In this document: positions 1-64,000 of the stretch, in pieces
Position numbering within the stretch: the stretch's first letter is position 1
How the letters are laid out: each line of letters opens with the position of its first letter
Notes under the pieces: model-generated
Databases searched by the model: none
Told to the model about the DNA's origin: nothing
Seen by the model: only the letters and a program-made list of their open reading frames with translations
Program-made: the position numbers and the translations under genes
Assembly (NCBI RefSeq): GCF_008271695.1
Contig: NZ_VKKY01000001.1
Location: 1,854,589 to 1,918,588, forward strand
Length of the DNA: 64,000 bases
Direction: 5' to 3'
DNA from: Rufibacter hautae
GTDB lineage: Bacteria; Bacteroidota; Bacteroidia; Cytophagales; Hymenobacteraceae

Positions 1-1181
1 CAGAAAACCAGCCCTTGCGCGGTAACTTCTCCCTGCGGTCCAACAGTTTCAATGTGAACGAATGGATGGTAGATGAGCATACCGGCCAAACGGTACCTTC
101 CTCTACCCAAGAAGCACAGGGTGTGGTGCAGATCCCAGCTAACCTGGACATGGTGTTGACAACCCAGGCGGGAACCGTTATCTACGATAACCTGAAGCTG
201 CAGAATGTGAAGGGAAAAGTGACCCTTAAAGACCAGATAGCCAGACTGGAAGATGTTTCTTTCAACACGCTGGGCGGCCAGTTTTCCACTACCGGTTCTT
301 ATGACTCCAGAGACCTTATCCACCCAAAATTCTCCTTTGGGCTGGACATCAAGAACCTTGATTTTCAAGAATCTTTCAACTCCTTCAATACCATCCAACA
401 GATTGCGCCCATCGCCAAACTGCTGAAAGGTGAGTTCTCCTCTAAGTTCAATTTCAGCGGAGAGTTGGGAAGTGACATGATGCCGGTGATGAGCACGCTT
501 ACCGGTAAAGGCATGATTGAGGTAGTAGAAGCCGTGGTGACGAACATCAAGGCCCTGAGCAAGATCAGCCAGTTGACCAACCTGAAGGAAGTTCAGAACT
601 TCACCCTCAAAAACCGAGGCTTTGCGGCTGAGATCGTGGGTGGCAACCTGGTGGTAAAGCCCTTTGACTTTGCCGTGGGCGACATCAAGATGACCGTAGG
701 CGGCACGAACAATGTCAGCGGAAAAGTAGACTATGTGGTGGCCATGGATGTCCCTTCCGGGAAGGTAGGAAACGCTTTGGCCGGAAAGATCACCAGCCTT
801 ACGGGCGTGCAGAACCTCAACGGCCTGGAGCGGGTAACCTTGCAACTGGGCGTGACCGGAAACTACAATGACCCGGCTGTGGCCCTGAAAGGCAGCAGCC
901 TCAAAGCCGAGGCTTCCTCTCTGGTGAAACAGGTGGTGACCAGCAAATTGGAAGGCGTGAAAGAGAAATACAACGTGAACGTGCCTACGAACAAAGATAG
1001 CCTCAAAGTTGAATTAGCCAGAAAGCAGCAGGAAATGGAGCTGAAGGCCCGCCAGGAGTTGGAGGTGAAACGCCAGGAAGCGGAGCAAAAACTCAAAGCC
1101 GAGGCCAAATCAAGGCTGAATAAACTTCTTGCTCCCAGAAAGCCAACTACCTCAACGCCAGTAGATACCACCAAGAAGTAG
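1..1181 (+). CDS. AsmA-like C-terminal domain protein, 5' truncated by window edge
   Basis: The frame is open from the first bases (codons begin at position 3), so the N-terminal part lies outside the window; about 392 residues remain. The repeating pattern of short beta-strand segments (ARLEDVSFNTLGGQFSTTG, VDYVVAMDVPSGKVGNAL) and the GNYNDPAVALKG motif near the end match the C-terminal domain of AsmA-like proteins. These inner-membrane-anchored periplasmic proteins are implicated in outer-membrane biogenesis and lipid transfer. The last ~60 residues are rich in K, E, Q and A (KQQEMELKARQELE) and are predicted to form a charged coiled coil, a tail seen in Bacteroidota members. A strong hairpin follows the TAG stop. 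Substrate is unknown. Confidence 0.8.
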   Translation, partial: ENQPLRGNFSLRSNSFNVNEWMVDEHTGQTVPSSTQEAQGVVQIPANLDMVLTTQAGTVIYDNLKLQNVKGKVTLKDQIARLEDVSFNTLGGQFSTTGSYDSRDLIHPKFSFGLDIKNLDFQESFNSFNTIQQIAPIAKLLKGEFSSKFNFSGELGSDMMPVMSTLTGKGMIEVVEAVVTNIKALSKISQLTNLKEVQNFTLKNRGFAAEIVGGNLVVKPFDFAVGDIKMTVGGTNNVSGKVDYVVAMDVPSGKVGNALAGKITSLTGVQNLNGLERVTLQLGVTGNYNDPAVALKGSSLKAEASSLVKQVVTSKLEGVKEKYNVNVPTNKDSLKVELARKQQEMELKARQELEVKRQEAEQKLKAEAKSRLNKLLAPRKPTTSTPVDTTKK

Positions 1182-1200
1182 TAAGAATAACCATATTTTT

Positions 1201-1247
1201 AAAGCCGTTTTTAGTCTTTTTTCTTAAAATAGGCTAAAAACGGCTTT
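1201..1247 (+). terminator. Intrinsic terminator formed from the dispersed palindrome
   Basis: A perfect 14-bp stem pairs 1201-1214 with 1234-1247 around a T-rich loop, followed by a T-rich run (ATTTTTGTTT). The loop contains the TTTTTCTTAAAA core of the dispersed palindrome, so here the repeat itself acts as a terminator 20 bases after the AsmA-like stop codon. The T-run also contains TATTTTTG, a match to the Bacteroidota -7 box, 80 bases before the next gene. Confidence 0.85.
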
Positions 1248-1333
1248 ATTTTTGTTTGGCAATCTTCCGCCAGCCTTGCGTAAAGGTGGCGGCCGCCAAA
1301 ATCGGTGGTCTTGTTCCTACTCACCTTTCTATT

Positions 1334-2125
1334 ATGAAAAAACGATTGCTATTTGGAATGCTGTGGACGGCAGCCGTAGGGTTTGCCGCTTGTTCTGATG
1401 AAAATGACCCGGCCGGGTCGTCCCGCATGGAAGTACGCCTCACCGATGCGCCCGGGGATTACGCCGAAGTAAACGTGGACATCCGCTCGGTGCAGATCCA
1501 CCGCGAAGCCAACGATGATGAGGCTAGCTGGGAAACTCTGGAGACCATCCATCCTGGCGTATACAACCTTCTGGACTTTGCCAACGGCCGTGATACCTTG
1601 CTCGCCAGCGCCAACCTTCCCGCCGGACGCATTTCCCAGATCAGGTTAGTGCTCGGGAATAACAACTCCCTCAAATTGAAAGGTGAAACGGCTACCCGTC
1701 CGTTGACCACTCCTAGTGGCCAGACCTCGGGTTTGAAACTGCAGATCAACGCCGACCTGGTCGCCGATGTAACGTACCGGTTGCTGTTAGACTTTGATGC
1801 GGCTAAGTCAATTGTTCCACGTGGGAACAGCGGACAGTACAACCTGAAGCCGGTCATCCGGACGTTTGCAGAAGCCATCGCAGGAGGTATCAAAGGAACC
1901 GTAACCCCGGCTGATGCCAAACCCGGCATCCTGGTGATTTCCGCGGCCAACGACACCATTGGCGGTTTCACCGATGACGCAGGCCGTTACCTGATCAAGG
2001 GCATCCCGGCGGGAACGTACAAAGTACAGTTCAGCACCGCCGCACCTTACCAAAACAAAGAGCTCTCCAACATTATGGTCACCAATAACGCTATCACCGA
2101 AGTTCCGGCGGTAGATCTTAACTAA
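1334..2125 (+). CDS. DUF4382 domain lipoprotein
   Basis: 263 residues from ATG 1334, chosen because it begins a clear lipoprotein signal (MKKRLLFGMLW, lipobox GFAAC, Cys20); the frame is open further upstream but only as low-quality sequence. Acidic residues follow the cysteine (SDEND), resembling the Bacteroidota signal for export of lipoproteins to the cell surface. Residues ~25-170 match DUF4382 (EVRLTDAPGDYAEVNVDI near the start). Residues ~185-262 form a carboxypeptidase-regulatory-like beta-sandwich (GIKGTVTPADAKPG, then DDAGRYLIKGIPAGTYKV). Function is not known; the two-domain build suggests a surface structural or binding protein. It is a monocistronic unit closed by a hairpin shared with the convergent DinB-like gene. 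Confidence 0.85.
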   Translation: MKKRLLFGMLWTAAVGFAACSDENDPAGSSRMEVRLTDAPGDYAEVNVDIRSVQIHREANDDEASWETLETIHPGVYNLLDFANGRDTLLASANLPAGRISQIRLVLGNNNSLKLKGETATRPLTTPSGQTSGLKLQINADLVADVTYRLLLDFDAAKSIVPRGNSGQYNLKPVIRTFAEAIAGGIKGTVTPADAKPGILVISAANDTIGGFTDDAGRYLIKGIPAGTYKVQFSTAAPYQNKELSNIMVTNNAITEVPAVDLN

Positions 2126-2140
2126 CATAAAAGGAGCAAA

Positions 2141-2177
2141 AAGAAGAGGGGAGCCCATCACGGGCTCCCCTCTTCTT
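2141..2177. terminator. Bidirectional hairpin terminator
   Basis: Perfect 16-bp stem, 2141-2156 with 2162-2177, five-base loop, GC-rich core (GGGGAGCCC). It has A-rich sequence before and T-rich sequence after, so it can stop transcription from the DUF4382 gene and from the convergent DinB-like gene. Confidence 0.9.
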
Positions 2178-2236
2178 TTTATAGCATGATCTGTTTCCAA
2201 TCCCTTTCTAAGAAATCGGGCCGAAAAAGGAATAGG

Positions 2237-2722
2237 TCAAATCTCCAGATCTTGACCGTAGCGGATGCGCACGTAGGTCACGTAGTCTGAGTTGATGGGC
2301 TCATGCCCTGCCAGACGTAACTCACGGGCTACCTGACCGCGGTGGTAGGTGGCGTGATTGATGGCGTGGGTAAGGATGTCCTGTACCTTGGTAGAATAGG
2401 CTTTCCCCTGGGTGTTGGTGTACTCAATGGTGCGGTTCAACTCGGCGTCATCGGCTTGGTCATAAATCTCCGCCAGTTTCGCTGAGGTCTGCTCATGCAG
2501 TTGGTGCAGTTCATGCAGCGTGTGGCGTTGCAGAACCGTTACCGGGCTTTTAGTGCCGGTGATACGTGCGATCCAGATGGCTTGGGCGTTCAGGACGTGG
2601 CTGAACATAAGCTGGGCGTAGTCTGGGAGGTCTCCCTCAATGCGGTCAAAGCTCTTGAGCACGCGCCAGTTCGCCCAGATGTTGTATTCGGTGAGGTTTC
2701 TAAGTACGTCGTTAGTAGTCAT
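2237..2722 (-). CDS. DinB-like four-helix metalloprotein
   Basis: 161 residues, start ATG at 2722. The sequence matches the DinB/YfiT four-helix bundle: an N-terminal YNIWANWRVL helix, a histidine in FSHVLNAQAIW near residue 42, and the C-terminal pair HAINHATYHRGQV near residues 138-150. Together these give the three-histidine metal site of the family. Members include thiol transferases and damage-inducible proteins of unknown substrate. The gene stands alone on this strand, converges with the DUF4382 gene, and has no neighbour that points to a pathway. Confidence 0.85.
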   Translation of the reverse strand: MTTNDVLRNLTEYNIWANWRVLKSFDRIEGDLPDYAQLMFSHVLNAQAIWIARITGTKSPVTVLQRHTLHELHQLHEQTSAKLAEIYDQADDAELNRTIEYTNTQGKAYSTKVQDILTHAINHATYHRGQVARELRLAGHEPINSDYVTYVRIRYGQDLEI

Positions 2723-2805
2723 AATCAGGTAATTTGGGGTACAGGAAAGGCCTTTGCCTTTCAGAATCGGGCAAAAGTAGTAAACGTGACGCTTAGATAG
2801 AATGT

Positions 2806-3198
2806 TTAGCTATACTTTTGAAGCAGGTCCCACACGTAAGGCAGGAATACTAGCAACCCCGCCAGCGCAGCAGTGATAGAAGCGATAAGCACCGCTCCCG
2901 CCGCAATGTCTTTGGCTTTACCCGCCAGCGGGTGCCGCTCCGGCGATACCAGGTTAACCACCACTTCCAGCGCCGTGTTGAAGAGCTCGGCCATCCAGAC
3001 CAACCCGATGCAGAAGATGACAATGACCCATTCCAGCGTGGTAAGCCCAAAGTAAAACCCCGCGGTCACGGCCGCCCCGGCAGACAGCACATGCCACCGC
3101 AGGTTGATCTCAGACCGGAATGCCGCCGTGATTCCCTTCAACGCATACCCGAAACTGTTCAGGCGCCTTCTTATAAAGGTGGGTTGTTGTGGTTCCAT
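2806..3198 (-). CDS. dgkA: Diacylglycerol/undecaprenol kinase family (DgkA-like)
   Basis: 130 residues from ATG 3198 (MEPQQPTFIRRRL). The frame runs 46 codons further upstream, but that part crosses a dispersed intergenic repeat and looks non-coding. The family pattern is clear: SFGYALKGITAAFRSEINLRWH near the N-terminus, three membrane segments, and the catalytic stretch ELFNTALEVVVNLVSPE with the following H-P-L-A-G-K-AKD-AAGAVL motif. In Gram-positives this family phosphorylates undecaprenol; in Gram-negatives, diacylglycerol. The substrate cannot be told from sequence. It lies 146 bases downstream of the DUF5009 gene on the same strand. Confidence 0.9.
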   Translation of the reverse strand: MEPQQPTFIRRRLNSFGYALKGITAAFRSEINLRWHVLSAGAAVTAGFYFGLTTLEWVIVIFCIGLVWMAELFNTALEVVVNLVSPERHPLAGKAKDIAAGAVLIASITAALAGLLVFLPYVWDLLQKYS

Positions 3199-3276
3199 GT
3201 AGGGTACGTACGCAAGGAGAGCCGGGCAGATGCAAATTCTACCCTTCCTCGCCAGTGGCGAAGGAAAATTCATCTC

Positions 3277-3313
3277 CGTTTTAAGCCTGATTTCAGGAAA
3301 ACAGCCGCAAAAT
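3277..3313. repeat. Dispersed palindrome copy
   Basis: Core GATTTCAGGAAAACAGCC flanked by TTTTAAG and GCAAAAT. It sits 31 bases beyond the stop codon of the DUF5009 gene and upstream of the DgkA-like start. Confidence 0.75.
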
Positions 3314-3344
3314 AGCTTCGGCTTGTCCTCAGGCAAGCCAATGA

Positions 3345-4481
3345 CTACACTTTGATGATGATGTTCTTCCGGTACATGGCATAGAGCAGCACCATGAAGA
3401 AGAGAATCCAGGTGATGGCCCAGGCCAATGAGGCATTGATCGGGCTCAGGTGCGGCGTATAGAAAGACTCGTAAAGGAAGGTCTTGCTGTCTACCTCGCC
3501 AGCCGGCGTATTTACCTTGATCATGGACAGAATCCTGGGCAGAAGTCCGGAGAGGAAGAAGACGGTGATCGCGTTCACGCCATACACCAGAAAAGGCGTG
3601 GTGAACCTGCGGTAGCCTTTCACGTCAATAAGCCAGTAGCACAGCCCTAAACCCAGCATCGCTAGACCCGAGGTGTACAGCACGAAGGAACTGGTCCAGA
3701 TGCTTTTGTTGATAGGAAAATGCAGGTCCCAAATCAGTCCCAGGCAGGTGCAGATCACACCCCACACCATCAACCAGGCGATCTTGTTTCCGGGATCGTC
3801 TTTCTTCGTGAGCCACTGCCCTACCAGCACGCCGGATAGCGAAGTAGCCACGGCTGGGAACGTACTCAGAATGCCTTCCGGGTCCCAGACTTTGGTGGAG
3901 TTCCAAAGGTGGCCGGGTAGCAGTTTGTTGTCCAGCCAGGCAGCCAGGTTGGTGGTAGGTTGCAGGTTGGCCTCCCCTATGCCGGGCACCGGGGCAAACA
4001 TCATCAAAGCCCAGTACCCGATCAGCAGAAAAGCGGCAATCAGAATCTGGGTACGGCGCTCGGTTTTCAGGAAGATAAGAGCCGCGATAATGAAAACCAC
4101 CCCAATACGCGCCAGCACCCCTGGAATCCGGACTGTTTCGAAGTCAAATTTGGGAAACAAGGCCAAAAACAGACCCAAGGCAAATAGGGTAAGCCCGCGC
4201 CGGATAATCCGGAAGATGGTAGCCGTATGCTGCTCGGGCCGTTGTTTGGCGCCGGACAACGCATAGGCAATAGACACACCCACTATAAAGAGAAAGAACG
4301 GAAACACCAGATCGGTGGGCGTGCAGCCGTGCCATTCCGCGTGCTTAAGCGGAGCGTAGATCTTGCCCCAATTGCCCGGGTTGTTCACCAGAATCATGCT
4401 CAGCACCGTGATTCCCCTGAATACGTCCAGTGACCTGAGCCTTGTCTTGGCGGGTTCCACCAAAGCCTCTTGCGAGATCAT
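3345..4481 (-). CDS. DUF5009 / HGSNAT-like (NagX-type) membrane acyltransferase homologue
   Basis: 378 residues from ATG 4481, which has a purine-rich stretch before it; a TTG 18 codons upstream is a possible alternative start. The N-terminus carries the family signature LRSLDVFRGITVLSMILVN, then WHGCTPTDLVFPFFLFIVG, followed by about ten further membrane helices and the GVNAITVFFLSGLL segment near the end. This is the bacterial relative of heparan-alpha-glucosaminide N-acetyltransferase; in Bacteroidota such proteins often sit in N-acetyl-sugar loci, but none of those genes is nearby. The histidine in EWHGCTPTD is the residue that family knowledge ties to acetyl transfer. Divergent from the SusC operon. 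Confidence 0.85.
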   Translation of the reverse strand: MISQEALVEPAKTRLRSLDVFRGITVLSMILVNNPGNWGKIYAPLKHAEWHGCTPTDLVFPFFLFIVGVSIAYALSGAKQRPEQHTATIFRIIRRGLTLFALGLFLALFPKFDFETVRIPGVLARIGVVFIIAALIFLKTERRTQILIAAFLLIGYWALMMFAPVPGIGEANLQPTTNLAAWLDNKLLPGHLWNSTKVWDPEGILSTFPAVATSLSGVLVGQWLTKKDDPGNKIAWLMVWGVICTCLGLIWDLHFPINKSIWTSSFVLYTSGLAMLGLGLCYWLIDVKGYRRFTTPFLVYGVNAITVFFLSGLLPRILSMIKVNTPAGEVDSKTFLYESFYTPHLSPINASLAWAITWILFFMVLLYAMYRKNIIIKV

Positions 4482-5124
4482 TTCTTCTGAGGCTGAATGT
4501 GTAGTAGAGATTGTATTCACTGGAGATTGTATCAAAAGTGGAAGAATAGCAGGGGCAAGAAAAGCACGAGACAGTAGAACTTTATAAAAGCCAAGTTAAC
4601 AGATTCTTACAGGTTTTTCATAGGAAAAGAGGAAATCTGCCGCTTTCTGTGTCACCAGTATAGAACACCTTGTTTTGAGGCTCTCAGAGTAAAGCATGGT
4701 TCAGGTTCCTAAATAATATCAATAAGTGTTAAATACTCACTTATAAAAATTAATTGATTTAAACTTTAAATTAAAAATACTTACTATTTCTGCTGATGCT
4801 TTGCTAGGTTTTTTATAATTTTCCCATCAAATTTTATATAGCAATTACGCTATTCTTCATAGTCCTACTAGAAAGTGCCGTTTAAAGGCCGTTTTATGAT
4901 AACTTCATTCAAAACAAAGCAATTTTTGATGAATAAAATAAATTATGGTTTGAGAAAGGATATGTTTTTAGCAAATCTTTAATTTTGCAGCAGCCTTGTC
5001 CTTCGGTGGTTAACACCAAAACATCCCAATCACCTTCTTTGACCTAAATGCCTTGATTTATTCACTTTCCCAGAAATTTCCAGATCAATAACAACAATCA
5101 GTCTACACCCCTAAATCCTTATTT
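4482..5124. other. Long AT-rich divergent intergenic region
   Basis: 643 bases between the DUF5009 gene and the SusC gene. No credible ORF, RNA gene or strong hairpin. The middle part (about 4720-4980) is markedly AT-rich. It must hold promoters for both directions; the only recognisable box is the TAATTTTG listed separately. No anti-sigma or ECF sigma gene is here, unlike many SusCD loci. Confidence 0.6.
4980..4987 (+). promoter_or_regulatory. Candidate -7 box for the SusC operon
   Basis: TAATTTTG matches the Bacteroidota TAnnTTTG box. A TTTG lies at 4949-4952, 27 bases upstream, longer than the usual 18-21. If used, it would give a leader of about 130 bases, leaving room for post-transcriptional control. 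Confidence 0.35.
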
Positions 5125-8100
5125 ATGAGAATAATGTTACGGCTAATTCTATTTGCCCTATGCATTTGCATTGCTCAGGCAGGTTATGCCCAAAGCAGAA
5201 CAATTACCGGAAGGGTCATCTCTTCTGAAGACAACTCCGCCATGCCCGGCGTGAGTGTGGTAGTAAAAGGGTCCTCTAACGGTGTCTCCACCGATGCCGA
5301 GGGCAAATACTCTATCCAGGCGGCACCAGGAAGTGTGTTGGTGTTCAGTTTCATTGGTATGGTTCCGCAGGAGCGTACCATTGGCGTAGACAATACCATC
5401 AACGTCACACTGGTGTCAGATTCCAAAGCCTTGGAAGAAGTGGTGGTAACCGGCTTCAACATTGCCCAGGAGCGGAAGAGTATCAACTACGCCGTGCAAG
5501 AAGTAAGCGGCGCGGCCCTGGAAGAGTCACGCCAGCAGAACGTGGTGAACGCTTTGCAAGGAAAAGTGGCCGGTGTGAACATCACCAGTTCTGGTGGGGG
5601 TGCCGGAGAAGGCTCCAGCATCGTGATCAGAGGGGGTTCTTCCATTGACGGTGATAATCAGCCTTTGTTTGTGATTGACGGTATTCCGGTAGACAACTCC
5701 TCGTTCCAGGAGTCTACTGCGCCAGGTGCGGGTAGCGGTTTCAACGGAATGCTGGGTCGCTCCGTAGGTTCCTCTAACCGGGCCGGTGACATCAACCCAG
5801 ATGACATCGCCTCTATTACTGTTCTAAAGGGACCTGCCGCGGCAGCGCTTTATGGTCTTCGTGCCGGTAATGGTGCCGTGATCATCACCACCAAAAAAGG
5901 GGTGGCCGGGCAGACCTCTATCACCTACAACGGTCTTTTCTCTATGGACGAGGTGAACAGACTACCAGAAGTGCAGCAGGTGTACCAGCAAGGCACAAAC
6001 GGTGTGTTTGACGCTACTACCCGTAGATCATGGGGGCCTAAGTTTCAGGAGGGACAGCCTATCTACAACAACGTGGAAGATTTCTTCCAGACAGGCTTCA
6101 AGATGAACCACAACCTGAGCATCTCGGGTGGATCAGAGAAAACCAGCTTCTATATCTCCGCAAACCACTTAGACCAAGGTGGTGTAGTACCGGAAACAGA
6201 ATACAAGAAGAATTCTGTGCGGGTGTCTGGTACGGCTAAATTCAACGACAAGCTTTCATTTGACGGATCTGCCAACTATCTGCAGACAAGCGGCAGGAGA
6301 GCCTTGCAAGGCCCAGGTTTGTTTGGCGGAACCGGTGGTTTCTTGGTTAGTATCTTTAACTGGCCATTAAACGACAACATGTCTGACTGGCAGAACCCAG
6401 ACGGTTCACGTCGTAGATTGTTAGAAAGCGTAACCGGTGACATTGACAATCCTTACTTCACGGTTAACAAAAACCCACAGACTGACCGTACTGATCGTAT
6501 CATCGGGAACGTAGGGATCACTTTGGATCCTACAAAGTGGTTAAAAATCAACTACCGCCTTGGTACTGACGTGTACACCGAGCGGAGCCAAAGCGTGCGT
6601 TCTCCCGGTACTTCCTTGCCTAACAACCAGGCTGGTGGTTTAGCCATCTCCGTTAACCAGTTCCAGCAGTATACCTCTAACTTCGTGGTAACTGCTAACA
6701 AAAACATCACCGAGAAATTCGGGGTAGGTGTGGTAGTGGGTAACACCGTGGAGCAGACCGAGACCAAAGGCGTTGACTATTTAGGTCTGATTTTCCAGAA
6801 CCCTGAGTTTGTGGGCCTGAACAACACCACTAACAGAAGCGTGATCCAGCGGAACTCTCTGCGTCGTTTGATTGGCGCGTTTGGCCGGGTAAGCTTTGAC
6901 TATGACAACTTCCTGTTCTTAGAGTTGCAGGGCCGTAATGACTGGTCTTCTACCCTACCGGTGAAAAACCGCTCGTTTGCCTATGGTTCTGCCAGCTTAG
7001 GCTACGTGTTCACCGAGCACCTGCCGCTTAGCTCCGGTTCATTCCTGAAGTTTGGTAAGTTCAACATCTCGTACGCGCAGGTAGGGAAAGACTCACCTCC
7101 TTACAGAGTGTCTTCTCCGTTGACCAATAACACCTTCTTGGGCGGTGGTTTCCGGAACAACTTCTTCGGTGGTAACCCAGAACTGAAGCCAGAGACCAAG
7201 AACTCCTTTGAGACTGGCTTGGATTTCAACTTCTCTAAAAACAACCTGCGTTTCAACGTTACTTATTATAATGATAGAACCGTTGACCAAATCATCGCGC
7301 CGCGTCTGAGCCAAGCTTCTGGTTTCATTCTGCAGTACGTGAACGGCGGAACCGTAGAGAACAAAGGGGTAGAGGCGATCTTGTCCGGAACAGCTATTCA
7401 GAAAGGTGGTTTTGCCTGGGATGTGGTGGCCAACTTCTCCCGCAACAGAAGCAAGGTAGTAAGCATTCCTTTCCCATTGACTGAGATCTACCAGTCAGAT
7501 GCCTGGATCGTAGGTTTTGCTAGAGGTGGTGTGTTCCAGGGCGGTTCTTTGAGCGGCTTGAGCGCCATGCAATATGAGCGTGCCCCAGACGGACAGATGA
7601 TTATCAGCGCTGCCGGATACCCAACGTTTGTGGACCAGAAATTCACTTACGCCGGTGACCGTGCCCCTGACTACACGCTGCAAATTACCAACACCTTCAA
7701 CTACAACAACCTGTCGCTTTCTTTCTTAACTGATATTCGCAAAGGTGGGGTGGTAGTGAACGGAAACGAGGCTACCCTGGTAAACAGCGGCTTGAGCACC
7801 CGTACGTTGGACCGTTACAAGAAAGCTGTGTTCCCTGGCGTAGTAGCCGTGACCGGTGCCGATGGAAAAGTAACCTACGTGCCTAACACCAGAGAAGTAG
7901 AGTTGACGGAGAGCTATTACCGTAACATCATGTCAGTGGTAGGAGATGACTTCATTGAAGACGCTTCCTGGATTCGTCTGCGTTACGTGACCTTGGCCTA
8001 CAAATTGCCTAAATCAGCGTTTGGACGCATTCCATTCAAAAACGTGGAACTGAACGTAACGGGCCGTAACCTCATCCTTTTGACCAAATATTCAGGATCT

Positions 8101-8217
8101 GACCCAGAAACAGCTTCTGCCGGAGCGGGTGTTCGTGGCGGTGGTTCCGGTGGCTTCGATTACGGAAGCGTACCAGGTACCAAAGGTGTTGACTTCGGCG
8201 TGAAATTATCCTTCTAG
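5125..8217 (+). CDS. SusC/RagA-family TonB-linked outer membrane protein
   Basis: 1030 residues. Signal peptide 1-22 ending in AGYAQS. Residues ~25-105 are a CarboxypepD-regulatory-like domain (TITGRVISSEDNSAMPGVSV). The TonB-box-like EEVVVTGFN is near 107, the plug follows to ~245 (VIRGGSSIDGDNQPLFVIDG; SITVLKGPAAAALYG), and the rest is a 22-strand barrel ending GVDFGVKLSF with the terminal aromatic residue needed for assembly. There is no N-terminal STN domain, so signalling to an anti-sigma factor is not expected. It forms the import channel of a SusCD complex powered by TonB. The ATG at 5125 is the first in frame before the signal peptide. First gene of a three-gene operon; the SusD partner begins 18 bases downstream. 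Confidence 0.95.
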   Translation: MRIMLRLILFALCICIAQAGYAQSRTITGRVISSEDNSAMPGVSVVVKGSSNGVSTDAEGKYSIQAAPGSVLVFSFIGMVPQERTIGVDNTINVTLVSDSKALEEVVVTGFNIAQERKSINYAVQEVSGAALEESRQQNVVNALQGKVAGVNITSSGGGAGEGSSIVIRGGSSIDGDNQPLFVIDGIPVDNSSFQESTAPGAGSGFNGMLGRSVGSSNRAGDINPDDIASITVLKGPAAAALYGLRAGNGAVIITTKKGVAGQTSITYNGLFSMDEVNRLPEVQQVYQQGTNGVFDATTRRSWGPKFQEGQPIYNNVEDFFQTGFKMNHNLSISGGSEKTSFYISANHLDQGGVVPETEYKKNSVRVSGTAKFNDKLSFDGSANYLQTSGRRALQGPGLFGGTGGFLVSIFNWPLNDNMSDWQNPDGSRRRLLESVTGDIDNPYFTVNKNPQTDRTDRIIGNVGITLDPTKWLKINYRLGTDVYTERSQSVRSPGTSLPNNQAGGLAISVNQFQQYTSNFVVTANKNITEKFGVGVVVGNTVEQTETKGVDYLGLIFQNPEFVGLNNTTNRSVIQRNSLRRLIGAFGRVSFDYDNFLFLELQGRNDWSSTLPVKNRSFAYGSASLGYVFTEHLPLSSGSFLKFGKFNISYAQVGKDSPPYRVSSPLTNNTFLGGGFRNNFFGGNPELKPETKNSFETGLDFNFSKNNLRFNVTYYNDRTVDQIIAPRLSQASGFILQYVNGGTVENKGVEAILSGTAIQKGGFAWDVVANFSRNRSKVVSIPFPLTEIYQSDAWIVGFARGGVFQGGSLSGLSAMQYERAPDGQMIISAAGYPTFVDQKFTYAGDRAPDYTLQITNTFNYNNLSLSFLTDIRKGGVVVNGNEATLVNSGLSTRTLDRYKKAVFPGVVAVTGADGKVTYVPNTREVELTESYYRNIMSVVGDDFIEDASWIRLRYVTLAYKLPKSAFGRIPFKNVELNVTGRNLILLTKYSGSDPETASAGAGVRGGGSGGFDYGSVPGTKGVDFGVKLSF

Positions 8218-8235
8218 TTTATTGAGACTCAAAAC

Positions 8236-9705
8236 ATGAAAAAATTTATCATAGGTTTTTGCGCAGTGGTAGGCTTAGGGCTTACCTCCTGCGACAATTT
8301 TTTGGATGTCAATGAAGATCCAAATAACCCGGTTTCCACTACGCCTAATTACCTGCTGCCAAGCATTATTGGCAACGGCTTGCAGGTGCAGCTTTTATCT
8401 GAGCTGAGAGTGGGGCAGATCACGCAGAACATTGCCGGAAGAACGGCCAACATCACCACTGACCAGTACTTCTTCACGCCAGGTAACTCTACCTCTACCT
8501 TCAACAACACCTATTACCTGGTGGGTAGCAACATTGGCCCCATGATGGAGGCAGCGGCGGCAGAAGGTTCTCCTTATTATGTAGGGGCAGGCAAAGCCAT
8601 GAGAGCGATCATCATGGCCCACCTGACCGATATGCTGGGCGATGTTCCTTACACTGAGGCGTGGCAGGGATACACCAACATTGCACCTAAGTATGACCCG
8701 CAGGAGCAGATCTATTCTACCATCCTTACCTTGTTAGATGAGGCCGAGGTAGAGTTCTCTAAGCCTGCCACGGAGAACAAGCGTCCTTTCTATACCTCTA
8801 ACCCGGTAAGCGGAGACATTCTGTACCAGGGCGATGTAAGCAAATGGATCAAATTGGTGAACTCTATCAAGGCGCGTCAGCTAAACCACTTGACCAAGAA
8901 AGCCAACTACAACCCAGATGCGGTTCTGGCGGCCATTGACAAAGGAATCAAATCCAACGCCGATGACGCCATGTTGGGCTACAGACAACCCACTAGTGTA
9001 GAGTCTGCCACTACCAGCATCTTCGGGCCTACCAGAGCCAACTTTGCGAGCTATACCTTTGGCAAAATGTTCGTGAACCTGCTGAACGGAACCACTTTGC
9101 TGGGTGATGCCACGGCGGCAGATGACCCTCGTTTCCCTATCATCTCCCCGTCCTTAAGCAACGGAGCCGTACCAGGCGCTGGTTCTTCGCCAGCTCTTGC
9201 GGCCTCAGATATCTATGGCGGGTACTACTCTACAGACAATAGCCCTTTCCCGATGGTGACCAATGCTGAGATGCGTTTCATTGAGGCAGAAGCTGCTTTC
9301 CGCAAGGGTGACAAGGCTCGTGCCTTTACCGCGTACAAAGCTGGTATCACTGCGCACATGACTAAGCTGGGAGTAGCTGCGGCTGCCCAGGCTACGTACA
9401 TGGCCAGCGCAGCCGTTGCCCAAAGCGAGACTACCCTGACCCTGAAGAACATCATGGAGCAGAAGTACATTGCCATGTTCCTGAACCCAGAGTCATGGTC
9501 AGACATGCGCAGATTTGATTTCGACCCTACCATCTACCCAGGTTTCCAGATGCCAACCGGCGTGAACGCCCTGCTGAACGGTAAAGTAGTTCGTCGCCTC
9601 CCTCCTGCCCAGACTGAGACGCAGTTTAACCCAACTGAAGTAGCCAGAATGGGCTGGGGTGCCCAGGACTACGTGACCATTCCAGTTTGGTGGGATCAGC
9701 AATAG
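8236..9705 (+). CDS. SusD/RagB-like surface lipoprotein (SusD-like_2 type)
   Basis: 489 residues. Lipoprotein signal with lipobox GLTSC (Cys19) followed by DNFLDVNEDPNNP, the typical start of the SusD-like_2 subfamily. The rest is the all-helical TPR-like fold (ILTLLDEAEVEF; KWIKLVNSIKARQLNHL; FIEAEAAFRKGDKARAF), ending with the family's QMPTGVNALLNGK-type region and a C-terminal WWDQQ. It would cap the SusC barrel and bind the substrate at the cell surface. The subfamily and the absence of any glycoside hydrolase or sulfatase nearby leave the ligand open; peptides are as likely as glycans. Confidence 0.93.
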   Translation: MKKFIIGFCAVVGLGLTSCDNFLDVNEDPNNPVSTTPNYLLPSIIGNGLQVQLLSELRVGQITQNIAGRTANITTDQYFFTPGNSTSTFNNTYYLVGSNIGPMMEAAAAEGSPYYVGAGKAMRAIIMAHLTDMLGDVPYTEAWQGYTNIAPKYDPQEQIYSTILTLLDEAEVEFSKPATENKRPFYTSNPVSGDILYQGDVSKWIKLVNSIKARQLNHLTKKANYNPDAVLAAIDKGIKSNADDAMLGYRQPTSVESATTSIFGPTRANFASYTFGKMFVNLLNGTTLLGDATAADDPRFPIISPSLSNGAVPGAGSSPALAASDIYGGYYSTDNSPFPMVTNAEMRFIEAEAAFRKGDKARAFTAYKAGITAHMTKLGVAAAAQATYMASAAVAQSETTLTLKNIMEQKYIAMFLNPESWSDMRRFDFDPTIYPGFQMPTGVNALLNGKVVRRLPPAQTETQFNPTEVARMGWGAQDYVTIPVWWDQQ

Positions 9706-9739
9706 TAGGTAGAAGTATAGGAATTAATCTAAAGAAGAT

Positions 9740-10993
9740 ATGAAAAGCATTTTTAATAAATACCTGGCCCTGCCTGCCGTTGCTTTGTCTTGTTTGTCTT
9801 TGACCTCCTGTGAGGAAGACTACGAAGCACCGTATAGAATTACCGAAGACTCTTTCCAGATTTTCCAAGCTACCGGTACACTGCCGGTAGCCGCGAAATA
9901 TGCCGCAGGAGAAACCGTGAAAATGGAGTTGGTGTACAACAAAACCGATGTGAAGGAGATTGTGCTCCTGCAGAAGTTTGACAACCAGGATTCCTCCGTG
10001 GTAAGAACCATACCAGCCCAAGGTGCTTTCTCAAAATATAAGAAAGCTGATACACTGGTAGTGGAGTACGTAGTGCCCGCCGGGTTGGCCAATAAGGCTA
10101 CAGTTCGGTTAGATGCCAAAGCCATTGGGTTCAACAACGCCTCTAAAACCAGAAGCGCATCGTTCAGAATAGCCGAGGCTACCCCTACCATCAAGATCAA
10201 AAGCGTAGCGCACCGTTCTGCCGTGACGTCCGGTGCGAACACCGCCAATGACGTGATCCGGTACGAATTGGTGCTGAACGAAGGCGGCGTTACTTCTGCC
10301 ACTGCTACTACTTCAGCTTCTGCCATCCTGTTCAAGGACCTGGACAGCTTGAACGTGTACGCTACCGTAGGCACCAGCCCAGAGACCAGAATCGATAGAA
10401 TCGGATTGACCAAATCTGGCGCCGCGCTTACCAGAAACGTAGATGTGAAGGTACCAGCCAACGCCGTTGGGCAGGATGTGGTTTTCCGTTTCGAGGCGAA
10501 AGCCGTTTCTCCTAAGAACGCTGCTTCTGTGAGTTCTGCACCGGTGAGCATTGTGGCGGCCACTCCTTTCACAGGAACTGCTACTGCTACCATCGGGATC
10601 AACGGGGATGCCGCGGCCACTTCCTTCAACTTTGTGGGAAGAGCCAATGTAGGAACCGAAACTGAAGTTACGAACAAGGACATCACAGTGACTAGTGTGG
10701 CGGGCAACAAGTTTGTGGTGAAAGCCGAGAACAAGACTGCTTTTGTGAAAACCACAGCTGCCGTGTACAACAGCGCCACCGTAAACAGCGTGCGGCAGGC
10801 GTATTATACCGCTTCTGCGGCCACGCCAAGCACGGTAGTGACTTCTATTGCTGACTTGGTAGTGGGTGACGTGTACATCGCCAAATTGGTGGATAAAAAC
10901 AACTACGTGATCTTCAAGGTAACCGGCATCAACAGAGCCGGCGCCGATAACCAGACCACGGCTACCTTAGAGTACAAGTACCTGCAACCATAA
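9740..10993 (+). CDS. Surface lipoprotein, third gene of the SusCD operon
   Basis: 417 residues. Lipobox SLTSC (Cys24), followed directly by EED, an acidic run like the Bacteroidota surface-export signal. The rest is beta-rich with many T, V and A residues and looks like two or three Ig-like sandwich domains (residues ~30-150, 155-275, 285-417). I recognise no named family. Its position, 34 bases after susD on the same strand, is that of the SusE/SusF or surface-binding-protein gene, so an accessory ligand-binding role is inferred. A double terminator follows. Confidence 0.75.
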   Translation: MKSIFNKYLALPAVALSCLSLTSCEEDYEAPYRITEDSFQIFQATGTLPVAAKYAAGETVKMELVYNKTDVKEIVLLQKFDNQDSSVVRTIPAQGAFSKYKKADTLVVEYVVPAGLANKATVRLDAKAIGFNNASKTRSASFRIAEATPTIKIKSVAHRSAVTSGANTANDVIRYELVLNEGGVTSATATTSASAILFKDLDSLNVYATVGTSPETRIDRIGLTKSGAALTRNVDVKVPANAVGQDVVFRFEAKAVSPKNAASVSSAPVSIVAATPFTGTATATIGINGDAAATSFNFVGRANVGTETEVTNKDITVTSVAGNKFVVKAENKTAFVKTTAAVYNSATVNSVRQAYYTASAATPSTVVTSIADLVVGDVYIAKLVDKNNYVIFKVTGINRAGADNQTTATLEYKYLQP

Positions 10994-11001
10994 AGAATAC
11001 C

Positions 11002-11035
11002 AAAGAAGGGTTGCTCATAAGAGCCGCCCTTCTTT
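11002..11035 (+). terminator. Terminator of the SusCD operon
   Basis: 9-bp perfect stem AAAGAAGGG (11002-11010) with 11027-11035, followed by TTTTTT. It begins 8 bases after the stop of the third gene. Confidence 0.8.
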
Positions 11036-11053
11036 TTTTGACCTTACTTAGAT

Positions 11054-11099
11054 AAAAGAGAAAGGCCCTTCCGCAACAGCAGAAGGGCCTTTCTCTTTT
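11054..11099. terminator. Bidirectional terminator between SusCD operon and fumC
   Basis: Perfect 18-bp stem, 11054-11071 with 11082-11099, A-rich and T-rich at its two ends. It serves as a second stop for the SusCD operon and as the stop for fumC on the other strand. Confidence 0.9.
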
Positions 11100-11130
11100 A
11101 AGGGTGTTTTTGCCAGAAGAGGCTAAAAAC
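11099..11130. repeat. Dispersed palindrome copy
   Basis: GGGTGTTTTTGCCAGAAGAG then GCTAAAAAC. It lies 7 bases past the fumC stop and touches the preceding terminator. Confidence 0.65.
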
Positions 11131-11137
11131 CCCAGGA

Positions 11138-12535
11138 TTACTTTTTCAAGCTTCCGATCATATCCTCCGGACGTACCCACTCGGTGAACTGCTCATCAGT
11201 GAGCAGGCCTAAGTCAAGGGCAGCTTGGCGCAGAGTAGTGCCTTCTTTGTGGGCTTTCTTCGCGATTTTGGCCGCGTTGTCATAGCCTACGTGCGGGTTC
11301 AAAGCAGTTACCAGCATCAAAGAGTTCTCCAGTTGGCGTTTGATTACCTCGTAGTTCGGCTCAATACCCACGGCGCAGTGCTTGTCAAAAGAATCGCAGG
11401 CATCAGCTAATAAGCGGGCGCTCATGAGCAGGTTGTAGATCATTACTGGCTTGAACACATTCAGCTCGAAGTGACCGTTCATGCCGCCTACGGAGATCGC
11501 CACGTCATTCCCGATTACCTGGGCGCACACCATGGTCATGGCCTCGGCCTGGGTTGGGTTTACTTTGCCTGGCATGATGGAAGAACCCGGTTCGTTCTCC
11601 GGGATGATGATTTCACCAATACCGGAACGCGGACCTGAAGCCAGCAAACGGATATCGTTGGCAATCTTCATCAGGCTTACGGCCAGTTGCTTTAGGGCAC
11701 CGGAAGTCTCCACGATGGCATCGTGGGCAGCCAGGGACTCAAACTTGTTCTCAGCGGTTCTTAAAGGTAAGCCAGAGAACTCAGCAATCTTCTGGGCCAC
11801 CAATTCGGCGTAGCCTTGCGGGGTGTTCAAACCGGTTCCTACGGCAGAACCTCCTAAGGCAAGTTCGCTCAGGTGGTCTAAGGTGTTTCTAAGGGCGCGC
11901 ATGCCATGATCCAGCTGAGACACGTAACCAGACAGTTCCTGGCCCAAGGTCAATGGCGTAGCATCCATTAAGTGCGTCCGGCCGATCTTCACCACGTTCA
12001 TGTACTCCTGTGACTTGGCGTGCAGCGTGTCGCGTAGTTTCTGCACCATTGGCAGGGTATGCTCAGCTACTACCTTGTAACCGGCAATGTGCATGGCCGT
12101 CGGGAAAGTGTCGTTGGAAGATTGCGATTTGTTGACGTCGTCGTTCGGGTGGATTTTCTTTTTCTCATCCATCAGGTCGCCGCCCAACAGCACGTGCGCG
12201 CGGTTGGCTACCACCTCGTTCACGTTCATGTTGCTCTGGGTACCTGAACCAGTCTGCCAAACGACCAACGGGAACTGATCGGCTAACTCACCAGCCAGAA
12301 TCTCGTCACATACGCGGCCAATAATTTCGGCTTTGTCTTGCGGAAGTACGCCTAAATCGGCGTTGGTGTAGGCGGCGGCTTTCTTTAAGATAGCGAAAGC
12401 GTCGATAACTTCAGTTGGCATTAACTGGCCCCCGATGGTGAAGTTTTCTTTGGAACGTTGGGTCTGGGCACCCCAGTATTTATCGGCGGGCACCTCTACC
12501 GGGCCCATGGTGTCTTTCTCTATGCGTACGCTCAT
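11138..12535 (-). CDS. fumC: Class II fumarate hydratase
   Basis: 465 residues, the usual length of class II fumarases. It catalyses reversible hydration of fumarate to malate in the TCA cycle, in the cytosol, without an iron-sulfur cluster. Family landmarks: [10 protein letters not shown] near residue 20, [13 protein letters not shown] near 96, [13 protein letters not shown] near 137, and the fumarase/aspartase signature [11 protein letters not shown] near 317, whose first serines are catalytic. ATG at 12535 follows a candidate promoter box 35 bases upstream. It is separated from the upstream dipeptidase gene by a dispersed palindrome and looks independently transcribed. Confidence 0.97.
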
Positions 12536-12569
12536 GTCTGTTAGAAAATGGTTAATACTTTAGATAGCT

Positions 12570-12577
12570 CAAAACTA
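12570..12577 (-). promoter_or_regulatory. Candidate -7 box for fumC
   Basis: Read on the minus strand this is TAGTTTTG, an exact TAnnTTTG match, 35 bases before the fumC ATG. No clear TTG -33 element is visible. Confidence 0.5.
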
Positions 12578-12617
12578 CGGAATTATTCATAAAAAACGGG
12601 CGACGATCACGCCTCCC

Positions 12618-12654
12618 GTTTCTAGTCTGTTTTCAGGAAAAGAGCCTTGGAACA
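12618..12654. repeat. Dispersed palindrome copy
   Basis: Core TCTGTTTTCAGGAAAAGAGCC. It begins 17 bases beyond the dipeptidase stop codon on the minus strand. Confidence 0.75.
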
Positions 12655-12671
12655 GCAGCTTCCTTGAGGGC

Positions 12672-13391
12672 CTACTGCTTCATCTTCTTCAGGTCCTCAA
12701 ACCGAATATCCATAAGCGGATAATTGGGCCAATCATTAAAGTCATAATGCCACCATTCATTGTGGAAAACGGTGAATCCGTGGCGCTGCATGGTGTTGAT
12801 AAGCAAGGCGCGGTTCTTCTTCACCTGCGCAGACACGTGTGGATAATCTGGGTGCGACTGTTTCACCGTGGCATCATACGGCGTGGGCATCTCCAGTTCT
12901 TTTCCGTCTTTGAGGCTGATAAGGGTCAGGTCCATGGCGCAGCCGCGGTTATGGCGAGACCCATTTTTAGGATTAGCCACGTAGGCTTTCCGTTTTACTT
13001 TTTTAAAGAAAAGCTCTGTGACATGGTATGGGCGGTAACCGTCATAAATCTTCAGACCCAAGCCTAGCGGTTTCAGTTCTGCTTGAATCTTCTTTAGGGC
13101 ATCGGCTACGGGTTTGCGGGCATAAGCAGTGGAAATGGTATATACTGGCTCTTTTACCAGGTTATCTGCCGTGGCATATTTGATGTCCAGTACTAGTCCT
13201 GGTATGTAGGACTGCAGTTCCACTAACTCCTGCTTGGGGTCTTGGGCCACCAGTTGCTGGTACAAGGCAGTAGAAGTCACTACGGGCAATCCATACTTGT
13301 TTTTAGCGATGGCCAGCGTAGCCGGGGCCTGTGCCCAGGCATGGATAGTGGCTACAAACCAAAAAAGGAAAAGGCAGAGATGTTTTTTCAT
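12672..13391 (-). CDS. Exported D-Ala-D-Ala dipeptidase (VanX/DdpX family)
   Basis: 239 residues with signal peptide MKKHLCLFLFWFVATIHAWA. The VanX zinc site is intact: SRHNRGCAMD near residue 147 (SxHxxGxAxD) and EWWHYDF near 216 (ExxWH), with the conserved arginine in YDGYRPY. The enzyme hydrolyses D-alanyl-D-alanine. Outside a vancomycin cluster (no VanH or VanA here) the role is most likely periplasmic recycling of peptidoglycan dipeptide. The start codon overlaps the stop of a 54-codon membrane peptide gene (ATGA), so the two are probably translated together. Confidence 0.93.
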   Translation of the reverse strand: MKKHLCLFLFWFVATIHAWAQAPATLAIAKNKYGLPVVTSTALYQQLVAQDPKQELVELQSYIPGLVLDIKYATADNLVKEPVYTISTAYARKPVADALKKIQAELKPLGLGLKIYDGYRPYHVTELFFKKVKRKAYVANPKNGSRHNRGCAMDLTLISLKDGKELEMPTPYDATVKQSHPDYPHVSAQVKKNRALLINTMQRHGFTVFHNEWWHYDFNDWPNYPLMDIRFEDLKKMKQ

Positions 13392-13552
13392 TTGCGTCTA
13401 TAGACCACGTACGCCAGAATACCAGATACCAGAAAGGTGAGCAGCCGCAGCCACTCTATGCGGCCGGTAGTGAAATAGGTAAGACAAAGGGCAGTCCAGG
13501 CGAGCAGCGTACCAAGGATAAAGAGAAATAAGATAAGCCTTCTGTTTTTCAT
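13388..13552 (-). CDS. Small two-helix membrane protein coupled to the dipeptidase
   Basis: 54 residues starting MKNRRLILFLFILGTLLAW. It has two hydrophobic helices (about residues 6-26 and 36-52) joined by a short FTTGRIEW loop, and a basic C-terminus YRRK. Its TGA stop overlaps the dipeptidase ATG by the tetranucleotide ATGA, the classic arrangement for translational coupling. That supports it as a real gene over an overlapping 74-codon frame that lacks such features. Function unknown; it could anchor or regulate the dipeptidase. Too small for family assignment by eye. Confidence 0.65.
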   Translation of the reverse strand: MKNRRLILFLFILGTLLAWTALCLTYFTTGRIEWLRLLTFLVSGILAYVVYRRK

Positions 13553-13958
13553 GTAGGTGTAAGGTGAAGCCGGACACTATCAGTGGCCCGAGCATGACTT
13601 TTCTTTTACTTTGCCTCAACAACTATTCCCCTGAAAAAACTCATTTTTCAACTCTTTTTATAGAAGGAGGATCAAAACGGCAGATGAATGCAGGGAGGAA
13701 GAAGCTTTAAATATAGATAATTTCTAATATGCACGCAGCACGTTGCCAGCAAAGGATCAATCCTGCTCTCTTTGCTTGTAGCTGCTACACTTATTTCAAG
13801 TGCTTTAACGGTATTTTCCAGAAAGAAGGCCTAAAACAGAAAGGAAACCTACAAGGAAAAGGAAGATGTTGGCTGTAATAAATATCTATTTTCCCCTACT
13901 AATAAACGGGTCGTTAGTGGCCCCAATTAAACGAGAGAACAAACCCTTTTCCCTTACC
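13553..13958. other. Divergent intergenic region before the M16 peptidase
   Basis: About 400 bases between two divergent starts. It contains one dispersed palindrome copy and otherwise no ORF or RNA gene that I can support. Part of it (13866-13958) is open in the M16 frame, but reads as non-coding upstream of a good signal-peptide start. Confidence 0.5.
13806..13838. repeat. Dispersed palindrome copy in a divergent promoter region
   Basis: GGTATTTTCCAGAAAGAAGG then CCTAAAACA. One of the few copies not placed after a stop codon. Confidence 0.65.
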
Positions 13959-16832
13959 ATGAACAGAAGACTAAAAGTAGCGTGCTTATCTGTCTTGCTG
14001 GGCAGTATGGCCGTGAGCCCTGCCCAAAGCGTGTGGGCGCAGGCCGCTAAGAAACCTGCCGCCAAAGCCACGGCCAAATCCTCCGCCGCTACCCCGCAAT
14101 TCGATCTGAAGTCTGAGAAGTACAAGCTGGCCAACGGCCTGGAGGTGGTGTTGCACCAAGACAAATCAGACCCGAAGGTGGCAGTGGCCATCATGTACCA
14201 CGTAGGCTCTAACCGCGAAAAACCGGGCCGTACGGGTTTTGCGCACTTCTTTGAGCACATGCTGTTCCAGAACTCAGAGAACGTGGGCAAGGGCAACTTC
14301 ATCAAAGGCGTAAACCAGATTGGTGGCACGTTCAACGGCGGTACCTTCACCGATGGGACCGTGTATTACGAGGTGGTTCCCAAGGATGCGTTGGAGAGAA
14401 TCCTCTGGATGGAGTCTGACCGAATGGGCTTCTTCATCAATACTGTTAGCGAGTGGGGCCTGGAGAACGAGAAGCAGGTGGTGAAAAACGAGAAGCGCCA
14501 GCGTGTGGATAACCAGCCTTACGGACACACCAACTACGTGATTTTGAAGAACCTGTACCCAGCCAGTCACCCGTACAACTGGGAGGTGATTGGGTCGCTG
14601 GAAGACCTCCAGAACGCTACCTTAGATGATGTAAAGGAGTTTTATGAACAGTGGTACGGTGTGAATAACGCCACGCTGGTACTTACCGGAGACTTTGAAA
14701 CCGCCGATGCAAAGAAGCTGGTAGAGAAGTATTTCGGAGAACTGAAGCCTAGGCCTGCGGTGAAGCCTTTAACCCCAATGCCAGTCAAACTGGCGGCTAC
14801 CAAGTCGTTATTCCACGTGGATAACTTCGCCAACCTGCCGGAGCTTACTATGGTGTACCCTACGGTAGAACAGTACCACAAAGACTCTTACGCCCTGGAC
14901 ATGCTGGGCAGCCTCTTGTCTGATGGCAAGAACTCGCCCTTTGAGCGCATCATTGTGGAAGAGAAGAAACTGGCGCCGGGTGCCTCCGCCGGCCAATCAT
15001 CAGCCGAGATTGCCGGTACCTTCCGGGTGCGGGTGCGTGCCTTTGATAAGAAGGATTTGGACGAGGTACAGGCCGCCGTGTTCGCCGCTTTTGACAAGTT
15101 TGAGAAAGAAGGCGTGAACGAGAAAGAACTGGAGCGTCTGAAAATCCGCCAGGAAACTGCTTTGTACAACGGTATCTCCAGCCTCCTGAACAAGGCTTTC
15201 CAACTGGCCCAGTACAACGAGTTTGCCGGGGACCCCAGCTTCGCGAAGAAAGACATTGCCATGACTCAGGCTGTGACCGCGCAGGACATCATGAACGTGT
15301 ACCGTAAGTACATCAAGGGCAAACCGTACGTGGCTACCAGCTTCGTGCCCAAAGGCCAGGAAGATCTAGCGCTGAAAGGTGCCGTGAAAGCCGAGGTAGT
15401 GGAAGAGAAAGTGGTGGCTGGCGCCGAAGGAGCCAACACTGGCAAGGAACCGACTACCTTTGCGAAAACGCCGTCTAAAATTGACCGCAGCAAGATGCCC
15501 GAGCTGAGCAAAAACTTCAGCTTCAAAGCCCCCGCCATCTGGACCTCGCAGCTTAAGAACGGCATGAAAGTGTACGGCATAGAGCAGACCGAATTGCCGC
15601 TGGTGCAGTTCAGCATCCAGATCAAAGGCGGTATGCAGCTGGATGATTCTAAGAAGATAGGAACCGCCTCGCTGGTAGACGCCATGCTCATGGAAGGTAC
15701 CAAAAACAAGACGCCGCAACAGCTGGAGGAAGCCATTGGGCAGCTAGGCGCCTTCATCAACGTGAACTCGTCTTCAGAAGACATCACCATCTCGGGCAAC
15801 ACGCTTTCTCGCAACTTTCCGCAGGTGATGAAACTGGTGGAGGAGATTCTGCTGGAGCCACGCTGGGACGAAGCCGAGTTTGCCAAAGCCAAACAGGCCA
15901 AGCTGAACCAGATCAAGCAGAACCAGGCCAACCCGGGCAGCATCGCTTCCCTGGCCTTCAACAAAGTGTTGTACGGCGAGAACAGCCGCTTTGCCTACCC
16001 AACCATCGGGACGATGGAAACGGTGCAGGGCATCACGCTGCAGGACTTGAAAGATTACTACCAGAAGAACTTCTCGCCGAGCATCGCCAGTTTCCAGGTG
16101 GCCGGGAACGTGAAGCAGGCCGAGGTAGCTAAAGCCTTGACGGGTCTAGAGCAGAAATGGGCCGCTAAAAACGTCAGCCTGCCTACGCCCATCACCGCTA
16201 CTAATAAACCTGCCGCCCGTCTGTACTTCATAGACCAGCCAGACGCGAAGCAATCGGTGATTTACGCCGGTTACCTGGCCGTACCAGTCGGTTCTCCGGA
16301 TTACGCCGCCTTGCAGGCCATCAACCACAAACTGGGTGCCGGCTCGGCCTCTACCCTGTTCAACGTGCTGCGTCTGCAGAAAGGGTACACCTACGGGGCC
16401 GGATCGGGCTTCTCGCGCCGTCCAACCGCGCCTGGCATGTTTGCCGCCTCTTCCAGCGTGCGCACGAACGTCACGAAGGAATCATTGCAGACCCTAGATG
16501 AGATCCTGAAAACCTACGGCACCAGCTACACCGAGCAGGACCTAGCCACGACCAAAGGCGCCTTGATCAAGGAGACTGCGCTGAGCTACGAAACCCTAGG
16601 CAGCCTGGTAGGCTTGCTGGAAAACATCAGCACCTACAACCTGCCCCTGGATTATATCAAGCAGAACGAGTCCGCTATCCAGAACCTGAGCTACACCCAG
16701 GCCAAGAGCCTTATCAACAACTACATTGACCCTAGCAAAATGGTCTACGTAGTGGTGGGCGACGCCAAAACCCAATTAGCGGGCCTCAAAGACCTGGGCT
16801 TGGGAGAGCCCGTAGTATTGCAGAACAAGTAA
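13959..16832 (+). CDS. Exported M16-family zinc metallopeptidase (two-domain)
   Basis: 957 residues from ATG 13959, chosen because it begins a signal peptide (MNRRLKVACLSVLLGSM...VWAQ). The N-terminal M16 domain carries the inverted zinc motif H96-F-F-E-H100 and a downstream glutamate in VVKNE near residue 178. A second M16-like half starts near residue 525 (IWTSQLKNGMKVYGIEQTE) and lacks HxxEH, as in other tandem M16 proteins where the second half completes the chamber. An alanine/lysine-rich linker follows the signal peptide. Likely a periplasmic peptidase degrading short peptides. Monocistronic, closed by a terminator. Confidence 0.93.
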   Translation: MNRRLKVACLSVLLGSMAVSPAQSVWAQAAKKPAAKATAKSSAATPQFDLKSEKYKLANGLEVVLHQDKSDPKVAVAIMYHVGSNREKPGRTGFAHFFEHMLFQNSENVGKGNFIKGVNQIGGTFNGGTFTDGTVYYEVVPKDALERILWMESDRMGFFINTVSEWGLENEKQVVKNEKRQRVDNQPYGHTNYVILKNLYPASHPYNWEVIGSLEDLQNATLDDVKEFYEQWYGVNNATLVLTGDFETADAKKLVEKYFGELKPRPAVKPLTPMPVKLAATKSLFHVDNFANLPELTMVYPTVEQYHKDSYALDMLGSLLSDGKNSPFERIIVEEKKLAPGASAGQSSAEIAGTFRVRVRAFDKKDLDEVQAAVFAAFDKFEKEGVNEKELERLKIRQETALYNGISSLLNKAFQLAQYNEFAGDPSFAKKDIAMTQAVTAQDIMNVYRKYIKGKPYVATSFVPKGQEDLALKGAVKAEVVEEKVVAGAEGANTGKEPTTFAKTPSKIDRSKMPELSKNFSFKAPAIWTSQLKNGMKVYGIEQTELPLVQFSIQIKGGMQLDDSKKIGTASLVDAMLMEGTKNKTPQQLEEAIGQLGAFINVNSSSEDITISGNTLSRNFPQVMKLVEEILLEPRWDEAEFAKAKQAKLNQIKQNQANPGSIASLAFNKVLYGENSRFAYPTIGTMETVQGITLQDLKDYYQKNFSPSIASFQVAGNVKQAEVAKALTGLEQKWAAKNVSLPTPITATNKPAARLYFIDQPDAKQSVIYAGYLAVPVGSPDYAALQAINHKLGAGSASTLFNVLRLQKGYTYGAGSGFSRRPTAPGMFAASSSVRTNVTKESLQTLDEILKTYGTSYTEQDLATTKGALIKETALSYETLGSLVGLLENISTYNLPLDYIKQNESAIQNLSYTQAKSLINNYIDPSKMVYVVVGDAKTQLAGLKDLGLGEPVVLQNK

Positions 16833-16856
16833 GCCAGAGAAACCTTCTTGGTTCCC

Positions 16857-16886
16857 AAAAGCCCGTTGCCCATGCAGCGGGCTTTT
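16857..16886 (+). terminator. Terminator after the M16 peptidase
   Basis: 13-bp stem with one G-U pair (16857-16869 with 16874-16886), GCCCG core, followed by CTTTTGC. It begins 25 bases after the stop. Confidence 0.8.
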
Positions 16887-16896
16887 CTTTTGCTTC

Positions 16897-16929
16897 TGTT
16901 TTAGGGCTGTTTTTGAGGAAATGCAAGGG
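16897..16929. repeat. Dispersed palindrome copy
   Basis: TGTTTTAGGGCTGTTTTTGA then GGAAATGCAAGG; the right half is degenerate. It follows the M16 terminator directly. Confidence 0.65.
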
Positions 16930-16936
16930 AAGCGTG

Positions 16937-16970
16937 AACCCACCCTACCCCTTCGAGGAGGGGAATTCTG
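16937..16970. repeat. CCCCT-AGGGG repeat, copy 1
   Basis: AACCCACCCTACCCC, then TTCGAGGAGGGGAATTCTG, with CCCC/GGGG arms. A near copy lies at 39726-39760. Both sit just after a dispersed palindrome. Confidence 0.7.
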
Positions 16971-17130
16971 GAATGCGTCAGGAAGTAGTTGAGCCGCAGT
17001 TCTGGTTGTTGGTGATAACACCAACAACGGCGTCCATGTCAGCTTCATTCCCCTTAGTAGTAGCATTTGCTCAAAAGACCTCGTAGCGTCCGGAGTTCAT
17101 GCAATTGTCTATACTCATGACTGGTAACTA

Positions 17131-17155
17131 GTAGGAACACCTCTTGTGGGTGCCC
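17131..17155. repeat. TAGG-CTTGTGG-TGCCC repeat, copy 1
   Basis: GTAGGAACACCTCTTGTGGG followed by TGCCC. It matches the hairpin at 39820-39844 and resembles the short TAGGGGC-type inverted repeats found between genes in many bacteria. Confidence 0.55.
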
Positions 17156-17260
17156 TTGCAGATAGCTATTGGTTATCGTGGAAGACCCGTTTGAGACAAG
17201 GCAGTGCCTGGTCTCTACATGACCAAATTACCCAACCTAACGCCACAGCAATCTGTTTCC

Positions 17261-17313
17261 TGCGGCAGGCCGGGGCGAAGGCCTACAGTGAGGCCGAGGC
17301 ACGGCCTGCCGCA
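17261..17313. repeat. Large inverted repeat, possible structured RNA or repeat remnant
   Basis: Perfect 11-bp arms TGCGGCAGGCC (17261-17271) and GGCCTGCCGCA (17303-17313), with an inner GGCC...GGCC hairpin. The flanks (CTGTTTCC and GGAGGAACTG) are partly complementary, so the structure may extend further. GC-rich in an otherwise average region. Confidence 0.55.
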
Positions 17314-17439
17314 CGGAGGAACTGTCCGAATGGCAGTGGCCTGCGTTGACTATAAAACAGATAGCTTTAGCCAGGTGATATCTTAACTGAAGCCTCACTG
17401 TCCGAGCGTCAGCGAGTTTGAGGGTTCTTGATTCTTTTG

Positions 17440-17469
17440 GTTACTTTTCTCATCAAGGAGAAAAGTGAC
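17440..17469. repeat. Hairpin within a recurrent Bacteroidota-type intergenic repeat
   Basis: GTTACTTTTCTC (17440-17451) pairs with GAGAAAAGTGAC (17458-17469) with one G-U pair. The surrounding text (CTGTCCGAGCGTCAGCGAG upstream) is of a kind I recall as common between genes in this phylum and often mis-called as small ORFs; this is recollection, not a search. Confidence 0.5.
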
Positions 17470-17547
17470 AAACACCCGCAGACCGCGACTGCAGTCCTGA
17501 GGCTTGGTAAGGAAGGAAGTAGGAAGTAACTACCTCCAAAGTGCCTT

Positions 17548-17610
17548 TGAGGCTGACGCCTCACTGCAGTTGCAAACTGCAGACCATGGTAGGTCCAAGT
17601 TGAAAACTTG
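17548..17610. repeat. Three tandem short hairpins
   Basis: TGAGGC/GCCTCA (17548-17563), CTGCAGT/ACTGCAG (17564-17582) and CAAGTT/AACTTG (17596-17610) follow one another with small loops. The regular spacing of self-complementary words suggests a repeat element rather than chance. Confidence 0.6.
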
Positions 17611-17705
17611 AACCAGAGAAAGAGATATAATAATAGTTGCAAAAACGAACCATCACCAATACTCATCAAAGTGACGACGAATGAGCCGGGAGCCTACCTA
17701 AATCC

Positions 17706-17740
17706 CTTAAGGCCTGTTTCCTCAAAAACGCAGCAAAAAC
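17706..17740. repeat. Dispersed palindrome copy upstream of a promoter
   Basis: TTAAGGCCTGTTTCCTCAAA then AACGCAGCAAAAAC; left half near-consensus. It lies about 55 bases upstream of the promoter of the following lipoprotein gene. Confidence 0.7.
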
Positions 17741-17793
17741 TCACCTTAAGCCCAAAGCTTTTCTGTTAACTCCCTAGAGCAAGAAACCGTACG

Positions 17794-17824
17794 TTGTGTA
17801 TAAGCCAATCAAGCCCCATCTTTG
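17794..17824 (+). promoter_or_regulatory. Candidate promoter of the Tll0287-like lipoprotein gene
   Basis: TTG at 17794-17796, 20 bases, then CATCTTTG at 17817-17824 (one mismatch to TAnnTTTG). The spacing fits the phylum's -33/-7 arrangement and would give a leader of about 35 bases. Confidence 0.5.
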
Positions 17825-17866
17825 CCGTCTGTAAGGCGCCTGAGGCGTTGGTTTACAATAATACCC

Positions 17867-18568
17867 ATGATAAAACAGAAGTCATATTTCGTCCTGCTGG
17901 CGCTTAGCTTTTTCACGTGGGCCTGTGAGCCGGAGAAATTGGAGCGAGGCAAGGAAATGGCCGTGGAGGCCGAACGCCATAAGGTGAAGCGCATCACGCA
18001 GGAAGACATGGAAAAGCAGGCCCTGCTAGCCGGCGATACCATTATCAGGTTGGTGGAGGGCGCTTTTCTGCAGTTAGCCGAGAGCCAGCCCAAAGAGCAG
18101 GCCTTGTTTGTGGCCCAACCAGACAAACTGCCTACGGTGAACAGCATCCTGCAACGCTACAACGCCACCTTAACCCGGCAGGCTTTTAGCTCTGAGAACG
18201 AGGCCAAACAGTTCCTGACTCAGAACCAGCTTCTTTCCGAGGCCGGAAAACCGGTGCCGCACGTGGAACTTCAGGTACGAGAGGGCCTTTTCCAATACCA
18301 GCGTCCTATTGAGATCAGGAGAAGGAACTGCGCCAGTTGCGATGAACCCAGCCTGCTAGATTACACCTCCTCCACCCTGGATCAACTGCGGGTGTTCTCA
18401 GCACAGGGTCAGCCCGACGGGTTTGAGGAAGGTCAGGTAAGGGGCGTCTGGACCATCTCTTTCCCGCGCAAGAAAATCATTGAGCACATCACCCTTAAGA
18501 CCAAGCCTTCTAGAAGGGGCCGAGGTGGGTTCTTCGGGAGTAAGCCCGATTCTGCCAAATCTCAATAA
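17867..18568 (+). CDS. Lipoprotein with degenerate Tll0287/DUF3365-like domain
   Basis: 233 residues from ATG 17867 (lipobox FTWAC, Cys20); the frame extends upstream but the promoter lies there. The order of motifs resembles the Tll0287-like (DUF3365) c-type haem sensor domain: an N-terminal GDTIIRLVEGAFLQL helix, YQRPIEI before a cysteine motif, then GFEEGQVRGVWTISF, like the family's G-x-RG-x-x-S ending. In that family the cysteine motif is CxxCH; here it reads C155-A-S-C158-D159, so the haem-ligating histidine is replaced by aspartate and covalent haem attachment with histidine ligation is unlikely. The C-terminus is basic and low-complexity (SRRGRGGFFGSK). Family assignment is inferred from pattern only. 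Convergent with the MG2 gene. Confidence 0.6.
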   Translation: MIKQKSYFVLLALSFFTWACEPEKLERGKEMAVEAERHKVKRITQEDMEKQALLAGDTIIRLVEGAFLQLAESQPKEQALFVAQPDKLPTVNSILQRYNATLTRQAFSSENEAKQFLTQNQLLSEAGKPVPHVELQVREGLFQYQRPIEIRRRNCASCDEPSLLDYTSSTLDQLRVFSAQGQPDGFEEGQVRGVWTISFPRKKIIEHITLKTKPSRRGRGGFFGSKPDSAKSQ

Positions 18569-18583
18569 AAACGATAGGTAACC

Positions 18584-18620
18584 TGTTTTGCCTCGGTTTC
18601 TCCAAAATGAGGCAAAAACC
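18584..18620. repeat. Dispersed palindrome copy between convergent stops
   Basis: GTTTTGCCTC and GAGGCAAAAAC arms around a GGTTTCTCCAAAAT centre. It fills the 52-base gap, ending at the base next to the MG2 gene stop codon, and could act as terminator for both genes. Confidence 0.8.
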
Positions 18621-21335
18621 TTATTTCACCTGGAACGTGGTGGTCAGATACCCCAATTTTCCGGTAGGCGTCATGCCTTCCAGAACAGCCCGGTAAGTAG
18701 ATTTCTGGTCGGCGGTGAAGAAGGTGATCTCGGCTTTACCGGTGGCATCGGTCTTAATGTTCGGGCTCCAGACAAGCGTGGTGCGCAGGTCTGGCATGAC
18801 CACGTTACTGGTATCTGGCTTGTCATAACGGGGCAGGTAGAATTCACGCGCTTTCTGGAAGTACAGCCCCTGGTAGGTAGCCATGCCCGGCATTTTCCCT
18901 GATGTGCCGGGTTTGTCGCTTTTGTCGGGTCCTCTTTTGGTGGTGATGGCAATGACCCCGTTTCCGCCGCGGGAACCGTACATAGCCGAGGAAGCACCCG
19001 GTTTCAATATCTCCACGGCCTCTACCTGGCTGGGGTTTAAGGATTGGATAAAGGAGGCATCTGTTTGGGTACCGTCCAGCAGAAACAGCGGCTGTCCTCC
19101 ACCCCGCATGCTCACCATGCCGTTGCTCACCTGCAAGCCGGCTACCCGTCCCTGCAAGCCTTGTATGATGTCCATGCCACGCGGAAGTTCAGATCCTCTC
19201 AACACCCTATCGGCGGTGGAGTGCAGGCTTCCAGCAGCGGGTTTGAATTCCTCCTGCTTCTTCCCGCGCACGTTCACCTGCTGCAGCATAATGCCGCTCT
19301 TTCCGGAGAACTGGTCCAGTTTCAGCTGCTCGCGGTTGCGCTGCAGGTACGCCCATACTTCATTGGAATACGGCGCCGGGATTGGTTCATACGGCACCTG
19401 TGGGAAGGCTTGGATTTGCGGCAGGTTGTTGTCTAATTCCACAAAGGCGCTGGCCACCCCTTTGGCCGACTGAACCGTGATGGTAGAGGTATCCGGGAAG
19501 CTGGCCAGGCTGAACTGGAACCTTCCCCGGTCATCGGTCTGCAGTTTGATGGTGGCCATGGGGTTGTTGCCGTTCATGAGCATGATGTCTGAGTAGGCAT
19601 CCGGCTGGCCGGTGATTTTGGTAACCGTACCGCTCACGTATAAGTCCCGCTCGGCACGGTACTGCAGCTGTGGAAACTTATCCTGCAGGATTTCCTTCCA
19701 GACAAACCGGCGCCAGCCTTGGGTGAGCAGCAGGTTATCCAGAGCGAGCACCACCTCGGGCGCAGCTGAGCTGAAGTAATACGAGGGTTCTTCCACGTGG
19801 CCTTTCAGGTCTGAGCTGAGAAGCAGGTAAGACATCAGATTAGCCGCGTGCGGTGAAGGGGTGACGGTTTTCTGGTCGGTGATGGCTAGGGAGAAGTTGC
19901 CGGCCACAGGGGCACCGGTCTCGTCCTTCGCCTGCAGTTGCATCGTCACTTTCTCGCGGGGTTTGTAGGCAGGCTTGTCTGGCGTGAGGGTCATCTGTAC
20001 CTGCGGAGCGTGGTTCACAAACACCAGCCGCTCGCCCAGGGGCTCACCGGTCTCAGAGAAGACCGTGAACTGCACCAGGCCTGAGGGGAACTTGCTTTTG
20101 GGCACTTCCATCTGGAAAACCTCCTGCGCAACCGGGCTAGAGGCTGCGTACAAGACCTCACCCCGTACCTGGGCCACCAGGTGCAAGGATTTGGGTTTGC
20201 CCACGCTGTCCTGCTTAAAGCCCAGGCTATAAAATTTGACCCTGATATTAGGCCCCGTTTTGCTGTCTACTGAGAAAACAAAGCCCTTTTTCTGCGGAAC
20301 CGGCAGCGGGTATTCCTTCGCTATGCCTTTGGGGGCCGTGATGCGGGCCGTGTACTGTTGGTTGGCCTCGGGGATAAAGCCTACCCGGCCCATCCCAAAT
20401 TTGAGCGCCTTGAAGTCCACTACTTTCTGGCCCTGCTGGTTGTAAATGGCGCCTTGCACATCTTTGCCCAGACCGTTGGCATCCACTGCTTTGAAGCCTA
20501 CCATGTTCCAGAGGCCAGCTACCAGGTTGCCGCCTTCGGGGAAGAATTGCACATCTAACTGCTCTTTGGGCATGGGAATGGCAATGGTGCGGTTCAGGTT
20601 GCCGGCTTGCTGTTCTATGGCCAGGAAGATTTTGGGGCTTGTGGTTTCATCGTGCGGCAAGAACAAACGCAGGAAGGTTTTCCCCTCGGTGGAGGTGGTG
20701 GCCTTTTTGGTGCCTCCTTTTTTATCGAAGTTGGTAGAGTAGGAAAAGGTGGTTTGCGCCAAAGGCTTTGCCCCGTAGTTTTGCAGGCGAAGGTTCACCA
20801 GAACAGAATCGCCGGAGGGTTGGGGCTTGAAGGTGAAAGCGGTGGTGGTGACTACGTCGTTTTTGCGGGGACTCCAGACGGTGATGTTCTGGTGGAAGAA
20901 GTAGGCCTCGTCAAAGTTCTGCATCCAGCTGGTGTAGGCACGTAAGCGGTAGGTCCCCTCGGGCATGTCATCGGGCAGCGCGAAATCGCCGTTTCCTTTG
21001 CCTTTGTCCAGCCGCACCACACTGGTTTTGTAGAACGTGTTGTCTGGGGTGATCAGCTCTACGTACAGTACTTTGCTCATGTCATTGGGCACGTGGTCAT
21101 GCGCGTTGACCAGGTACGCCTTGAACCAGATGTCCTCGCCGGCGGCGTAATACGGTTTGTCCAGGTGCAGGTACACTTTCTCCTGCGGGTATTTGGCGTG
21201 CAGCGTGGTCAGTTTGGCTACTACCCGGTTGATGACCTCGTTCTGTTGCCAGGCCGGCGGCGCAAAGGCAGCCAAAAGGCCTGCCAGGGCCAGCAGCAGA
21301 AAGAAAAAGCTTTTAGGGAAACGGTGGAATGACAT
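18621..21335 (-). CDS. MG2-domain exported protein with C-terminal TonB plug domain
   Basis: 904 residues from ATG 21335 (signal peptide MSFHRFPKSFFFLLLALAGL). Residues ~40-150 are an alpha-2-macroglobulin MG2 domain (EKVYLHLDKPYYAAGEDIWF). Several beta-sandwich and carboxypeptidase-regulatory-like stretches follow. Residues ~700-810 match a TonB receptor plug (LPRGMDIIQGLQGRVAGLQV, SMRGGGQPLFLLDG, SQVEAVEILKPGASSAMYGS). There is no beta-barrel after the plug; the last ~100 residues look like another beta domain (DATGKAEITFFTADQKSTYR). This MG2-plug arrangement recurs in Bacteroidota, but its job is unknown; protein capture or transport at the envelope is a guess. Confidence 0.8.
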   Translation of the reverse strand: MSFHRFPKSFFFLLLALAGLLAAFAPPAWQQNEVINRVVAKLTTLHAKYPQEKVYLHLDKPYYAAGEDIWFKAYLVNAHDHVPNDMSKVLYVELITPDNTFYKTSVVRLDKGKGNGDFALPDDMPEGTYRLRAYTSWMQNFDEAYFFHQNITVWSPRKNDVVTTTAFTFKPQPSGDSVLVNLRLQNYGAKPLAQTTFSYSTNFDKKGGTKKATTSTEGKTFLRLFLPHDETTSPKIFLAIEQQAGNLNRTIAIPMPKEQLDVQFFPEGGNLVAGLWNMVGFKAVDANGLGKDVQGAIYNQQGQKVVDFKALKFGMGRVGFIPEANQQYTARITAPKGIAKEYPLPVPQKKGFVFSVDSKTGPNIRVKFYSLGFKQDSVGKPKSLHLVAQVRGEVLYAASSPVAQEVFQMEVPKSKFPSGLVQFTVFSETGEPLGERLVFVNHAPQVQMTLTPDKPAYKPREKVTMQLQAKDETGAPVAGNFSLAITDQKTVTPSPHAANLMSYLLLSSDLKGHVEEPSYYFSSAAPEVVLALDNLLLTQGWRRFVWKEILQDKFPQLQYRAERDLYVSGTVTKITGQPDAYSDIMLMNGNNPMATIKLQTDDRGRFQFSLASFPDTSTITVQSAKGVASAFVELDNNLPQIQAFPQVPYEPIPAPYSNEVWAYLQRNREQLKLDQFSGKSGIMLQQVNVRGKKQEEFKPAAGSLHSTADRVLRGSELPRGMDIIQGLQGRVAGLQVSNGMVSMRGGGQPLFLLDGTQTDASFIQSLNPSQVEAVEILKPGASSAMYGSRGGNGVIAITTKRGPDKSDKPGTSGKMPGMATYQGLYFQKAREFYLPRYDKPDTSNVVMPDLRTTLVWSPNIKTDATGKAEITFFTADQKSTYRAVLEGMTPTGKLGYLTTTFQVK

Positions 21336-21446
21336 ACAGCAAGAAGGATTAAGGCCTGGGAAAAACACCTGCGCTTGGGAGCCACCGGTGCTTTCCAGAG
21401 ACAACGTAATTTACTTCGGTCTTTTACATAATAAAAGTGGCAGGCG

Positions 21447-21484
21447 TATTTTGGGCTTTATTTCTGAAAAAGAGGCTAAAAGCG
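21447..21484. repeat. Dispersed palindrome copy abutting the thioredoxin promoter
   Basis: GGGCTTTATTTCTGAAAAAG then AGGCTAAAAGCG, in a divergent gap. Its right end is 2 bases from the TAAATTTG box of the thioredoxin operon, so it could influence that promoter. Confidence 0.7.
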
Positions 21485-21485
21485 T

Positions 21486-21493
21486 TAAATTTG
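21486..21493 (+). promoter_or_regulatory. Candidate -7 box of the thioredoxin operon
   Basis: TAAATTTG is an exact TAnnTTTG match, 41 bases before the thioredoxin ATG. No clear -33 TTG. Confidence 0.5.
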
Positions 21494-21534
21494 CGGAGGA
21501 TTTGATTTTTTAATGTACCTACATTTTTAAGAGT

Positions 21535-21852
21535 ATGGCTATTATTCAAGCTACCGATACAGATTTCCAGGATGTGCTCAAAAATAACGAGCGCGTGGTG
21601 GTGAAGTATTTCGCCGATTGGTGCGGCAACTGCCGTCTGTTTTCCCCTAAGTTCAAGCGCATGTCTGGCAACGAGGAGTTTGCGAACGTGGCTTTCGTGG
21701 ATGTGAACGCGGAGACCAGCCCCGAGGCCCGCAAACTGGCCGGCGTAACCAACCTGCCTTTCTTCGCGGTGTTCAAGAACGGCGAATTGGTGGAAGGCGC
21801 TGCCACCAGCAAAGAAGATTTTGTAACCGAAATGGTTCGTAAACTAGCCTAA
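21535..21852 (+). CDS. Thioredoxin-family protein with WCGNC active site
   Basis: 105 residues, a single thioredoxin fold without signal peptide, hence cytosolic. The active site is W29-C30-G-N-C33 where ordinary thioredoxins have WCGPC; the proline usually tunes redox potential. The cis-proline loop is present (NLPFFAVFKNG). Likely a thiol-disulfide oxidoreductase, possibly with a specialised partner. An 80-codon DUF6952 gene starts 7 bases downstream in an evident two-gene operon. Confidence 0.9.
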   Translation: MAIIQATDTDFQDVLKNNERVVVKYFADWCGNCRLFSPKFKRMSGNEEFANVAFVDVNAETSPEARKLAGVTNLPFFAVFKNGELVEGAATSKEDFVTEMVRKLA

Positions 21853-21859
21853 TTTTCCC

Positions 21860-22102
21860 ATGAAGATACCAGCCATTAAGAAACTGGTGGAGACGCAGAC
21901 CATTGACAGCCTGCGCGAAGCCGAGGAGCAACTAATCAACGAAGAAACGCCCGCCTTTGAGATTGAAGGCGCCGACGAAGGCGAGAAACTGACCCACGTA
22001 TTTGGTGCCATCTGGATCCTGAACCACATGGGCGACCATAACACTGATTTCAAAACCGCCCTGCGCGAGTTCACCCAAAAGGTGCGCATCTCCATCAGCT
22101 AA
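21860..22102 (+). CDS. DUF6952-type small acidic protein
   Basis: 80 residues, acidic in the N-terminal half (LREAEEQLINEE, IEGADEGEKLTHV), then GAIWILNHM and a helical end. It resembles DUF6952, small Bacteroidota proteins that I recall as regular downstream neighbours of a thioredoxin-like gene; the 7-base spacing here fits. Function unknown; a thioredoxin partner or substrate is the natural hypothesis. Followed by a strong terminator. Confidence 0.75.
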   Translation: MKIPAIKKLVETQTIDSLREAEEQLINEETPAFEIEGADEGEKLTHVFGAIWILNHMGDHNTDFKTALREFTQKVRISIS

Positions 22103-22126
22103 GATGGCAGTGTTGCCCATAGAACT

Positions 22127-22162
22127 AAAAAAGCCTGCTAACGTCATTTAGCAGGCTTTTTT
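22127..22162. terminator. Bidirectional terminator
   Basis: Perfect 15-bp stem (22127-22141 with 22148-22162), GCCTGCTAA core, with A-run and T-run ends. It serves the thioredoxin operon and the convergent TetR-type gene. Confidence 0.9.
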
Positions 22163-22185
22163 GTTAAATAGTATTTAAAACGGGT

Positions 22186-22794
22186 TTACTTCAGCTTGGA
22201 GAAAAAGTCCTCGGCGGTTTTCATGGCTTCCTCCGTGCAGATGCCGCGTATGTAGTACAGGAATACACTCCGGAAAACCTCAGAGATGTCAAACCTGTCT
22301 GGCGGGAACGTCAAGGGGTTCACAATGAGGCCCAACTGCTCCAGCATGATCTTGGTCACCAATTGGATGTTTAGGTCCTGCCGGAATTCTTTCTGCAGCA
22401 CGCCCGCGTTGAGCAGGTTATACAGCAGGTGCGTGGTATAGTCATTGGAGTGGTTCCAATACAGGTTCCAGGCCGTTGGGTAGGTCTGCTGGATTTCCAT
22501 GAGCACCGTGGGCTGCGAGGCACGCAGCGTGTCAAGGCCCAGTTTCACCACCAGCAGCAACCGCCGCAAGGGGCTGGGTTCCCCCGCGAAAATGCGCTCA
22601 TGGTCCTGCTTACGGGATTCCAAATCATATTGCACCACCTGGGTGACCAGATCTTCCATTCCCTTGAAAAACTCCCGGAAAGTGGCCGAAGAAATATCAA
22701 CACGGTCCAGGATCTCCTTCTCGCTGAGGTGGGCCACGCCCTCCTGCCTGAAAAGATTGAGTACTTCCTGTAAAACGGTTTGCTTAAATGTCAT
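22186..22794 (-). CDS. TetR/AcrR-type transcriptional regulator, paralogue 1
   Basis: 202 residues. The N-terminal ~55 residues fit a TetR helix-turn-helix (LNLFRQEGVAHLSEKEILDR, SSATFREFFKGMEDLV). The rest is a helical ligand-binding domain ending EVFRSVFLYYIRGICTEEAM. It is clearly homologous end to end with the next gene upstream (EVFRGIFLYYLKGISTEKG), so the pair arose by duplication. The start codon lies inside one unit of a perfect 101-bp tandem repeat that also carries its promoter box. Ligand and targets unknown; no transporter or enzyme is in the same operon. Confidence 0.85.
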   Translation of the reverse strand: MTFKQTVLQEVLNLFRQEGVAHLSEKEILDRVDISSATFREFFKGMEDLVTQVVQYDLESRKQDHERIFAGEPSPLRRLLLVVKLGLDTLRASQPTVLMEIQQTYPTAWNLYWNHSNDYTTHLLYNLLNAGVLQKEFRQDLNIQLVTKIMLEQLGLIVNPLTFPPDRFDISEVFRSVFLYYIRGICTEEAMKTAEDFFSKLK

Positions 22795-22799
22795 CTATA

Positions 22800-22822
22800 G
22801 TCTGAAAAATCGGGTTAAAACC
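22800..22822. repeat. Partial dispersed palindrome (duplicated at 22901-22923)
   Basis: GTCTGAAAAATCGGGTTAAAAC is the core and right half of the element; the left half is absent. It lies in the 5' leader of a TetR-type gene. Confidence 0.45.
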
Positions 22823-22857
22823 AGATAATGGCGCGCGGTTCAATGTTTTACGAAACG

Positions 22858-22865
22858 CAAAGATA
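22858..22865 (-). promoter_or_regulatory. -7 box of TetR paralogue 1, proximal copy
   Basis: TATCTTTG on the minus strand, exact TAnnTTTG match, 63 bases before the ATG. No TTG at the expected distance upstream. Confidence 0.5.
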
Positions 22866-22958
22866 TTACTTTCTTTTCTAGCAGATATATGTCATCTATA
22901 GTCTGAAAAATCGGGTTAAAACCAGATAATGGCGCGCGGTTCAATGTTTTACGAAACG

Positions 22959-22966
22959 CAAAGATA
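22959..22966 (-). promoter_or_regulatory. -7 box of TetR paralogue 1, distal duplicated copy
   Basis: The same TATCTTTG, 101 bases further upstream in the second repeat unit. Transcripts from here would include a five-codon upstream ORF (the copied start codon) in the leader. Confidence 0.45.
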
Positions 22967-23029
22967 TTACTTTCTTTTCTAGCAGATATAAGTACTTTCC
23001 GCGGAAATGCACAAAAAACCGGCCAAAGG

Positions 23030-23638
23030 CTAAAGCGTGAAGCTAGAGAAAAAGTTCTCCAGTTCTTTGTTGCCTTTCTCGGTGGAGATGCCTTTGAGGT
23101 AATACAGGAAAATGCCCCTGAACACCTCAGATAAATTGTAGCGGTGGGGCGGAAAAAGGGATTGGTTCAAAAGGATATTGATCTGCTCCAGCAACACTTT
23201 GGTGACCACCTCAATGTTGAGATCGGGCCGGAAAACCTGCTGCTGAATGCCTTTGTTCAGTAAGTCATAGAACAGGTAATAAGAATGCATCTGGGCGTGG
23301 CGCAGGTACAGGGTCCAGATGCGCGGGTACAGGTACTGAATCTGGACAAAGAAGCTGGGATTGATCTGCTGCAACTGCCCCACGTGCTGTTTAATGACCT
23401 GCATGATCTTGCCAATGGAATGGTCCACCTCCAACAGAAGCTTGTCTTGGATCTCTTTCTGCTCAGAGAGGTAAAGCTCCACGGCCTGGCGCAGGAAGTC
23501 TTCTTTATCGGTGAAAGACTCGTTGAAATCCTCCACAGATAAACCAAAGTTCTGCATGAGCTGCCGCTCTGTTAAGTCTTTGACTCCATTGGCAGAGAAG
23601 GAGCGCATGGCCGTGCGTAAGAGCTCGTCCTTGGTCAT
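23030..23638 (-). CDS. TetR/AcrR-type transcriptional regulator, paralogue 2
   Basis: 202 residues, the same length as paralogue 1 and similar throughout: helix-turn-helix at ~5-50 (LLRTAMRSFSANGVKDLTER, VEDFNESFTDKEDFL), then a helical effector domain. It has the best promoter in the window just upstream. Both genes run in the same direction, 235 bases apart. Divergence in the effector domain suggests different ligands or heterodimer formation; this is inference. Confidence 0.85.
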   Translation of the reverse strand: MTKDELLRTAMRSFSANGVKDLTERQLMQNFGLSVEDFNESFTDKEDFLRQAVELYLSEQKEIQDKLLLEVDHSIGKIMQVIKQHVGQLQQINPSFFVQIQYLYPRIWTLYLRHAQMHSYYLFYDLLNKGIQQQVFRPDLNIEVVTKVLLEQINILLNQSLFPPHRYNLSEVFRGIFLYYLKGISTEKGNKELENFFSSFTL

Positions 23639-23671
23639 TTTCTGGGGCCGTTTACAGGGTTAGGGGGTAAA

Positions 23672-23701
23672 CAAATATAACACTTTTCAGATAAGAACAA
23701 A
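23672..23701 (-). promoter_or_regulatory. Promoter of TetR paralogue 2
   Basis: On the minus strand TTTG (23701-23698), 18 bases, TATATTTG (23679-23672): both elements match the Bacteroidota consensus with near-ideal spacing. It would give a leader of about 30 bases. Confidence 0.7.
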
Positions 23702-23841
23702 GCCTTGCCAAAAGTGGATAAAGGTTATTCTGTATCTCAGATAATTCGCTTTGGAGACTAGTATATCGCTGATCATCAGTAGGTATAATCTGGATTATGA
23801 CCCTGAGAAAAGAAGAAAATACAGGGGTTATCCACAGCCAT

Positions 23842-23877
23842 TTATAAACCGATTTTGCAAAAATAGCCCCTAAACAG
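23842..23877. repeat. Dispersed palindrome copy
   Basis: AACCGATTTTGCAAAAATAG then CCCCTAAACAG, 28 bases beyond the stop codon of the GT39-like gene. Confidence 0.65.
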
Positions 23878-23905
23878 AAGGTGTACTGCAAATGGAAAAT
23901 GCTGT

Positions 23906-25348
23906 TTACTGATGGTGGTATAGGGCTTTCTTTTTCCGGTAAATCCGCATGTAGACCTGCCCTTTCTTCACCTCATGGATAACCACCCAATGGTGCCTTA
24001 ACTCGGCCAGTTCATAGTCATTGAAGCCGTTGAACACATTGGAGTAGAAGATGTAGGTCTGCCGGGTGAGGTCCTTGGCCGGGAACCGCCGGAAGTCATG
24101 GGTGAGGTCAGTATCTGCGGGGGCGGCCAGGTTAGGGAAATCGCTGCCTACCTCCTGCCACGGAATCTGCTGTTCATCCAGGTAGGTGATCATCTGGCGG
24201 CGGAGGTCAAAGTACGGCAAGTGGGCCAGCGTGGCATCCCAGCCTTTGGCCACTCGCTCGGGGTACACCCAGAAGTGCCCGCTGACCAGGCTCGCGGCCA
24301 GAATCAGGTACACCGTAAGCCCTACCCGCCGCGTCAGCACGTGGTCCAGCAGATGGACGGCCAGCAGCCCAAGCAAGACATAGACCACCAGCCAGTACCG
24401 GTGCCCGATGGGATTGGTAAACCACACCAGTACCGCAATCAAGGTCATTAAGGGGACCAGCAACAGAATGAGCAATTCCTTGGTGTCTTGGGAAAACTCG
24501 TTCCGTATCCGCCAGAGCAAAATAAGTCCCGTAAGCCACAGACCCACCCGCCCGAAATCAATCAATCGCCAATTGATCAGAAACAGATTGCGGGCAAATT
24601 CCTGGGCGCTGACAATGCCCGCATACGTGCTCCAGTCTGAGGAAGGCGCGTACCCCACCCACCCGAAATGCCGGTAATGCAGCCACAGCCAGAGAAGCAG
24701 CAGCAAACCCGCGGGCACGTACGGCAGAAGCATTTTGCCCACCATCTGTAAAGCCAGTTTGCCGTTATCCTGCCAAAGCAGCAGCAGATGCGTGAGGAAC
24801 ACCGCCACCAGCATAATCTGGCTTCGGGGGGTGTGGATGGCCATGAACGCCAGTGCCACGGCAAGGAGCATAGGCCTATGCTGTAACATGGCGTTGAGGC
24901 ACACCAGGTAGAAAAACAGCAGCACGATGTCTGGGGCCACCTGTGCGCTTTGGGCCAGCAGCGTTGGGTCCAGAAAGATGAGGAGCATGCCCAGGAACAC
25001 CCAGGGAGTAGGCAGGAACCGCCGGACTAGCAGATACACCTGCCATACAATGCCCAGCAGGAAAGGCAGCATGAGGAAGTGGCTCACCGACACGGTTTTC
25101 CCGAAGAGATGCCAGCCCGCCGCCAAATACATCCCGAAGAGCGGCGGATAGCCCGCCAGCTGCTCCGGCACAAACAAGGTGGTGAACTGGGTCTGATAGT
25201 ACCACTGCCCGTATTTAGAGGCCAGCAGAATACTGTCCCAGAAGAAGCCATTATCCTGCACATACCACGTGAGCCACGCCATGAGCCCCGCAAAGGGAAG
25301 CACCACGGGCAGCGCCTGCCGAACCGATGAAGCAAAAGGCGTTCTCAA
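23906..25348 (-). CDS. GT39/PMT-like polytopic membrane protein
   Basis: 480 residues with ten or more membrane helices. The first loop after helix 1 contains DNGFFWDSILLASKYGQWYY, with acidic residues in the position of the catalytic Asp of GT-C glycosyltransferases, and the topology resembles ArnT/GT39 enzymes that move sugars from lipid carriers. The C-terminal ~110 residues are a soluble domain (WQEVGSDFPNLAAPAD). The frame is closed upstream by a stop seven codons before the proposed TTG start at 25348; an internal ATG at 25282 would remove part of helix 1. Donor and acceptor unknown. Confidence 0.65.
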   Translation of the reverse strand: MRTPFASSVRQALPVVLPFAGLMAWLTWYVQDNGFFWDSILLASKYGQWYYQTQFTTLFVPEQLAGYPPLFGMYLAAGWHLFGKTVSVSHFLMLPFLLGIVWQVYLLVRRFLPTPWVFLGMLLIFLDPTLLAQSAQVAPDIVLLFFYLVCLNAMLQHRPMLLAVALAFMAIHTPRSQIMLVAVFLTHLLLLWQDNGKLALQMVGKMLLPYVPAGLLLLLWLWLHYRHFGWVGYAPSSDWSTYAGIVSAQEFARNLFLINWRLIDFGRVGLWLTGLILLWRIRNEFSQDTKELLILLLVPLMTLIAVLVWFTNPIGHRYWLVVYVLLGLLAVHLLDHVLTRRVGLTVYLILAASLVSGHFWVYPERVAKGWDATLAHLPYFDLRRQMITYLDEQQIPWQEVGSDFPNLAAPADTDLTHDFRRFPAKDLTRQTYIFYSNVFNGFNDYELAELRHHWVVIHEVKKGQVYMRIYRKKKALYHHQ

Positions 25349-25464
25349 GCAGTTTCTGGATGCGTTTTAGGGTGACGGATTTATAGTACAGTGTCTGCAA
25401 AGAACAACAATTGCCCCAGAAAAACCACTCGTAGCCTAGGGTAATCTTCAAGGTCCGAAGCCAG

Positions 25465-25500
25465 ATTTCAGCCTGTTTTCAGAAAAGGAGCTTCAAACGG
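25465..25500. repeat. Dispersed palindrome copy
   Basis: TTTCAGCCTGTTTTCAGAAAA then GGAGCTTCAAACGG, 10 bases beyond the crtD stop codon. Confidence 0.75.
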
Positions 25501-25510
25501 AAATCCTGCC

Positions 25511-26998
25511 TCAGGCCTGCACCTCAGCGCTCGTCACTGGCACCAAATCGGCCGCTATCTTGGCGGATAACAGACACAGCGGAATGCCGCCACCCGGGTG
25601 AACGCTGCCGCCTACAAAATACAGGCCTTTGAGTTTATTGGTGAAATTGGGGTGCCGCAGGAAAGCCGCCATCCTATTGTTGGAGGAACTGCCGTACAAG
25701 GCACCGGCAAAAGAAGAGGTATCGGCTTCAATGCCGCGGGGGTCCCAGACCTTCTCCACCGTGATCAGCGCTTCCAAGTCCACACCCAAAGCTTGGCTTA
25801 TTTTTCTGATTACCTGCTGCCGCGTCTGCTGGATGAGTTCTTCCCAGTTTTGGCCGGCATTGTGCGGCACGTTCACCATCACAAACCAGTTCTCGTGCCC
25901 GGCGGGCGCGTCTTCTGGGGTGTATTTGGAGGTGATGTTCACGTACACCGTGGGGTCCTCGGCAATGGTGCCTATCTGGAAGATGTGTGCGAACTCCTGC
26001 TGGTAGTCCTGGCTGAAGAAGATGTTGTGCAGGTCCAGCTCGGGAAAGGTGCGCGAGATGCCCCAGTAATAAATGAGCGCCGAGCTGCTGCGCGGTTGCC
26101 GCAAGGTTCTCTCGGGGGCCGGTTGCTGGGGCAGCAGCTTGCGATAGGTAGGCACTACATCCATGTTGCTGACTACTACCTCGGCGGCATACGTTCCCTG
26201 CGCCGTGCGCACGCCGGAGGCTCGACTTCCTTGGGTGATGATTTCTGTTACAGGCTCTTTGTACCTGAACTGCACGCCCAACTCCTCCCCCAGCTTCACC
26301 AGGCTCTCCGCAATAGCGTAGATGCCGCCCTGCGGGTAAAATGCGCCTATGTTGAATTCCAGGTGCGGAATGAGGTTCAGGGTGCCGGGGGCTTGGTAAG
26401 GGTCAGAGCCGTTGTAGGTGGCGTAGCGGTCTAAGAGCTGCACCAGCCGTGGGTCTGAGAAGGCGCGGGCGTTGGCCGCGTGCATGGTGGTGGTCAAGCC
26501 CAACTCGGGCAAGGCTGGCAGCGTCTTCAGCACATCGGGGCTGAGGTAGGTGTCCAGCTTGTGCAGCGATTTGTGCAGGAACGTATTGGCGGTGGCGTGG
26601 TACAGGCGGGCCACTTTCTCCAGGTGTCGGTGCAGTTGCTTTTGCGGGATGCCCAATTTGGTTTCCACCTCGCGGGCGAAATCATCGGCGGCGGCATGGG
26701 CGGTGAGGCGCGTGCCGTCGGGCCAGAAGTACTGTGTGACAATGGGCAGGCGCTGGTAGTTGAAGTAGTCTTTGGGATTGCGGTTGGCCAGCGTGAAAAG
26801 CTCATCCACCAGGTGCGGCAGCGTGAACAGCGAGGGACCAGCATCAAACCGGTAGCCACCCGGTAAGGTGAACTGCGTCATTTTTCCCCCGAAGGAGGCG
26901 TTGGTTTCCAGCACCGTCACGGCGTACCCTTTCACCGCCAGCCTGATAGCCGCCGCGATGCCACCGATGCCCGAACCAATTACTACTGCTTTTGCCAT
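25511..26998 (-). CDS. crtD: CrtD-type carotenoid 3,4-desaturase (phytoene desaturase family)
   Basis: 495 residues, an FAD-dependent amine-oxidase-fold enzyme. The N-terminal dinucleotide-binding motif is VVIGSGIGGIAAAIRLA, followed by the E of VLETNASFGGKM; the family's C-terminal FAD signature is GLYFVGGSVHPGGGIPLCL. The stretches RFDAGPSLFTLPHLVDELF, PKDYFNYQRL and YATYNGSDPYQAPGTLN are, from memory, characteristic of the Bacteroidota CrtD branch (3,4-desaturation of hydroxycarotenoids on the way to myxol or flexixanthin-type pigments) rather than of CrtI. No other crt gene is in the window except perhaps the SRPBCC gene upstream. Membrane-associated. Confidence 0.8.
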   Translation of the reverse strand: MAKAVVIGSGIGGIAAAIRLAVKGYAVTVLETNASFGGKMTQFTLPGGYRFDAGPSLFTLPHLVDELFTLANRNPKDYFNYQRLPIVTQYFWPDGTRLTAHAAADDFAREVETKLGIPQKQLHRHLEKVARLYHATANTFLHKSLHKLDTYLSPDVLKTLPALPELGLTTTMHAANARAFSDPRLVQLLDRYATYNGSDPYQAPGTLNLIPHLEFNIGAFYPQGGIYAIAESLVKLGEELGVQFRYKEPVTEIITQGSRASGVRTAQGTYAAEVVVSNMDVVPTYRKLLPQQPAPERTLRQPRSSSALIYYWGISRTFPELDLHNIFFSQDYQQEFAHIFQIGTIAEDPTVYVNITSKYTPEDAPAGHENWFVMVNVPHNAGQNWEELIQQTRQQVIRKISQALGVDLEALITVEKVWDPRGIEADTSSFAGALYGSSSNNRMAAFLRHPNFTNKLKGLYFVGGSVHPGGGIPLCLLSAKIAADLVPVTSAEVQA

Positions 26999-27085
26999 AT
27001 CGCCAATCTACGCAGTTTCGCGCTTTTTCCAGACCATAACCTGTTCCACGGGTAAAAGTTTGGAGGAATCTCCTCGTACTTGATG

Positions 27086-27124
27086 CTGTTTTAAGTTTGT
27101 TTTGCTGAAAACGGCCCTGAAACC
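27086..27124. repeat. Dispersed palindrome copy
   Basis: TGTTTTAAGTTTGTTTTGCT then GAAAACGGCCCTGAAACC, 3 bases beyond the SRPBCC gene stop. Confidence 0.75.
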
Positions 27125-27127
27125 CTC

Positions 27128-27571
27128 CTACCCCACTTTCCCGAAGAACCGGCGGTACACCGGTCCTCTCATGGAGAACTGCGCATATAGGACGGGGTAA
27201 ACCAGCGCATCCAGCAAACGGGAGCCGGTGCTAAACTCAATCTGCTCATGGATGATGCTGTGCCCTTTTTCCTGGGTGATGAGGTGCCGGTGCCGCCAGA
27301 AAGTCAAGGGAGCGGGCAGTTCCTGGCCCTCGTCTACAAACCAGCTTTCGCGTTCATTTTCCTCCCGCTCGGTGATGAGGCTGGTCCAGCGGCGTCGGAT
27401 GGGGCCGGCCTGCAGTTCTATTTCTACCCTATCGCCGGGGTAACTTCCATCAAAGCGTAAAATTTTTAGCGAGGGGAATGGGGGTGAAAGGGCCCTGAAC
27501 AGGTCTACTGTAAAACCTTCTAGAATAGCCCGGTGGTTCTGGGCTACCTTGAACTGGAGATGGAGTTTCAT
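27128..27571 (-). CDS. SRPBCC superfamily protein
   Basis: 147 residues from ATG 27571 (MKLHLQFKVAQNH); the frame runs 22 codons further upstream without features. The pattern of a helix-grip fold is visible: an N-terminal strand, FTVDLFRALSPP, PGDRVEIEL, a central set of strands (WFVDEGQELPAPLTFWRHRH) and a long C-terminal helix (FSTGSRLLDALVYPVLYAQF). Such proteins bind hydrophobic ligands. It lies 129 bases upstream of crtD on the same strand; related SRPBCC genes appear beside carotenoid genes in this phylum, so a role in pigment handling is possible but unproven. Confidence 0.7.
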   Translation of the reverse strand: MKLHLQFKVAQNHRAILEGFTVDLFRALSPPFPSLKILRFDGSYPGDRVEIELQAGPIRRRWTSLITEREENERESWFVDEGQELPAPLTFWRHRHLITQEKGHSIIHEQIEFSTGSRLLDALVYPVLYAQFSMRGPVYRRFFGKVG

Positions 27572-27683
27572 GCCGGCAAGTTGGGTACAGTTATCTAACC
27601 TGTTCCCTGCGGCAATGTTCCGGTAGAAGGGCCGCAAAGAAGGAAAGCGTTTGTTAAAGTAAGCATCAACCTATAAAAAGAAA

Positions 27684-28358
27684 ATGAGAATTGCGCTTCT
27701 GGTGATCGTGACGATGATAGTGGTAGGACTGGGCAGCTGTAACCATTCCAGGAACATGTACACGAGCCCTGCTTTTGCGACGGCGGCCAAACACCATAAA
27801 ACCATCGCTATTCTGCCCTTCGATGTGCAGGTGGGCCTGCGCCCGAGCCAGATGCGGAAAATGACCCCTGAGCAGCTGTACGCCCTGGAACTGCAGCACG
27901 GCAGAGCGGTGCAGAGTGCGTTTCAGATCCATTTTCTGCAAAAGGTGAACAAAGACGGCGAGAAGATAGCTGTGCAGGACGTGAACCAAACCAATGCCAT
28001 CCTGAAGGAGCACGACATCCAGCCGGAGGAAATCCCCAACTATCTGCCCTCTGAATTGGCCCAGATGCTGGGTGTGGATGCGGTGATGGTAGGTTCCCTC
28101 ACCACCGAGAAGCCCGTCTCTACTGCCGTAGCCGCGGCGGTCGCGATCTACACGTTCCTCTATACGCCTTACGTGGGCAGTGCCGGCCCTACCAACTCCG
28201 GCAACACCATGATGAAGATCTACGACGGCGCCTCCGGTGACCTGCTCTGGAGCTATGACAAGACCCTTTCCAGAGGCATCGGTAGCGATACCCACAACAT
28301 CATCAAGGCCATTACGCGCAAAGCCACCAGGCAAAATCCTTACGTCAAGATGAAGTAG
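27684..28358 (+). CDS. CsgG/LpoB-like lipoprotein, tandem paralogue 1
   Basis: 224 residues; lipobox VGLGSC (Cys19) followed by NHSRN, without the acidic surface-export run, so probably facing the periplasm. The core reads like the CsgG/LpoB/TolB-N fold: HKTIAILPFDVQVGLRPSQM near residue 38 and LGVDAVMVGSLTTEKP near 130, where LGVD-VxGS is typical. Near the C-terminus comes a NTMMKIYDGASGDLLWSYDK strand pair. The next gene is its homologue. Family membership is by fold pattern only; function unknown. Confidence 0.6.
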   Translation: MRIALLVIVTMIVVGLGSCNHSRNMYTSPAFATAAKHHKTIAILPFDVQVGLRPSQMRKMTPEQLYALELQHGRAVQSAFQIHFLQKVNKDGEKIAVQDVNQTNAILKEHDIQPEEIPNYLPSELAQMLGVDAVMVGSLTTEKPVSTAVAAAVAIYTFLYTPYVGSAGPTNSGNTMMKIYDGASGDLLWSYDKTLSRGIGSDTHNIIKAITRKATRQNPYVKMK

Positions 28359-28475
28359 TCCACACAGTGATGCCTTTTGGGAAAGGTCATGCCTAATACA
28401 TAGAGTAATTGCAATATAGTTTCATAACTCATCCTAAAAACAAGTATTAACCCTTCATTCTAAAACTCAGTTATC

Positions 28476-29129
28476 ATGAAATCAACTTCATTGTTATTTG
28501 TCCTGTTGGCCCTGCTGGTAAGCTTGAGCGCCACTGCCCAAACCAAGGAAATCTACACCAACCCGGCGTTTGCCAGCCTTACCAAATCGCACAAGATGGT
28601 GGCTATCCTGCCTTTTGAGACCAGCATTGGCTTGCGTCCGAACCAGATGAAAAACATGACCCCTGAGCAGATCAAGGAGATGGAAGTCAAGGAAGGTTTG
28701 GCCGTGCAGAGCGCCCTGCAGACCTATTTCCTGAAAGTGAGCAGCAAAGACGACTACACCATCGCTTTCCAGGATGCGGCCACCACCAATGCCATCCTGC
28801 TCAAAAACAACATCACCCCGGCCAATATCAAAACCTTCACGCCAGGTGAGTTGTCCAAAGTACTAGGTGTGGACGGCGTGATCACCGGTACCTTCAGCAC
28901 CGACAAGCCCATGTCTGACGGCGCGGCCCTGGCCATGTCTTTGGCGGTAGGTTTCTCCGGCGCTACCAACTCAGGCAAAACCGCCATCAACATCTATGAC
29001 GGCGCCTCCGGCGATCTGCTCTGGAAATACGAGAAAAGTCTGTCGCGCAGCTTGGGTAGCGATACCAACTCCATCATCACTACCATCATGCGCAAAGCCT
29101 CTAAGAAGTTTCCGTACACCAAAAGCTAA
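28476..29129 (+). CDS. CsgG/LpoB-like exported protein, tandem paralogue 2
   Basis: 217 residues, colinear with the preceding gene (NPAFASLTKSHKMVAILPFE, LRPNQMKNMTPEQIKEME, YDGASGDLLWKYEKSLSR). It has an ordinary signal peptide (ending LSATAQT) instead of a lipobox, so the mature protein is soluble in the periplasm or secreted. The pair, one anchored and one free, spaced by 117 bases, suggests two forms of the same module or a hetero-oligomer. A strong terminator follows. Confidence 0.65.
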   Translation: MKSTSLLFVLLALLVSLSATAQTKEIYTNPAFASLTKSHKMVAILPFETSIGLRPNQMKNMTPEQIKEMEVKEGLAVQSALQTYFLKVSSKDDYTIAFQDAATTNAILLKNNITPANIKTFTPGELSKVLGVDGVITGTFSTDKPMSDGAALAMSLAVGFSGATNSGKTAINIYDGASGDLLWKYEKSLSRSLGSDTNSIITTIMRKASKKFPYTKS

Positions 29130-29162
29130 TTTGCAGGTATAAGCTTTTTTAAAAAAAGGTTG

Positions 29163-29200
29163 GCATCGCCCCCTGATACAAGGTTATCAGGGGGCGATGC
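29163..29200 (+). terminator. Hairpin after the CsgG-like pair
   Basis: Perfect 16-bp stem (29163-29178 with 29185-29200), CCCCC/GGGGG core, six-base loop. The T-run after it is weak (TGTTT) and a dispersed palindrome follows at once. Confidence 0.75.
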
Positions 29201-29201
29201 T

Positions 29202-29236
29202 GTTTAAGGGCTGTTTCTCTAAAAATATGCTTAGAA
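29202..29236. repeat. Dispersed palindrome copy
   Basis: GTTTAAGGGCTGTTTCTCT then AAAAATATGCTTAGAA, directly after the hairpin. Confidence 0.7.
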
Positions 29237-29379
29237 TCTCACGGAAGAAACCATGTCCCTGCAGGTGAATTCTGTAAATAGTGGTATGTTAAATCTTTTT
29301 AGTAATATTACTAGCCTGCTGCTGCAGCAAAAGGCACTGTATCATAATTATTGGTCAAGATTTAATTATACATTCTTAC

Positions 29380-30009
29380 ATGAAAAAGATTTTACTTCTC
29401 TTGGTAGTGGTGGTGCTTTGTGCCGGCGGGTATTGGTTCTACAATCGGGCAAAAACCGGTCCGGAGGCATCCATTGTAGAAATTAGGGCGGCCCTGGAAG
29501 CCAAAGACATGGAAAAGCTGCAGAAGTACGTAGACTTTAAGCGCACCTCCAGCAGTATTGTAGAGCAAAGCCAGAACATGGCCGTTGATTTATTACCAGA
29601 AGAGCTGCAGGGAGCGGCCAATCTGCTCAGAAAAGGATTAAAAGCGAAAAAGCAACTCACCTCGGCTGTGCGCAGCCAACTCATCCAGAGCTTGGAGACA
29701 GTGTCTGGGCAGAAGGTGCCCGAAGTAGCCGATGTGATCAAGCTGCTGCCGGTAGGGCGCCTGATCAACGAGAAGATGCTACCTAAATTGGAGTTTGAAG
29801 GTGTGGACCACATTGACCGCCAGGATTCCATCGCGCTGGTAGGCCTGAAAGTAAGGCCCCAGAACGGCAATGAGTCTCTGGTGCTGGAACTGCGCATGCT
29901 CCAGAAAGAGGATTACTGGCAGGTGGTGGGCGTCAATAACTTCGGGGAGGTGCTGCCCCAGTTGATCTCCATCGGGAAGAAGAACAAAGACCAGGCAACG
30001 CAGGAGTAA
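29380..30009 (+). CDS. DUF2939-like membrane-anchored protein
   Basis: 209 residues. One N-terminal membrane anchor (residues 4-22, ILLLLVVVVLCAGGYWFYN), then a domain beginning ASIVEIRAALEAKDMEKLQK with YVDFKRTSSSIVEQ, which resembles DUF2939 (helix, then Y-V-D-F). The second half is beta-rich (SIALVGLKVRPQNG, VLELRMLQKEDYWQVVGVNN) like proteins of the NTF2-like type. Function unknown; periplasmic side likely. Monocistronic. Confidence 0.6.
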   Translation: MKKILLLLVVVVLCAGGYWFYNRAKTGPEASIVEIRAALEAKDMEKLQKYVDFKRTSSSIVEQSQNMAVDLLPEELQGAANLLRKGLKAKKQLTSAVRSQLIQSLETVSGQKVPEVADVIKLLPVGRLINEKMLPKLEFEGVDHIDRQDSIALVGLKVRPQNGNESLVLELRMLQKEDYWQVVGVNNFGEVLPQLISIGKKNKDQATQE

Positions 30010-30010
30010 G

Positions 30011-30045
30011 CTTTAGGGCCGTTTCCCTGAAAACAGGCTCTAAAC
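30011..30045. repeat. Dispersed palindrome copy
   Basis: CTTTAGGGCCGTTTCCCTGA then AAACAGGCTCTAAAC, starting 2 bases after the DUF2939-like stop and running into a terminator stem. Confidence 0.8.
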
Positions 30046-30084
30046 AAAGGGGATATTCTCTTTAAGGGAATATCCCCTTTGTTT
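30042..30084. terminator. Bidirectional terminator
   Basis: Perfect 17-bp stem AAACAAAGGGGATATTC (30042-30058) with 30068-30084. It lies between convergent genes and overlaps the end of a dispersed palindrome. Confidence 0.9.
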
Positions 30085-30112
30085 TAGGTGTGCAGCGCCA
30101 GAATGGTTTACC

Positions 30113-30364
30113 CTAAACGTTAGCGGTTCTTATTTTCTGTCTTCTACCGATAAGTATGTAGAGAAGAGCTCCCAAAAATGGGATAAAGATGACCGCTACC
30201 AACCAAATCAGCTTCTCTATGCTGTTCGCGAATCTACCTGTGAGCAAGTCTATGAGCGCCCATATCCATAATATCCCCGGAATACCTACTAAAATCAGGA
30301 GTATAATAAATTCAGGGAAGCCAAGGTTGCCCATGAATACTAAGATGGTGTTTCCCATGTTCAT
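30113..30364 (-). CDS. PLDc_N-type small membrane protein
   Basis: 83 residues (80-83 depending on which of two close ATGs is used). Two membrane helices: FPEFIILLILVGIPGILWIW, ending in the family's WALIDLL, and KLIWLVAVIFIPFLGALLYI followed by LIGRRQK. This is the stand-alone phospholipase-D N-terminal (PLDc_N) helical hairpin. The catalytic HKD domain is absent, as usual for such short members. Function unknown. Confidence 0.8.
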   Translation of the reverse strand: MNMGNTILVFMGNLGFPEFIILLILVGIPGILWIWALIDLLTGRFANSIEKLIWLVAVIFIPFLGALLYILIGRRQKIRTANV

Positions 30365-30414
30365 GAAGGTTTATTTAATCTGAAAAAGGGTTTTGTTGGT
30401 TCTTAGAAAGTTGC

Positions 30415-30795
30415 TTACTCCTCATAAAAGAACTCCATGGTGTATGCATGGTACTCTGGTTGGGTGATTCCATCCACATAAACCAAATTATGCGCTTGCG
30501 TGTACTTCTTTCTGTAAGCTTCGTCTATTGAAAGGTTCATCTGGGCATCGGTCAGTGGTTTAGCCGTTACTGGGATAGTCCTGTCTCCGAACTTCAATTG
30601 CCCCACCCCTTGCTCTGTAAAGGCTGTGAACCAGCTTCTGTTACTTTTTGACCAACTTCTGGCAAACACCTTGCCGCCTACTTCTACCATCCAGATCTCT
30701 AGAAACTTGTGGCCGTCTTTTCCACCCTTCACCCTTACCAAAGTATGCAATGCCAGATAATCTATAAATTCCTGAGGAAAGAAATAATTCGTCAC
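30415..30795 (-). CDS. DUF2255 family protein
   Basis: 126 residues. Segments KFLEIWMVEVGGKVFARSW, RSWFTAFTEQGVGQLKFGDR and DEAYRKKYTQ match the DUF2255 pattern (a small flavin-reductase-like barrel: W-V-V-V, R-S-x-x-G-x-x-WY, then AYRxKY). Biochemical role not known. It lies 50 bases upstream of the PLDc_N gene on the same strand. Confidence 0.75.
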   Translation of the reverse strand: MTNYFFPQEFIDYLALHTLVRVKGGKDGHKFLEIWMVEVGGKVFARSWSKSNRSWFTAFTEQGVGQLKFGDRTIPVTAKPLTDAQMNLSIDEAYRKKYTQAHNLVYVDGITQPEYHAYTMEFFYEE

Positions 30796-30999
30796 TTAAT
30801 CTAAGGCTTAAATAATGGAAAATACTTAAGGGAAATAGGCCTACCCAAATGGGTGAATTCTTTTATTTATGGTCTAAATAGCTACCCAAAATAAGTAGAG
30901 ATGCGTTGCCTATTGAAATTGTAGGCCTTTATCCAACCCTGCTTACTTGTGTAAAATATTCAAGTAAAGTATAGAATACAAAGGATAGTAACTCATGAT

Positions 31000-31449
31000 T
31001 TATTTAACATGAATGCTATTGGGTAAGAAGAAAACAGTAATATCACTGGCACTTTCTCGGCTGAATTTCTCTATGTTCTTGTTCTTCAAAAACAGAGTTC
31101 CTACCCATGCTATTCCCTCACTGTTTGTCATTTCAAATTTATAATGGTCTTCATGTTTAAAACATGAGCTTACCAGGAATTCTGTTTGGTTGCCATTGAT
31201 GTCTTCCACTAATTTGCCGGTACCATCACTAAGTACCTGTATGTAGATATTGATTTTTGCACGATCTGTTCGTAAGCTTTGATCTGAATTGAATTTTTCA
31301 GAGTAGACGTGGGTGAAATAATATCTGGTGATAAAGTTTGAAACCTGCTTTGTATCTGGGTCTACGTTATAAGTATAGGTGCCGCGTTGTGCAAATGAAG
31401 CAAAGCTTATACCTACAATAATTAGAATAGTTAGGAGTATTCGTTTCAT
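31000..31449 (-). CDS. Exported protein of unknown function
   Basis: 149 residues from ATG 31449 (MKRILLTILIIVGISFASFA signal peptide); an upstream in-frame TTG would only add three residues. The mature part is beta-rich and hydrophilic (RGTYTYNVDPDTKQVSNFI, KINIYIQVLSDGTGKLVE). I recognise no family. The gene and its flanks (about 30800-31560) are distinctly more AT-rich than the neighbours, which suggests later acquisition or relaxed constraint. Confidence 0.55.
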   Translation of the reverse strand: MKRILLTILIIVGISFASFAQRGTYTYNVDPDTKQVSNFITRYYFTHVYSEKFNSDQSLRTDRAKINIYIQVLSDGTGKLVEDINGNQTEFLVSSCFKHEDHYKFEMTNSEGIAWVGTLFLKNKNIEKFSRESASDITVFFLPNSIHVK

Positions 31450-31571
31450 AATATTCAATAACTAATATATGTTTTTCAATTTACTAAATAGACAAGTATT
31501 TCCTTAATATTCTTATAATCTAATATATAGTACTCTTATTGACAAGTAGGTTGCCCAACTAAAAACACAAA

Positions 31572-31606
31572 AGATTACCCTAGATATCTGGCATCTAGGG
31601 TAATCT
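31572..31606 (-). terminator. Terminator of the SNF2 helicase gene
   Basis: Perfect 14-bp stem AGATTACCCTAGAT (31572-31585) with 31593-31606. On the minus strand it is followed by TTTTGTGTTTTT. It lies 43 bases past the SNF2 stop. Confidence 0.8.
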
Positions 31607-31613
31607 GTAATCA

Positions 31614-31648
31614 TTTCTGGTCTTTTTTGAAAAACAGCCTCTAAACGC
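31614..31648. repeat. Dispersed palindrome copy
   Basis: TTTCTGGTCTTTTTTGAAAA then ACAGCCTCTAAACGC. It ends at the base next to the SNF2 stop codon, between gene and terminator. Confidence 0.75.
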
Positions 31649-34591
31649 TTAGCTCAATAAGCTCTCTATATCCTCTTTGGTGAGGCGTTTGATGACGGCT
31701 TCATCGGTGGAGATGAGGTCTGAGACCATCTGCAGTTTCTTGTCCTGAAGGGCTAGGATCTTCTCCTCCACGCTGTTCTTGGTGATGAACTTGTAAGTGA
31801 AGACGGTGTTCTGCTGACCAATGCGGTGGGCACGGTCAATGGCTTGGGCTTCCACGGCGGGGTTCCACCAAGGGTCCAGGATAAACACGTAGTCGGCGGC
31901 GGTGAGGTTGAGCCCCACGCCACCAGCTTTGAGGGAGATAAGAAAGACCGGCAGTTTAGGGTCGTTCTGGAAATGGGCTACCTGGGCCTGGCGGTCTTTG
32001 GTGGAGCCGTCCAGGTATGCGTACTTGATCTTGCGCTCGTCCAGGGCGGCCCGCACAATGTCCAGGTGCTTTACAAACTGGCTGAAGATAAGCACTTTGT
32101 GGCCTTCGCTGACCACGTTGCGGGTAAGGCGCATTACTTCGCCCAACTTGCCAGACTCTGCCGTGGATTCCGGATCAGCCATGCGCGGGTGATTCGCGAT
32201 TTGGCGCAGTTTCATGAGGCCCTGCAAGAGCATGAACTGCGACTTGGCCGTGCCCTGCTCCTCAATGTTCTTCAGGATCTTGTTTCGGTAGAAAGACTTC
32301 GTTTCCTCGTAGGCGTGCTCCTGCTCCTCAGTCATCTTGCAGTACGTGACGTGCTCAATCTTCTCGGGCAGTTCCTTGGCTACCTGGCTCTTGTGGCGGC
32401 GCAGGATAAACGGCTTGATGAGCGCGTGCAAACGACGGGTTTTATGCTCGTCTTTCAGCTTCTCAATAGGCCGCAGAAACTCTTTTTTGAAGAAGTTCTG
32501 GGTACCCAACAAGCCCGGATTGATAAATGACATCTGGCTCCACAAATCCAAGGTGCTGTTCTCCACGGGCGTGCCCGTCAAAATCAAGCGGTGCTTGGAT
32601 TTGAGCTCCCGGATACTAATAGAAGTATTAGAATTTGGATTCTTGATGGCCTGACTCTCATCCAGGATGATGTAGTCAAACATGTACTTCTTCAGGATCT
32701 CGTGGTCCAGGCGCACAATGCCGTACGACGTGAGAATAAGGTCATAGTGCTTGAACTGCGCCACGCTCTTGTTCCGGTACGTGCCGGTGTAGGTGAGAAT
32801 GCGCAGTTGGGGCGTGAACTTCTGGGCCTCGGCGAGCCAGTTGTAGACCAGCGAGGTAGGCATTACCAACAGAGACGCCGTCTGGGCGCCGTTTTCCTTG
32901 CGGTGCTGCAGCATGGCCAGCGTCTGCACGGTTTTCCCCAGACCCATGTCATCGGCCAGACAACCCCCGAAGTGGTATTCCTGCACAAAATGCAGCCAGT
33001 TGTAGCCCGCCTTCTGGTACGGGCGCAGTTCGCCTTTGAAACCGGCGGGCAGCGGCCTATCTTCCACGGCCTCAAACTCGCGGAGCTTCTCCAGTTTGCG
33101 GCTCATGGTCACGTGGGCCAGGTTGCCGTTCTGCAAATCGCTCACTAGCGAAAGGTGGTGCTTGCGCAGTTTCAGTTCGTCATCGCCTTCAGAGAAGGCA
33201 AAGAGCTCCAAATATTGGGTAAACCATTCCTCTGGGATGATTGCGATTTGGCCATTAGGCAGCTTGTACTCGCGGCGTTTGGTGAGGATGTGGTTGCGGA
33301 GCTTGATGAACGGGATCTCATACGGCCCGAAGCGCACGGTACCGTAGATGTCGAACCAGTCATTGGTCTCGTTGATGCCCACGTTCACCGAGGTCTCGCC
33401 TATAAAGTAGTTTTTCTCAGACTGACTCTGTTTCAGGGTAAAGCCCAGTTCCTCCAGGTCTTTGGCGTAGCTGTTCAACCACCCAAAGGCCTGCGGCTTG
33501 TCCATGATGGCTTTGCCGTTCCTTACCTCCAAGCCGCGGCTGGAAAGCTCGCGCAGAAAGAAGATCTCGCGGTCCAGGTCACGGTGCAGGCGATGGAACA
33601 CGTAAGAGTCCGGGGTCTTCTCCACGCTCACGCTGATCTTGCGCGATTCCTGGGTGCCCACGGTGTAGGTGCCGTACTTGAAATTAAGCTGGAAGACGAT
33701 TTTATCGCCTTCGGAAGGAGGCTTGATCTCCTCTTCTTCCTCGTCTTCGCCCGCCGCCGTAGCGAACAGGGCCGGGGAAGGCTCGGCCACCGCCAGTTCA
33801 GAGAACAGGAGCTGCGGCTGCGGCACGTAGCGTTCAGACTTTATATCGAAGCCCTTGGCGTAGACGTCAAACTGCTCTACCAGCGGGGCCACAAATTTGC
33901 GGTAATAGCTTTCCTCCACGTTGCGCGGCACCACAATGAACTTCTTGTTGAGGAAAGGCTGCAGCTTTTTGCCGTCTACCTGCTTCTCAAAGCTGTACAA
34001 CACATCGTTGAGCAAGAGCCAGGCGGGCTCTTTGCACACCAGCACCGCGTCTTTGTACTGGAACTCTAGGCGCTCGCCCTGGTACTTGATGGTGGGGAAA
34101 TAATGGGTGTTGTCGTCGTTGCGGCGGAAGTGGAACAGCACGGTGGCTTTTTCAGTGGCCATGTTCAGGCGTTTCCAGGTAGGCTCGCCGTCCTTGCCCA
34201 TCACAAACACCATCTTGTCCTGCAGCAGGTCCAATATCTTGGCCATGCGGCTCTGGATGTAATGGTCTATGCTCTCCTGCAGGAGCTTGTCGCCTTTGGC
34301 GGGGTCATAGGTCTTGAAGAAGAAGTCTGAGAGAGTGGTTTTCTTCAGGGCGAATTTCTTGAACACCGCATCCTGCTGGATCTGGTCGGTGAGTTCAATC
34401 AGCTCAAAGTCAATCTCGTTCAGGCGCGCGGCGAACTCATCGGCGTTTTTGCTGGAGATGTTCTGGTGCTGGAGGGTGAGCTGCCGTTTGGAGTTGACCT
34501 GCACCACGAAAGACTCAAACAAATAGCCTAGGTATTCATGCTCAAAGAGAGAATAGATAACTTGAAACGGCTGTGTTGTATATACTTTCAT
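31649..34591 (-). CDS. SNF2-family helicase-like ATPase
   Basis: 980 residues from ATG 34591 (MKVYTTQPFQVIYS). The C-terminal ~470 residues hold the two RecA-like lobes: Walker A LADDMGLGKTVQTLAML, DEAH-like box DESQAIKN, motif III LTGTPVENS, and lobe 2 KAGGVGLNLTAADYVFILDP with VEAQAIDRAHRIGQ. The N-terminal half is a substrate-specific region with an acidic stretch (EDEEEEEIKPP). Such bacterial Swi2/Snf2 proteins (RapA-like or stand-alone) translocate on double-stranded DNA and remodel bound proteins such as RNA polymerase. There is no adjacent methyltransferase or nuclease, so it is not an evident DISARM- or Zorya-type defence component. Confidence 0.93.
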   Translation of the reverse strand: MKVYTTQPFQVIYSLFEHEYLGYLFESFVVQVNSKRQLTLQHQNISSKNADEFAARLNEIDFELIELTDQIQQDAVFKKFALKKTTLSDFFFKTYDPAKGDKLLQESIDHYIQSRMAKILDLLQDKMVFVMGKDGEPTWKRLNMATEKATVLFHFRRNDDNTHYFPTIKYQGERLEFQYKDAVLVCKEPAWLLLNDVLYSFEKQVDGKKLQPFLNKKFIVVPRNVEESYYRKFVAPLVEQFDVYAKGFDIKSERYVPQPQLLFSELAVAEPSPALFATAAGEDEEEEEIKPPSEGDKIVFQLNFKYGTYTVGTQESRKISVSVEKTPDSYVFHRLHRDLDREIFFLRELSSRGLEVRNGKAIMDKPQAFGWLNSYAKDLEELGFTLKQSQSEKNYFIGETSVNVGINETNDWFDIYGTVRFGPYEIPFIKLRNHILTKRREYKLPNGQIAIIPEEWFTQYLELFAFSEGDDELKLRKHHLSLVSDLQNGNLAHVTMSRKLEKLREFEAVEDRPLPAGFKGELRPYQKAGYNWLHFVQEYHFGGCLADDMGLGKTVQTLAMLQHRKENGAQTASLLVMPTSLVYNWLAEAQKFTPQLRILTYTGTYRNKSVAQFKHYDLILTSYGIVRLDHEILKKYMFDYIILDESQAIKNPNSNTSISIRELKSKHRLILTGTPVENSTLDLWSQMSFINPGLLGTQNFFKKEFLRPIEKLKDEHKTRRLHALIKPFILRRHKSQVAKELPEKIEHVTYCKMTEEQEHAYEETKSFYRNKILKNIEEQGTAKSQFMLLQGLMKLRQIANHPRMADPESTAESGKLGEVMRLTRNVVSEGHKVLIFSQFVKHLDIVRAALDERKIKYAYLDGSTKDRQAQVAHFQNDPKLPVFLISLKAGGVGLNLTAADYVFILDPWWNPAVEAQAIDRAHRIGQQNTVFTYKFITKNSVEEKILALQDKKLQMVSDLISTDEAVIKRLTKEDIESLLS

Positions 34592-34771
34592 GGCAGAGGC
34601 TTCCAATCCCAATATTGAAAGTACAACAAAATCTTTTTTTACCCGCAGAAAAAGGCAGAAATTTTATCAAATTACCATCTTTTAAGTAATGACAATCCTA
34701 TTTTGAGGTCATTTTCTTAAAATCGCACAGAAAACAAACGTTAGCAGAACAGGGTTTCCGGGCTCTCCATT

Positions 34772-34805
34772 CAAGGGCTCTTTTCAGAAAAGAAGGCTGA
34801 AAACA
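34772..34805. repeat. Dispersed palindrome copy
   Basis: CAAGGGCTCTTTTCAGAAAA then GAAGGCTGAAAACA, 2 bases beyond the permease gene stop. Confidence 0.8.
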
Positions 34806-34807
34806 GA

Positions 34808-36031
34808 TCAAAGGTTTTCCCTAATGGTAAGGGCCGCAGCGCGGCGGGCGGGCCGGATGGACACCAGAAGCGTGATCAGGATGATGGCCGCGGCGGTGAG
34901 CATGAAGTCTGTGGGGCGCATAAGCACGGGGTACGCCTCTACCACCGAGGTGCTCATGCCCATGGAAACCCAGCCAAACGTCTGCTGCAGCCAGCAGATG
35001 GTACCGCCCACCACCAAGCCCACAATGGCCCCCGTAAACGCCACAATGGCGCCCTCCAGCAGGAAAATTTTTCTAATGGTGCCCGGGTCTGCGCCCAGTG
35101 AGGCCAGAATGGCAATGTCTTTCTGCTTGTCCAGCACCAGCATGGAGAGCGAGAAGAAGATGTTGATGGAGGCAATGAGCAGCACAAACGTGAAGGTGAC
35201 AAACACGAATAGCTTCTCCACTTTCACGGCCCTGAGCAGGCTCACGTGCTGTTCTTCGCTGTCTTGCACGTTGAAGCCCTTGCCCAGCAGCTTCTGCAAG
35301 TCAGCTCTTACCCGGTCAATGTTATCCAGGTTATCGGTCTTGATCTCCAGCGAGGTGCGCTTGTTCCCGTAACTCAGCAATTCCTCCGCGAAGGTCAGTG
35401 GCACAAACACGTACTGGTCATCATATTGCCGCTCTATGGCAAAGATGCCCCCCGCCTGGATGCCCAACTGCCGGAAAGCGTTCTCTGGGTTGATGATGGT
35501 TTTCTTGCCAGCCTTAGGGTACAGGAACTGCAACGGGGAGAACGGATTCTCGGGCCGGATGGAGAGCTGGTACTGCACACCACGGCCAATGAGGGCAAAC
35601 TGCTGGTTTCCCCTTATCAGGTGGTAATCGCCGTCAACAATAGCGGAGTCAATCTGGTTCTGTTGGAAAAAGTTATCGGTGACGCCTTTCACCTTCACCA
35701 CCATCTGGCGGTCATTGTAGCGCAGCAACGCGTTGTCTTCAATCACCTCGGTGAGCAGCGCCACGCCCGGTGTCTTCCTGATGCGGTCCAGGAACTGGGC
35801 GTTGGTCTCAAAGGATTTGCCCTCCACGGCCGTGATCTTGATCTCGGGGTCAAACTTGCCGTACAGCGACCGGATGAGGTCTTCCAGGCCGTTGAACACC
35901 GAGAGCACCACAATGAGCGCCATGGTGCCCACGCCCACGCCAATCATGGCAATGATGGAGATGATATTGATGATGTTGCGCTTCTTCTTGGAGAAAAAGT
36001 ACCGCCGGGCGATAAAAAGGGCAACGTTCAT
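34808..36031 (-). CDS. LolC/LolE-type ABC transporter permease (FtsX/MacB family)
   Basis: 407 residues. N-terminal ALFIARRYFFSKKKRNIINI leading into the first membrane helix (IGVGVGTMALIVVLSVFNG), a ~220-residue periplasmic domain, then three helices (FVFVTFTFVLLIASINIFFS; GAIVAFTGAIVGLVVGGTI; a last one ending LLVSIRPARRAAAL). This is the LolC/LolE arrangement for extracting lipoproteins from the inner membrane. No ATPase subunit (LolD) is adjacent, so it would be encoded elsewhere. In a minus-strand run downstream of rbfA. Confidence 0.9.
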   Translation of the reverse strand: MNVALFIARRYFFSKKKRNIINIISIIAMIGVGVGTMALIVVLSVFNGLEDLIRSLYGKFDPEIKITAVEGKSFETNAQFLDRIRKTPGVALLTEVIEDNALLRYNDRQMVVKVKGVTDNFFQQNQIDSAIVDGDYHLIRGNQQFALIGRGVQYQLSIRPENPFSPLQFLYPKAGKKTIINPENAFRQLGIQAGGIFAIERQYDDQYVFVPLTFAEELLSYGNKRTSLEIKTDNLDNIDRVRADLQKLLGKGFNVQDSEEQHVSLLRAVKVEKLFVFVTFTFVLLIASINIFFSLSMLVLDKQKDIAILASLGADPGTIRKIFLLEGAIVAFTGAIVGLVVGGTICWLQQTFGWVSMGMSTSVVEAYPVLMRPTDFMLTAAAIILITLLVSIRPARRAAALTIRENL

Positions 36032-36169
36032 CTTTGGGTAAATGCGTGGATTAATGATTAAGCGATCAAGTGCAAGCGTGAGGGAAAGAATGGTCCAAAC
36101 TCATCCGTCACTCAGGTCACCTTTACTGTTCTGGGGCAAAAGGGTTATGTTTTCTTCTCTGCCTAGGCC

Positions 36170-36204
36170 TTTTTAGGGGTGTTTCTGTGAAAGGAGGGCG
36201 AAAC
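36170..36204. repeat. Dispersed palindrome copy
   Basis: TTTTTAGGGGTGTTTCTGTG then AAAGGAGGGCGAAAC; it touches the stop codon of the GNAT gene. Confidence 0.65.
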
Positions 36205-36677
36205 TACAGCTGGGCCACTTTCTCGCGTTTCACCTCTTTCTGCATGCAAACGCTGCTTTCTATGTTCTCGTATTGCCCGAAGTTGGGAATGACCTTGAAA
36301 TCACTCTTGGTGTAGAGCCGGATGGCCTCTGGCTGCGCTTTGCCGGTCTCCAGAATGAGCGTTGAAAACTCCAGCTCGGCGGCCCAGCGCTCCAGTTCCG
36401 CCAGGATTCTTCCGGCAATGCCCTGCCCCCGGAACTCAGGCAGCACAAACATCCTTTTCACCTCCATGGTGTCCTGCGAGTAGGCTTTGATGGCGCCGCA
36501 GCCCACGGGTACCTCGTCATAGTAGGCCACCACCACGTGCCTGATGGCACTGATTTTATTGAATTGTGCAAAAAACGAGTGGTCATCCCCGTCCCGCACA
36601 TGAAGATCGGCGTCCAAAAGGGAAACAAGCTCTGCAAAATCCTGGTTGGCTGAATCTGTCCTGATTAACTCAATCAT
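36204..36677 (-). CDS. GNAT-family N-acetyltransferase
   Basis: 157 residues covering one GNAT fold. The acetyl-CoA site is MFVLPEFRGQGIAGRILAEL (R/Q-x-x-G-x-G/A), preceded by VGCGAIKAYSQDTMEVKRM and followed by LILETGKAQPEAIRLYTKS and the Y of FGQYENIESSVCM. Substrate cannot be told; this subgroup (YitI/ElaA-like single-domain) often acts on small metabolites. Starts at ATG 36677; 172 bases separate it from the permease gene. Confidence 0.9.
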   Translation of the reverse strand: MIELIRTDSANQDFAELVSLLDADLHVRDGDDHSFFAQFNKISAIRHVVVAYYDEVPVGCGAIKAYSQDTMEVKRMFVLPEFRGQGIAGRILAELERWAAELEFSTLILETGKAQPEAIRLYTKSDFKVIPNFGQYENIESSVCMQKEVKREKVAQL

Positions 36678-36764
36678 CTTGTTGCGAATAGTAGGAATAG
36701 CGGGGACGTGAGGGTGAAGTTAGCAGTTCTTGGCAGATTGTCAAAGTCCAATAAGCAGGGTCCC

Positions 36765-36801
36765 TTTCAGGCCTGATTTTCAGAAAACCGGCCCAAAGCA
36801 G
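36765..36801. repeat. Dispersed palindrome copy
   Basis: TTTCAGGCCTGATTTTCAGA then AAACCGGCCCAAAGCAG. About 50 bases beyond the methyltransferase stop. Confidence 0.75.
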
Positions 36802-36850
36802 AAAACCTCTCTCTACAAACTGCAACAAGCCAGACGCTTACTTGTTTTCC

Positions 36851-37660
36851 CTATTTCCAGGCTTTTACAATAAGACCAGTACCGGTGGGGTGTTTGCCGT
36901 TGGTATCAAGCCAGTTCAACAGCAAACAGAACGGATACACAATCAGGTAGTAGGACGGCAGAATAAGGAAGAACAGCTTGCTCGCTCCCAGCATCAGGAT
37001 GGGGTACTTCATGCTCAGGCGCCAGGAGATTTTGCCGGGCGCGCCGTATGAGTAATGCGCCTCGGTGCGGCTGAAACCGGCGCTCTTCAGTTTCTGCTGT
37101 ATTTCCTGGATGTTGTAGCCGTCACGTACGTGTTCCTCAATAAAGGAGCTTTCGTCATCGCCGTGCACGTCTGAGCCGCCTTGGTCAGAGGGCGTAGAGA
37201 TGAGTACCATACCGCCCGGCCGCAAAGAAGCATGGAAGTTTCTGAACACCTCCACATCTTCCAAGATGTGCTCCATCACGTCTACGCTCAGCACCAGGTC
37301 AAAGGCCTGTGGGTCCTGGAACGTGACCAGGTCGTCTTTCCGGAACATGACGTTGTGGCGGCCTATCTTCTGGAAGAAGTTGGCGCAGTCGGCGATCTGC
37401 TCGTCTTTCACGTCCACGGCCAGGATGCGCCAGTTGGGACCCATTCCCGAGAGGTAATAGCTGTACTGCCCGAAGCCCGAGCCGGCATCCAGAATCTGCA
37501 CGGGCGCCTGGCGTTTGCCTTTGGCCCAGGCTCGCAGCTCCTTGTGGATGTGCCACGTGCGCAGCAGAAGTAAGTCTAAGAGGTTGTAAAAAAGCTTGCG
37601 CAGGAAAGGGGTCTTGTTGAAGGCCTCGCCCAGAACGCGTTTAATTGGATCGTACTGCAT
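36851..37660 (-). CDS. Class I SAM-dependent methyltransferase with C-terminal membrane segment
   Basis: 269 residues. SAM motif I is VQILDAGSGFGQYSYYL near residue 54, followed by LAVDVKDEQI (motif II acidic residue) and DLVLSVDVMEHILEDVEVF (motif IV region). The last ~70 residues are hydrophobic (LFFLILPSYYLIVYPFCLLLNWL), which suggests membrane association and a lipid or polyprenyl-type substrate; this is inference. It lies 42 bases downstream of rbfA on the same strand. Confidence 0.85.
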   Translation of the reverse strand: MQYDPIKRVLGEAFNKTPFLRKLFYNLLDLLLLRTWHIHKELRAWAKGKRQAPVQILDAGSGFGQYSYYLSGMGPNWRILAVDVKDEQIADCANFFQKIGRHNVMFRKDDLVTFQDPQAFDLVLSVDVMEHILEDVEVFRNFHASLRPGGMVLISTPSDQGGSDVHGDDESSFIEEHVRDGYNIQEIQQKLKSAGFSRTEAHYSYGAPGKISWRLSMKYPILMLGASKLFFLILPSYYLIVYPFCLLLNWLDTNGKHPTGTGLIVKAWK

Positions 37661-37702
37661 GGGTGGGTTTAGTAGCTGGCTTGGAGAACGGGTGAGGATG
37701 GA

Positions 37703-38155
37703 TTAGCGCCCGTCGGCATCTTCCTCCTCGTCCTCGCCGTCTTCGTCAGAAAGGTAATAGTCTTCTTCGGCCCGGAACGGGTTGGTTGGGTCTTCTTTAG
37801 ACTCGGACGGGATGTCCAGCTCAGAAATGATTTTGTCCATTTTGGCGGCGTACTCGGCGGTATCGTCCAGGTAGAAAATCAGCTCTGGGATCACGCGCAC
37901 CTGGTTTTTGATGCGCTTGGCCAGTTCGTGCCGGATGGTCTTGGTATGTACTTTTATCTCGTTGAGCAGATCGCGCCCGTTGGGGTTGAGCAGCAGGCTC
38001 AGGTGCACTTTTGCCACACCCAGATCTGGTGACACGGAGACCCCGCTCACCGATATGTAGGTGCTCTGAAACAGGTGGGAAACATCGCGCTGGAAGATCT
38101 CAGCAAGCTCCTTCTGAATCAGTCTGGCGAATTTTTGTTGGCGTTTACTTTCCAT
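37703..38155 (-). CDS. rbfA: Ribosome-binding factor A
   Basis: 150 residues. The RbfA KH-like fold is evident: KRQQKFARLIQKELAEIFQ, VSGVSVSPDLGVAKVHLSL, HELAKRIKNQVRVIPELIFY and LDDTAEYAAKMDKII. RbfA binds the 30S precursor and helps mature the 5' end of 16S rRNA, especially in the cold. A long acidic tail (DEDGEDEEEDADGR) extends the usual ~120-residue protein. A near-match -7 box (GATATTTG) lies about 10 bases upstream of the start. First gene of the minus-strand run. Confidence 0.95.
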   Translation of the reverse strand: MESKRQQKFARLIQKELAEIFQRDVSHLFQSTYISVSGVSVSPDLGVAKVHLSLLLNPNGRDLLNEIKVHTKTIRHELAKRIKNQVRVIPELIFYLDDTAEYAAKMDKIISELDIPSESKEDPTNPFRAEEDYYLSDEDGEDEEEDADGR

Positions 38156-38250
38156 GGTTCCGCAAATATCGTATTAATTTCACATTTTTACCCCACAAAC
38201 CGTCCTCCTCTTTGCCGCAAGGTCAGAGCGAAGGCTAAGCCGCGCATTGC

Positions 38251-39660
38251 TTGATACGATTCTTCCGCAGTTTGTTTCCGTCCAGGTGGGTGGTGTTGGT
38301 ACTGCTGTTTCTCCTCATCCGGCTTCCATTGCTCATTTTTGGGCTTCCTGCTACCCTCTCAGAACTGCACCACGTGCTTTTGGGGGAGCGTCTGCATGCC
38401 GGTTTTATCCTGTACCAGGATGTGTATGACACCACGGCCCCGCTCTCGGCGGCCGTGTACTGGTTTCTGGACCTGGTGGCGCCACGCTCTTACCTGGTGC
38501 ACCGCCTGCTGGCCACTTTCCTTATAGGGTACCAAGCCTTTCTGCTCAATAATGTCTTCAACCGCAACCAGGTGCACCCTTACAAGTCCTACGTGCCGGC
38601 CTTGCTGTACATGCTGTTCGGGAGCATTTTCTTTGAGCTGGATGTGCTCTCCCCGCTGCTGCTGGGCCACACGTTTGTGATTCTGGCCGTGTACAGCCTG
38701 ACGGCTATCTCCAAGGAGGCCGCCAACGCCCGCCGCCTGTTTAAGGCCGGGTTCATGCTCGGGCTGGCGGCGCTGTGTTACCTGCCATTTGTGTGGTTTC
38801 TGTTTCTGGGCTTCTTCGCCATCATCTACTTTGCCTCCGGGGCCTTCCGAAGCACCTTGCTCATGCTCACAGGCTTTGTGTTCCCGTTCACGGTGGTGCT
38901 CACCTATTTCCTGTACCAGAACTCCCTGGGTCCGTTTTTGGAGCAGGGTTTGACCTGGTCCTGGCAGTTCTCCTTTGATTTCGGGTTGCCGATAAGCCAG
39001 GTCATGACTGTGGCCGCGCTTCCGTTGGGCATACTGGTGCTTTCTTTCCTGAGCCTGCCCCTGGTCACGCTAGGGCCCAACTACCAGGCGCGTTTTCTGC
39101 AGATCATGCTCATCTGGGTGATTGTAGTCCTGTTGGTGCTGGTGAACGGGCATGATGCCTCGGCCAAAGGCCTGGTGCTGCTGTTACCCCTGATTTCTTA
39201 CTTCGGGATTTTTCTCTTCAGTTGGTGGGGAAACCGCCTCTGGATTGCCGAGCTCCTTTTTCTGGTGATTGTTGCCGCTGTGGTGACCGTGCGCTACAAC
39301 CCGTTGGGTTTGGTGTATCCGGCCCTGCGCCTGCAACCCGAGCTGGTGCAGGTGCGCGAGGCCCCCAAATACCAGCAGGTACAAGGACAGCGCCTGTTGG
39401 TCTTAGGCCCCGACCTCAACTATTACCAAAACAACAGCGTGGGCTCTCCCTACCTGCGCTGGGACTTGGCCAAACCCTACTTCGGGCGACTGAGCTACTA
39501 TGACGCGCTGTTCACCATTCTGCAGGACCTCAGGAAAAATCCTCCCGCCTACATCGTAGACCAGCAGAACCTCATGCCCGAGCTGCAGTACAAACTGCCC
39601 CTGGTGTTCCAACGCTACGAAAAGGTAGAGAACGGCCCCGTCTACCGGCGGGTGCGGTAA
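38251..39660 (+). CDS. Polytopic membrane protein (DUF6427-like start)
   Basis: 469 residues with about ten membrane helices and a C-terminal soluble part (~130 residues, LVQVREAPKYQQVQGQRLLV). The opening MIRFFRSLFPSRWVVLVLLF resembles the DUF6427-type membrane proteins of Bacteroidota, but I am not certain of the family. The frame is closed by TAA five codons before the TTG start at 38251 and offers no ATG, so TTG is the only sensible start. Divergent from rbfA with only 95 bases between them. Transport or glycan-related roles are possible; nothing specific is visible. Confidence 0.6.
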   Translation: MIRFFRSLFPSRWVVLVLLFLLIRLPLLIFGLPATLSELHHVLLGERLHAGFILYQDVYDTTAPLSAAVYWFLDLVAPRSYLVHRLLATFLIGYQAFLLNNVFNRNQVHPYKSYVPALLYMLFGSIFFELDVLSPLLLGHTFVILAVYSLTAISKEAANARRLFKAGFMLGLAALCYLPFVWFLFLGFFAIIYFASGAFRSTLLMLTGFVFPFTVVLTYFLYQNSLGPFLEQGLTWSWQFSFDFGLPISQVMTVAALPLGILVLSFLSLPLVTLGPNYQARFLQIMLIWVIVVLLVLVNGHDASAKGLVLLLPLISYFGIFLFSWWGNRLWIAELLFLVIVAAVVTVRYNPLGLVYPALRLQPELVQVREAPKYQQVQGQRLLVLGPDLNYYQNNSVGSPYLRWDLAKPYFGRLSYYDALFTILQDLRKNPPAYIVDQQNLMPELQYKLPLVFQRYEKVENGPVYRRVR

Positions 39661-39683
39661 GTTTCTACTGAATGGTTTGCGTT

Positions 39684-39723
39684 GCTGTTTTACAGCTGTT
39701 TTTTGGAAATTAAGCTTGAAACA
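39684..39723. repeat. Dispersed palindrome copy
   Basis: CTGTTTTACAGCTGTTTTTT then GGAAATTAAGCTTGAAACA, 23 bases after the membrane protein stop. Confidence 0.7.
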
Positions 39724-39725
39724 GG

Positions 39726-39760
39726 AACCCACCCCTACCCCTCCTAGGAGAGGAATCCTG
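39726..39760. repeat. CCCCT-AGGGG repeat, copy 2
   Basis: AACCCACCCCTACCCC, then TCCTAGGAGAGGAATCCTG. It matches 16937-16970 at most positions and follows a dispersed palindrome by 2 bases. Confidence 0.7.
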
Positions 39761-39819
39761 AGTTATTGAGGCAGTGTTATATGGCAATAATTTGCTAGCC
39801 AGCGTTATAGAGGTAAGTG

Positions 39820-39844
39820 TAGGGGCAATCCCTTGTGGTTGCCC
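39820..39844. repeat. TAGG-CTTGTGG-TGCCC repeat, copy 2
   Basis: TAGGGGCAATCCCTTGTGG followed by TTGCCC; the GGGCAA/TTGCCC arms form a hairpin. Compare 17131-17155. Confidence 0.6.
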
Positions 39845-39922
39845 ATTTCGGTTTCAGGTGAGAATTAGCCGCACAGTTAGGCACATCCTATCAGGCATTC
39901 ATCTCTACTAATCAGCATTGCT

Positions 39923-39960
39923 GATTTGAGCCTATTTTCTGGGAAACAGCCCTAAAACAG
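39923..39960. repeat. Dispersed palindrome copy, near consensus
   Basis: TTTGAGCCTATTTTCTGGGA then AACAGCCCTAAAACAG. It lies just beyond the rpiB-side hairpin. Confidence 0.8.
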
Positions 39961-39963
39961 AAA

Positions 39964-39984
39964 GGGCGCCTATACGAGGCGCCC
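39964..39984 (-). terminator. Hairpin, probable rpiB terminator
   Basis: GGGCGCCT (39964-39971) and AGGCGCCC (39977-39984) with a five-base loop. On the minus strand it is followed by TTTCTGTTTT from the adjacent palindrome. Confidence 0.65.
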
Positions 39985-40007
39985 CTACAATTAAATCTAT
40001 ATTTTCA

Positions 40008-40040
40008 AACTCAGGACTCTGAACTCAAGACTCAGAACTC
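40008..40040. repeat. ACTCAAGACTC-type short repeat, copy 1
   Basis: AACTCAGGACTCTGAACTC then AAGACTCAGAACTC, built from variants of an ACTCxGxA word. It sits just past the rpiB stop. A second block is at 52738-52772. Confidence 0.65.
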
Positions 40041-40046
40041 GCGCCA

Positions 40047-40478
40047 TTAGGCGCAGGCAATCTTGTCTACCCGGGTCTGGTGACGGCCACCTTCAAACGG
40101 CGTGGTCAAGAAAGCTTCCACCATCTCGCGGGCTACTTCCTCGCTCACGAACCTGGCCGGCACGCACATTACGTTGGCGTTGTTATGGGAGCGTGCCAGC
40201 TCGGCTAGTTCTCTTTGCCAGCATAGGGCCGCCCTGATGCCGGCGTGCTTGTTGGCGGTGATGGCTACGCCGTTGCCGCTGCCGCAGAGCAGAATGCCCA
40301 GTTCGTATTCTTTGTTCTCCACTGCCGAGGACAGCGGGTGCACGTAGTCTGGATAGTCAACGGAGGCGTCTGAGAATGGCCCGAAGTCTTTCACCTCGTG
40401 GCCCAGGGCTTCTAGTTGCTCTTTTACTAATCCTTTGTATTGGTATCCGGCGTGGTCGCCGCCTAGTGCTATTTTCAT
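40047..40478 (-). CDS. rpiB: Ribose 5-phosphate isomerase B
   Basis: 143 residues. It interconverts ribose 5-phosphate and ribulose 5-phosphate in the pentose phosphate pathway. Family features: IALGGDHAGYQYK at the N-terminus (Asp and His of the substrate site), SVDYPDYVHPLS, the catalytic cysteine in GILLCGSGNGVAITANK, and RAALCWQRELAELARSHNNANV. Cytosolic. It begins 12 bases after tatC on the same strand and is probably co-transcribed, a chance pairing in functional terms. Confidence 0.96.
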   Translation of the reverse strand: MKIALGGDHAGYQYKGLVKEQLEALGHEVKDFGPFSDASVDYPDYVHPLSSAVENKEYELGILLCGSGNGVAITANKHAGIRAALCWQRELAELARSHNNANVMCVPARFVSEEVAREMVEAFLTTPFEGGRHQTRVDKIACA

Positions 40479-40490
40479 CTTAGTCTTTCT

Positions 40491-41345
40491 TTAAGAAGTA
40501 GCTTGTTGGTTCAATTTAGCCAGATCGCGGCGGCGTACCCACCAAGAGATGTTGATACTCACTTCGTAGAGCAGCAGCAACGGAATGCCCATCAACGTCA
40601 TACTCAGCACATCGGGTGGCGACAAGATGGCCGCCACGAAGGCAATCACCACAATGGCGTGCTTGCGGTAGATGCGCATGAGCTCCGGCGACACAATACC
40701 CGCCCGTGACAGGAAATACACAATCATGGGCAACTCAAACATGATCCCGCAGGACAACACCAGCGTGACCAGCGTTGAGATGTAAGACGATAAATCGAAC
40801 TCATTGGCGATACTAGGGTCTACCTGGTAAGAGGCCAAAAAGTTGATGGAAAGCGGCGAGACAATGTAATACCCAAACAACGAACCCACCAGAAACAGGA
40901 AGGACACGAAGAACACCGCTCCCCGGGAGTTCTCCCGTTCATTAGGGTACAATCCGGGTTTAATGAAACTCCAGATTTCCCAGAATAGGTACGGGAAGCC
41001 CAGCAGCAACCCAATCACAAACGAGCTGGTGAGGTGCATGGTGAACTGCGAGGAGAGCTCGCGGCTCTGTAGCGTGAAATCCAGCTTGTTGATGCACAGG
41101 CCCGCCGAGTTGATCGCCGCGCCTACCTCGCAGAGTTTCCTGTAGGTGAAAAAATCGGTGCGCGAAGGACCCAGGATAATGTCATGGAAGACGATCTCCT
41201 TGTTGGCCATGGCAATGCCCGTGAACACCACCACGGCTGCGGCCGAACGGATCAAATGCCACCTGAGAATCTCCAGGTGGTCCAAAAAGGTCATTTCATG
41301 CTCTTCTCCGCTGTGCGCTGCCACCTCTCCGGAACGTTGTGCCAT
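40491..41345 (-). CDS. tatC: Sec-independent protein translocase TatC
   Basis: 284 residues with six membrane helices. The conserved N-terminal signature EMTFLDHLEILRWHLIRSA and the LLGFPYLFWEIWSFIKPGLY region with its glutamate identify TatC, the receptor for twin-arginine signal peptides in the inner membrane. A long first periplasmic loop (FTYRKLCEVGAAINSAGLCI) is usual for Bacteroidota TatC. No tatA gene is adjacent. Confidence 0.96.
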   Translation of the reverse strand: MAQRSGEVAAHSGEEHEMTFLDHLEILRWHLIRSAAAVVVFTGIAMANKEIVFHDIILGPSRTDFFTYRKLCEVGAAINSAGLCINKLDFTLQSRELSSQFTMHLTSSFVIGLLLGFPYLFWEIWSFIKPGLYPNERENSRGAVFFVSFLFLVGSLFGYYIVSPLSINFLASYQVDPSIANEFDLSSYISTLVTLVLSCGIMFELPMIVYFLSRAGIVSPELMRIYRKHAIVVIAFVAAILSPPDVLSMTLMGIPLLLLYEVSINISWWVRRRDLAKLNQQATS

Positions 41346-41397
41346 TGGTATTTTAGTGTTTTACAAATAGGCAGGAGTGTTAACCCTTTAAACTTAG

Positions 41398-41429
41398 GTG
41401 GGTTTCTTGGTTGTTTTCAAGAAACCCAC
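41398..41429 (-). terminator. Hairpin downstream of glyA
   Basis: 12-bp perfect stem GTGGGTTTCTTG (41398-41409) with CAAGAAACCCAC (41418-41429). It lies 44 bases past the glyA stop. The minus-strand tail is only weakly T-rich. The layout (TTTTC centre, then CAAGAAACCC) recalls the dispersed palindrome but is too diverged to count. Confidence 0.5.
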
Positions 41430-41473
41430 TCAAAAGCCTTGTGTCTAATGCCTTGCTACCTGTTTCTGATTAC

Positions 41474-42748
41474 TTAGTAACTGAACAACGGGAATTGTTG
41501 CATCCAATTGTTGATTTCTTTTCTGGTATCTGCCAGGATGGTCTCGTTGTCATGGTTCATGAGCACGCGGTCAATGTAGTCCACAATGCGGTCCATGTCT
41601 TGTTCCTTCAGTCCCCGGGTAGTTACGGCGGCGGAGCCGATTCGGATTCCGGAGGTCACAAATGGAGATTTATCGTCAAACGGCACCATGTTCTTGTTGA
41701 TGGTGATGTCTGCCTTGATCAACGTGTTTTCGGCCAGTTTTCCGGTAAGGTCCTTTGAACGGAGGTCGATCAGCATCAGGTGGTTATCGGTGCCGGCAGA
41801 GATGATTTTGTATCCGCGGTCTACGAACGACTTAGCCAACACCTGCGAGTTGCGCTGTACCTGGGCCGTGTATTCTTTGTAAGAAGGCGAAAGCGCCTCA
41901 TGGAACGCCACTGCCTTAGCCGCGATCACGTGCTCCAACGGTCCGCCCTGCGTGCCCGGGAATACGCCGCTGTCCAGCAAAGAAGACATCATGCGCAGCT
42001 CGCCTTTCGGGGTTTTCAGCCCAAACGGGTTCTCGAAGTCTTTCCGCATCATGATCATACCGCCCCGTGGCCCGCGCAGGGTTTTGTGGGTAGTGGTGGT
42101 CACGATGTGGCAGAACTCAAACGGATCGTTCAATAGACCCGTGGCGATCAAACCAGCTGGGTGCGAGATATCGGCCAGTAACAGCGCGCCAACGGCATCG
42201 GCGGCTTCGCGCAGGGCTTTGTAGTTCCAGTCACGGGAGTACGCCGAGGCGCCGCAGATGATCAGTTTTGGTTTCTCGCGCTCGGCTACTTCCCTTACTT
42301 TGGTCCAGTCAATCTCGCCGGTCTCGGGCTCCACGCCATAGAAAGACGGCTGGTACAGTTTCCCCGAGAAGTTCACCAAAGAACCGTGGGTCAAGTGCCC
42401 GCCGTGCGATAGGTCAAAGCCCAGGATCTTGTCGCCGGGGTTCAGCACCGCCAGCATCACCGCCGCGTTGGCCTGCGCACCGGAGTGTGGCTGTACGTTC
42501 ACCCACTCAGCCCCGAACAGTTGCTTGGCGCGGTCAATGGCCAACTGCTCAGACTGGTCCACAATCTCGCAGCCACCGTAGTAGCGCTTGGCTGGCAGAC
42601 CCTCGGCATATTTATTCGTCAGCACACTGCCCATGGCCTCCATCACCTGCTCTGAAACAAAGTTCTCAGAGGCGATGAGTTCTATGCCGTGCAGCTGGCG
42701 CTGGTGCTCTTTCTGGATAAGATCAAAGATTTGGGAATCGCGTTGCAT
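41474..42748 (-). CDS. glyA: Serine hydroxymethyltransferase
   Basis: 424 residues from ATG 42748 ([20 protein letters not shown]); the frame is open 15 codons further but the promoter box lies there. PLP-dependent: the lysine that binds the cofactor is in [16 protein letters not shown] near residue 230, and [18 protein letters not shown] near 27 is the family's N-terminal signature. It transfers the serine hydroxymethyl group to tetrahydrofolate, giving glycine and methylene-THF. Cytosolic. Upstream of tatC-rpiB on the same strand with a 128-base gap and a hairpin between. Confidence 0.97.
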
Positions 42749-42770
42749 TTGAATTCTGTTAGTGGGTGCC

Positions 42771-42778
42771 CAAAAGTA
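42771..42778 (-). promoter_or_regulatory. Candidate -7 box for glyA
   Basis: TACTTTTG on the minus strand, exact TAnnTTTG match, 22 bases before the ATG. A TTTG occurs 12 bases upstream, too close for the usual -33 element. Confidence 0.5.
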
Positions 42779-42838
42779 CGGCCATTGCAGCAAATAACCA
42801 ATGGTTTAGCCCGCCAAGGCGTAAGAGAAAGGCTTGCG

Positions 42839-42877
42839 GCTGTTTTGGGGCTGTTTTCTGGAAAACAAACAAAAAAC
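42839..42877. repeat. Dispersed palindrome copy
   Basis: GCTGTTTTGGGGCTGTTTTC then TGGAAAACAAACAAAAAAC. It overlaps the end of the next terminator, 45 bases beyond the T9SS gene stop. Confidence 0.75.
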
Positions 42878-42900
42878 CCTCAGGCACTGCCTGAGGGTTT
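42874..42900 (-). terminator. Terminator of the first T9SS cargo gene
   Basis: Perfect 12-bp stem AAACCCTCAGGC (42874-42885) with 42889-42900. On the minus strand it is followed by TTTGTTTG supplied by the neighbouring palindrome. Confidence 0.85.
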
Positions 42901-42922
42901 CCTGGGTGAACGGATGTTCTGG

Positions 42923-45325
42923 TTATTGCTTGATAAGGCGCTGGGTAAGCCGCTCGCCGTTCAGCTCGGTTACCAACAGGTAAATCCCTGATTTTACCTT
43001 AGCCCCAATCACCAAGTCTGACGCTGACGTGCCTTTGGCCACTTTGATTTTTTTCTCCAAAGCCACTTCGCCGTACTCGGTCATAAGCTTCACGCTCATT
43101 TCGCCGGCTTTCTCTGCGTTTACGGTCAGCTTCACTTTATCGGTGAACGGGTTTGGGGAAGCCTGCACCGCCGCTGTGTACGCCTTGTTGTCTACTTTTA
43201 CTGTCTGGCTGTAGGTGAAGGTGCCATCTGCGTTGGTGCGCTTCAGGCGGTAGTAGTTGGCTGGGCCGGCTGCCGGGCTGAAATCCTCTGCATGGTACAC
43301 CGCGGTAGCTGCGTTGGCGCTGTTCTGTCTAGGAGCCTTAGAAATGATGGTCTCGAACTCTTTGCTTTCTGGGCTAGAGGCTCTTTCTACATCATAAGTC
43401 GCTGTTATCTTTCCAGGGGCCATCCACTTCAGTTTAACGGTTTTCGCGTTCCAATGGGCGATGAAATCCATTTCTTCTACTGTGGCAACTGGCTCTTCTT
43501 TTACCGGCTGCGAAGCCACAAAATCGATGGCTGAGTAGCCGTTGTGCAGGTAGAATTCGGAGAAGTCTGTGATGCCTGCCACTTCGGCGGTAAAGTAATT
43601 ACCGGTGGAGCTGAAAGCTGTTCCAAGAAGATGGTTTGTGATAGAACCTGCTTCGGTGTTGTCTGTGTACAAGCAGTTCTCACTTGGGCCCGAACTGCTG
43701 TAAGTGGTAAAAGACAAATTCTCTAAAGTGGTTACCTCAGGAACTGCATTCTGGTAGGCTTCTACTTCAGATTTCAGTCCGTAGAACCTTATTCTGACTG
43801 GTTTGTCTGCGCTTGGCGCTGTAGTGGATTTGAGTCTCCAGTTTCTGGCCAAGGCCTTGATATCGGCTCCGTCAGTGCTTTTCAAGGTGCGGGCATTCTC
43901 TGAGCTCACTGCAAAATCAAGGGAGACCTCTCCTAAGCTGTTTCCTCCATCATTGAAGGTAGCCACTACCTCGCCCTCAAATTTGATTTCCTGCCAGGTT
44001 CCGGAACCCGTTGACGTTACGGATGCAGATGATTTGCAGGCATTATAATCTGAAGTGCTTTTAGGCGTGTAAATGGCAGATCCGCAGCTTAAGAAGTTCC
44101 AGCCAGTGGTATTTCCAATTGATTGGCTAGATAAGCCTGCATAGTAGGCTCCCGGACCTGTAGCCGTAACATCAGAAATAGTCAGGTAGTCTGTACAGAA
44201 ACCGAAAGACGAAAAGTTAACGTTGGCTGTTTGGCCCGCAACGGAAGACTGAATAGTAGTTAATGAACCAGCTCCAAAGGTAAAGAGGCTTTCAATGGTT
44301 TGGTTTTGGCCTGCCTCCAGAACAAGCGTGTTGCTCTCCGTTGCAATGGCTTGCTTGGGGAGGGTGATGCTTTTGAAGGTATTGCTATGGTTCACGTATG
44401 ACCGAGGTCCGTGAAGCGTCACTAATTTATAAGACTTACCCCCACCGTTGAAAATATGCGTTTCAGGGCCGTTTATTGTAAAAGCGGCAGAATCTGCCTT
44501 CAGGGTTAAGGAAGGAGATACATTCCAGGTACTCAGGTTCTCAAGAGCAGAGTTGCCCAAGTCTAATGATCTAGCTTTGTCACTAACCGAGTTGAAGGCA
44601 TTGATGGAGATTGGATATCCGTTGGTCTTCAGGGAGCCTTGTTGCAAGTTGATGGTGCCGTTGGCGCTTACCCTTATCTGGCTTTGCAAGTCCCAGCTTC
44701 CAGATCCGTCAAACGTCAAAACTGTGCCCGGGGCAAAAAGTCTACCCTCAAAGTTAAGCGGAGCATTCTCCGTTGCGGTTTTGAAGTTCAGGAGGAAGCC
44801 CTTGGTGCCCGTAAAGGTAAGATCAAGGTTTGCCTGCAGTGCTCCGTGTACATTCAAGGTTTGGCCATTTCCGTCAAAATTCGTAGCCCGGATGCCAGTC
44901 CAAGAGATGTTGTTCACGTTTGCCTCCTGGTCTAAGGTGACTTTCTGCCCCGTAAATAAGAAGGAGTTAATATCAAACACTATGTTGTCTGCCGCCGTTG
45001 GTAGTGTCTGGTGTTTCACTTTCCCTCCGCTGGTGGTTGCCCAGTGGCCTAGTTCACTCCAAGCGCCGCTCCCGCGGTTTGTTGCTCCAAATGGAACCCA
45101 GTAATAAGTTTTGCCAGTGGCCGTGGTATCTTCTAATTCTGCGGCAGATTCACCCTTGGGTGTCCAGGCTAGTTGAGCAAGATTCAAGATGGAGCGGATG
45201 TTTTTGGACTTGGCTGCTCTGGCATAGTGGCTACTACCATAGGTGTAAGACAGAGCTCCGCTGGCCAGCACCAAACAGAGGGTGACGTACATCACCTCCT
45301 TTAAACGGGTAAAGTTTCTAATCAT
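42923..45325 (-). CDS. Secreted protein with type IX secretion sorting domain
   Basis: 800 residues. N-terminal membrane/signal segment (VMYVTLCLVLASGALSYTYG). Residues ~75-380 hold repeated beta-helix-like text (GSGAWSELGHWATTSGG, TADNIVFDINSFLFTG). Residues ~640-720 are a fibronectin-III-like domain (FIAHWNAKTVKLKWMAPGKI). The last ~80 residues are the T9SS type A sorting domain (QASPNPFTDKVKLTVNAEKA ending GERLTQRLIKQ), which directs export through the outer membrane and usually surface anchoring. No catalytic motif seen; adhesin or matrix protein is a guess. Lower GC than the housekeeping genes around. Confidence 0.85.
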   Translation of the reverse strand: MIRNFTRLKEVMYVTLCLVLASGALSYTYGSSHYARAAKSKNIRSILNLAQLAWTPKGESAAELEDTTATGKTYYWVPFGATNRGSGAWSELGHWATTSGGKVKHQTLPTAADNIVFDINSFLFTGQKVTLDQEANVNNISWTGIRATNFDGNGQTLNVHGALQANLDLTFTGTKGFLLNFKTATENAPLNFEGRLFAPGTVLTFDGSGSWDLQSQIRVSANGTINLQQGSLKTNGYPISINAFNSVSDKARSLDLGNSALENLSTWNVSPSLTLKADSAAFTINGPETHIFNGGGKSYKLVTLHGPRSYVNHSNTFKSITLPKQAIATESNTLVLEAGQNQTIESLFTFGAGSLTTIQSSVAGQTANVNFSSFGFCTDYLTISDVTATGPGAYYAGLSSQSIGNTTGWNFLSCGSAIYTPKSTSDYNACKSSASVTSTGSGTWQEIKFEGEVVATFNDGGNSLGEVSLDFAVSSENARTLKSTDGADIKALARNWRLKSTTAPSADKPVRIRFYGLKSEVEAYQNAVPEVTTLENLSFTTYSSSGPSENCLYTDNTEAGSITNHLLGTAFSSTGNYFTAEVAGITDFSEFYLHNGYSAIDFVASQPVKEEPVATVEEMDFIAHWNAKTVKLKWMAPGKITATYDVERASSPESKEFETIISKAPRQNSANAATAVYHAEDFSPAAGPANYYRLKRTNADGTFTYSQTVKVDNKAYTAAVQASPNPFTDKVKLTVNAEKAGEMSVKLMTEYGEVALEKKIKVAKGTSASDLVIGAKVKSGIYLLVTELNGERLTQRLIKQ

Positions 45326-45813
45326 AAGTGATCATTAAAGGGGTTAGTAATTGGATTGTAAATTGTGGTTGTGTTTTAAGGATAATTCTATTGTAAAGCT
45401 GCAGTTGTACTTGCGTTCAAGGTTATACTTATTACCTAATAATACTTGTTTGATTGATCGCGTCTGATCTAGAATATTATACCAATCTCTTCTATTAAGT
45501 GCTGTAACAAGCTATTCAAGTTTAAATCATTCTATTTTGAGTTCTAATATATAGTATAAATATATATAGACAATAAAAGGTATATAAATCTATTATTAAT
45601 ATTAAAAAGATTATAAAATATGGTGTTCAGATGATATCAAATTGTCAACTCTGCACTTCAATGAGGCATTACTGTAGATAGTTGCACTTTCCTCATTGAA
45701 GTATAACCGTGGTTAGTGGTAAGTTCTTAGAGGTATAAAAACCTAGAATTATCTAGGGTAGCCGTCAAAAAGCAATAATCCTTTTCCTGTTGTTTTTCAA
45801 AAATGAGGGCATA
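45326..45813. other. AT-rich intergenic region between two T9SS cargo genes
   Basis: About 490 bases before the next terminator, strongly AT-rich (45480-45640 in particular), with no ORF or recognisable box. It must carry the promoter of the 42923-45325 gene. It holds one dispersed palindrome near its far end. Confidence 0.6.
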
Positions 45814-45817
45814 AAAA
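45784..45817. repeat. Dispersed palindrome copy
   Basis: CCTGTTGTTTTTCAAAAATG then AGGGCATAAAAA, joined to the terminator of the larger T9SS gene. Confidence 0.6.
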
Positions 45818-45843
45818 AGGGGAAGCATTCGCTTCCCCTTTTT
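45814..45843 (-). terminator. Terminator of the second T9SS cargo gene
   Basis: Perfect 13-bp stem AAAAAGGGGAAGC (45814-45826) with 45831-45843, loop ATTC, T-run on the minus strand. It lies 18 bases past the stop. Confidence 0.9.
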
Positions 45844-45861
45844 CGCTAAGACAAATTTGTA

Positions 45862-48800
45862 TTACTTCTTAATGACTCTTAAAGTAGATACCTGCCCATT
45901 TAGTTCTGTGGTAAGAATGTATAAGCCGGAGCTGAGTGAAGTATTGTTCACTGGGATTTCGAGGGTTGAAATTCCGCTTTCTATATTGAATATTTGCTCG
46001 TAGGCTTTCTTGCCAGTTACATAATACAGCGCTACCGTTAACTTGCCAGCTTTCTCTGCTGCAACTTCCAGGTTAAGGGCATCTGTATTATCAAATGGGT
46101 TCGGATAAACCTTCACTGAAGAAGATGCTATAGTTGCTGAGCTTTCTACAACAATGGTTTTGCTGTACTCCACGCTTCCGTCTAAATCAACTTGCTTCAA
46201 CCGGTAGTAGGTCACGGCGTTGTTGGTTGACGTGCGATCTTCTGTTGTGTAAGAAGTCTTAGAAGTACTGTTCACCACTTTGCTGTTCACTCGTTGAACT
46301 GTCTTGAATTCTGTACTATTTGGGTTTGCAGTGGCTTGTACCTCAAAGTAAGCATTGTTTCTTTCCGAAGCAGTAGTCCAGGCTAAAGCAACTCCGTTAG
46401 AAGTTCTTTTTCCAGTAAACTCTACCAGTTCAACAGGAAGTGTAGTAGGCTCAAGAACTAAGAAGTCTGCCTGAGCAACACCACCCTGTGTCATCACTGC
46501 CATTGGGCCTGAAGTAGCACCTGCCGGAACTGTGACTGTGATGGTATTAGGGTCTTCATTTGTGTACTCTGTAGCCTCAGTGCCGTTGAAGGTGATTGAG
46601 CGAATGTTGCTCAAGTTAGACCCTTTAACAGTAATGATTGCTCCTATCAATCCAGAATTTGGTGATAGAGAAATAATGCTAGGAGATACATAGAAATCGG
46701 TTTGTGCCTCTCCCCCATCGGTGGTCACCACCAGCGGACCAGAGGTCGCCCCTGCGGGGATAGTTACCTGTAATTGCGTTCCGTCCTCGCCCAGGGTCCC
46801 GTACTGGGTGGCGGGGGCCCCGTTGAAGGTGATGCTGCGCACGCTCACCAGGTTGGTGCCGTAGATGAGCAGGGGCTCGCCTACCGCCTTGGAGGCAGAG
46901 GACAGGGAGGTGATGGTCGGGGCCGGAGGGGTCACGGCGAAGTCGGTGGCGCTCTCGGCGATGGTCTCGCCTTCCTCGTTCAAGACAACGATTCTGCCCG
47001 TCACGGCGCCTTCGGGCACGCGGCCGGAGATGGAGGTCTCGGATGGCCTGTCAAGCTCCTCGGCGAAGAGCACCTGGCCCGCCGCGTTGTAGAAGCCAAT
47101 GCCGGCCACCTCGGGGAAGTTGGTGCCGTTCACGGTCACCAGCGTGCCGATCGGGCCGCGCTCTGGAGTGAACGAGGTGATAGCGGTCGAAACTACGAAG
47201 TTAATCTGTGCCTCTCCCCCATCGGTGGTCACCACCAGCGGACCCGAGGTCGCCCCTGCGGGGATGGTTGCCAATAATTGCGTTCCGTCCTCGCCCAGGG
47301 TCCCGTACTGGGTGGCGGGGGCCCCGTTGAAGGTGATGCTGCGCACGCTCACCAGGTTGGTGCCGTAGATGAGCAGGGGCTCGCCTACCGCCTTGGAGGC
47401 AGAGGACAGGGAGGTGATGGTCGGGGCCGGAGGGGTCACGGCGAAGTCGGTGGCGCTCTCGGCGATGGTCTCGCCTTCCTCGTTCAAGACAACGATTCTG
47501 CCCGTCACGGCGCCTTCGGGCACGCGGCCGGAGATGGAGGTCTCGGATGGCCTGTCAAGCTCCTCGGCGAAGAGCACCTGGCCCGCCGCGTTGTAGAAGC
47601 CGATGCCGGCCACCTCGGGGAAGTTGGTGCCGTTCACGGTCACCAGCGTGCCGATCGGGCCGCGCTCTGGAGTGAACGAGGTGATGGTGATTCCAATAAC
47701 GGTAAAGAAAGATTTTGCCGAACCCCCTGCAGTTGTTACTACTAGATCACCCGTTGCCGCCTCTTCTGGTACAACTACAACTAATTGGTTGCTGTTAACT
47801 GACATGTACTCAGTAGCAGTTATGCCATTGAAGGTAATGCTTCTAATACCATCTAGATTGGTCCCATTTATAGTAACTTCTGTGCCTATAGGTCCAGAAG
47901 ATGGACTTATGTTCGTGATAGAAGGAGCTGGGATAATAACTGTAAAGCTAGTTTGGGCAGATCCTCCAAGGGTTGTTATCACTAAATTGCCTTGGCCTAC
48001 AGTTGCCCCAACAGGTACCTTCACTGAAATTTGTGTTGCGCTTACAAGAGTATATTCAGTTGCATTTTGGCCATTGATGGTGATGCTTTGGAAGTTCTCC
48101 TTTTCAAAGTTTTTGCCATTAACTGTAATCAGTGTGCCAATCGGGCCTGAAGTAGGAGTGATTGAGGTAATGGTTGGTGCTGGAATGATAGTAAAAGAAC
48201 TGCCAGACGTAGTTGAATGTAAAGCATTCCTAACAGTAATTGGTCCAGTGATAGATCCAGTTGGCACACTTACAGTTATTCTGTTGTCATTCACCACAGT
48301 CAAATTGCTGCTTGGTTTGTTGGAGGAGAAAAGGACTTCTGTAGTGTTAATCAGATTAGAACCATAGATATCTACGGTTGTACCAAATCCCCCAGATGTT
48401 GGAGTGAAGGAAGAAATTACTGCTGGTAAAATCGTTCCGGTACCCGTTAAGTTAACAACGTAGTTTGATTCGTCTGAGTCATTGTTTCTGATGGTTAATG
48501 ATGCTCTCTTATCAAATATAGTGCTAGGCGTAAATACTACTTTGAAAGTAGTTTCTTCGTTAGGCTGCAACGTTCTTAAAGAAGGGTATTCAACTATCTC
48601 AAACTGACCTGCTGGATCTTCGCTCGTGATAGATAAAGCAGGTTCTGTTTCTGGTGCTGTAAGCAGCAGAGGCTCTGAACCAATGTTTTTAATAGTAAAT
48701 GTAGTGGGGCTGCTAGTCGTTTTCACATTTTGAGAGCCAAACGAATAAGCAGTTCCGTTGCTCACAACGGTTTTGCCAGATACTGTAACGTCTATTTCTG

Positions 48801-49446
48801 GAACAGTGGTTCTTTTGGTAATGCTTACTTGGTCAATATAAATGCTTGTTGCGCTATTTGAAGAAGAGTTGATCGAAATCAAACGGAACCGGATGCTTTT
48901 AGTGTCAGGCTTAAGTGAAGCAGTCATCACATGAGAACTGTTAAGGCCTTTTCCCGCTAAACTGGTAAAGGAAGCTTCTGGTACTGGATTGTAAGTTCCA
49001 TTAATGGTGGATGACTCTTCTACCACAAACTGGCCTGTAAAATTTCTGCTACTTGAGTTTGTGTTCGCTAGAAAAGTAAGTTTTTCAGGTTTGTCTGAAA
49101 AGTTTACTTGCACAATAGATCCGGCGGCATTGAAGTTAGCCACTGAGGATGATGATGTATTTTGAGCTGGATCTGAATCTGGGAGTGCGGTGTTGGTTAG
49201 GTTAGTAAATGAGGGATCATTTCCTAAGTTTAACTGAGACCAACCCGGAATTGTTGACGGAGAAGTCAATAGGGTTTTCCATTTACCACTGTAGGAGGTA
49301 GGTAAATTTGTGGTTGCAGTTCCAAGTGTCTGTGCCTGCGCCTCCAGCATAGGCGTTAATCCCAACAGTATCAAGGCTAATAATAGCCAGACCCTGCTCA
49401 CATTCTTTTTCCCGGAAGCACTTCTTCTGAGTAAATTTTTCTCCAT
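45862..49446 (-). CDS. Large secreted IPT/TIG-repeat protein with T9SS sorting domain
   Basis: 1194 residues. A long signal region (about 39 residues, ending LEAQAQT) is followed by an N-terminal beta domain (~40-215). Next is a choice-of-anchor-D type domain (VPEIDVTVSGKTVVSNGTAY, to ~345), eight IPT/TIG Ig-like domains in tandem (each opening like TSFTPERGPIGTLVTVNG), and a linker. The C-terminal T9SS type A domain ends QVSTLRVIKK. TIG domains 4-5 and 6-7 are nearly identical, encoded by a duplicated, unusually GC-rich DNA segment. It is likely a long surface rod or adhesin. Start ATG 49446 fits the signal peptide. Confidence 0.88.
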   Translation of the reverse strand: MEKNLLRRSASGKKNVSRVWLLLALILLGLTPMLEAQAQTLGTATTNLPTSYSGKWKTLLTSPSTIPGWSQLNLGNDPSFTNLTNTALPDSDPAQNTSSSSVANFNAAGSIVQVNFSDKPEKLTFLANTNSSSRNFTGQFVVEESSTINGTYNPVPEASFTSLAGKGLNSSHVMTASLKPDTKSIRFRLISINSSSNSATSIYIDQVSITKRTTVPEIDVTVSGKTVVSNGTAYSFGSQNVKTTSSPTTFTIKNIGSEPLLLTAPETEPALSITSEDPAGQFEIVEYPSLRTLQPNEETTFKVVFTPSTIFDKRASLTIRNNDSDESNYVVNLTGTGTILPAVISSFTPTSGGFGTTVDIYGSNLINTTEVLFSSNKPSSNLTVVNDNRITVSVPTGSITGPITVRNALHSTTSGSSFTIIPAPTITSITPTSGPIGTLITVNGKNFEKENFQSITINGQNATEYTLVSATQISVKVPVGATVGQGNLVITTLGGSAQTSFTVIIPAPSITNISPSSGPIGTEVTINGTNLDGIRSITFNGITATEYMSVNSNQLVVVVPEEAATGDLVVTTAGGSAKSFFTVIGITITSFTPERGPIGTLVTVNGTNFPEVAGIGFYNAAGQVLFAEELDRPSETSISGRVPEGAVTGRIVVLNEEGETIAESATDFAVTPPAPTITSLSSASKAVGEPLLIYGTNLVSVRSITFNGAPATQYGTLGEDGTQLLATIPAGATSGPLVVTTDGGEAQINFVVSTAITSFTPERGPIGTLVTVNGTNFPEVAGIGFYNAAGQVLFAEELDRPSETSISGRVPEGAVTGRIVVLNEEGETIAESATDFAVTPPAPTITSLSSASKAVGEPLLIYGTNLVSVRSITFNGAPATQYGTLGEDGTQLQVTIPAGATSGPLVVTTDGGEAQTDFYVSPSIISLSPNSGLIGAIITVKGSNLSNIRSITFNGTEATEYTNEDPNTITVTVPAGATSGPMAVMTQGGVAQADFLVLEPTTLPVELVEFTGKRTSNGVALAWTTASERNNAYFEVQATANPNSTEFKTVQRVNSKVVNSTSKTSYTTEDRTSTNNAVTYYRLKQVDLDGSVEYSKTIVVESSATIASSSVKVYPNPFDNTDALNLEVAAEKAGKLTVALYYVTGKKAYEQIFNIESGISTLEIPVNNTSLSSGLYILTTELNGQVSTLRVIKK
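46703..47181. repeat. 479-bp intragenic repeat, copy 1
   Basis: It encodes most of one TIG domain pair (6-7). It matches 47207-47685 at a fixed offset of 504 bases with about six differences. GC-rich (long runs such as CCGGCCACCTCGGGGAAG) compared with AT-richer TIG sequence on both sides. Confidence 0.92.
47207..47685. repeat. 479-bp intragenic repeat, copy 2
   Basis: It encodes TIG domains 4-5. Identity with copy 1 extends into third codon positions, so the duplication or gene conversion is recent. The reading frame is kept because the period, 504, is a multiple of three (168 residues). Confidence 0.92.
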
Positions 49447-49843
49447 AAACGCTACTGTATAATTGATAAACCTTTTTGTATTTATATTCTAGTTTGCTTG
49501 CCTCTGCTCTTTTGCCAGTATCCTTGTCGTTCTTCTTATTTAAATATTGCTACTCAATATGTAAGTATAAATACTTGGTTGTCTCGCTGGGAGGAGGCGA
49601 ACTACGGGTAAAATTACTAGAATGTTTAAGATTGTCTAAATAATCATTATAATTTTTTTGGCATTAGATTCTAATGGTTTTCGGGAAATTGATAAAGGAT
49701 TATTATGTAAAGTGGGTTTTTGGCTAATAGAGAAGGTTTTTGCAAATAGCTGCAAGAAATAGTTATCTAGTTAATTAATATTAAATATAAATATTTACAG
49801 TATATATTAATAGTCTTAAATATAGTGTGTAAAATATCCTAAA
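49447..49843. other. AT-rich intergenic region upstream of the TIG-repeat gene
   Basis: 397 bases, very AT-rich from about 49620 on. No ORF, hairpin or clear TAnnTTTG box. It separates the T9SS gene start from the end of the phosphatase gene and must contain the T9SS gene's promoter. Confidence 0.55.
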
Positions 49844-50539
49844 CTACTTCACTTTTATGGGATAAGGTTGGTCTTGGTTATTTATTGTAAATAGTCCTAC
49901 TTTATCTAAGTTGAAGGCACATAGGTTGCCCAATTCTGTATTCCGGTAAAAGACACATCCGGCATCCAAGTTGATGGCAGGTCTTTTTTTGGTTATCGCT
50001 TTTTCAATGGTGGAGGTGGGAACAGGAACGTGGCCGTGGAGGAGGCGGCGTTCGCCGAGTTTGGCAAGGGTGGGTTGCATGTGCCTGGTGTTCAGGAGAA
50101 GGTGGTTGCTGGTAAGCAGCGGATTGTGGAGGCTGAAGTCTAAGCCGGCGTGTACCAGTACATAATCATCCAGCACCACCATGAGCGGCATGGATCTAAT
50201 GAAGGAGAGGTATTCTGAGTCGATGTCCTTGAAATAGGTTACGCCAAAGTTGTCTAGGGTTTTCTGTTTGTCCTCAGGGGTGAGCCAGACGGTGTGTTCT
50301 CCCTGGTCAACGGCATCTAGCAGGAGTTGGTCATGGTTGCCCCGGATGCAGGTAAGCCGGTAGCCTTGGCGCTGGAGTGAAAAGATGTAGTCCAGAACAC
50401 CTTTGCTGTCTGGGCCTTTGTTGATGTAGTCTCCCAGTAGGTAAAGATGGTCCTGGGGTTGCAGTTGGATCACTTCTTCCACCATCTTCCGGAAAGTGAC
50501 AAGACAGCCATGTATATCTGAGATTGCGTACCGGGCCAT
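49844..50539 (-). CDS. PPP-family metallophosphoesterase (ApaH/Ser-Thr phosphatase-like)
   Basis: 231 residues. The three PPP motifs are intact: YAISDIHGC at residue 4 (D-x-H-G), YLLGDYINKGPDSKGV near 35 (GDxxxKGP), and CIRGNHDQLLL near 66 (RGNHD), with a later histidine in LLHGHVPVP. These bind two metal ions and hydrolyse phosphate esters. Size and motifs fit both diadenosine tetraphosphatase-like and protein phosphatases; the substrate is open. Cytosolic. Confidence 0.9.
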   Translation of the reverse strand: MARYAISDIHGCLVTFRKMVEEVIQLQPQDHLYLLGDYINKGPDSKGVLDYIFSLQRQGYRLTCIRGNHDQLLLDAVDQGEHTVWLTPEDKQKTLDNFGVTYFKDIDSEYLSFIRSMPLMVVLDDYVLVHAGLDFSLHNPLLTSNHLLLNTRHMQPTLAKLGERRLLHGHVPVPTSTIEKAITKKRPAINLDAGCVFYRNTELGNLCAFNLDKVGLFTINNQDQPYPIKVK

Positions 50540-50636
50540 GATGAAAGAGTTTAATAAAAGTTATAACTGGATCTTTTGGTAGGTGAAAACGATAGAGAAA
50601 AGAGATGGGCAATAGATATAAGCCACTTTATTAAGG

Positions 50637-50674
50637 TGTTTAGCGCCCTTTTTTGACGAAACTGCCCAAAAACG
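50637..50674. repeat. Dispersed palindrome copy
   Basis: GTGTTTAGCGCCCTTTTTTG then ACGAAACTGCCCAAAAAC, next to the terminator of the small hydrophilic gene. Confidence 0.7.
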
Positions 50675-50679
50675 GCACA

Positions 50680-50711
50680 AAAAAGCACCTCCCGTGCAGG
50701 AGGTGCTTTTT
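50680..50711 (-). terminator. Terminator of the 80-residue hydrophilic protein gene
   Basis: Perfect 13-bp stem AAAAAGCACCTCC (50680-50692) with 50699-50711. The minus-strand T-run is shared with the palindrome. Confidence 0.9.
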
Positions 50712-50731
50712 CTCTTCAAGGGAAGAATTCA

Positions 50732-50974
50732 TCAAGAGCCGCCGTAGCTGGGCTTATTGATGTCTGGTTTATGGAGATTGCGGTTAGGATGGGTGATGGC
50801 CTCCGGTGCAGGATCACCGTTGTCATCCAGGAATCTTTCCGCTATTTCTTCGCTGCGCTGAATTTCCTCAGGGCTTCCCGCAGTTTTCATGCCGGCTTTG
50901 CTGATGCCTTCGTCGGTTGGTTGACCTTTCTGTGACTTTGAGTCATGGCTGGTGTTCTTGCTTTTATATGGCAT
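50732..50974 (-). CDS. Small hydrophilic protein, possible hydrophilin
   Basis: 80 residues, rich in K, S, D, E, G and P with almost no hydrophobic core (SKNTSHDSKSQKGQPTDEG; PEEIQRSEEIAERFLDDNGD). It is probably disordered apart from one helix (EEIQRSEEIAERF). No family recognised. It has a textbook Shine-Dalgarno sequence, rare in this phylum. With the next small gene and the SDR gene it forms a same-strand cluster that looks stress-related; that role is inferred from neighbours and composition. Confidence 0.7.
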   Translation of the reverse strand: MPYKSKNTSHDSKSQKGQPTDEGISKAGMKTAGSPEEIQRSEEIAERFLDDNGDPAPEAITHPNRNLHKPDINKPSYGGS

Positions 50975-50979
50975 GAGTT

Positions 50980-50987
50980 CCTCCTTT
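50980..50987 (-). promoter_or_regulatory. Unusual strong Shine-Dalgarno sequence
   Basis: AAAGGAGG on the minus strand, five bases before the ATG at 50974. No comparable site precedes the other genes checked in this window; Bacteroidota generally start translation without one. Confidence 0.75.
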
Positions 50988-51029
50988 ATCTATTTAGTTA
51001 AACAATTAAAAAAAGCGTTGAAAACGGCA

Positions 51030-51317
51030 TCAGGTGCCGCGGCCTTCGCCGTCGGTGCGCATGTTGTCTTTAGGCGGCTCGTTGCTGTCAGCCTCCTCGT
51101 TCACGCTCACGCCGGTTGGTCCGTCTGAGCTGTCAGAGCCGTAGCCTTCTTTGCCGTCGCGGTTCCCGAAACCACCGCGCTGCGCTTCGTTTTTGGGCGG
51201 ATCTGCACCTGGTATAATATGCCCCGCCATCATGTCTTCCATGTTGGTGGCGGTGTCATCTATCACCCGTATCGGACGATCATGTCCGTTCGGGTGGCCG
51301 TTATTGTCAGTAGCCAT
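51030..51317 (-). CDS. Small acidic, Gly/Asp/Asn-rich disordered protein
   Basis: 95 residues, highly hydrophilic (NNGHPNGHDRPIRVIDDTA; GGFGNRDGKEGYGSDSSDGP). It is probably unfolded in isolation. No family recognised. It starts at ATG 51317, 55 bases before the 80-residue protein gene and 66 bases after the SDR gene, all on the minus strand. Confidence 0.65.
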   Translation of the reverse strand: MATDNNGHPNGHDRPIRVIDDTATNMEDMMAGHIIPGADPPKNEAQRGGFGNRDGKEGYGSDSSDGPTGVSVNEEADSNEPPKDNMRTDGEGRGT

Positions 51318-51383
51318 AGGCGTATGTTGTTAGAGGTGATAAGTCTACCTTTTTACTCCTTTCCACGTGGAAAGGTTGGAGCT

Positions 51384-52241
51384 TTACCCACCAATCTGCT
51401 CGCCGCCGTTCACATGAATGGTCTGCCCCGTGATGTAGGAACCATCCTCAGAAGCCAGGAAAACATAGGCAGGAGCCACTTCGGCAGGTTGACCCAACCG
51501 GCCCATGGGCTGGCTTTTGCCAAATTCGCCTACTTTCTCCAACGTGGCCGGAATAAGCGGGGTCCAAATAGGGCCCGGCGCCACGGCATTCACCCTGATG
51601 CCTTTTTCAGCGAGGTTGGAAGCCAGCGAGCGGGTGAAAGAGGTAATGGCGCCTTTGGTAGCCGAGTAGTCCATGAGGTGGTCTGAACCGCGGTAAGACG
51701 TGATGGAGGTGGTGTTGATGATGGCATCGTCTTTCTGCAGATGGTTCAGGGCCGCCTGGGCCACGTAGAAATAGGCGAAGATGTTGGTCCTGAAAGTTTT
51801 CTCCAGTTGGTCAGGCGTAATCTCGCGCAGGTCTTCCCGCTCGTGCTGCTCGGCCGCGTTGTTCACCAATACATTGAGCCCGCCCAATTCTTGCACGGCT
51901 TGTTCCACGCATTGTTTGCAGAACTGTTCGTCGCGCAGGTCACCGGGGATGAGTACGCACTTCTGCCCTTCGGCCTCTACCATTTTGCGGGTGTCTTGCG
52001 CATCTTGCTCCTCATCCAGGTACACAATGGCCACATCGGCGCCCTCGCGGGCGAAATGCACTGCCACTGCCCGCCCTATGCCGCTGTCGCCGCCCGTAAT
52101 CAGAGCTTTTTTGCCCTTCAGTTTGTCGCTCCCTTTGTAGTTCTCCCGGATGACGATGGGCTCTTTTATCATTTCATGCTCAAGGCCAGGCTGATGGTCC
52201 TGGTGCTGATCTGGAACTTCCTTCGGATATTCTGTTGCCAT
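51384..52241 (-). CDS. SDR-family oxidoreductase, YghA/general-stress type
   Basis: 285 residues. An N-terminal extension of ~45 residues rich in Q, H, D and E precedes the Rossmann domain, as in the YghA/YdaD stress subgroup. NAD(P) motif ALITGGDSGIGRAVAVHFA, then NVLVNNAAEQ (NNAG-like), the catalytic serine of TTSITSYRG, and YSATKGAI (YxxxK). It ends with GSYITGQTIHVNGGEQIGG. Substrate unknown. Homologues are commonly induced by stress. Convergence with small hydrophilic proteins supports a stress cluster. Confidence 0.93.
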   Translation of the reverse strand: MATEYPKEVPDQHQDHQPGLEHEMIKEPIVIRENYKGSDKLKGKKALITGGDSGIGRAVAVHFAREGADVAIVYLDEEQDAQDTRKMVEAEGQKCVLIPGDLRDEQFCKQCVEQAVQELGGLNVLVNNAAEQHEREDLREITPDQLEKTFRTNIFAYFYVAQAALNHLQKDDAIINTTSITSYRGSDHLMDYSATKGAITSFTRSLASNLAEKGIRVNAVAPGPIWTPLIPATLEKVGEFGKSQPMGRLGQPAEVAPAYVFLASEDGSYITGQTIHVNGGEQIGG

Positions 52242-52336
52242 AATTTTTGAGTAGATGTTTAATCTATGGATATCTTCTTCTGAAGCTGCTCTTTAGCAGG
52301 CCGCTCCCTTTTTACTTATCTCAGGAAGAAGAGATA

Positions 52337-52374
52337 CGTTTTAGCATCGTTTTCCAGAAAACAGAGTAAAAACA
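52337..52374. repeat. Dispersed palindrome copy in a divergent gap
   Basis: CGTTTTAGCATCGTTTTCCA then GAAAACAGAGTAAAAACA; between the SDR and pterin dehydratase starts. Confidence 0.75.
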
Positions 52375-52440
52375 CGGAGACAATAAGAGGCAGAAAACCC
52401 CGAGAGACCAATCCTTCAACCTAACCTAACGGCCAGTGCC

Positions 52441-52686
52441 ATGTGGACCGAAAAAGACAACCACCTTACCCGCAGCTTCAAGTTCCGGGATTTCAAAGAA
52501 GCCTTCGCGTTCATGACGGAGGTGGCCGTGGTGGCCGAGGAGATAAACCATCACCCCTGGTGGAGCAACAGTTACAACAAAGTAGAGATCAGGCTCACCA
52601 CCCATGACGCCGGCCACACCGTCACCAACCGAGACCACGTGCTTGCGCAGCGCATCAGCGTTTTGGCGGAGCGCTACGGCGTCTAG
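52441..52686 (+). CDS. 4a-hydroxytetrahydrobiopterin dehydratase (PCD/DCoH family)
   Basis: 81 residues, shorter than the usual ~95-110 because the N-terminal part is trimmed. The active-site stretch is complete: EEINHHPWWSNSYNKVEIRL followed by TTHDAGHTVTNRD, with the paired histidines of the family. It dehydrates the pterin formed by aromatic amino acid hydroxylases; no hydroxylase is in the window. Two bases after the stop a dispersed palindrome begins. Confidence 0.9.
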   Translation: MWTEKDNHLTRSFKFRDFKEAFAFMTEVAVVAEEINHHPWWSNSYNKVEIRLTTHDAGHTVTNRDHVLAQRISVLAERYGV

Positions 52687-52688
52687 TT

Positions 52689-52728
52689 CCTGATTTAAGC
52701 CCGTTTTCTTTAAATTAGCTTCAAAACA
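52689..52728. repeat. Dispersed palindrome copy
   Basis: GATTTAAGCCCGTTTTCTTT then AAATTAGCTTCAAAACA, 2 bases after the pterin dehydratase stop. Confidence 0.75.
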
Positions 52729-52737
52729 AACCACCCA

Positions 52738-52772
52738 ACTCAGAACTCAAGACGCAGAACTCAGGACTGAAA
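52738..52772. repeat. ACTCAAGACTC-type short repeat, copy 2
   Basis: AACTCAGAACTCAAGACGC then AGAACTCAGGACTGAA, sharing long words with 40008-40040. It lies directly upstream of the rsmI promoter box. Confidence 0.65.
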
Positions 52773-52779
52773 TAATCAG

Positions 52780-52787
52780 TATCTTTG
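52780..52787 (+). promoter_or_regulatory. Candidate -7 box of rsmI, nearly at the start codon
   Basis: TATCTTTG matches TAnnTTTG and ends 4 bases before the rsmI ATG at 52792, so transcripts would be leaderless or nearly so. Confidence 0.5.
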
Positions 52788-52791
52788 GCTT

Positions 52792-53481
52792 ATGGCCGAA
52801 CCCGTAGAAGAGACCAGTCTGTATTTAGTGCCCACGCCCATCGGCAACCTGGAGGACATCACCCTCCGGGCGATCCGCATCCTGAAAGAGGTGGACGTGG
52901 TGCTCGCCGAGGATACCCGCACCAGCGGCAAACTGTTGAACCACCTGGGCATTGACAAGCGCATGCACAGCCACCACTTGCACAATGAGCACAAAGCCGT
53001 GGCGCACCTGGTGGAGCGTCTGAAGAAAGGCGAGAAAATGGCCATGGTCTCCGATGCCGGCACACCCGGAATCTCGGACCCCGGTTTTCTGTTGGTAAGG
53101 GCTTGCGTGCAGGAAGGCATCAAGATTGAGTGCCTGCCCGGGCCTACCGCGTTTGTGCCCGCCCTGGTGAAATCAGGCTTCAGCACCGATAGGTTTACGT
53201 TTGAAGGGTTCCTGCCCATCAAGAAAGGCCGGCAGACACGGTTGCAGAGCCTGGCCCAGGAAGAGCGCACCATGATTTTCTACGAGTCGCCGCACCGGGT
53301 TTTGAAGACGCTGGAGCAGTTCAAGGAGGTGTTCGGGGCGGAGCGCATGGTCTCGGTGAGCCGTGAAATAAGTAAAATGTTTGAGGAAACCCTTAATGGC
53401 ACCTTAGAAGAGATGGTGCAGACGTTTACTACCAAAGCTATAAAAGGAGAATTTGTCATTGTTGTCCAAGGAAACAAATAG
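52792..53481 (+). CDS. rsmI: 16S rRNA (cytidine(1402)-2'-O)-methyltransferase
   Basis: 229 residues. It carries the RsmI pattern: LYLVPTPIGNLEDITLRAI, VLAEDTRTSGKLLNHLGI, AMVSDAGTPGISDPGFLLV and CLPGPTAFVPALVKSGF. It methylates the ribose of C1402 in 16S rRNA using SAM and is cytosolic. The C-terminal ~50 residues (SREISKMFEETLNGTLEEM) are the usual extension. Its end overlaps the start of lnt by 29 bases, so the two genes form one unit. Confidence 0.96.
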   Translation: MAEPVEETSLYLVPTPIGNLEDITLRAIRILKEVDVVLAEDTRTSGKLLNHLGIDKRMHSHHLHNEHKAVAHLVERLKKGEKMAMVSDAGTPGISDPGFLLVRACVQEGIKIECLPGPTAFVPALVKSGFSTDRFTFEGFLPIKKGRQTRLQSLAQEERTMIFYESPHRVLKTLEQFKEVFGAERMVSVSREISKMFEETLNGTLEEMVQTFTTKAIKGEFVIVVQGNK

Positions 53482-55102
53482 TCGTTTTTACCTCCCGGTA
53501 CTGGCGTTCCTGAGCGCCTTTTTGCTGTGGTTGGGTTGGCCGGTGAAACCACTGGCCTTTGTCTTGTTTATAGGTTGGGTGCCGTTCCTGCTGCTGGAGA
53601 AGGCCATTTCGGAGAAAACAGCCCCTAAACGCGGGCGCACGTTTTTCAAGTACGCCTATCTCACGCTGCTGCTCTGGAACATCTTCACCACCTATTGGGT
53701 GAGTTACTCCACGCTGGGCGGCGGCATCGCGGCCGTGGTGTTCAACGCGCTGTTCATGATGATGCCCATGATGGCTTTCTTCTGGACCAAACGGGCCGTG
53801 GGGAAAACCATTGGCTACCTAAGCTTGCCTATTTATTGGATCGCGTTTGAGCAGTTTCACCTGAACTGGGACCTGAGCTGGCCTTGGCTCACCTTGGGGA
53901 ACGGGTTTGCCTCTTTGCCCAGTTGGGTGCAGTGGTACGAGTACACCGGTTTCCTGGGTGGCTCTGTCTGGGTGTGGGCCGTGAACCTGCTGGTGTTCCT
54001 CGCGCTGACCTCGCCGGAGAAGAAAAAAAGCAAGTGGGTTGCCCCAGTCCTCACGTTTGCCTTGCCGCTGCTGCTGTCCTTTATTATTGGAAGCCGGTAC
54101 CAGGAGAAAGGCGAACTGGCCGAGGTAGTGGTGGTGCAACCCAACGTGGACCCGTACAAAGAAAAGTTTGAGGGGGGCGAAGGCTACATTCCGTTTGAGG
54201 AGCAGTTTGCCCGTCTCCTTAAATTGTCTGAGGAGCAGATCACGCCCAACACCAAATTCGTGCTCTGGCCCGAGACCTCCATCAGCAACGGCATTAACTG
54301 GGAAGAGAACTTCGGGCTGAGCCCGGTGAGCTACGCGCTGCGCGATTTCCTGAACCGTCACCCTGGCTTAGAATTGGTGTCCGGCATCACTTCGGCGCGG
54401 CTGTACCCAGATTCTACCAAGCGGAGCAGCACGGCAAGGTTCCATGAGCAGATCGGTTATTACGATGTCTACAACGCGGGGCTGCACTTCAAACCAACCG
54501 GGCAGCATGAGTTCTACCACAAGTCCAAGCTGGTGCCTGGCGTAGAAAAGACGCCTTATCCGGGCGTGTTCAAAGCCTTGAAGATGTTCGCCATTGACTT
54601 GGGCGGCATCGCCGGGAACATGGGCACCCAGGAAACCCGGGCCGTTTTCAAACACAGCCAGTACCCGAAGCTGGTGGGCGCGCCGGTGGTCTGCTATGAA
54701 TCCATCTACGGCGAGTACGTAAGTGAATATATCCGCAACGGGGCCAGCGCCATTTTCATCATCACCAACGATGCCTGGTGGAGCGACTCGCCGGGCTACA
54801 AGCAGCATTTGGCGTACGCTTCGTTAAGGGCCATTGAAACCAGACGGGCAGTGGCGCGTTCAGCCAATACGGGCATCTCTGGATTTATCAACCAGAAAGG
54901 CGAACTGCTGCAGAAATCGGGTTGGTGGGTACCGGCGGCCATGCGTGGGCAGATCAGGTTCAACCAGGAGCAGACGTTCTACACCCGCTACGGCGAGTTC
55001 ATCGGGCACGGAACCCAGTGGCTGGCCCTGGGGCTGGTGGTATTGGCGCTCGCGCTTTGGCTTACCCGCCGCGCTAAAAGCCGGGAGGTCTCGGTAGCAT
55101 AG
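53453..55102 (+). CDS. lnt: Apolipoprotein N-acyltransferase
   Basis: 549 residues. The N-terminal half has six to seven membrane helices; the C-terminal nitrilase-like domain carries the catalytic triad: Glu in VLWPETSIS, Lys in EFYHKSKLVPG and Cys in VVCYESIYGEYV. It adds the third acyl chain to lipoproteins in the inner membrane, which fits the many lipoproteins in this window. No ATG exists before helix 1; three close TTG codons (53453, 53459, 53462) are the candidates, all inside the 3' end of rsmI. The motif following the cysteine (NDAWWSDSPGYKQHLAYASL) is standard. Confidence 0.95.
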   Translation: MSLLSKETNSRFYLPVLAFLSAFLLWLGWPVKPLAFVLFIGWVPFLLLEKAISEKTAPKRGRTFFKYAYLTLLLWNIFTTYWVSYSTLGGGIAAVVFNALFMMMPMMAFFWTKRAVGKTIGYLSLPIYWIAFEQFHLNWDLSWPWLTLGNGFASLPSWVQWYEYTGFLGGSVWVWAVNLLVFLALTSPEKKKSKWVAPVLTFALPLLLSFIIGSRYQEKGELAEVVVVQPNVDPYKEKFEGGEGYIPFEEQFARLLKLSEEQITPNTKFVLWPETSISNGINWEENFGLSPVSYALRDFLNRHPGLELVSGITSARLYPDSTKRSSTARFHEQIGYYDVYNAGLHFKPTGQHEFYHKSKLVPGVEKTPYPGVFKALKMFAIDLGGIAGNMGTQETRAVFKHSQYPKLVGAPVVCYESIYGEYVSEYIRNGASAIFIITNDAWWSDSPGYKQHLAYASLRAIETRRAVARSANTGISGFINQKGELLQKSGWWVPAAMRGQIRFNQEQTFYTRYGEFIGHGTQWLALGLVVLALALWLTRRAKSREVSVA

Positions 55103-55104
55103 AT

Positions 55105-55144
55105 TCCGTTTTCGGGCCGTTTTACGGAAATCGGCGTTGAAACA
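55105..55144. repeat. Dispersed palindrome copy
   Basis: CCGTTTTCGGGCCGTTTTAC then GGAAATCGGCGTTGAAACA, 2 bases after the lnt stop. Confidence 0.75.
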
Positions 55145-55205
55145 ACTCAATAAGCTTATAGTCCCTTGTGTGCCGCTGGCGAAGGGTTCAGATAACTAGA
55201 AAGAC

Positions 55206-56006
55206 ATGAAAGACGTATCCGCTCTCCGCGACCAGGTAGTACAGCTCACCAAAGAGGTAGGCAAGTTCATTTTGCACGAAGCCTCCAATTTCGATGTCTC
55301 CAAACTGGAGCACAAGGGCCTGAACAACCTGGTCTCGTACGTTGACAAAGAGGCCGAGGAGCGCCTGGTGGCCGGACTAGAGAAATTCCTGCCCGAGGCC
55401 GGCTTCATCACCGAGGAGGAAACCAAGTCTGAGCAAGGCGAGGAATATAACTGGATCATTGATCCGCTGGACGGTACCACCAACTTCATCCACGGCCTGC
55501 CGGTGTATTCGGTGAGCATCGCCTTGATGCAGAAAGACGAGTTAATTATTGGCGTAGTCTATGACATTACCCGTGACGAGTGCTACCACGCCATCAAAGG
55601 CGGTGGCGCCTTCTGTAACGACCGCAAGATCTCGGTGTCCGATGCCCCTTCCCTCGCAGACTCGCTCATCGCCACTGGTTTCCCCTACTACAGCTTTGAC
55701 CTCATGCAGAAATACCTGCAGGTGATGGGCTCTTTCATGCAGGGCTGCCACGGCGTGCGCCGATTGGGTTCTGCTGCGCTGGATCTGGCTTATGTGGCCT
55801 GCGGCAAGTTTGAAGGCTATTTTGAGTTCAACATCAACTCGTATGATGTAGCCGGAGGCGCGCTGCTGGTGCAGGAAGCCGGCGGCCAGGTCACCGATTT
55901 CAGGGGTGGCAAGAACTACGTCTTCGGGCGCGAGATCTGCGTGAGCAACAGCCCCAAGGTGCAGCAGGAAATGCTCCAACTAATTGAGCCGTTCTGGAAA
56001 GAGTAG
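55206..56006 (+). CDS. Inositol monophosphatase family protein
   Basis: 266 residues. Metal-binding motifs of the family: GFITEEETKS (Glu near 70), WIIDPLDGTTNFIHGLPVYS near 85 (D-P-x-D-G-T) and YDVAGGALLVQEAGGQVTDF near 217 (W/D-x-A-A/G-G-x-x-L-v). It is a Mg- and Li-sensitive phosphatase fold; in bacteria SuhB-type members dephosphorylate inositol or related sugar phosphates and some act on transcription antitermination. Which applies here is not visible. It stands 103 bases after lnt and may be co-transcribed. Confidence 0.92.
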   Translation: MKDVSALRDQVVQLTKEVGKFILHEASNFDVSKLEHKGLNNLVSYVDKEAEERLVAGLEKFLPEAGFITEEETKSEQGEEYNWIIDPLDGTTNFIHGLPVYSVSIALMQKDELIIGVVYDITRDECYHAIKGGGAFCNDRKISVSDAPSLADSLIATGFPYYSFDLMQKYLQVMGSFMQGCHGVRRLGSAALDLAYVACGKFEGYFEFNINSYDVAGGALLVQEAGGQVTDFRGGKNYVFGREICVSNSPKVQQEMLQLIEPFWKE

Positions 56007-56014
56007 CTCTGGCG

Positions 56015-56053
56015 GCGTTTAAGAGCTGTTTTTTATAAATCGGCTTAGAAACG
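56015..56053. repeat. Dispersed palindrome copy
   Basis: GCGTTTAAGAGCTGTTTTTT then ATAAATCGGCTTAGAAACG, 8 bases after the phosphatase stop. Confidence 0.75.
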
Positions 56054-56110
56054 GCGCAGGTAGTTTCAACCGTGAAACCAGCGATTTACGGCGCTTCGTT
56101 AAACTATTTT

Positions 56111-56118
56111 TACCTTTG
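56111..56118 (+). promoter_or_regulatory. Candidate -7 box of the small Cys-rich membrane protein gene
   Basis: TACCTTTG, exact TAnnTTTG match, 19 bases before the ATG at 56138. Confidence 0.5.
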
Positions 56119-56137
56119 CCGGCGTTACCCACATGTT

Positions 56138-56320
56138 ATGGTACAGGAAATCATCATTGTCTTTATCTTTCTTCTGGCGGCGGGCTATCTGCTCCGGATG
56201 GGCTATAAGAGCTTTTTCTCCAAAGAGGCCGGTTGCGCCAAAGGCTGCGGTGGCGCTTGCTCTACCATTGACCTGGCCAAGATCCAGCGCGAGATAGAAG
56301 CCAAACAGGCCACCAGATAA
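56138..56320 (+). CDS. FeoB-associated-type Cys-rich membrane peptide
   Basis: 60 residues from ATG 56138; a longer frame upstream would span the promoter box. One membrane helix (VQEIIIVFIFLLAAGYLL), then a cysteine cluster GCAKGCGGACSTID with three cysteines. It resembles FeoB-associated Cys-rich membrane proteins, which accompany ferrous iron transporters. No feoA or feoB gene is nearby, so this is either an orphan or a look-alike. The C-terminal tail is charged (KIQREIEAKQATR). A terminator follows. Confidence 0.6.
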   Translation: MVQEIIIVFIFLLAAGYLLRMGYKSFFSKEAGCAKGCGGACSTIDLAKIQREIEAKQATR

Positions 56321-56344
56321 ATATCTGTTTTCATCGATATACCT

Positions 56345-56374
56345 AGAAAGCCGTTCCCGCAGGAGCGGCTTTCT
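56345..56374 (+). terminator. Terminator of the Cys-rich peptide gene
   Basis: 13-bp stem with one G-U pair, AGAAAGCCGTTCC (56345-56357) with 56362-56374, followed by GCTTTTC. Confidence 0.75.
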
Positions 56375-56388
56375 GCTTTTCAGAGGGT

Positions 56389-56430
56389 TTTAGTTTAGCG
56401 GCTCTTTTTCTGAAAACAGGCCTAAAACGG
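56389..56430. repeat. Dispersed palindrome copy, near consensus
   Basis: AGTTTAGCGGCTCTTTTTCT then GAAAACAGGCCTAAAACGG. The right half matches the consensus almost perfectly. It follows the terminator. Confidence 0.85.
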
Positions 56431-56577
56431 GTTGTCAAAGCCTGCCGCCGGGCTTCATGGGCAAGTTCAGGCGCCGGAAATATCATTTATGTTGAATATT
56501 GCTGGCAACCAGACCGGATTTTTACGTATAGTTCAGAAACTACCCATTGACACAGAAAACATCTAAGATATCAGGTT

Positions 56578-56910
56578 ATGCAAGACAAAGAACAATTAAC
56601 CAGCCAAGTAAAAGTAGAGGCGAAGCTCAACCAGGAGGGCTATACGGAAGACTTCAGAGTGACCGAGGAGAATCGCCTCGTAAACCTGAAAGGCGACAAA
56701 AGCTATAGCGTGGAAGACGTGAGAATCGTGGATTTCTACCGTTTTGAAGGCGACACCGACCCAGATGACATGGCCATTCTCTACGCCCTTGAGTGCACAG
56801 ACGGCACAAAGGGAACCATCTCCAACTCTTACGGCCCTTACGCCGACCAGAACGTGGATGCTTTCCTGAGACAGGTAGAAGACCTAGGCAAGAAGATAGA
56901 CAAAAAGTAA
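56578..56910 (+). CDS. Conserved small protein (family often labelled phosphoribosylpyrophosphate synthetase)
   Basis: 110 residues. The pattern LNQEGYTEDFRVTEENRLVN, EDVRIVDFYRFEGDTDPDDM and ILYALECTDGTKGTISNSYG matches a small Bacteroidota family that databases frequently name phosphoribosylpyrophosphate synthetase. It is far too short and has none of the PRPP-binding motifs, so I treat that label as an error. Real function unknown; a small alpha/beta protein. Its terminator overlaps the end of the convergent MscS gene. Confidence 0.7.
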   Translation: MQDKEQLTSQVKVEAKLNQEGYTEDFRVTEENRLVNLKGDKSYSVEDVRIVDFYRFEGDTDPDDMAILYALECTDGTKGTISNSYGPYADQNVDAFLRQVEDLGKKIDKK

Positions 56911-56932
56911 GCTTTGCTTTTTAACCCCCTAG

Positions 56933-56970
56933 ACCAAAACGGCCGGAGATCATTCTCCGGCCGTTTTGGT
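56933..56970. terminator. Bidirectional terminator overlapping the MscS stop region
   Basis: Perfect 17-bp stem ACCAAAACGGCCGGAGA (56933-56949) with 56954-56970. The right arm encodes the last codons of the mscS gene, so the stop hairpin is partly coding. Confidence 0.9.
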
Positions 56971-57996
56971 TTGGTCCTGGTCCTCAGAAGGGTCCGGGTC
57001 TTTGGGAGCCACCTTTAGTTCCACCGGGCGGTCCAGCCCGGCGGGTGGTTCCTTCATCTCAATAGACAGGTCCTTGCCGCCTTTCACCCCGAAGTTGAGC
57101 GTGGTGATGGGGAACGGAATCTCAATTTTATGCTGGTCAAAGGCTTTTTTGATCTTGATGATGGCTTCGCTCTTGGCGTACACAAAGTCTGTCTGGCGCT
57201 TGTACTGGATCCAGTACCGTACCAGAAAGTTGATGCTGCTCCCCCCAAACTCCTCGTACACCACCTCCACTTCTTTGCTGTCAATCATGTTCCTGATACC
57301 CACCATGGCGTCTTTCACCACCTGCTGCACCCGTTCCAGGTCCTCTGCGTAGGAAACGCCTACCTTCAGGTCAATCCGCCGGATGCCGTAGTGCGAAAAG
57401 TTCGTGAGCGCCGATTCAAACACCTTGCGGTTAGGCACCTTCACCAGCTCGCCGGTTTGCCTTCTGATGTCCACGGTGCGCAGGTTGATCCGCTCAATGG
57501 TCCCGAAGTGCTCGTTGGTTTCTATCACATCGCCTACCACAAACGGTTTCCTGAACGCGATGATCACCCCTGAAATGAAGTTGGCGGCAATGTCCTGAAA
57601 GGCGAAACCCAAGGCCAAACCGATGATACCAGCACCCGCTAACAACGTGGTGACCGTCTTGTCCAACTTCAGGATACTTAGGGTGAAGAAAATACCCAGC
57701 GTCAGGGTGGCCACGTACACCGTGGTGCCCACCAGGTTGTTCAAGGCGCTGCTGTGCGTGAACCGGATGAGCAGTTTGTCTGAAGTCTTCCGGAAAAGCC
57801 GCGCGGCAAAGAAAGTAAGCACCAGTACCAGCATGGCCAGAAACAGGTTGGGCAGCATGAGTACTATCTGCTTCAGCCAGATCTCCAGCTTGCGCCAAAG
57901 GAGTTGAAACGCTTCGTTGATTTCAGTCACAGATAAGAGAATTGAATAACTTAGAAACTCCGCCCAAAGCCTAGGCTCCGGGGCTAAATTCCTCAT
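56950..57996 (-). CDS. MscS-family mechanosensitive ion channel
   Basis: 348 residues. Three membrane helices near the N-terminus, the third being the pore helix GAGIIGLALGFAFQDIAANFISG with the glycine/alanine packing of MscS TM3. Next comes the beta domain KPFVVGDVIETNEHFGTIERINLRTVDI, then a cytoplasmic alpha/beta domain and a charged C-terminal tail (PKDPDPSEDQDQTKTAGE). It releases osmolytes on hypo-osmotic shock in the inner membrane. ATG at 57996. Confidence 0.95.
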   Translation of the reverse strand: MRNLAPEPRLWAEFLSYSILLSVTEINEAFQLLWRKLEIWLKQIVLMLPNLFLAMLVLVLTFFAARLFRKTSDKLLIRFTHSSALNNLVGTTVYVATLTLGIFFTLSILKLDKTVTTLLAGAGIIGLALGFAFQDIAANFISGVIIAFRKPFVVGDVIETNEHFGTIERINLRTVDIRRQTGELVKVPNRKVFESALTNFSHYGIRRIDLKVGVSYAEDLERVQQVVKDAMVGIRNMIDSKEVEVVYEEFGGSSINFLVRYWIQYKRQTDFVYAKSEAIIKIKKAFDQHKIEIPFPITTLNFGVKGGKDLSIEMKEPPAGLDRPVELKVAPKDPDPSEDQDQTKTAGE

Positions 57997-58038
57997 ACGG
58001 AATATAAGGCAATCCAGCTAAAGAAAGCAAAAGGGTTT

Positions 58039-59064
58039 CTAGCCCCAGACTTTGGTGCCCTCAGAGCAGTTGCGGCACATCTCTATCTGGCCTCGGCCCT
58101 TGAGCAAAGAACCCCTGAACTTGCGGTATCCATCGCTTTTCCAGAGCTGCTTGAAGCTTTGCTGCTGTAGGTTGCCTAATCTGTAATGCGCGTCTTTGTC
58201 AAAGCAGCAGGGCACCACCAGGCCATCCCAGGTGATGACGCAGGAGTGCCACATCTTCCAGCAGCCGTCAATAAGCTTGTTTTTGAGGGTATAGGTGCCG
58301 TTGGGCTGCGCCTGGTAGCGCGAGTAATAGTCTATGGTAGGAATGAGCGGCGAGCCCTGGGCATAGTCATAGATCTGCGCGGTCTTGAACCAGACATCGT
58401 CCACGCCCAGCTCTTTGGCCAGCTGTTTGGCGTCTTCTATCTGGTGCTCATTGGGGCGCACCACCAGAAACTGGAAAATAAGATACGGGGTCTTGGATTT
58501 GAGCTCGCGCTTGTATTTCACCAGCCGTTTGGTGCCCTCCAGCACTTTGTCCAGCTTGCCGCCTACCCGGTACTGTTTGTAGACCTCCTGCGTGGTGCCG
58601 TCCAGCGAGATGATAAGCCGGTCCAGGCCAGATTCCACGGTTTTGCGGGCGTTTTCCTCGGTCAGGTAATGGGCGTTGGTAGAAGTGGCGGTGTACAGGC
58701 CTTTGCCGGAGGCGTATTTCACCAAGTCTAGGAACGAGGGGTGCAGGTAAGGCTCGCCCTGGAAATAGAACAGCAGGTACAGGAGCCGATTATGCAGCTG
58801 GTCAATGGTCTGCTTGAAAAGTTCGTTGGAGAGCATGCCCGTGGGGCGGGTAAACGACCTTAGGCCGCTGGGGCACTCGGGGCAGCGCAGGTTGCAGGAG
58901 GTAGTGGGCTCAAAAGAGATACTGACCGGGTCTCCCCAGTGGCGCGGCTTCTTGGTGAGGCGGGCCAAAGCGTAGCTGCTCACCACCTGCAGCGCGTTCC
59001 AGGCGCGGCGCGGAGTAAGCTTAGACGCCAAATTCAATCCATCCTGAAACGTGCCTCGGGTCAA
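58039..59064 (-). CDS. Radical SAM enzyme with SPASM C-terminal domain
   Basis: 341 residues. Radical SAM cluster motif C57-NLR-C61-PE-C64 (CxxxCxxC) in FEPTTSCNLRCPECPSGL, followed by FYFQGEPYLHPSFLDLVKYA (GGEP equivalent) and IISLDGTTQEVYKQYRVGG. The C-terminal SPASM-like region has cysteines in GCWKMWHSCVITWDG, VPCCFDKD and MCRNCSEGT, for auxiliary iron-sulfur clusters. This build occurs in peptide-modifying and in cofactor or glycan-modifying enzymes; there is no small peptide gene next door that would mark a RiPP system. TTG 59064 appears to be the start since a stop lies five codons upstream. Confidence 0.88.
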   Translation of the reverse strand: MTRGTFQDGLNLASKLTPRRAWNALQVVSSYALARLTKKPRHWGDPVSISFEPTTSCNLRCPECPSGLRSFTRPTGMLSNELFKQTIDQLHNRLLYLLFYFQGEPYLHPSFLDLVKYASGKGLYTATSTNAHYLTEENARKTVESGLDRLIISLDGTTQEVYKQYRVGGKLDKVLEGTKRLVKYKRELKSKTPYLIFQFLVVRPNEHQIEDAKQLAKELGVDDVWFKTAQIYDYAQGSPLIPTIDYYSRYQAQPNGTYTLKNKLIDGCWKMWHSCVITWDGLVVPCCFDKDAHYRLGNLQQQSFKQLWKSDGYRKFRGSLLKGRGQIEMCRNCSEGTKVWG

Positions 59065-59082
59065 ATGCTTTTTATATTATAA

Positions 59083-59115
59083 AACAGGTGCCACCTTCAG
59101 TAGGTAGCACCTGTT
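59083..59115 (-). terminator. Terminator of the thioredoxin-like gene
   Basis: 14-bp stem with one mismatch, 59083-59096 with 59102-59115, AACAGGTGC core, followed on the minus strand by TTTATAATATAA. Confidence 0.7.
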
Positions 59116-59152
59116 CCTGTTTTAAACCTGTTTAGGCAAAAGTAGGCAAAAA
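59116..59152. repeat. Dispersed palindrome copy
   Basis: CCTGTTTTAAACCTGTTTAG then GCAAAAGTAGGCAAAAA, next to the terminator; 95 bases beyond the thioredoxin-like stop. Confidence 0.65.
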
Positions 59153-59247
59153 AGGCGAGGCTGCGTGCTGCAGCGGTGGCCAGTTTCCTTTGTTATACTG
59201 AGACCTGTATCTTGAAAGGTGCCCGAAAGTTTGGGTTAATCTATGCC

Positions 59248-60690
59248 CTACTTCCTGGCGGTCTTCCGGTATTGGTCCACGGCGGCGGCAATGTCGCGGG
59301 CCCCTTCGGCGTGGCCGGGGCGGCGGGCATTGGTGCTGATGAGGGTACCGTCTGGGGCAATCATGAAATAGCCCGGGAAAGATTTCACATCATAGTCCTT
59401 CAGGATCTTGGCCGAAAGGTCTGGCGCGTAGAGGTGGATGCCCGGCAGTTTCTTCTGCGCGATATTTGCCTTCCAGGCATTGAAGTCTTCCCCTACTGAT
59501 ACCTGCAGCAGCACAATGTCTTTCTCGGCTAACTGTTGGGCGAAGTATTTGTAGGCTTGCTGGTCTACGTTGCAGATGCCGCAGTGCGTGCGCCAGAAGC
59601 CCAGGTACACAATCTTATCCTTGAATTTGCTCAGCGAAACGCTGTCGCCGGTAGAAGACAGCAAGGTGAACGCCGGGGCGGGGCTGCCCAATCCTACCCT
59701 TCTGAACTGCTTGTACTGCGCGTGCACAAACGAGAGGAAGTTCTGGTCTTTGGCCTCTTTCTGGAAATCAGTGTACATGGCATCGGCGTCTGGCACGTAC
59801 CCGAACCTGAAAGCCTGCGAAAGGATGCGGGCCATCATCATGTCACGCGCGGTACCCTGCAGTTCCTGTTTCACCAGACCGTACATCACCGGATAGTAGT
59901 CACGCTCCAGGTTGGCTGGTTTCTGCTCCAGGGCCCGGTATTGGAAGTAGTTGTTCAGGAAATCCAAGTAAGCCTGGTTTCTCATCGCCCCTGGAAAGTT
60001 GAGGTTTACCTTTTTGAGGAAGTCATAGTAGTTGGGCGAAAGTTGGGGCGGCAGATCCCCCACGCGTTTGCGCACGTCCACGTAGGTGAGGCGGTCATTG
60101 GCGTACCCGAATTCAATCTGCGCCCGTGCGTAGCCTTTGAAGGCCTCAGAGACTTTGGCGTTTTTCAGAAATTTCTCCAGGAACTTGATCTGGTCTTCCC
60201 GACGCTCCTCTAAAAAAAGCAGGAACTCCTTTTCCCGTTTGTGGATGTTGTCTGGCAGCACCTGGTAGTCTTCCTCCTCTTCAAACTTGCGCTCAAACTC
60301 CAGCAGGAAGTTGTTCTCGTCAAAACCCTGGCCTTTGAATTTCACCGTGGAGATAAAGTCCTCGGCATCGGCGCGCACATCTAGGTTATCGCCGGGCTGC
60401 AGGAACAGCATCACCGACTCAGGGCCGTGCACCAGTTCGGCCAGCATGGGCTCATTAACCGGGGCGGTGAGGGTGAATTCGCCGTTCTTGGACAAGGCCA
60501 CCGTGTGCGACTCACCGGAATAGGAGGCCGGAACGGTGTAAAGCTCCAGCAGCACGCTATCGCTTACCGGCTCGTTGATTCTGCCGGTGATGGTGACCGT
60601 GCCCTGGGAGGCGTGAGCGGAAATAGTGCTAAAGCAGAGCGCCAGGCCCAGCACTAAAGAAGTCAATAATCTGTGAGGGGTGAAAGACAT
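59248..60690 (-). CDS. Exported TlpA/ResA-like thioredoxin with N-terminal DUF4369-like domain
   Basis: 480 residues from ATG 60690 (signal peptide ending TISAHASQ). Residues ~30-120 are a beta domain as in the DUF4369-type N-termini (VTITGRINEPVSDSVLLELY), followed by ~190 helical residues. Residues ~335-480 are a thioredoxin fold: GSPAPAFTLLSSTGDSVSLS, active site H369-C370-G-I-C373, cis-proline in KSFPGYFMIAPDG. It probably reduces or exchanges disulfides in the periplasm, as TlpA or ResA do in cytochrome c maturation or envelope redox control; the exact partner is unknown. Confidence 0.88.
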   Translation of the reverse strand: MSFTPHRLLTSLVLGLALCFSTISAHASQGTVTITGRINEPVSDSVLLELYTVPASYSGESHTVALSKNGEFTLTAPVNEPMLAELVHGPESVMLFLQPGDNLDVRADAEDFISTVKFKGQGFDENNFLLEFERKFEEEEDYQVLPDNIHKREKEFLLFLEERREDQIKFLEKFLKNAKVSEAFKGYARAQIEFGYANDRLTYVDVRKRVGDLPPQLSPNYYDFLKKVNLNFPGAMRNQAYLDFLNNYFQYRALEQKPANLERDYYPVMYGLVKQELQGTARDMMMARILSQAFRFGYVPDADAMYTDFQKEAKDQNFLSFVHAQYKQFRRVGLGSPAPAFTLLSSTGDSVSLSKFKDKIVYLGFWRTHCGICNVDQQAYKYFAQQLAEKDIVLLQVSVGEDFNAWKANIAQKKLPGIHLYAPDLSAKILKDYDVKSFPGYFMIAPDGTLISTNARRPGHAEGARDIAAAVDQYRKTARK

Positions 60691-60777
60691 CTTGAAAATC
60701 AATAAAGAAGATACAATCTTTGATTCAGTAATGGTTTTCTAACGCCACCAGAAATAAAAATAGTTCAAAGGGTTGGC

Positions 60778-62157
60778 TTATCCAAATAAACCGCTGAAGA
60801 CTTCCTCCAACCTGCTAGCCGCATGGATTCTGATGTTAAACCGGCTCAGGTCTACCCCTTTTTTGTTGTATTTAGAAATGAAAATGTCCTGAAAACCCAA
60901 TTTCTCGGCCTCTGAGATACGTTGCTCAATACGGTGCACGGCCCGCACCTCGCCCCCTAAGCCCACCTCAGCGGCAAAGCAGGTGGTGTGCGGAATAGCC
61001 ACATCTTCAAAGGAAGAAAGCAGGGCGGCGCAAATGGCTAAATCCAAAGCGGGATCTTCCACTTTCAAGCCTCCGGCGATGTTTAGAAAGACGTCCTGCA
61101 TGCCCATTTTAAAGCCCCCACGCTTCTCCAGCACGGCCAAGAGCATGTTCAGGCGCTTGGCATCATAACCAGTGGTACTGCGTTGCGGCGTGCCGTACGT
61201 AGCGGGCGTGACCAGGCTCTGCACCTCAATGAGCAGCGGGCGGTTGCCTTCCATGGTGCCCCCGATGGTGATGCCACTGAAAGCCTCCTCGCGCTGCGAA
61301 ATAAGAATCTCAGAGGGGTTGCTCACCTCCCGCAGGCCGGTGCCCAGCATCTCGTAGATGCCCAACTCAGACGTGCTCCCGAAACGATTTTTAGTCGTGC
61401 GCAGGATGCGGTAGGTCATGTGGCGGTCGCCCTCAAACTGGAGCACAGTGTCTACCATGTGCTCCAGAATCTTAGGTCCGGCCAGGTTGCCTTCCTTGGT
61501 GATGTGCCCGATCAAAAACACCGGCGTGCCGCTTTCCTTCGCGAATTTGAGCAGCTCAGCGGTACACTCCCGCACCTGGGCCACGCTGCCCGCGCCGCTT
61601 TCAATAAAGGATGAGTGCAGCGTCTGGATAGAGTCAATGATCAGGACATCAGGTTGGAGTTGCTCTATCTGCTTGAAGATGTTCTGGGTGCCGGTCTCGG
61701 TGAGGATAAAGCAGTTGGGGTGTTTGGCGCCCAGGCGCTCGGCGCGCATCTTGATCTGCTGCTCGCTTTCCTCGCCGGAGATGTACAACACGCGCTGGCT
61801 GCGCAGACTCAACGCGATCTGCAGCATGAGCGTGGATTTCCCGATGCCGGGCTCACCGCCGATAAGCACCATAGAGCCGGGCACAATGCCGCCGCCCAAG
61901 ACGCGGTTCAGTTCGGCGTCCTCGGTGACCACGCGGGCCTGCTCTGAGTAGGTGATCTCCCCGATGGGTTTGGGTTTGCTGGCCACCTGTTGGCTGCTGG
62001 TACCCACTTTCCAGGCGGTGGTGGGCGTCACGTCCTCGCGGGCCACTACTTCTTCTACGTAGGTGTTCCACTCGCCGCAGGCCGGGCAGCGGCCTATCCA
62101 TTTAGCCGACTGCGCCCCGCAGCTCTGGCAGAAATATGCTGTTTTGATTTTAGCCAT
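60778..62157 (-). CDS. radA: DNA repair protein RadA
   Basis: 459 residues. N-terminal zinc finger C10-x2-C13 and C24-x2-C27, Walker A GGEPGIGKST near residue 95, Walker B LIIDSIQT, the RadA-specific KNRFGSTSELGIYEM motif near 255, and a C-terminal Lon-like domain (GMQDVFLNIAGGLKVEDPAL). RadA processes recombination intermediates with RecA, promoting branch migration. It is a cytosolic housekeeping gene with no operon partner here. Confidence 0.97.
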   Translation of the reverse strand: MAKIKTAYFCQSCGAQSAKWIGRCPACGEWNTYVEEVVAREDVTPTTAWKVGTSSQQVASKPKPIGEITYSEQARVVTEDAELNRVLGGGIVPGSMVLIGGEPGIGKSTLMLQIALSLRSQRVLYISGEESEQQIKMRAERLGAKHPNCFILTETGTQNIFKQIEQLQPDVLIIDSIQTLHSSFIESGAGSVAQVRECTAELLKFAKESGTPVFLIGHITKEGNLAGPKILEHMVDTVLQFEGDRHMTYRILRTTKNRFGSTSELGIYEMLGTGLREVSNPSEILISQREEAFSGITIGGTMEGNRPLLIEVQSLVTPATYGTPQRSTTGYDAKRLNMLLAVLEKRGGFKMGMQDVFLNIAGGLKVEDPALDLAICAALLSSFEDVAIPHTTCFAAEVGLGGEVRAVHRIEQRISEAEKLGFQDIFISKYNKKGVDLSRFNIRIHAASRLEEVFSGLFG

Positions 62158-62254
62158 AAGATTGATTTTCCGCGCCGCGAATACGGCGAAGGTAAGAATC
62201 CGCGGTAGTAACCGGGTACAGAGATAACAACTTCTATCCTATAATTACTCCGTT

Positions 62255-62287
62255 CTGGGCCGCATTTTCCAAAAATAAACCAAAATC
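62255..62287. repeat. Dispersed palindrome copy, degenerate
   Basis: CTGGGCCGCATTTTCCAAAA then ATAAACCAAAATC in the divergent gap between radA and the lipoprotein gene. Confidence 0.5.
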
Positions 62288-62361
62288 ACGCGCATCCCTT
62301 TCTTCTGTTCAGCCATTTGGGCGCGGTTTTCGTTCATAGATTTCTAGCTAAGTACAAGACC

Positions 62362-62817
62362 ATGAAGAAGATAAAAACCCTTACGTTGTATTTGTTCTTT
62401 CTGCTGTGTGCCGGCTTCTCTCTAACCGGTTGCCAGACCACGGCGCCAACAGGCACCGAAAACCAAGCCAGCACGGCCAATGCCGAGGAAGACACCACCC
62501 CAGCCGGACCCCGGTTCTCGCCGCAGCGCGTAGACGTGCGGGGCACCATCACCCAGCGGGAATATAACCAGGGCCAGATGCTCATCTTGGTGGAAGGTTT
62601 CCCCGATAGATTCTCCCGTTTTGGGCGAGCAGTGGTGCTGGTGACGCCTATTACCCAGATTGTGGGCCTGGACGGGAAATCCATCAGCCTGAGCGAATTA
62701 CAGAACGGGCAGCAGGTGGCGGTGCAGTTTAGAGGCAGGTTCCGGGAGTCGGTGACCGGTTTCGCGGCCCAGGCGGTGGCCCGCAAAATGTGGATTGAGC
62801 CGCTGGGTGGCTACTAG
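62362..62817 (+). CDS. Small lipoprotein of unknown function
   Basis: 151 residues from ATG 62362; lipobox SLTGC (Cys24) followed by QTTAPTGTE, so likely kept in the periplasm. A low-complexity linker to ~55 precedes a compact beta domain (VDVRGTITQREYNQGQMLIL; FGRAVVLVTPITQIVGLDGK; GQQVAVQFRGRFRESVTGFA) that reads like an OB-type barrel similar to DUF3221-class lipoproteins. Assignment to a family is tentative. Confidence 0.65.
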   Translation: MKKIKTLTLYLFFLLCAGFSLTGCQTTAPTGTENQASTANAEEDTTPAGPRFSPQRVDVRGTITQREYNQGQMLILVEGFPDRFSRFGRAVVLVTPITQIVGLDGKSISLSELQNGQQVAVQFRGRFRESVTGFAAQAVARKMWIEPLGGY

Positions 62818-63016
62818 CACTGCTTCAGCTTAAACACGTGGCTTTGGCTTTGATGAGACGAACGCGCAGCTTCTGGTGGTGATGTAAGCCGAGCCCGGAA
62901 ACTGGAGCAGGCGGGAACCAGGCTTGGCCGGAAAGTTGTAGTGGAAGCCTATGCCCTGATTATGAGGCGATTTTTGTAAATTGCACGCAAATCAGGTTTG
63001 GCTTCTGTTTACCTAT

Positions 63017-64000
63017 ATGTCTGGGACTTTTCTTCGTTCTGCGCTGGCTTTTTGCGGGCTGCTTTTTACTTTCTCCTTCACCCTATCGGCGCAAGCCGGC
63101 AAACCCATCAAGATCGCGGATCTGGAATTGCAGGTAGCGGGCACCGGGCAACCGGCCACGCAGCTGCAGTATGCCTTCCAAGCCGGGGATGTGCTGGTGC
63201 TGGACCTGGAGAACAAGGCCAAAACGATCTACAAGGTGACGGTGCAGGAGTATTTCTCTTCCTCGCCGCTGTACAGCACCGAGGAAACTAAGAAACTGAA
63301 CAACCTGCGCCTCACGGTGCCGCAGAAATCGGTGTACACCATTACGCTGCAGAGTTTGTCGCAGACCAGCACCAAAAGCCATTTCACGCTTACCCGCATT
63401 CCTAAAATCGAGGCCACGCAGAATTTCAACACGCTGGTGGCTTGGCGCACGGTCAAAGACACCGTTTGGACCACCGCTACCGAGAAAGTACTGGTGAAGA
63501 ACGACCTCAAATCTGAGACAATAGTAGACAAAACCTTCCGCCTGGCGTCACTCACCAACATCACCAGCAACAACCGCAGCACCGAGCGCTTCAAGCTGCC
63601 GGCCGGTACCAAACACTGGGTGTACTGGGTGGGCGTAGGACAAGAATCGGTGGAGGCGCTACAGGAAACGGGCAAGACGCTGGCCAAAGGCGCCACGGCC
63701 CTGCTCACAGGCAGCAATCCGTTGGTGGCGTTCGGGTTAGGGCTGTTGCCGCAGCTGCCGCAGGTGAAATCCAGCGGATACATCAGCTACCACCTGTTCA
63801 ACAAGAACAACGCTTACCTTTTCAAGGAAGACGAAGACGGCTGGAAACCCTACAGTGTGGCCAGCGGCAAGGACGTGCTTTCTGATTACGGCAAGGTGCT
63901 GATCAACCAGACCCCCAAGACCGATGATAGCTACCTGTACCTGGGTTTTGAGAACCCCAGCACCATCACCGGCCTGGACCTTACGTTGAAAGTGGTGGCG
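63017..64000 (+). CDS. Exported protein of unknown function, 3' truncated by window edge
   Basis: An open frame from ATG 63017 to the last base (328 residues, no stop), so the gene continues outside the window. Signal peptide MSGTFLRSALAFCGLLFTFS ending SAQA. The mature protein is beta-rich: a first domain to ~135 (KIADLELQVAGTGQPATQLQ; VLVLDLENKAKTIYKVTVQE) and a second part with FRLASLTNITSNNRSTERF and WVYWVGVGQESVEALQ. I do not recognise the family. Codon use matches the neighbours. Weak -7-like TAAATTGC lies about 40 bases upstream. Confidence 0.75.
   Translation, partial: MSGTFLRSALAFCGLLFTFSFTLSAQAGKPIKIADLELQVAGTGQPATQLQYAFQAGDVLVLDLENKAKTIYKVTVQEYFSSSPLYSTEETKKLNNLRLTVPQKSVYTITLQSLSQTSTKSHFTLTRIPKIEATQNFNTLVAWRTVKDTVWTTATEKVLVKNDLKSETIVDKTFRLASLTNITSNNRSTERFKLPAGTKHWVYWVGVGQESVEALQETGKTLAKGATALLTGSNPLVAFGLGLLPQLPQVKSSGYISYHLFNKNNAYLFKEDEDGWKPYSVASGKDVLSDYGKVLINQTPKTDDSYLYLGFENPSTITGLDLTLKVVA

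Follow-up and report, generated by a model that had tools for sequence, protein, structure and literature searches.

A degenerate 36-bp dyad element near mRNA ends in the genus Rufibacter, a possible operator for a symmetric DNA-binding protein

What is the imperfect palindrome that recurs between the genes of Rufibacter hautae, often just past a stop codon: a dispersed repeat, an RNA hairpin or a DNA site read by a protein? In this study, we followed the element from one 64,000-nucleotide stretch of contig NZ_VKKY01000001.1 (the window, to which all coordinates refer) to the genome and to related species. Its consensus, (Y)GTTTTnRGSCYGTTTTY-NN-RAAAACRGSCYnAAAAC(R), is 36 bp long and consists of two inverted 17-bp half-sites around a 2-bp centre, each half-site being formed by two GTTTT-like boxes 11 bp apart with a loose G+C core between them. 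A position model detected 41 sites in the window and 1 in the reversed window, while a simple consensus scan gave 32 matches with at least 22 of 34 letters and none in the reversed window. The dispersed repeat of about 30 copies reported in the initial annotation is thus real, and four examples named there lie within 3 bp of the modelled sites 31611..31646, 34769..34804, 52692..52727 and 55108..55143. Rfam gave no match at gathering score in the window.

The position model was then applied to 864 kb of the R. hautae genome, where it found 500 sites and 7 in the reversed sequence; 464 kb of this DNA had served for training, and the 400 kb kept out of training contained 224 sites and 2 reversed ones. 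By extrapolation, about 3,400 sites are present per genome. A separate IUPAC pattern with up to 3 mismatches matched 2,021 places in the 5.84-Mb genome and 10 when written backwards. The earlier expectation of thousands of copies per genome therefore holds. High counts were obtained only with the native spacing of the two halves and, to a lesser degree, with shifts of 1–2 bp.

In the window, 27 of the 41 sites begin no more than 75 bp from a stop codon, in line with the more than 20 counted before. Downstream of plus-strand genes, these are 1206..1241 (24 bp after the stop, inside a longer inverted repeat at 1200–1248; score 26.7), 16898..16933 (65 bp; 24.3), 29202..29237 (72 bp; 28.3), 30010..30045 (touching the stop at 30009; 35.8), 52692..52727 (5 bp; 33.4), 55108..55143 (5 bp; 35.7), 56017..56052 (10 bp; 33.2) and 56393..56428 (72 bp; 40.1). 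Downstream of minus-strand genes, they are 3278..3313 (31 bp; 39.7), 12618..12653 (18 bp; 33.2), 23840..23875 (30 bp; 27.2), 25464..25499 (11 bp; 27.3), 27088..27123 (4 bp; 37.9), 31611..31646 (2 bp; 21.5), 34769..34804 (3 bp; 28.2) and, as the second site after the same stop, 34700..34735 (72 bp; 27.8), further 36170..36205 (overlapping the stop by 2 bp; 22.9), 36764..36799 (51 bp; 33.1), 41402..41437 (36 bp; 26.8), 42842..42877 (45 bp; 40.2), 45781..45816 (45 bp; 23.0) and 50638..50673 (58 bp; 29.1). Convergent gaps hold 2193..2228 (8 bp from the minus-strand stop; 25.4), 11095..11130 (7 bp from the minus-strand stop; 28.9), 18585..18620, which fills a 52-bp gap (23.3), 22146..22181 (4 bp from the minus-strand stop; 16.8) and 39687..39722 (26 bp after the plus-strand stop; 35.7), the last sharing its gap with 39923..39958 (88 bp from the minus-strand stop; 37.7). 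The latter belongs to four sites located elsewhere, together with 17705..17740 (872 bp from a called stop; 25.6), 59119..59154 (93 bp after a minus-strand stop; 25.7) and the weak site 62958..62993 (140 bp after a plus-strand stop; 16.4). Six sites lie in divergent gaps, namely 4880..4915 (22.1), 13643..13678 (21.2), 13802..13837 (31.6), 21448..21483 (32.1), 52338..52373 (32.7) and 62252..62287 (24.7), and four weak ones in predicted genes, namely 4135..4170 (25.5), 27920..27955 (17.4), 41726..41761 (17.3) and 44460..44495 (18.2).

The proposed preference for 3′ ends held across the R. hautae sample and exceeded what the available gap space alone would give. At places at least 120 bp away from any start, site density was 4.8–6.7 per kb up to 60 bp from a stop codon and 0.2–1.0 per kb at 150 bp and beyond. 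Among gaps of 40–249 bp, sites were present in 46 of 53 convergent, 103 of 234 tandem and 13 of 33 divergent ones. Gene interiors contained 0.147 sites per kb, compared with 1.27 elsewhere; the interior sites comprised 78 weak sites in confidently called genes, and their density stood against 0.008 per kb in the reversed control. Genes were called by a small custom script with 76–82% coding coverage, so some of the apparent gaps contain genes that were missed, and part of the in-gene sites may sit in false genes. With respect to transcription, the element showed no polarity: the gene-proximal half scored 15.30 and the distal half 14.92 (n = 160, p = 0.87), and a second comparison gave 18.70 and 19.15 (n = 61, p = 0.72).

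The element was abundant in each of 16 examined genomes of the genus (Rufibacter/Sabulibacter), while with the IUPAC pattern no clear site excess was seen in five other genera of the family, represented by 184 genomes. Between species, sites stay in place while their flanks diverge. Of the 37 window sites outside genes, 29 could be aligned with their flanks to the nearest relative, G014, and 28 of these kept a score above the threshold, with insertions in G014 counted in the test; site 59119..59154 was lost there through a 3-bp insertion, and the in-gene site 44460..44495 was missing at the aligned place. The mean score change was −1.4, compared with −18.9 expected for an equal number of random substitutions, and the change was better than this expectation in 27 of 28 sites. 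Site 27088..27123, for example, carries 13 substitutions in G014 and still scores 37.1. Constraint is strongly uneven across the conserved positions: positions 3, 4 and 14–16 were kept to 94%, the flanks to 79% and the other site positions to 73%. In orthologous gaps of pooled species (gaps of at least 40 bp and gene pairs of at least 35% identity), a site was present in both members in 86 cases, only in the window in 29, only in the relative in 3 and in neither in 49. The consensus itself has shifted in place from species to species.

The claim that individual copies keep the complementarity of their halves did not survive for most of them, since the halves vary almost independently. In the window, 68.4% of mirrored cells paired, compared with 70.7% after the right halves had been redealt (27 of 41 sites). 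Substitutions that arose after the divergence from G014 are not compensatory: both sides had changed in 23 cases with 18.3 expected, and 50 pairs were lost and 50 gained. The compensatory change named in advance as a test is almost absent. A slight pairing excess was detected over the 500 sites (9.84 versus 9.56 of 17 pairs, sd 0.063), and 21 of them (about 4%) were near-perfect palindromes, compared with 2.5 expected; when tested by score quarter, there was little excess outside this tail. This excess and the near-perfect minority stand against the reading of independent halves.

Of the alternatives put forward in the initial annotation, a protein site fits best, given the independent halves and the uneven constraint. 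Fixed spacing of a dyad, halves that degenerate independently of each other and constrained contact positions are features of an operator, and the comparison of sequences supports well that a protein would read the element. Taken as a whole, we favor a genus-specific double-stranded DNA operator for a putative symmetric protein at mRNA ends, probably acting as a roadblock or boundary for RNA polymerase; this complete reading is tentative, and we rate it at a little less than even. An abundant protein, in the form of a symmetric dimer or of two dimers, would bind both half-sites, and natural selection keeps the site just past mRNA stop codons, most of all in convergent gaps, where the two genes can share a single symmetric site. 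The bound protein would most likely form a two-way barrier limiting read-through: once the trailing ribosome has left at the stop codon, the polymerase would stall at this barrier and then be released by Rho, Mfd or a nearby hairpin. A polymerase with a ribosome behind it would force its way past, and weak sites inside genes would therefore be tolerated. These in-gene sites and the sites in divergent gaps nevertheless speak against the reading.

Roadblock termination, in which a site-bound protein stands in the path of RNA polymerase, has been described in bacteria for DNA-bound LacI, CcpA, CodY and Fis; it is strongest where no ribosome follows, and a genome-wide case in yeast is cited in the same review, in a text that calls the role of Rho at roadblocks unclear (PMC10310618). 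The Rufibacter site would work likewise, but whereas the bacterial examples are gene-regulatory sites, a dedicated site would here mark roughly half of the mRNA ends. Matches to Rho and Mfd were found in all 19 genomes searched. As regards the binder, an additional copy of HU was considered and not found: HU matched once in this genome and showed no expansion across the genus, and the second, weak matches seen in 7 of 29 genomes were spread over members of the genus and outsiders. The 110 genes that have a site immediately upstream were inspected by eye for size, charge and first residues, and no autoregulated binder was evident among them.

The main rival is a protein that organizes the chromosome. 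Here, the element would be bound by a nucleoid-associated or topology protein, for instance as a supercoil barrier or topoisomerase-loading site, with any effect on termination being secondary; this is a serious contender, although on balance we doubt it. The location of the site at mRNA ends would then reflect the accumulation of positive supercoils at these places and its exclusion from other DNA by promoters and codons; GapR-seq data for E. coli indicate an enrichment of positive supercoils between convergent genes (PMC8360656). Consistent with such a protein, sites are spaced more evenly than under random placement in gaps (CV 0.95 versus 1.44), only 13.5% of 495 intervals being shorter than 300 bp, where 43% would be expected, and the distance from an in-gene site to other sites is larger than for random points inside genes (p = 0.018 at the low and p = 0.035 at the higher threshold). 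Sites also occur in divergent gaps, at 1.0 per kb in DNA at least 120 bp from any start and in 51 of 93 such gaps in sum, although no mRNA ends there. However, one site per gene end would also yield even spacing, and the drop in density of about 5- to 30-fold between 0–60 bp and at least 150 bp from the stop takes place in equally non-coding DNA. The scarcity of sites at tRNA ends (3 of 33) and the lack of an extra HU copy speak against this explanation as well.

An RNA hairpin that takes part in termination, in protecting mRNA 3′ ends or in translation close to the stop codon would likewise account for the location, but we consider it improbable. In its favor, 15 of the 21 near-perfect palindromes continue outward for 4 bp or more if one mismatch is tolerated, and at 10 of the 72 coding ends that combine a site with a terminator-like hairpin, the hairpin is formed by the site alone. 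That some copies are fused to terminator stems was borne out. In the window, the outer T-tract of 42842..42877 adjoins a terminator-like hairpin at 42874–42900, and 45781..45816 lies next to a hairpin at 45814–45843. Against a hairpin function, pairing in the window is not above that of shuffled halves, compensatory evolution is missing and the halves lack transcript polarity; moreover, a transcript of the site would carry U before the stem and A after it, the reverse of the order in an intrinsic terminator. Selection on hairpin structure is rejected for the bulk of copies, given their nearly independent halves and the absence of compensatory evolution. The element shares its location with intrinsic terminators and in some cases adjoins or forms such hairpins, but its U/A order differs, its pairing lacks conservation, and the hairpins used by tRNA genes occur without it. 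Sites were found near 212 of 393 coding ends but only 3 of 33 tRNA ends, and hairpin terminators near 108 of 393 coding and 26 of 33 tRNA ends (33 distinct tRNA genes at 30 loci, taken from 40 matches, some being followed by another tRNA). A general terminator of gene ends is weakened as an explanation by the few sites at tRNA ends. In relatives without the element, hairpin terminators were present at 15 of 91 and 20 of 91 ends, a share that is not higher, which argues against the site as a replacement for them. These relatives evidently manage without extra hairpin terminators, a point against the operator reading.

Still a little less probable is a mobile or formerly mobile repeat of the REP/MITE type, which a transposase such as RAYT would have spread and which would now be decaying. 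REP and BIME sequences of enterobacteria and other groups are short palindromic repeats in hundreds to thousands of intergenic copies, often past stop codons; they are described as forming stems, carrying GTAG or CGTC tags and being linked to RAYTs, and are reported to bind proteins, with proposed roles in termination, supercoiling and chromosome organization (PMC3733652, PMC2817692). The Rufibacter element resembles them as a dispersed, imperfect 36-bp palindrome (the REP criterion being 20–40 bp) in many copies between genes, and Y1_Tnp matches were found in 15 of the 16 genus genomes. It differs in having independent halves, single units instead of mosaic clusters, positions conserved across the genus and no tag: neither GTAG nor CGTC occurs in the symmetrised model or its flanks. 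RAYT is not required, since the genus genome without a Y1_Tnp match (G006) has 1,538 sites; conversely, G017 and G018 show no site excess in spite of their Y1_Tnp/RAYT matches. Two RAYT-like genes in the sampled R. hautae DNA had ordinary sites nearby without special framing. The search for an associated RAYT transposase thus linked none to the element, and its supposed REP-like status is not supported, given also that compensation is almost lacking and positions are kept. Position-dependent constraint, the consensus shifted in place and the persistence of orthologous sites under substitution likewise argue against decaying repeats. Searches beyond the genus gave little: G019, from another family, had half-sites in twofold excess but no full palindrome was found, G017 and G018 showed no comparable alternative palindrome in a dyad-word count of 200 kb each, the exact core was not found in IMG/VR viruses, and plasmids yielded two partial, chance-like matches. 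No account of a Rufibacter palindrome or repeat was found in the openly licensed literature, and the main text of RepRanger mentions neither Rufibacter nor Hymenobacter. HIP1 of cyanobacteria and DNA uptake sequences are short, near-exact words that are common in coding DNA; the Rufibacter element is similarly lineage-restricted and present in thousands of copies, but is a degenerate dyad of 36–40 bp at gene ends.

A by-product of base composition or of low-complexity intergenic DNA is refuted in spite of the short T and A tracts in the consensus, because the density is not that expected from composition (500 versus 7 reversed), the count depends on spacing and the element shows no clear excess in the 184 related genomes of similar or different composition.

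To our knowledge, protein-bound sites at message ends in bacteria are known only as scattered regulatory cases. If the operator reading is true, a whole bacterial genus marks most of its message ends with a protein-bound DNA site, providing a simple system for studying how a genome-wide set of several thousand operators arises at the root of a genus, how selection holds sites in place, how a consensus drifts and whether translation gates roadblock termination. In its furthest form, which we regard as possible but rather unlikely, the element would be a protein-read punctuation after about half of the coding transcripts, where one abundant genus-specific protein stops ribosome-free polymerase and translation decides if a site takes effect; this would amount to a genome-wide code of protein-dependent termination, separate from the hairpin terminators kept for tRNA genes. 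Even if a chromosome-organizing protein binds the element instead, the sites would still indicate an undescribed and highly sequence-specific chromosome protein.

With a plain consensus scan (at least 22 of 34 letters), 32 matches were found in the window, whereas its reversed sequence gave zero. When 464 kb from the same genome served to train a position model, the window yielded 41 sites versus one after reversal. Applied to 864 kb of the R. hautae genome, this model detected 500 sites versus 7 in the reversed sequence, including 224 versus 2 in the 400 kb outside the training set; extrapolation from the 864 kb yields about 3,400 sites per 5.84-Mb genome. These counts bear out the dispersed repeat described in the initial annotation, an observation that stands except for the complementarity of the arms. 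At the native arm spacing, 422 places were detected outside gene interiors, compared with 6–26 when the distance between the arms was increased by 3 to 8 bp. Arm shifts of 1–2 bp retained scores due to the T-tracts, and a bump at shifts of 10 and 12 bp (87 and 118 places) resulted from the 11-bp period in the site.

The symmetrised model of the site reads (Y)GTTTTnRGSCYGTTTTY-NN-RAAAACRGSCYnAAAAC(R), and T or A makes up 95–96% of the letters at positions 3, 4, 14 and 15 and at the mirrored positions. Each half therefore consists of two GTTTT-like boxes located 11 bp apart; the G+C core is loose, with G or C about equally used at position 9. Dyad-word counts ranked GTTTT-AAAAC pairs at 15 and 26 bp among the top words in R. 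hautae and two other genomes of the genus, G005 and G006, and in G005 also the pair at 4 bp. The T boxes are 96–99% kept in related species and the remaining positions vary; position 6 is mixed in R. hautae, T in 86% in G006, and G or A in G005.

Of the 40–249-bp gaps in the 864 kb, 46 of 53 convergent ones had a site, as did 103 of 234 tandem ones (p = 6e-9 for convergent versus tandem) and 13 of 33 divergent ones. When counting was restricted to DNA 120 bp or more away from every start, the density within 60 bp of a stop was 6.7 (convergent) and 4.8 (tandem) sites per kb, versus 0.2 and 1.0 at more than 150 bp; divergent gaps had 1.0 per kb. This confirms the previously noted placement after stop codons, and, since the peak is seen this far from starts, gene ends attract sites beyond promoter avoidance. 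In G005 and G006 together, the respective densities were 6.2 and 5.1 within 60 bp, 0.4 and 0.3 beyond 150 bp, and 0.2 in divergent gaps. Confident gene interiors of R. hautae contain 78 weak sites; gene interiors hold 4 sites in 127 kb of G006 and 2 in 126 kb of G005.

Site presence in orthologous gaps of 15 relatives agreed in 135 of 167 pooled comparisons, which are not independent (86 both, 49 neither, 29 window only, 3 relative only). Of the 37 non-gene window sites, 29 could be aligned to the nearest relative compared, G014, with identities of 94% at T positions, 79% in the flanks and 73% at other site positions. With indels counted, 28 of these 29 stay above threshold in G014, one being lost through an insertion. 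The mean score change of the 28 sites with substitutions was −1.4, versus −18.9 for random changes, and the site at 27088 has the same score despite 13 changes.

Among 200 family genomes searched, the 16 of the genus (Rufibacter/Sabulibacter) contain 949–2,666 full-pattern matches versus 4–23 for the backwards pattern, and none of the 184 from five other genera exceeds 29 matches or clearly surpasses its own control. A stricter pattern applied to 118 genomes of the order gave 742 matches in R. hautae and 1–2 each in five others. The exact 20-letter core occurred in 117 stretches among 84,980 named genomes; Rufibacter or Sabulibacter supplied 102 of these, and the other 15 were single occurrences in other organisms. 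In G019, from another family of the order, half-site words were about twofold over control (372/397 versus 186/183); despite this excess, no full palindrome was seen there.

The 800-aa protein encoded at 42923–45325 (−) is present in 10 of 16 genus genomes (45–67% identity) and had no match in a Pfam search. The SNF2-family helicase (Pfam) at 31649–34612 (−) is 86–97% identical across all 16, each of which has a second, more distant SNF2-family helicase (41–45%). The sampled DNA of R. hautae contains two 183-codon RAYT-like (Y1_Tnp) genes (L023, L224), and related Y1_Tnp matches are common in the order, whether the element is present or not.

These sequence comparisons show the element to be a dyad DNA site, limited to one genus, whose defined positions are under constraint and whose copies stay in place and concentrate at mRNA ends. 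We propose that an abundant symmetric protein binds it and may act as a roadblock or boundary. A chromosome-organising protein as owner of the site would account at least as well for the even spacing of sites, their presence in a summed 51 of 93 divergent gaps and the distance that separates in-gene sites from other sites.

Selection on structure would be expected to make mirrored letters covary. The complementarity between halves claimed in the initial annotation did not hold in 27 window sites (68.4% pairing versus 70.7% shuffled), and 276 sites had 2,706 mirrored pairs versus 2,649 expected. Across 500 sites, the mean of 9.84 versus 9.56 of 17 pairs is a small but real excess, largely caused by 21 near-perfect sites (at least 15 pairs; 2.5 expected), 15 of which reach at least 4 bp further outward. 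Like intrinsic terminators, several of the 21 are preceded by A and followed by T, and some resemble two-way intrinsic terminators; template-switch correction of quasi-palindromes would be an alternative cause of near-perfect sites. Since the G014 split, mirrored positions changed on both sides in 23 cases versus 18.3 expected, and 50 pairs were lost and 50 gained. The site halves showed no strength difference with transcription direction. The pairing, substitution and half-strength results are the pattern of a putative operator for a symmetric protein, and on sequence grounds the protein-site alternative raised earlier is well supported. The REP-like reading was rejected, as the element fails the tests that define REP elements.

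Hairpin terminators within 100 nt were found at 26 of 33 tRNA versus 108 of 393 coding ends (p = 7e-9), and nearby sites at 3 of 33 versus 212 of 393 (p = 2.5e-7). Sites and hairpins tended to coincide (odds ratio 2.1), doing so at 72 coding ends; 145 of the 393 had neither. Two relatives without the element have hairpins at 15/91 and 20/91 coding ends; thus, the element is no replacement for hairpins. Several unlinked tRNA genes of R. hautae (L236, L239, L243, L251) end in hairpin terminators that are nearly identical to one another (like AGCCACTTA...TAAGTGGCTTTTTT) and form a small shared terminator family; in at least two of them, TGTTTG and an ACACA-like stretch come next.

Rho and Mfd were found in all 19 genomes searched. 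At a protein roadblock or boundary, polymerase might be released via Rho, Mfd or a hairpin, and the ribosome would gate the effect of the site. Such gating, if true, would explain why sites lie just past stops and are lacking at tRNA genes, and why weak in-gene sites are tolerated.
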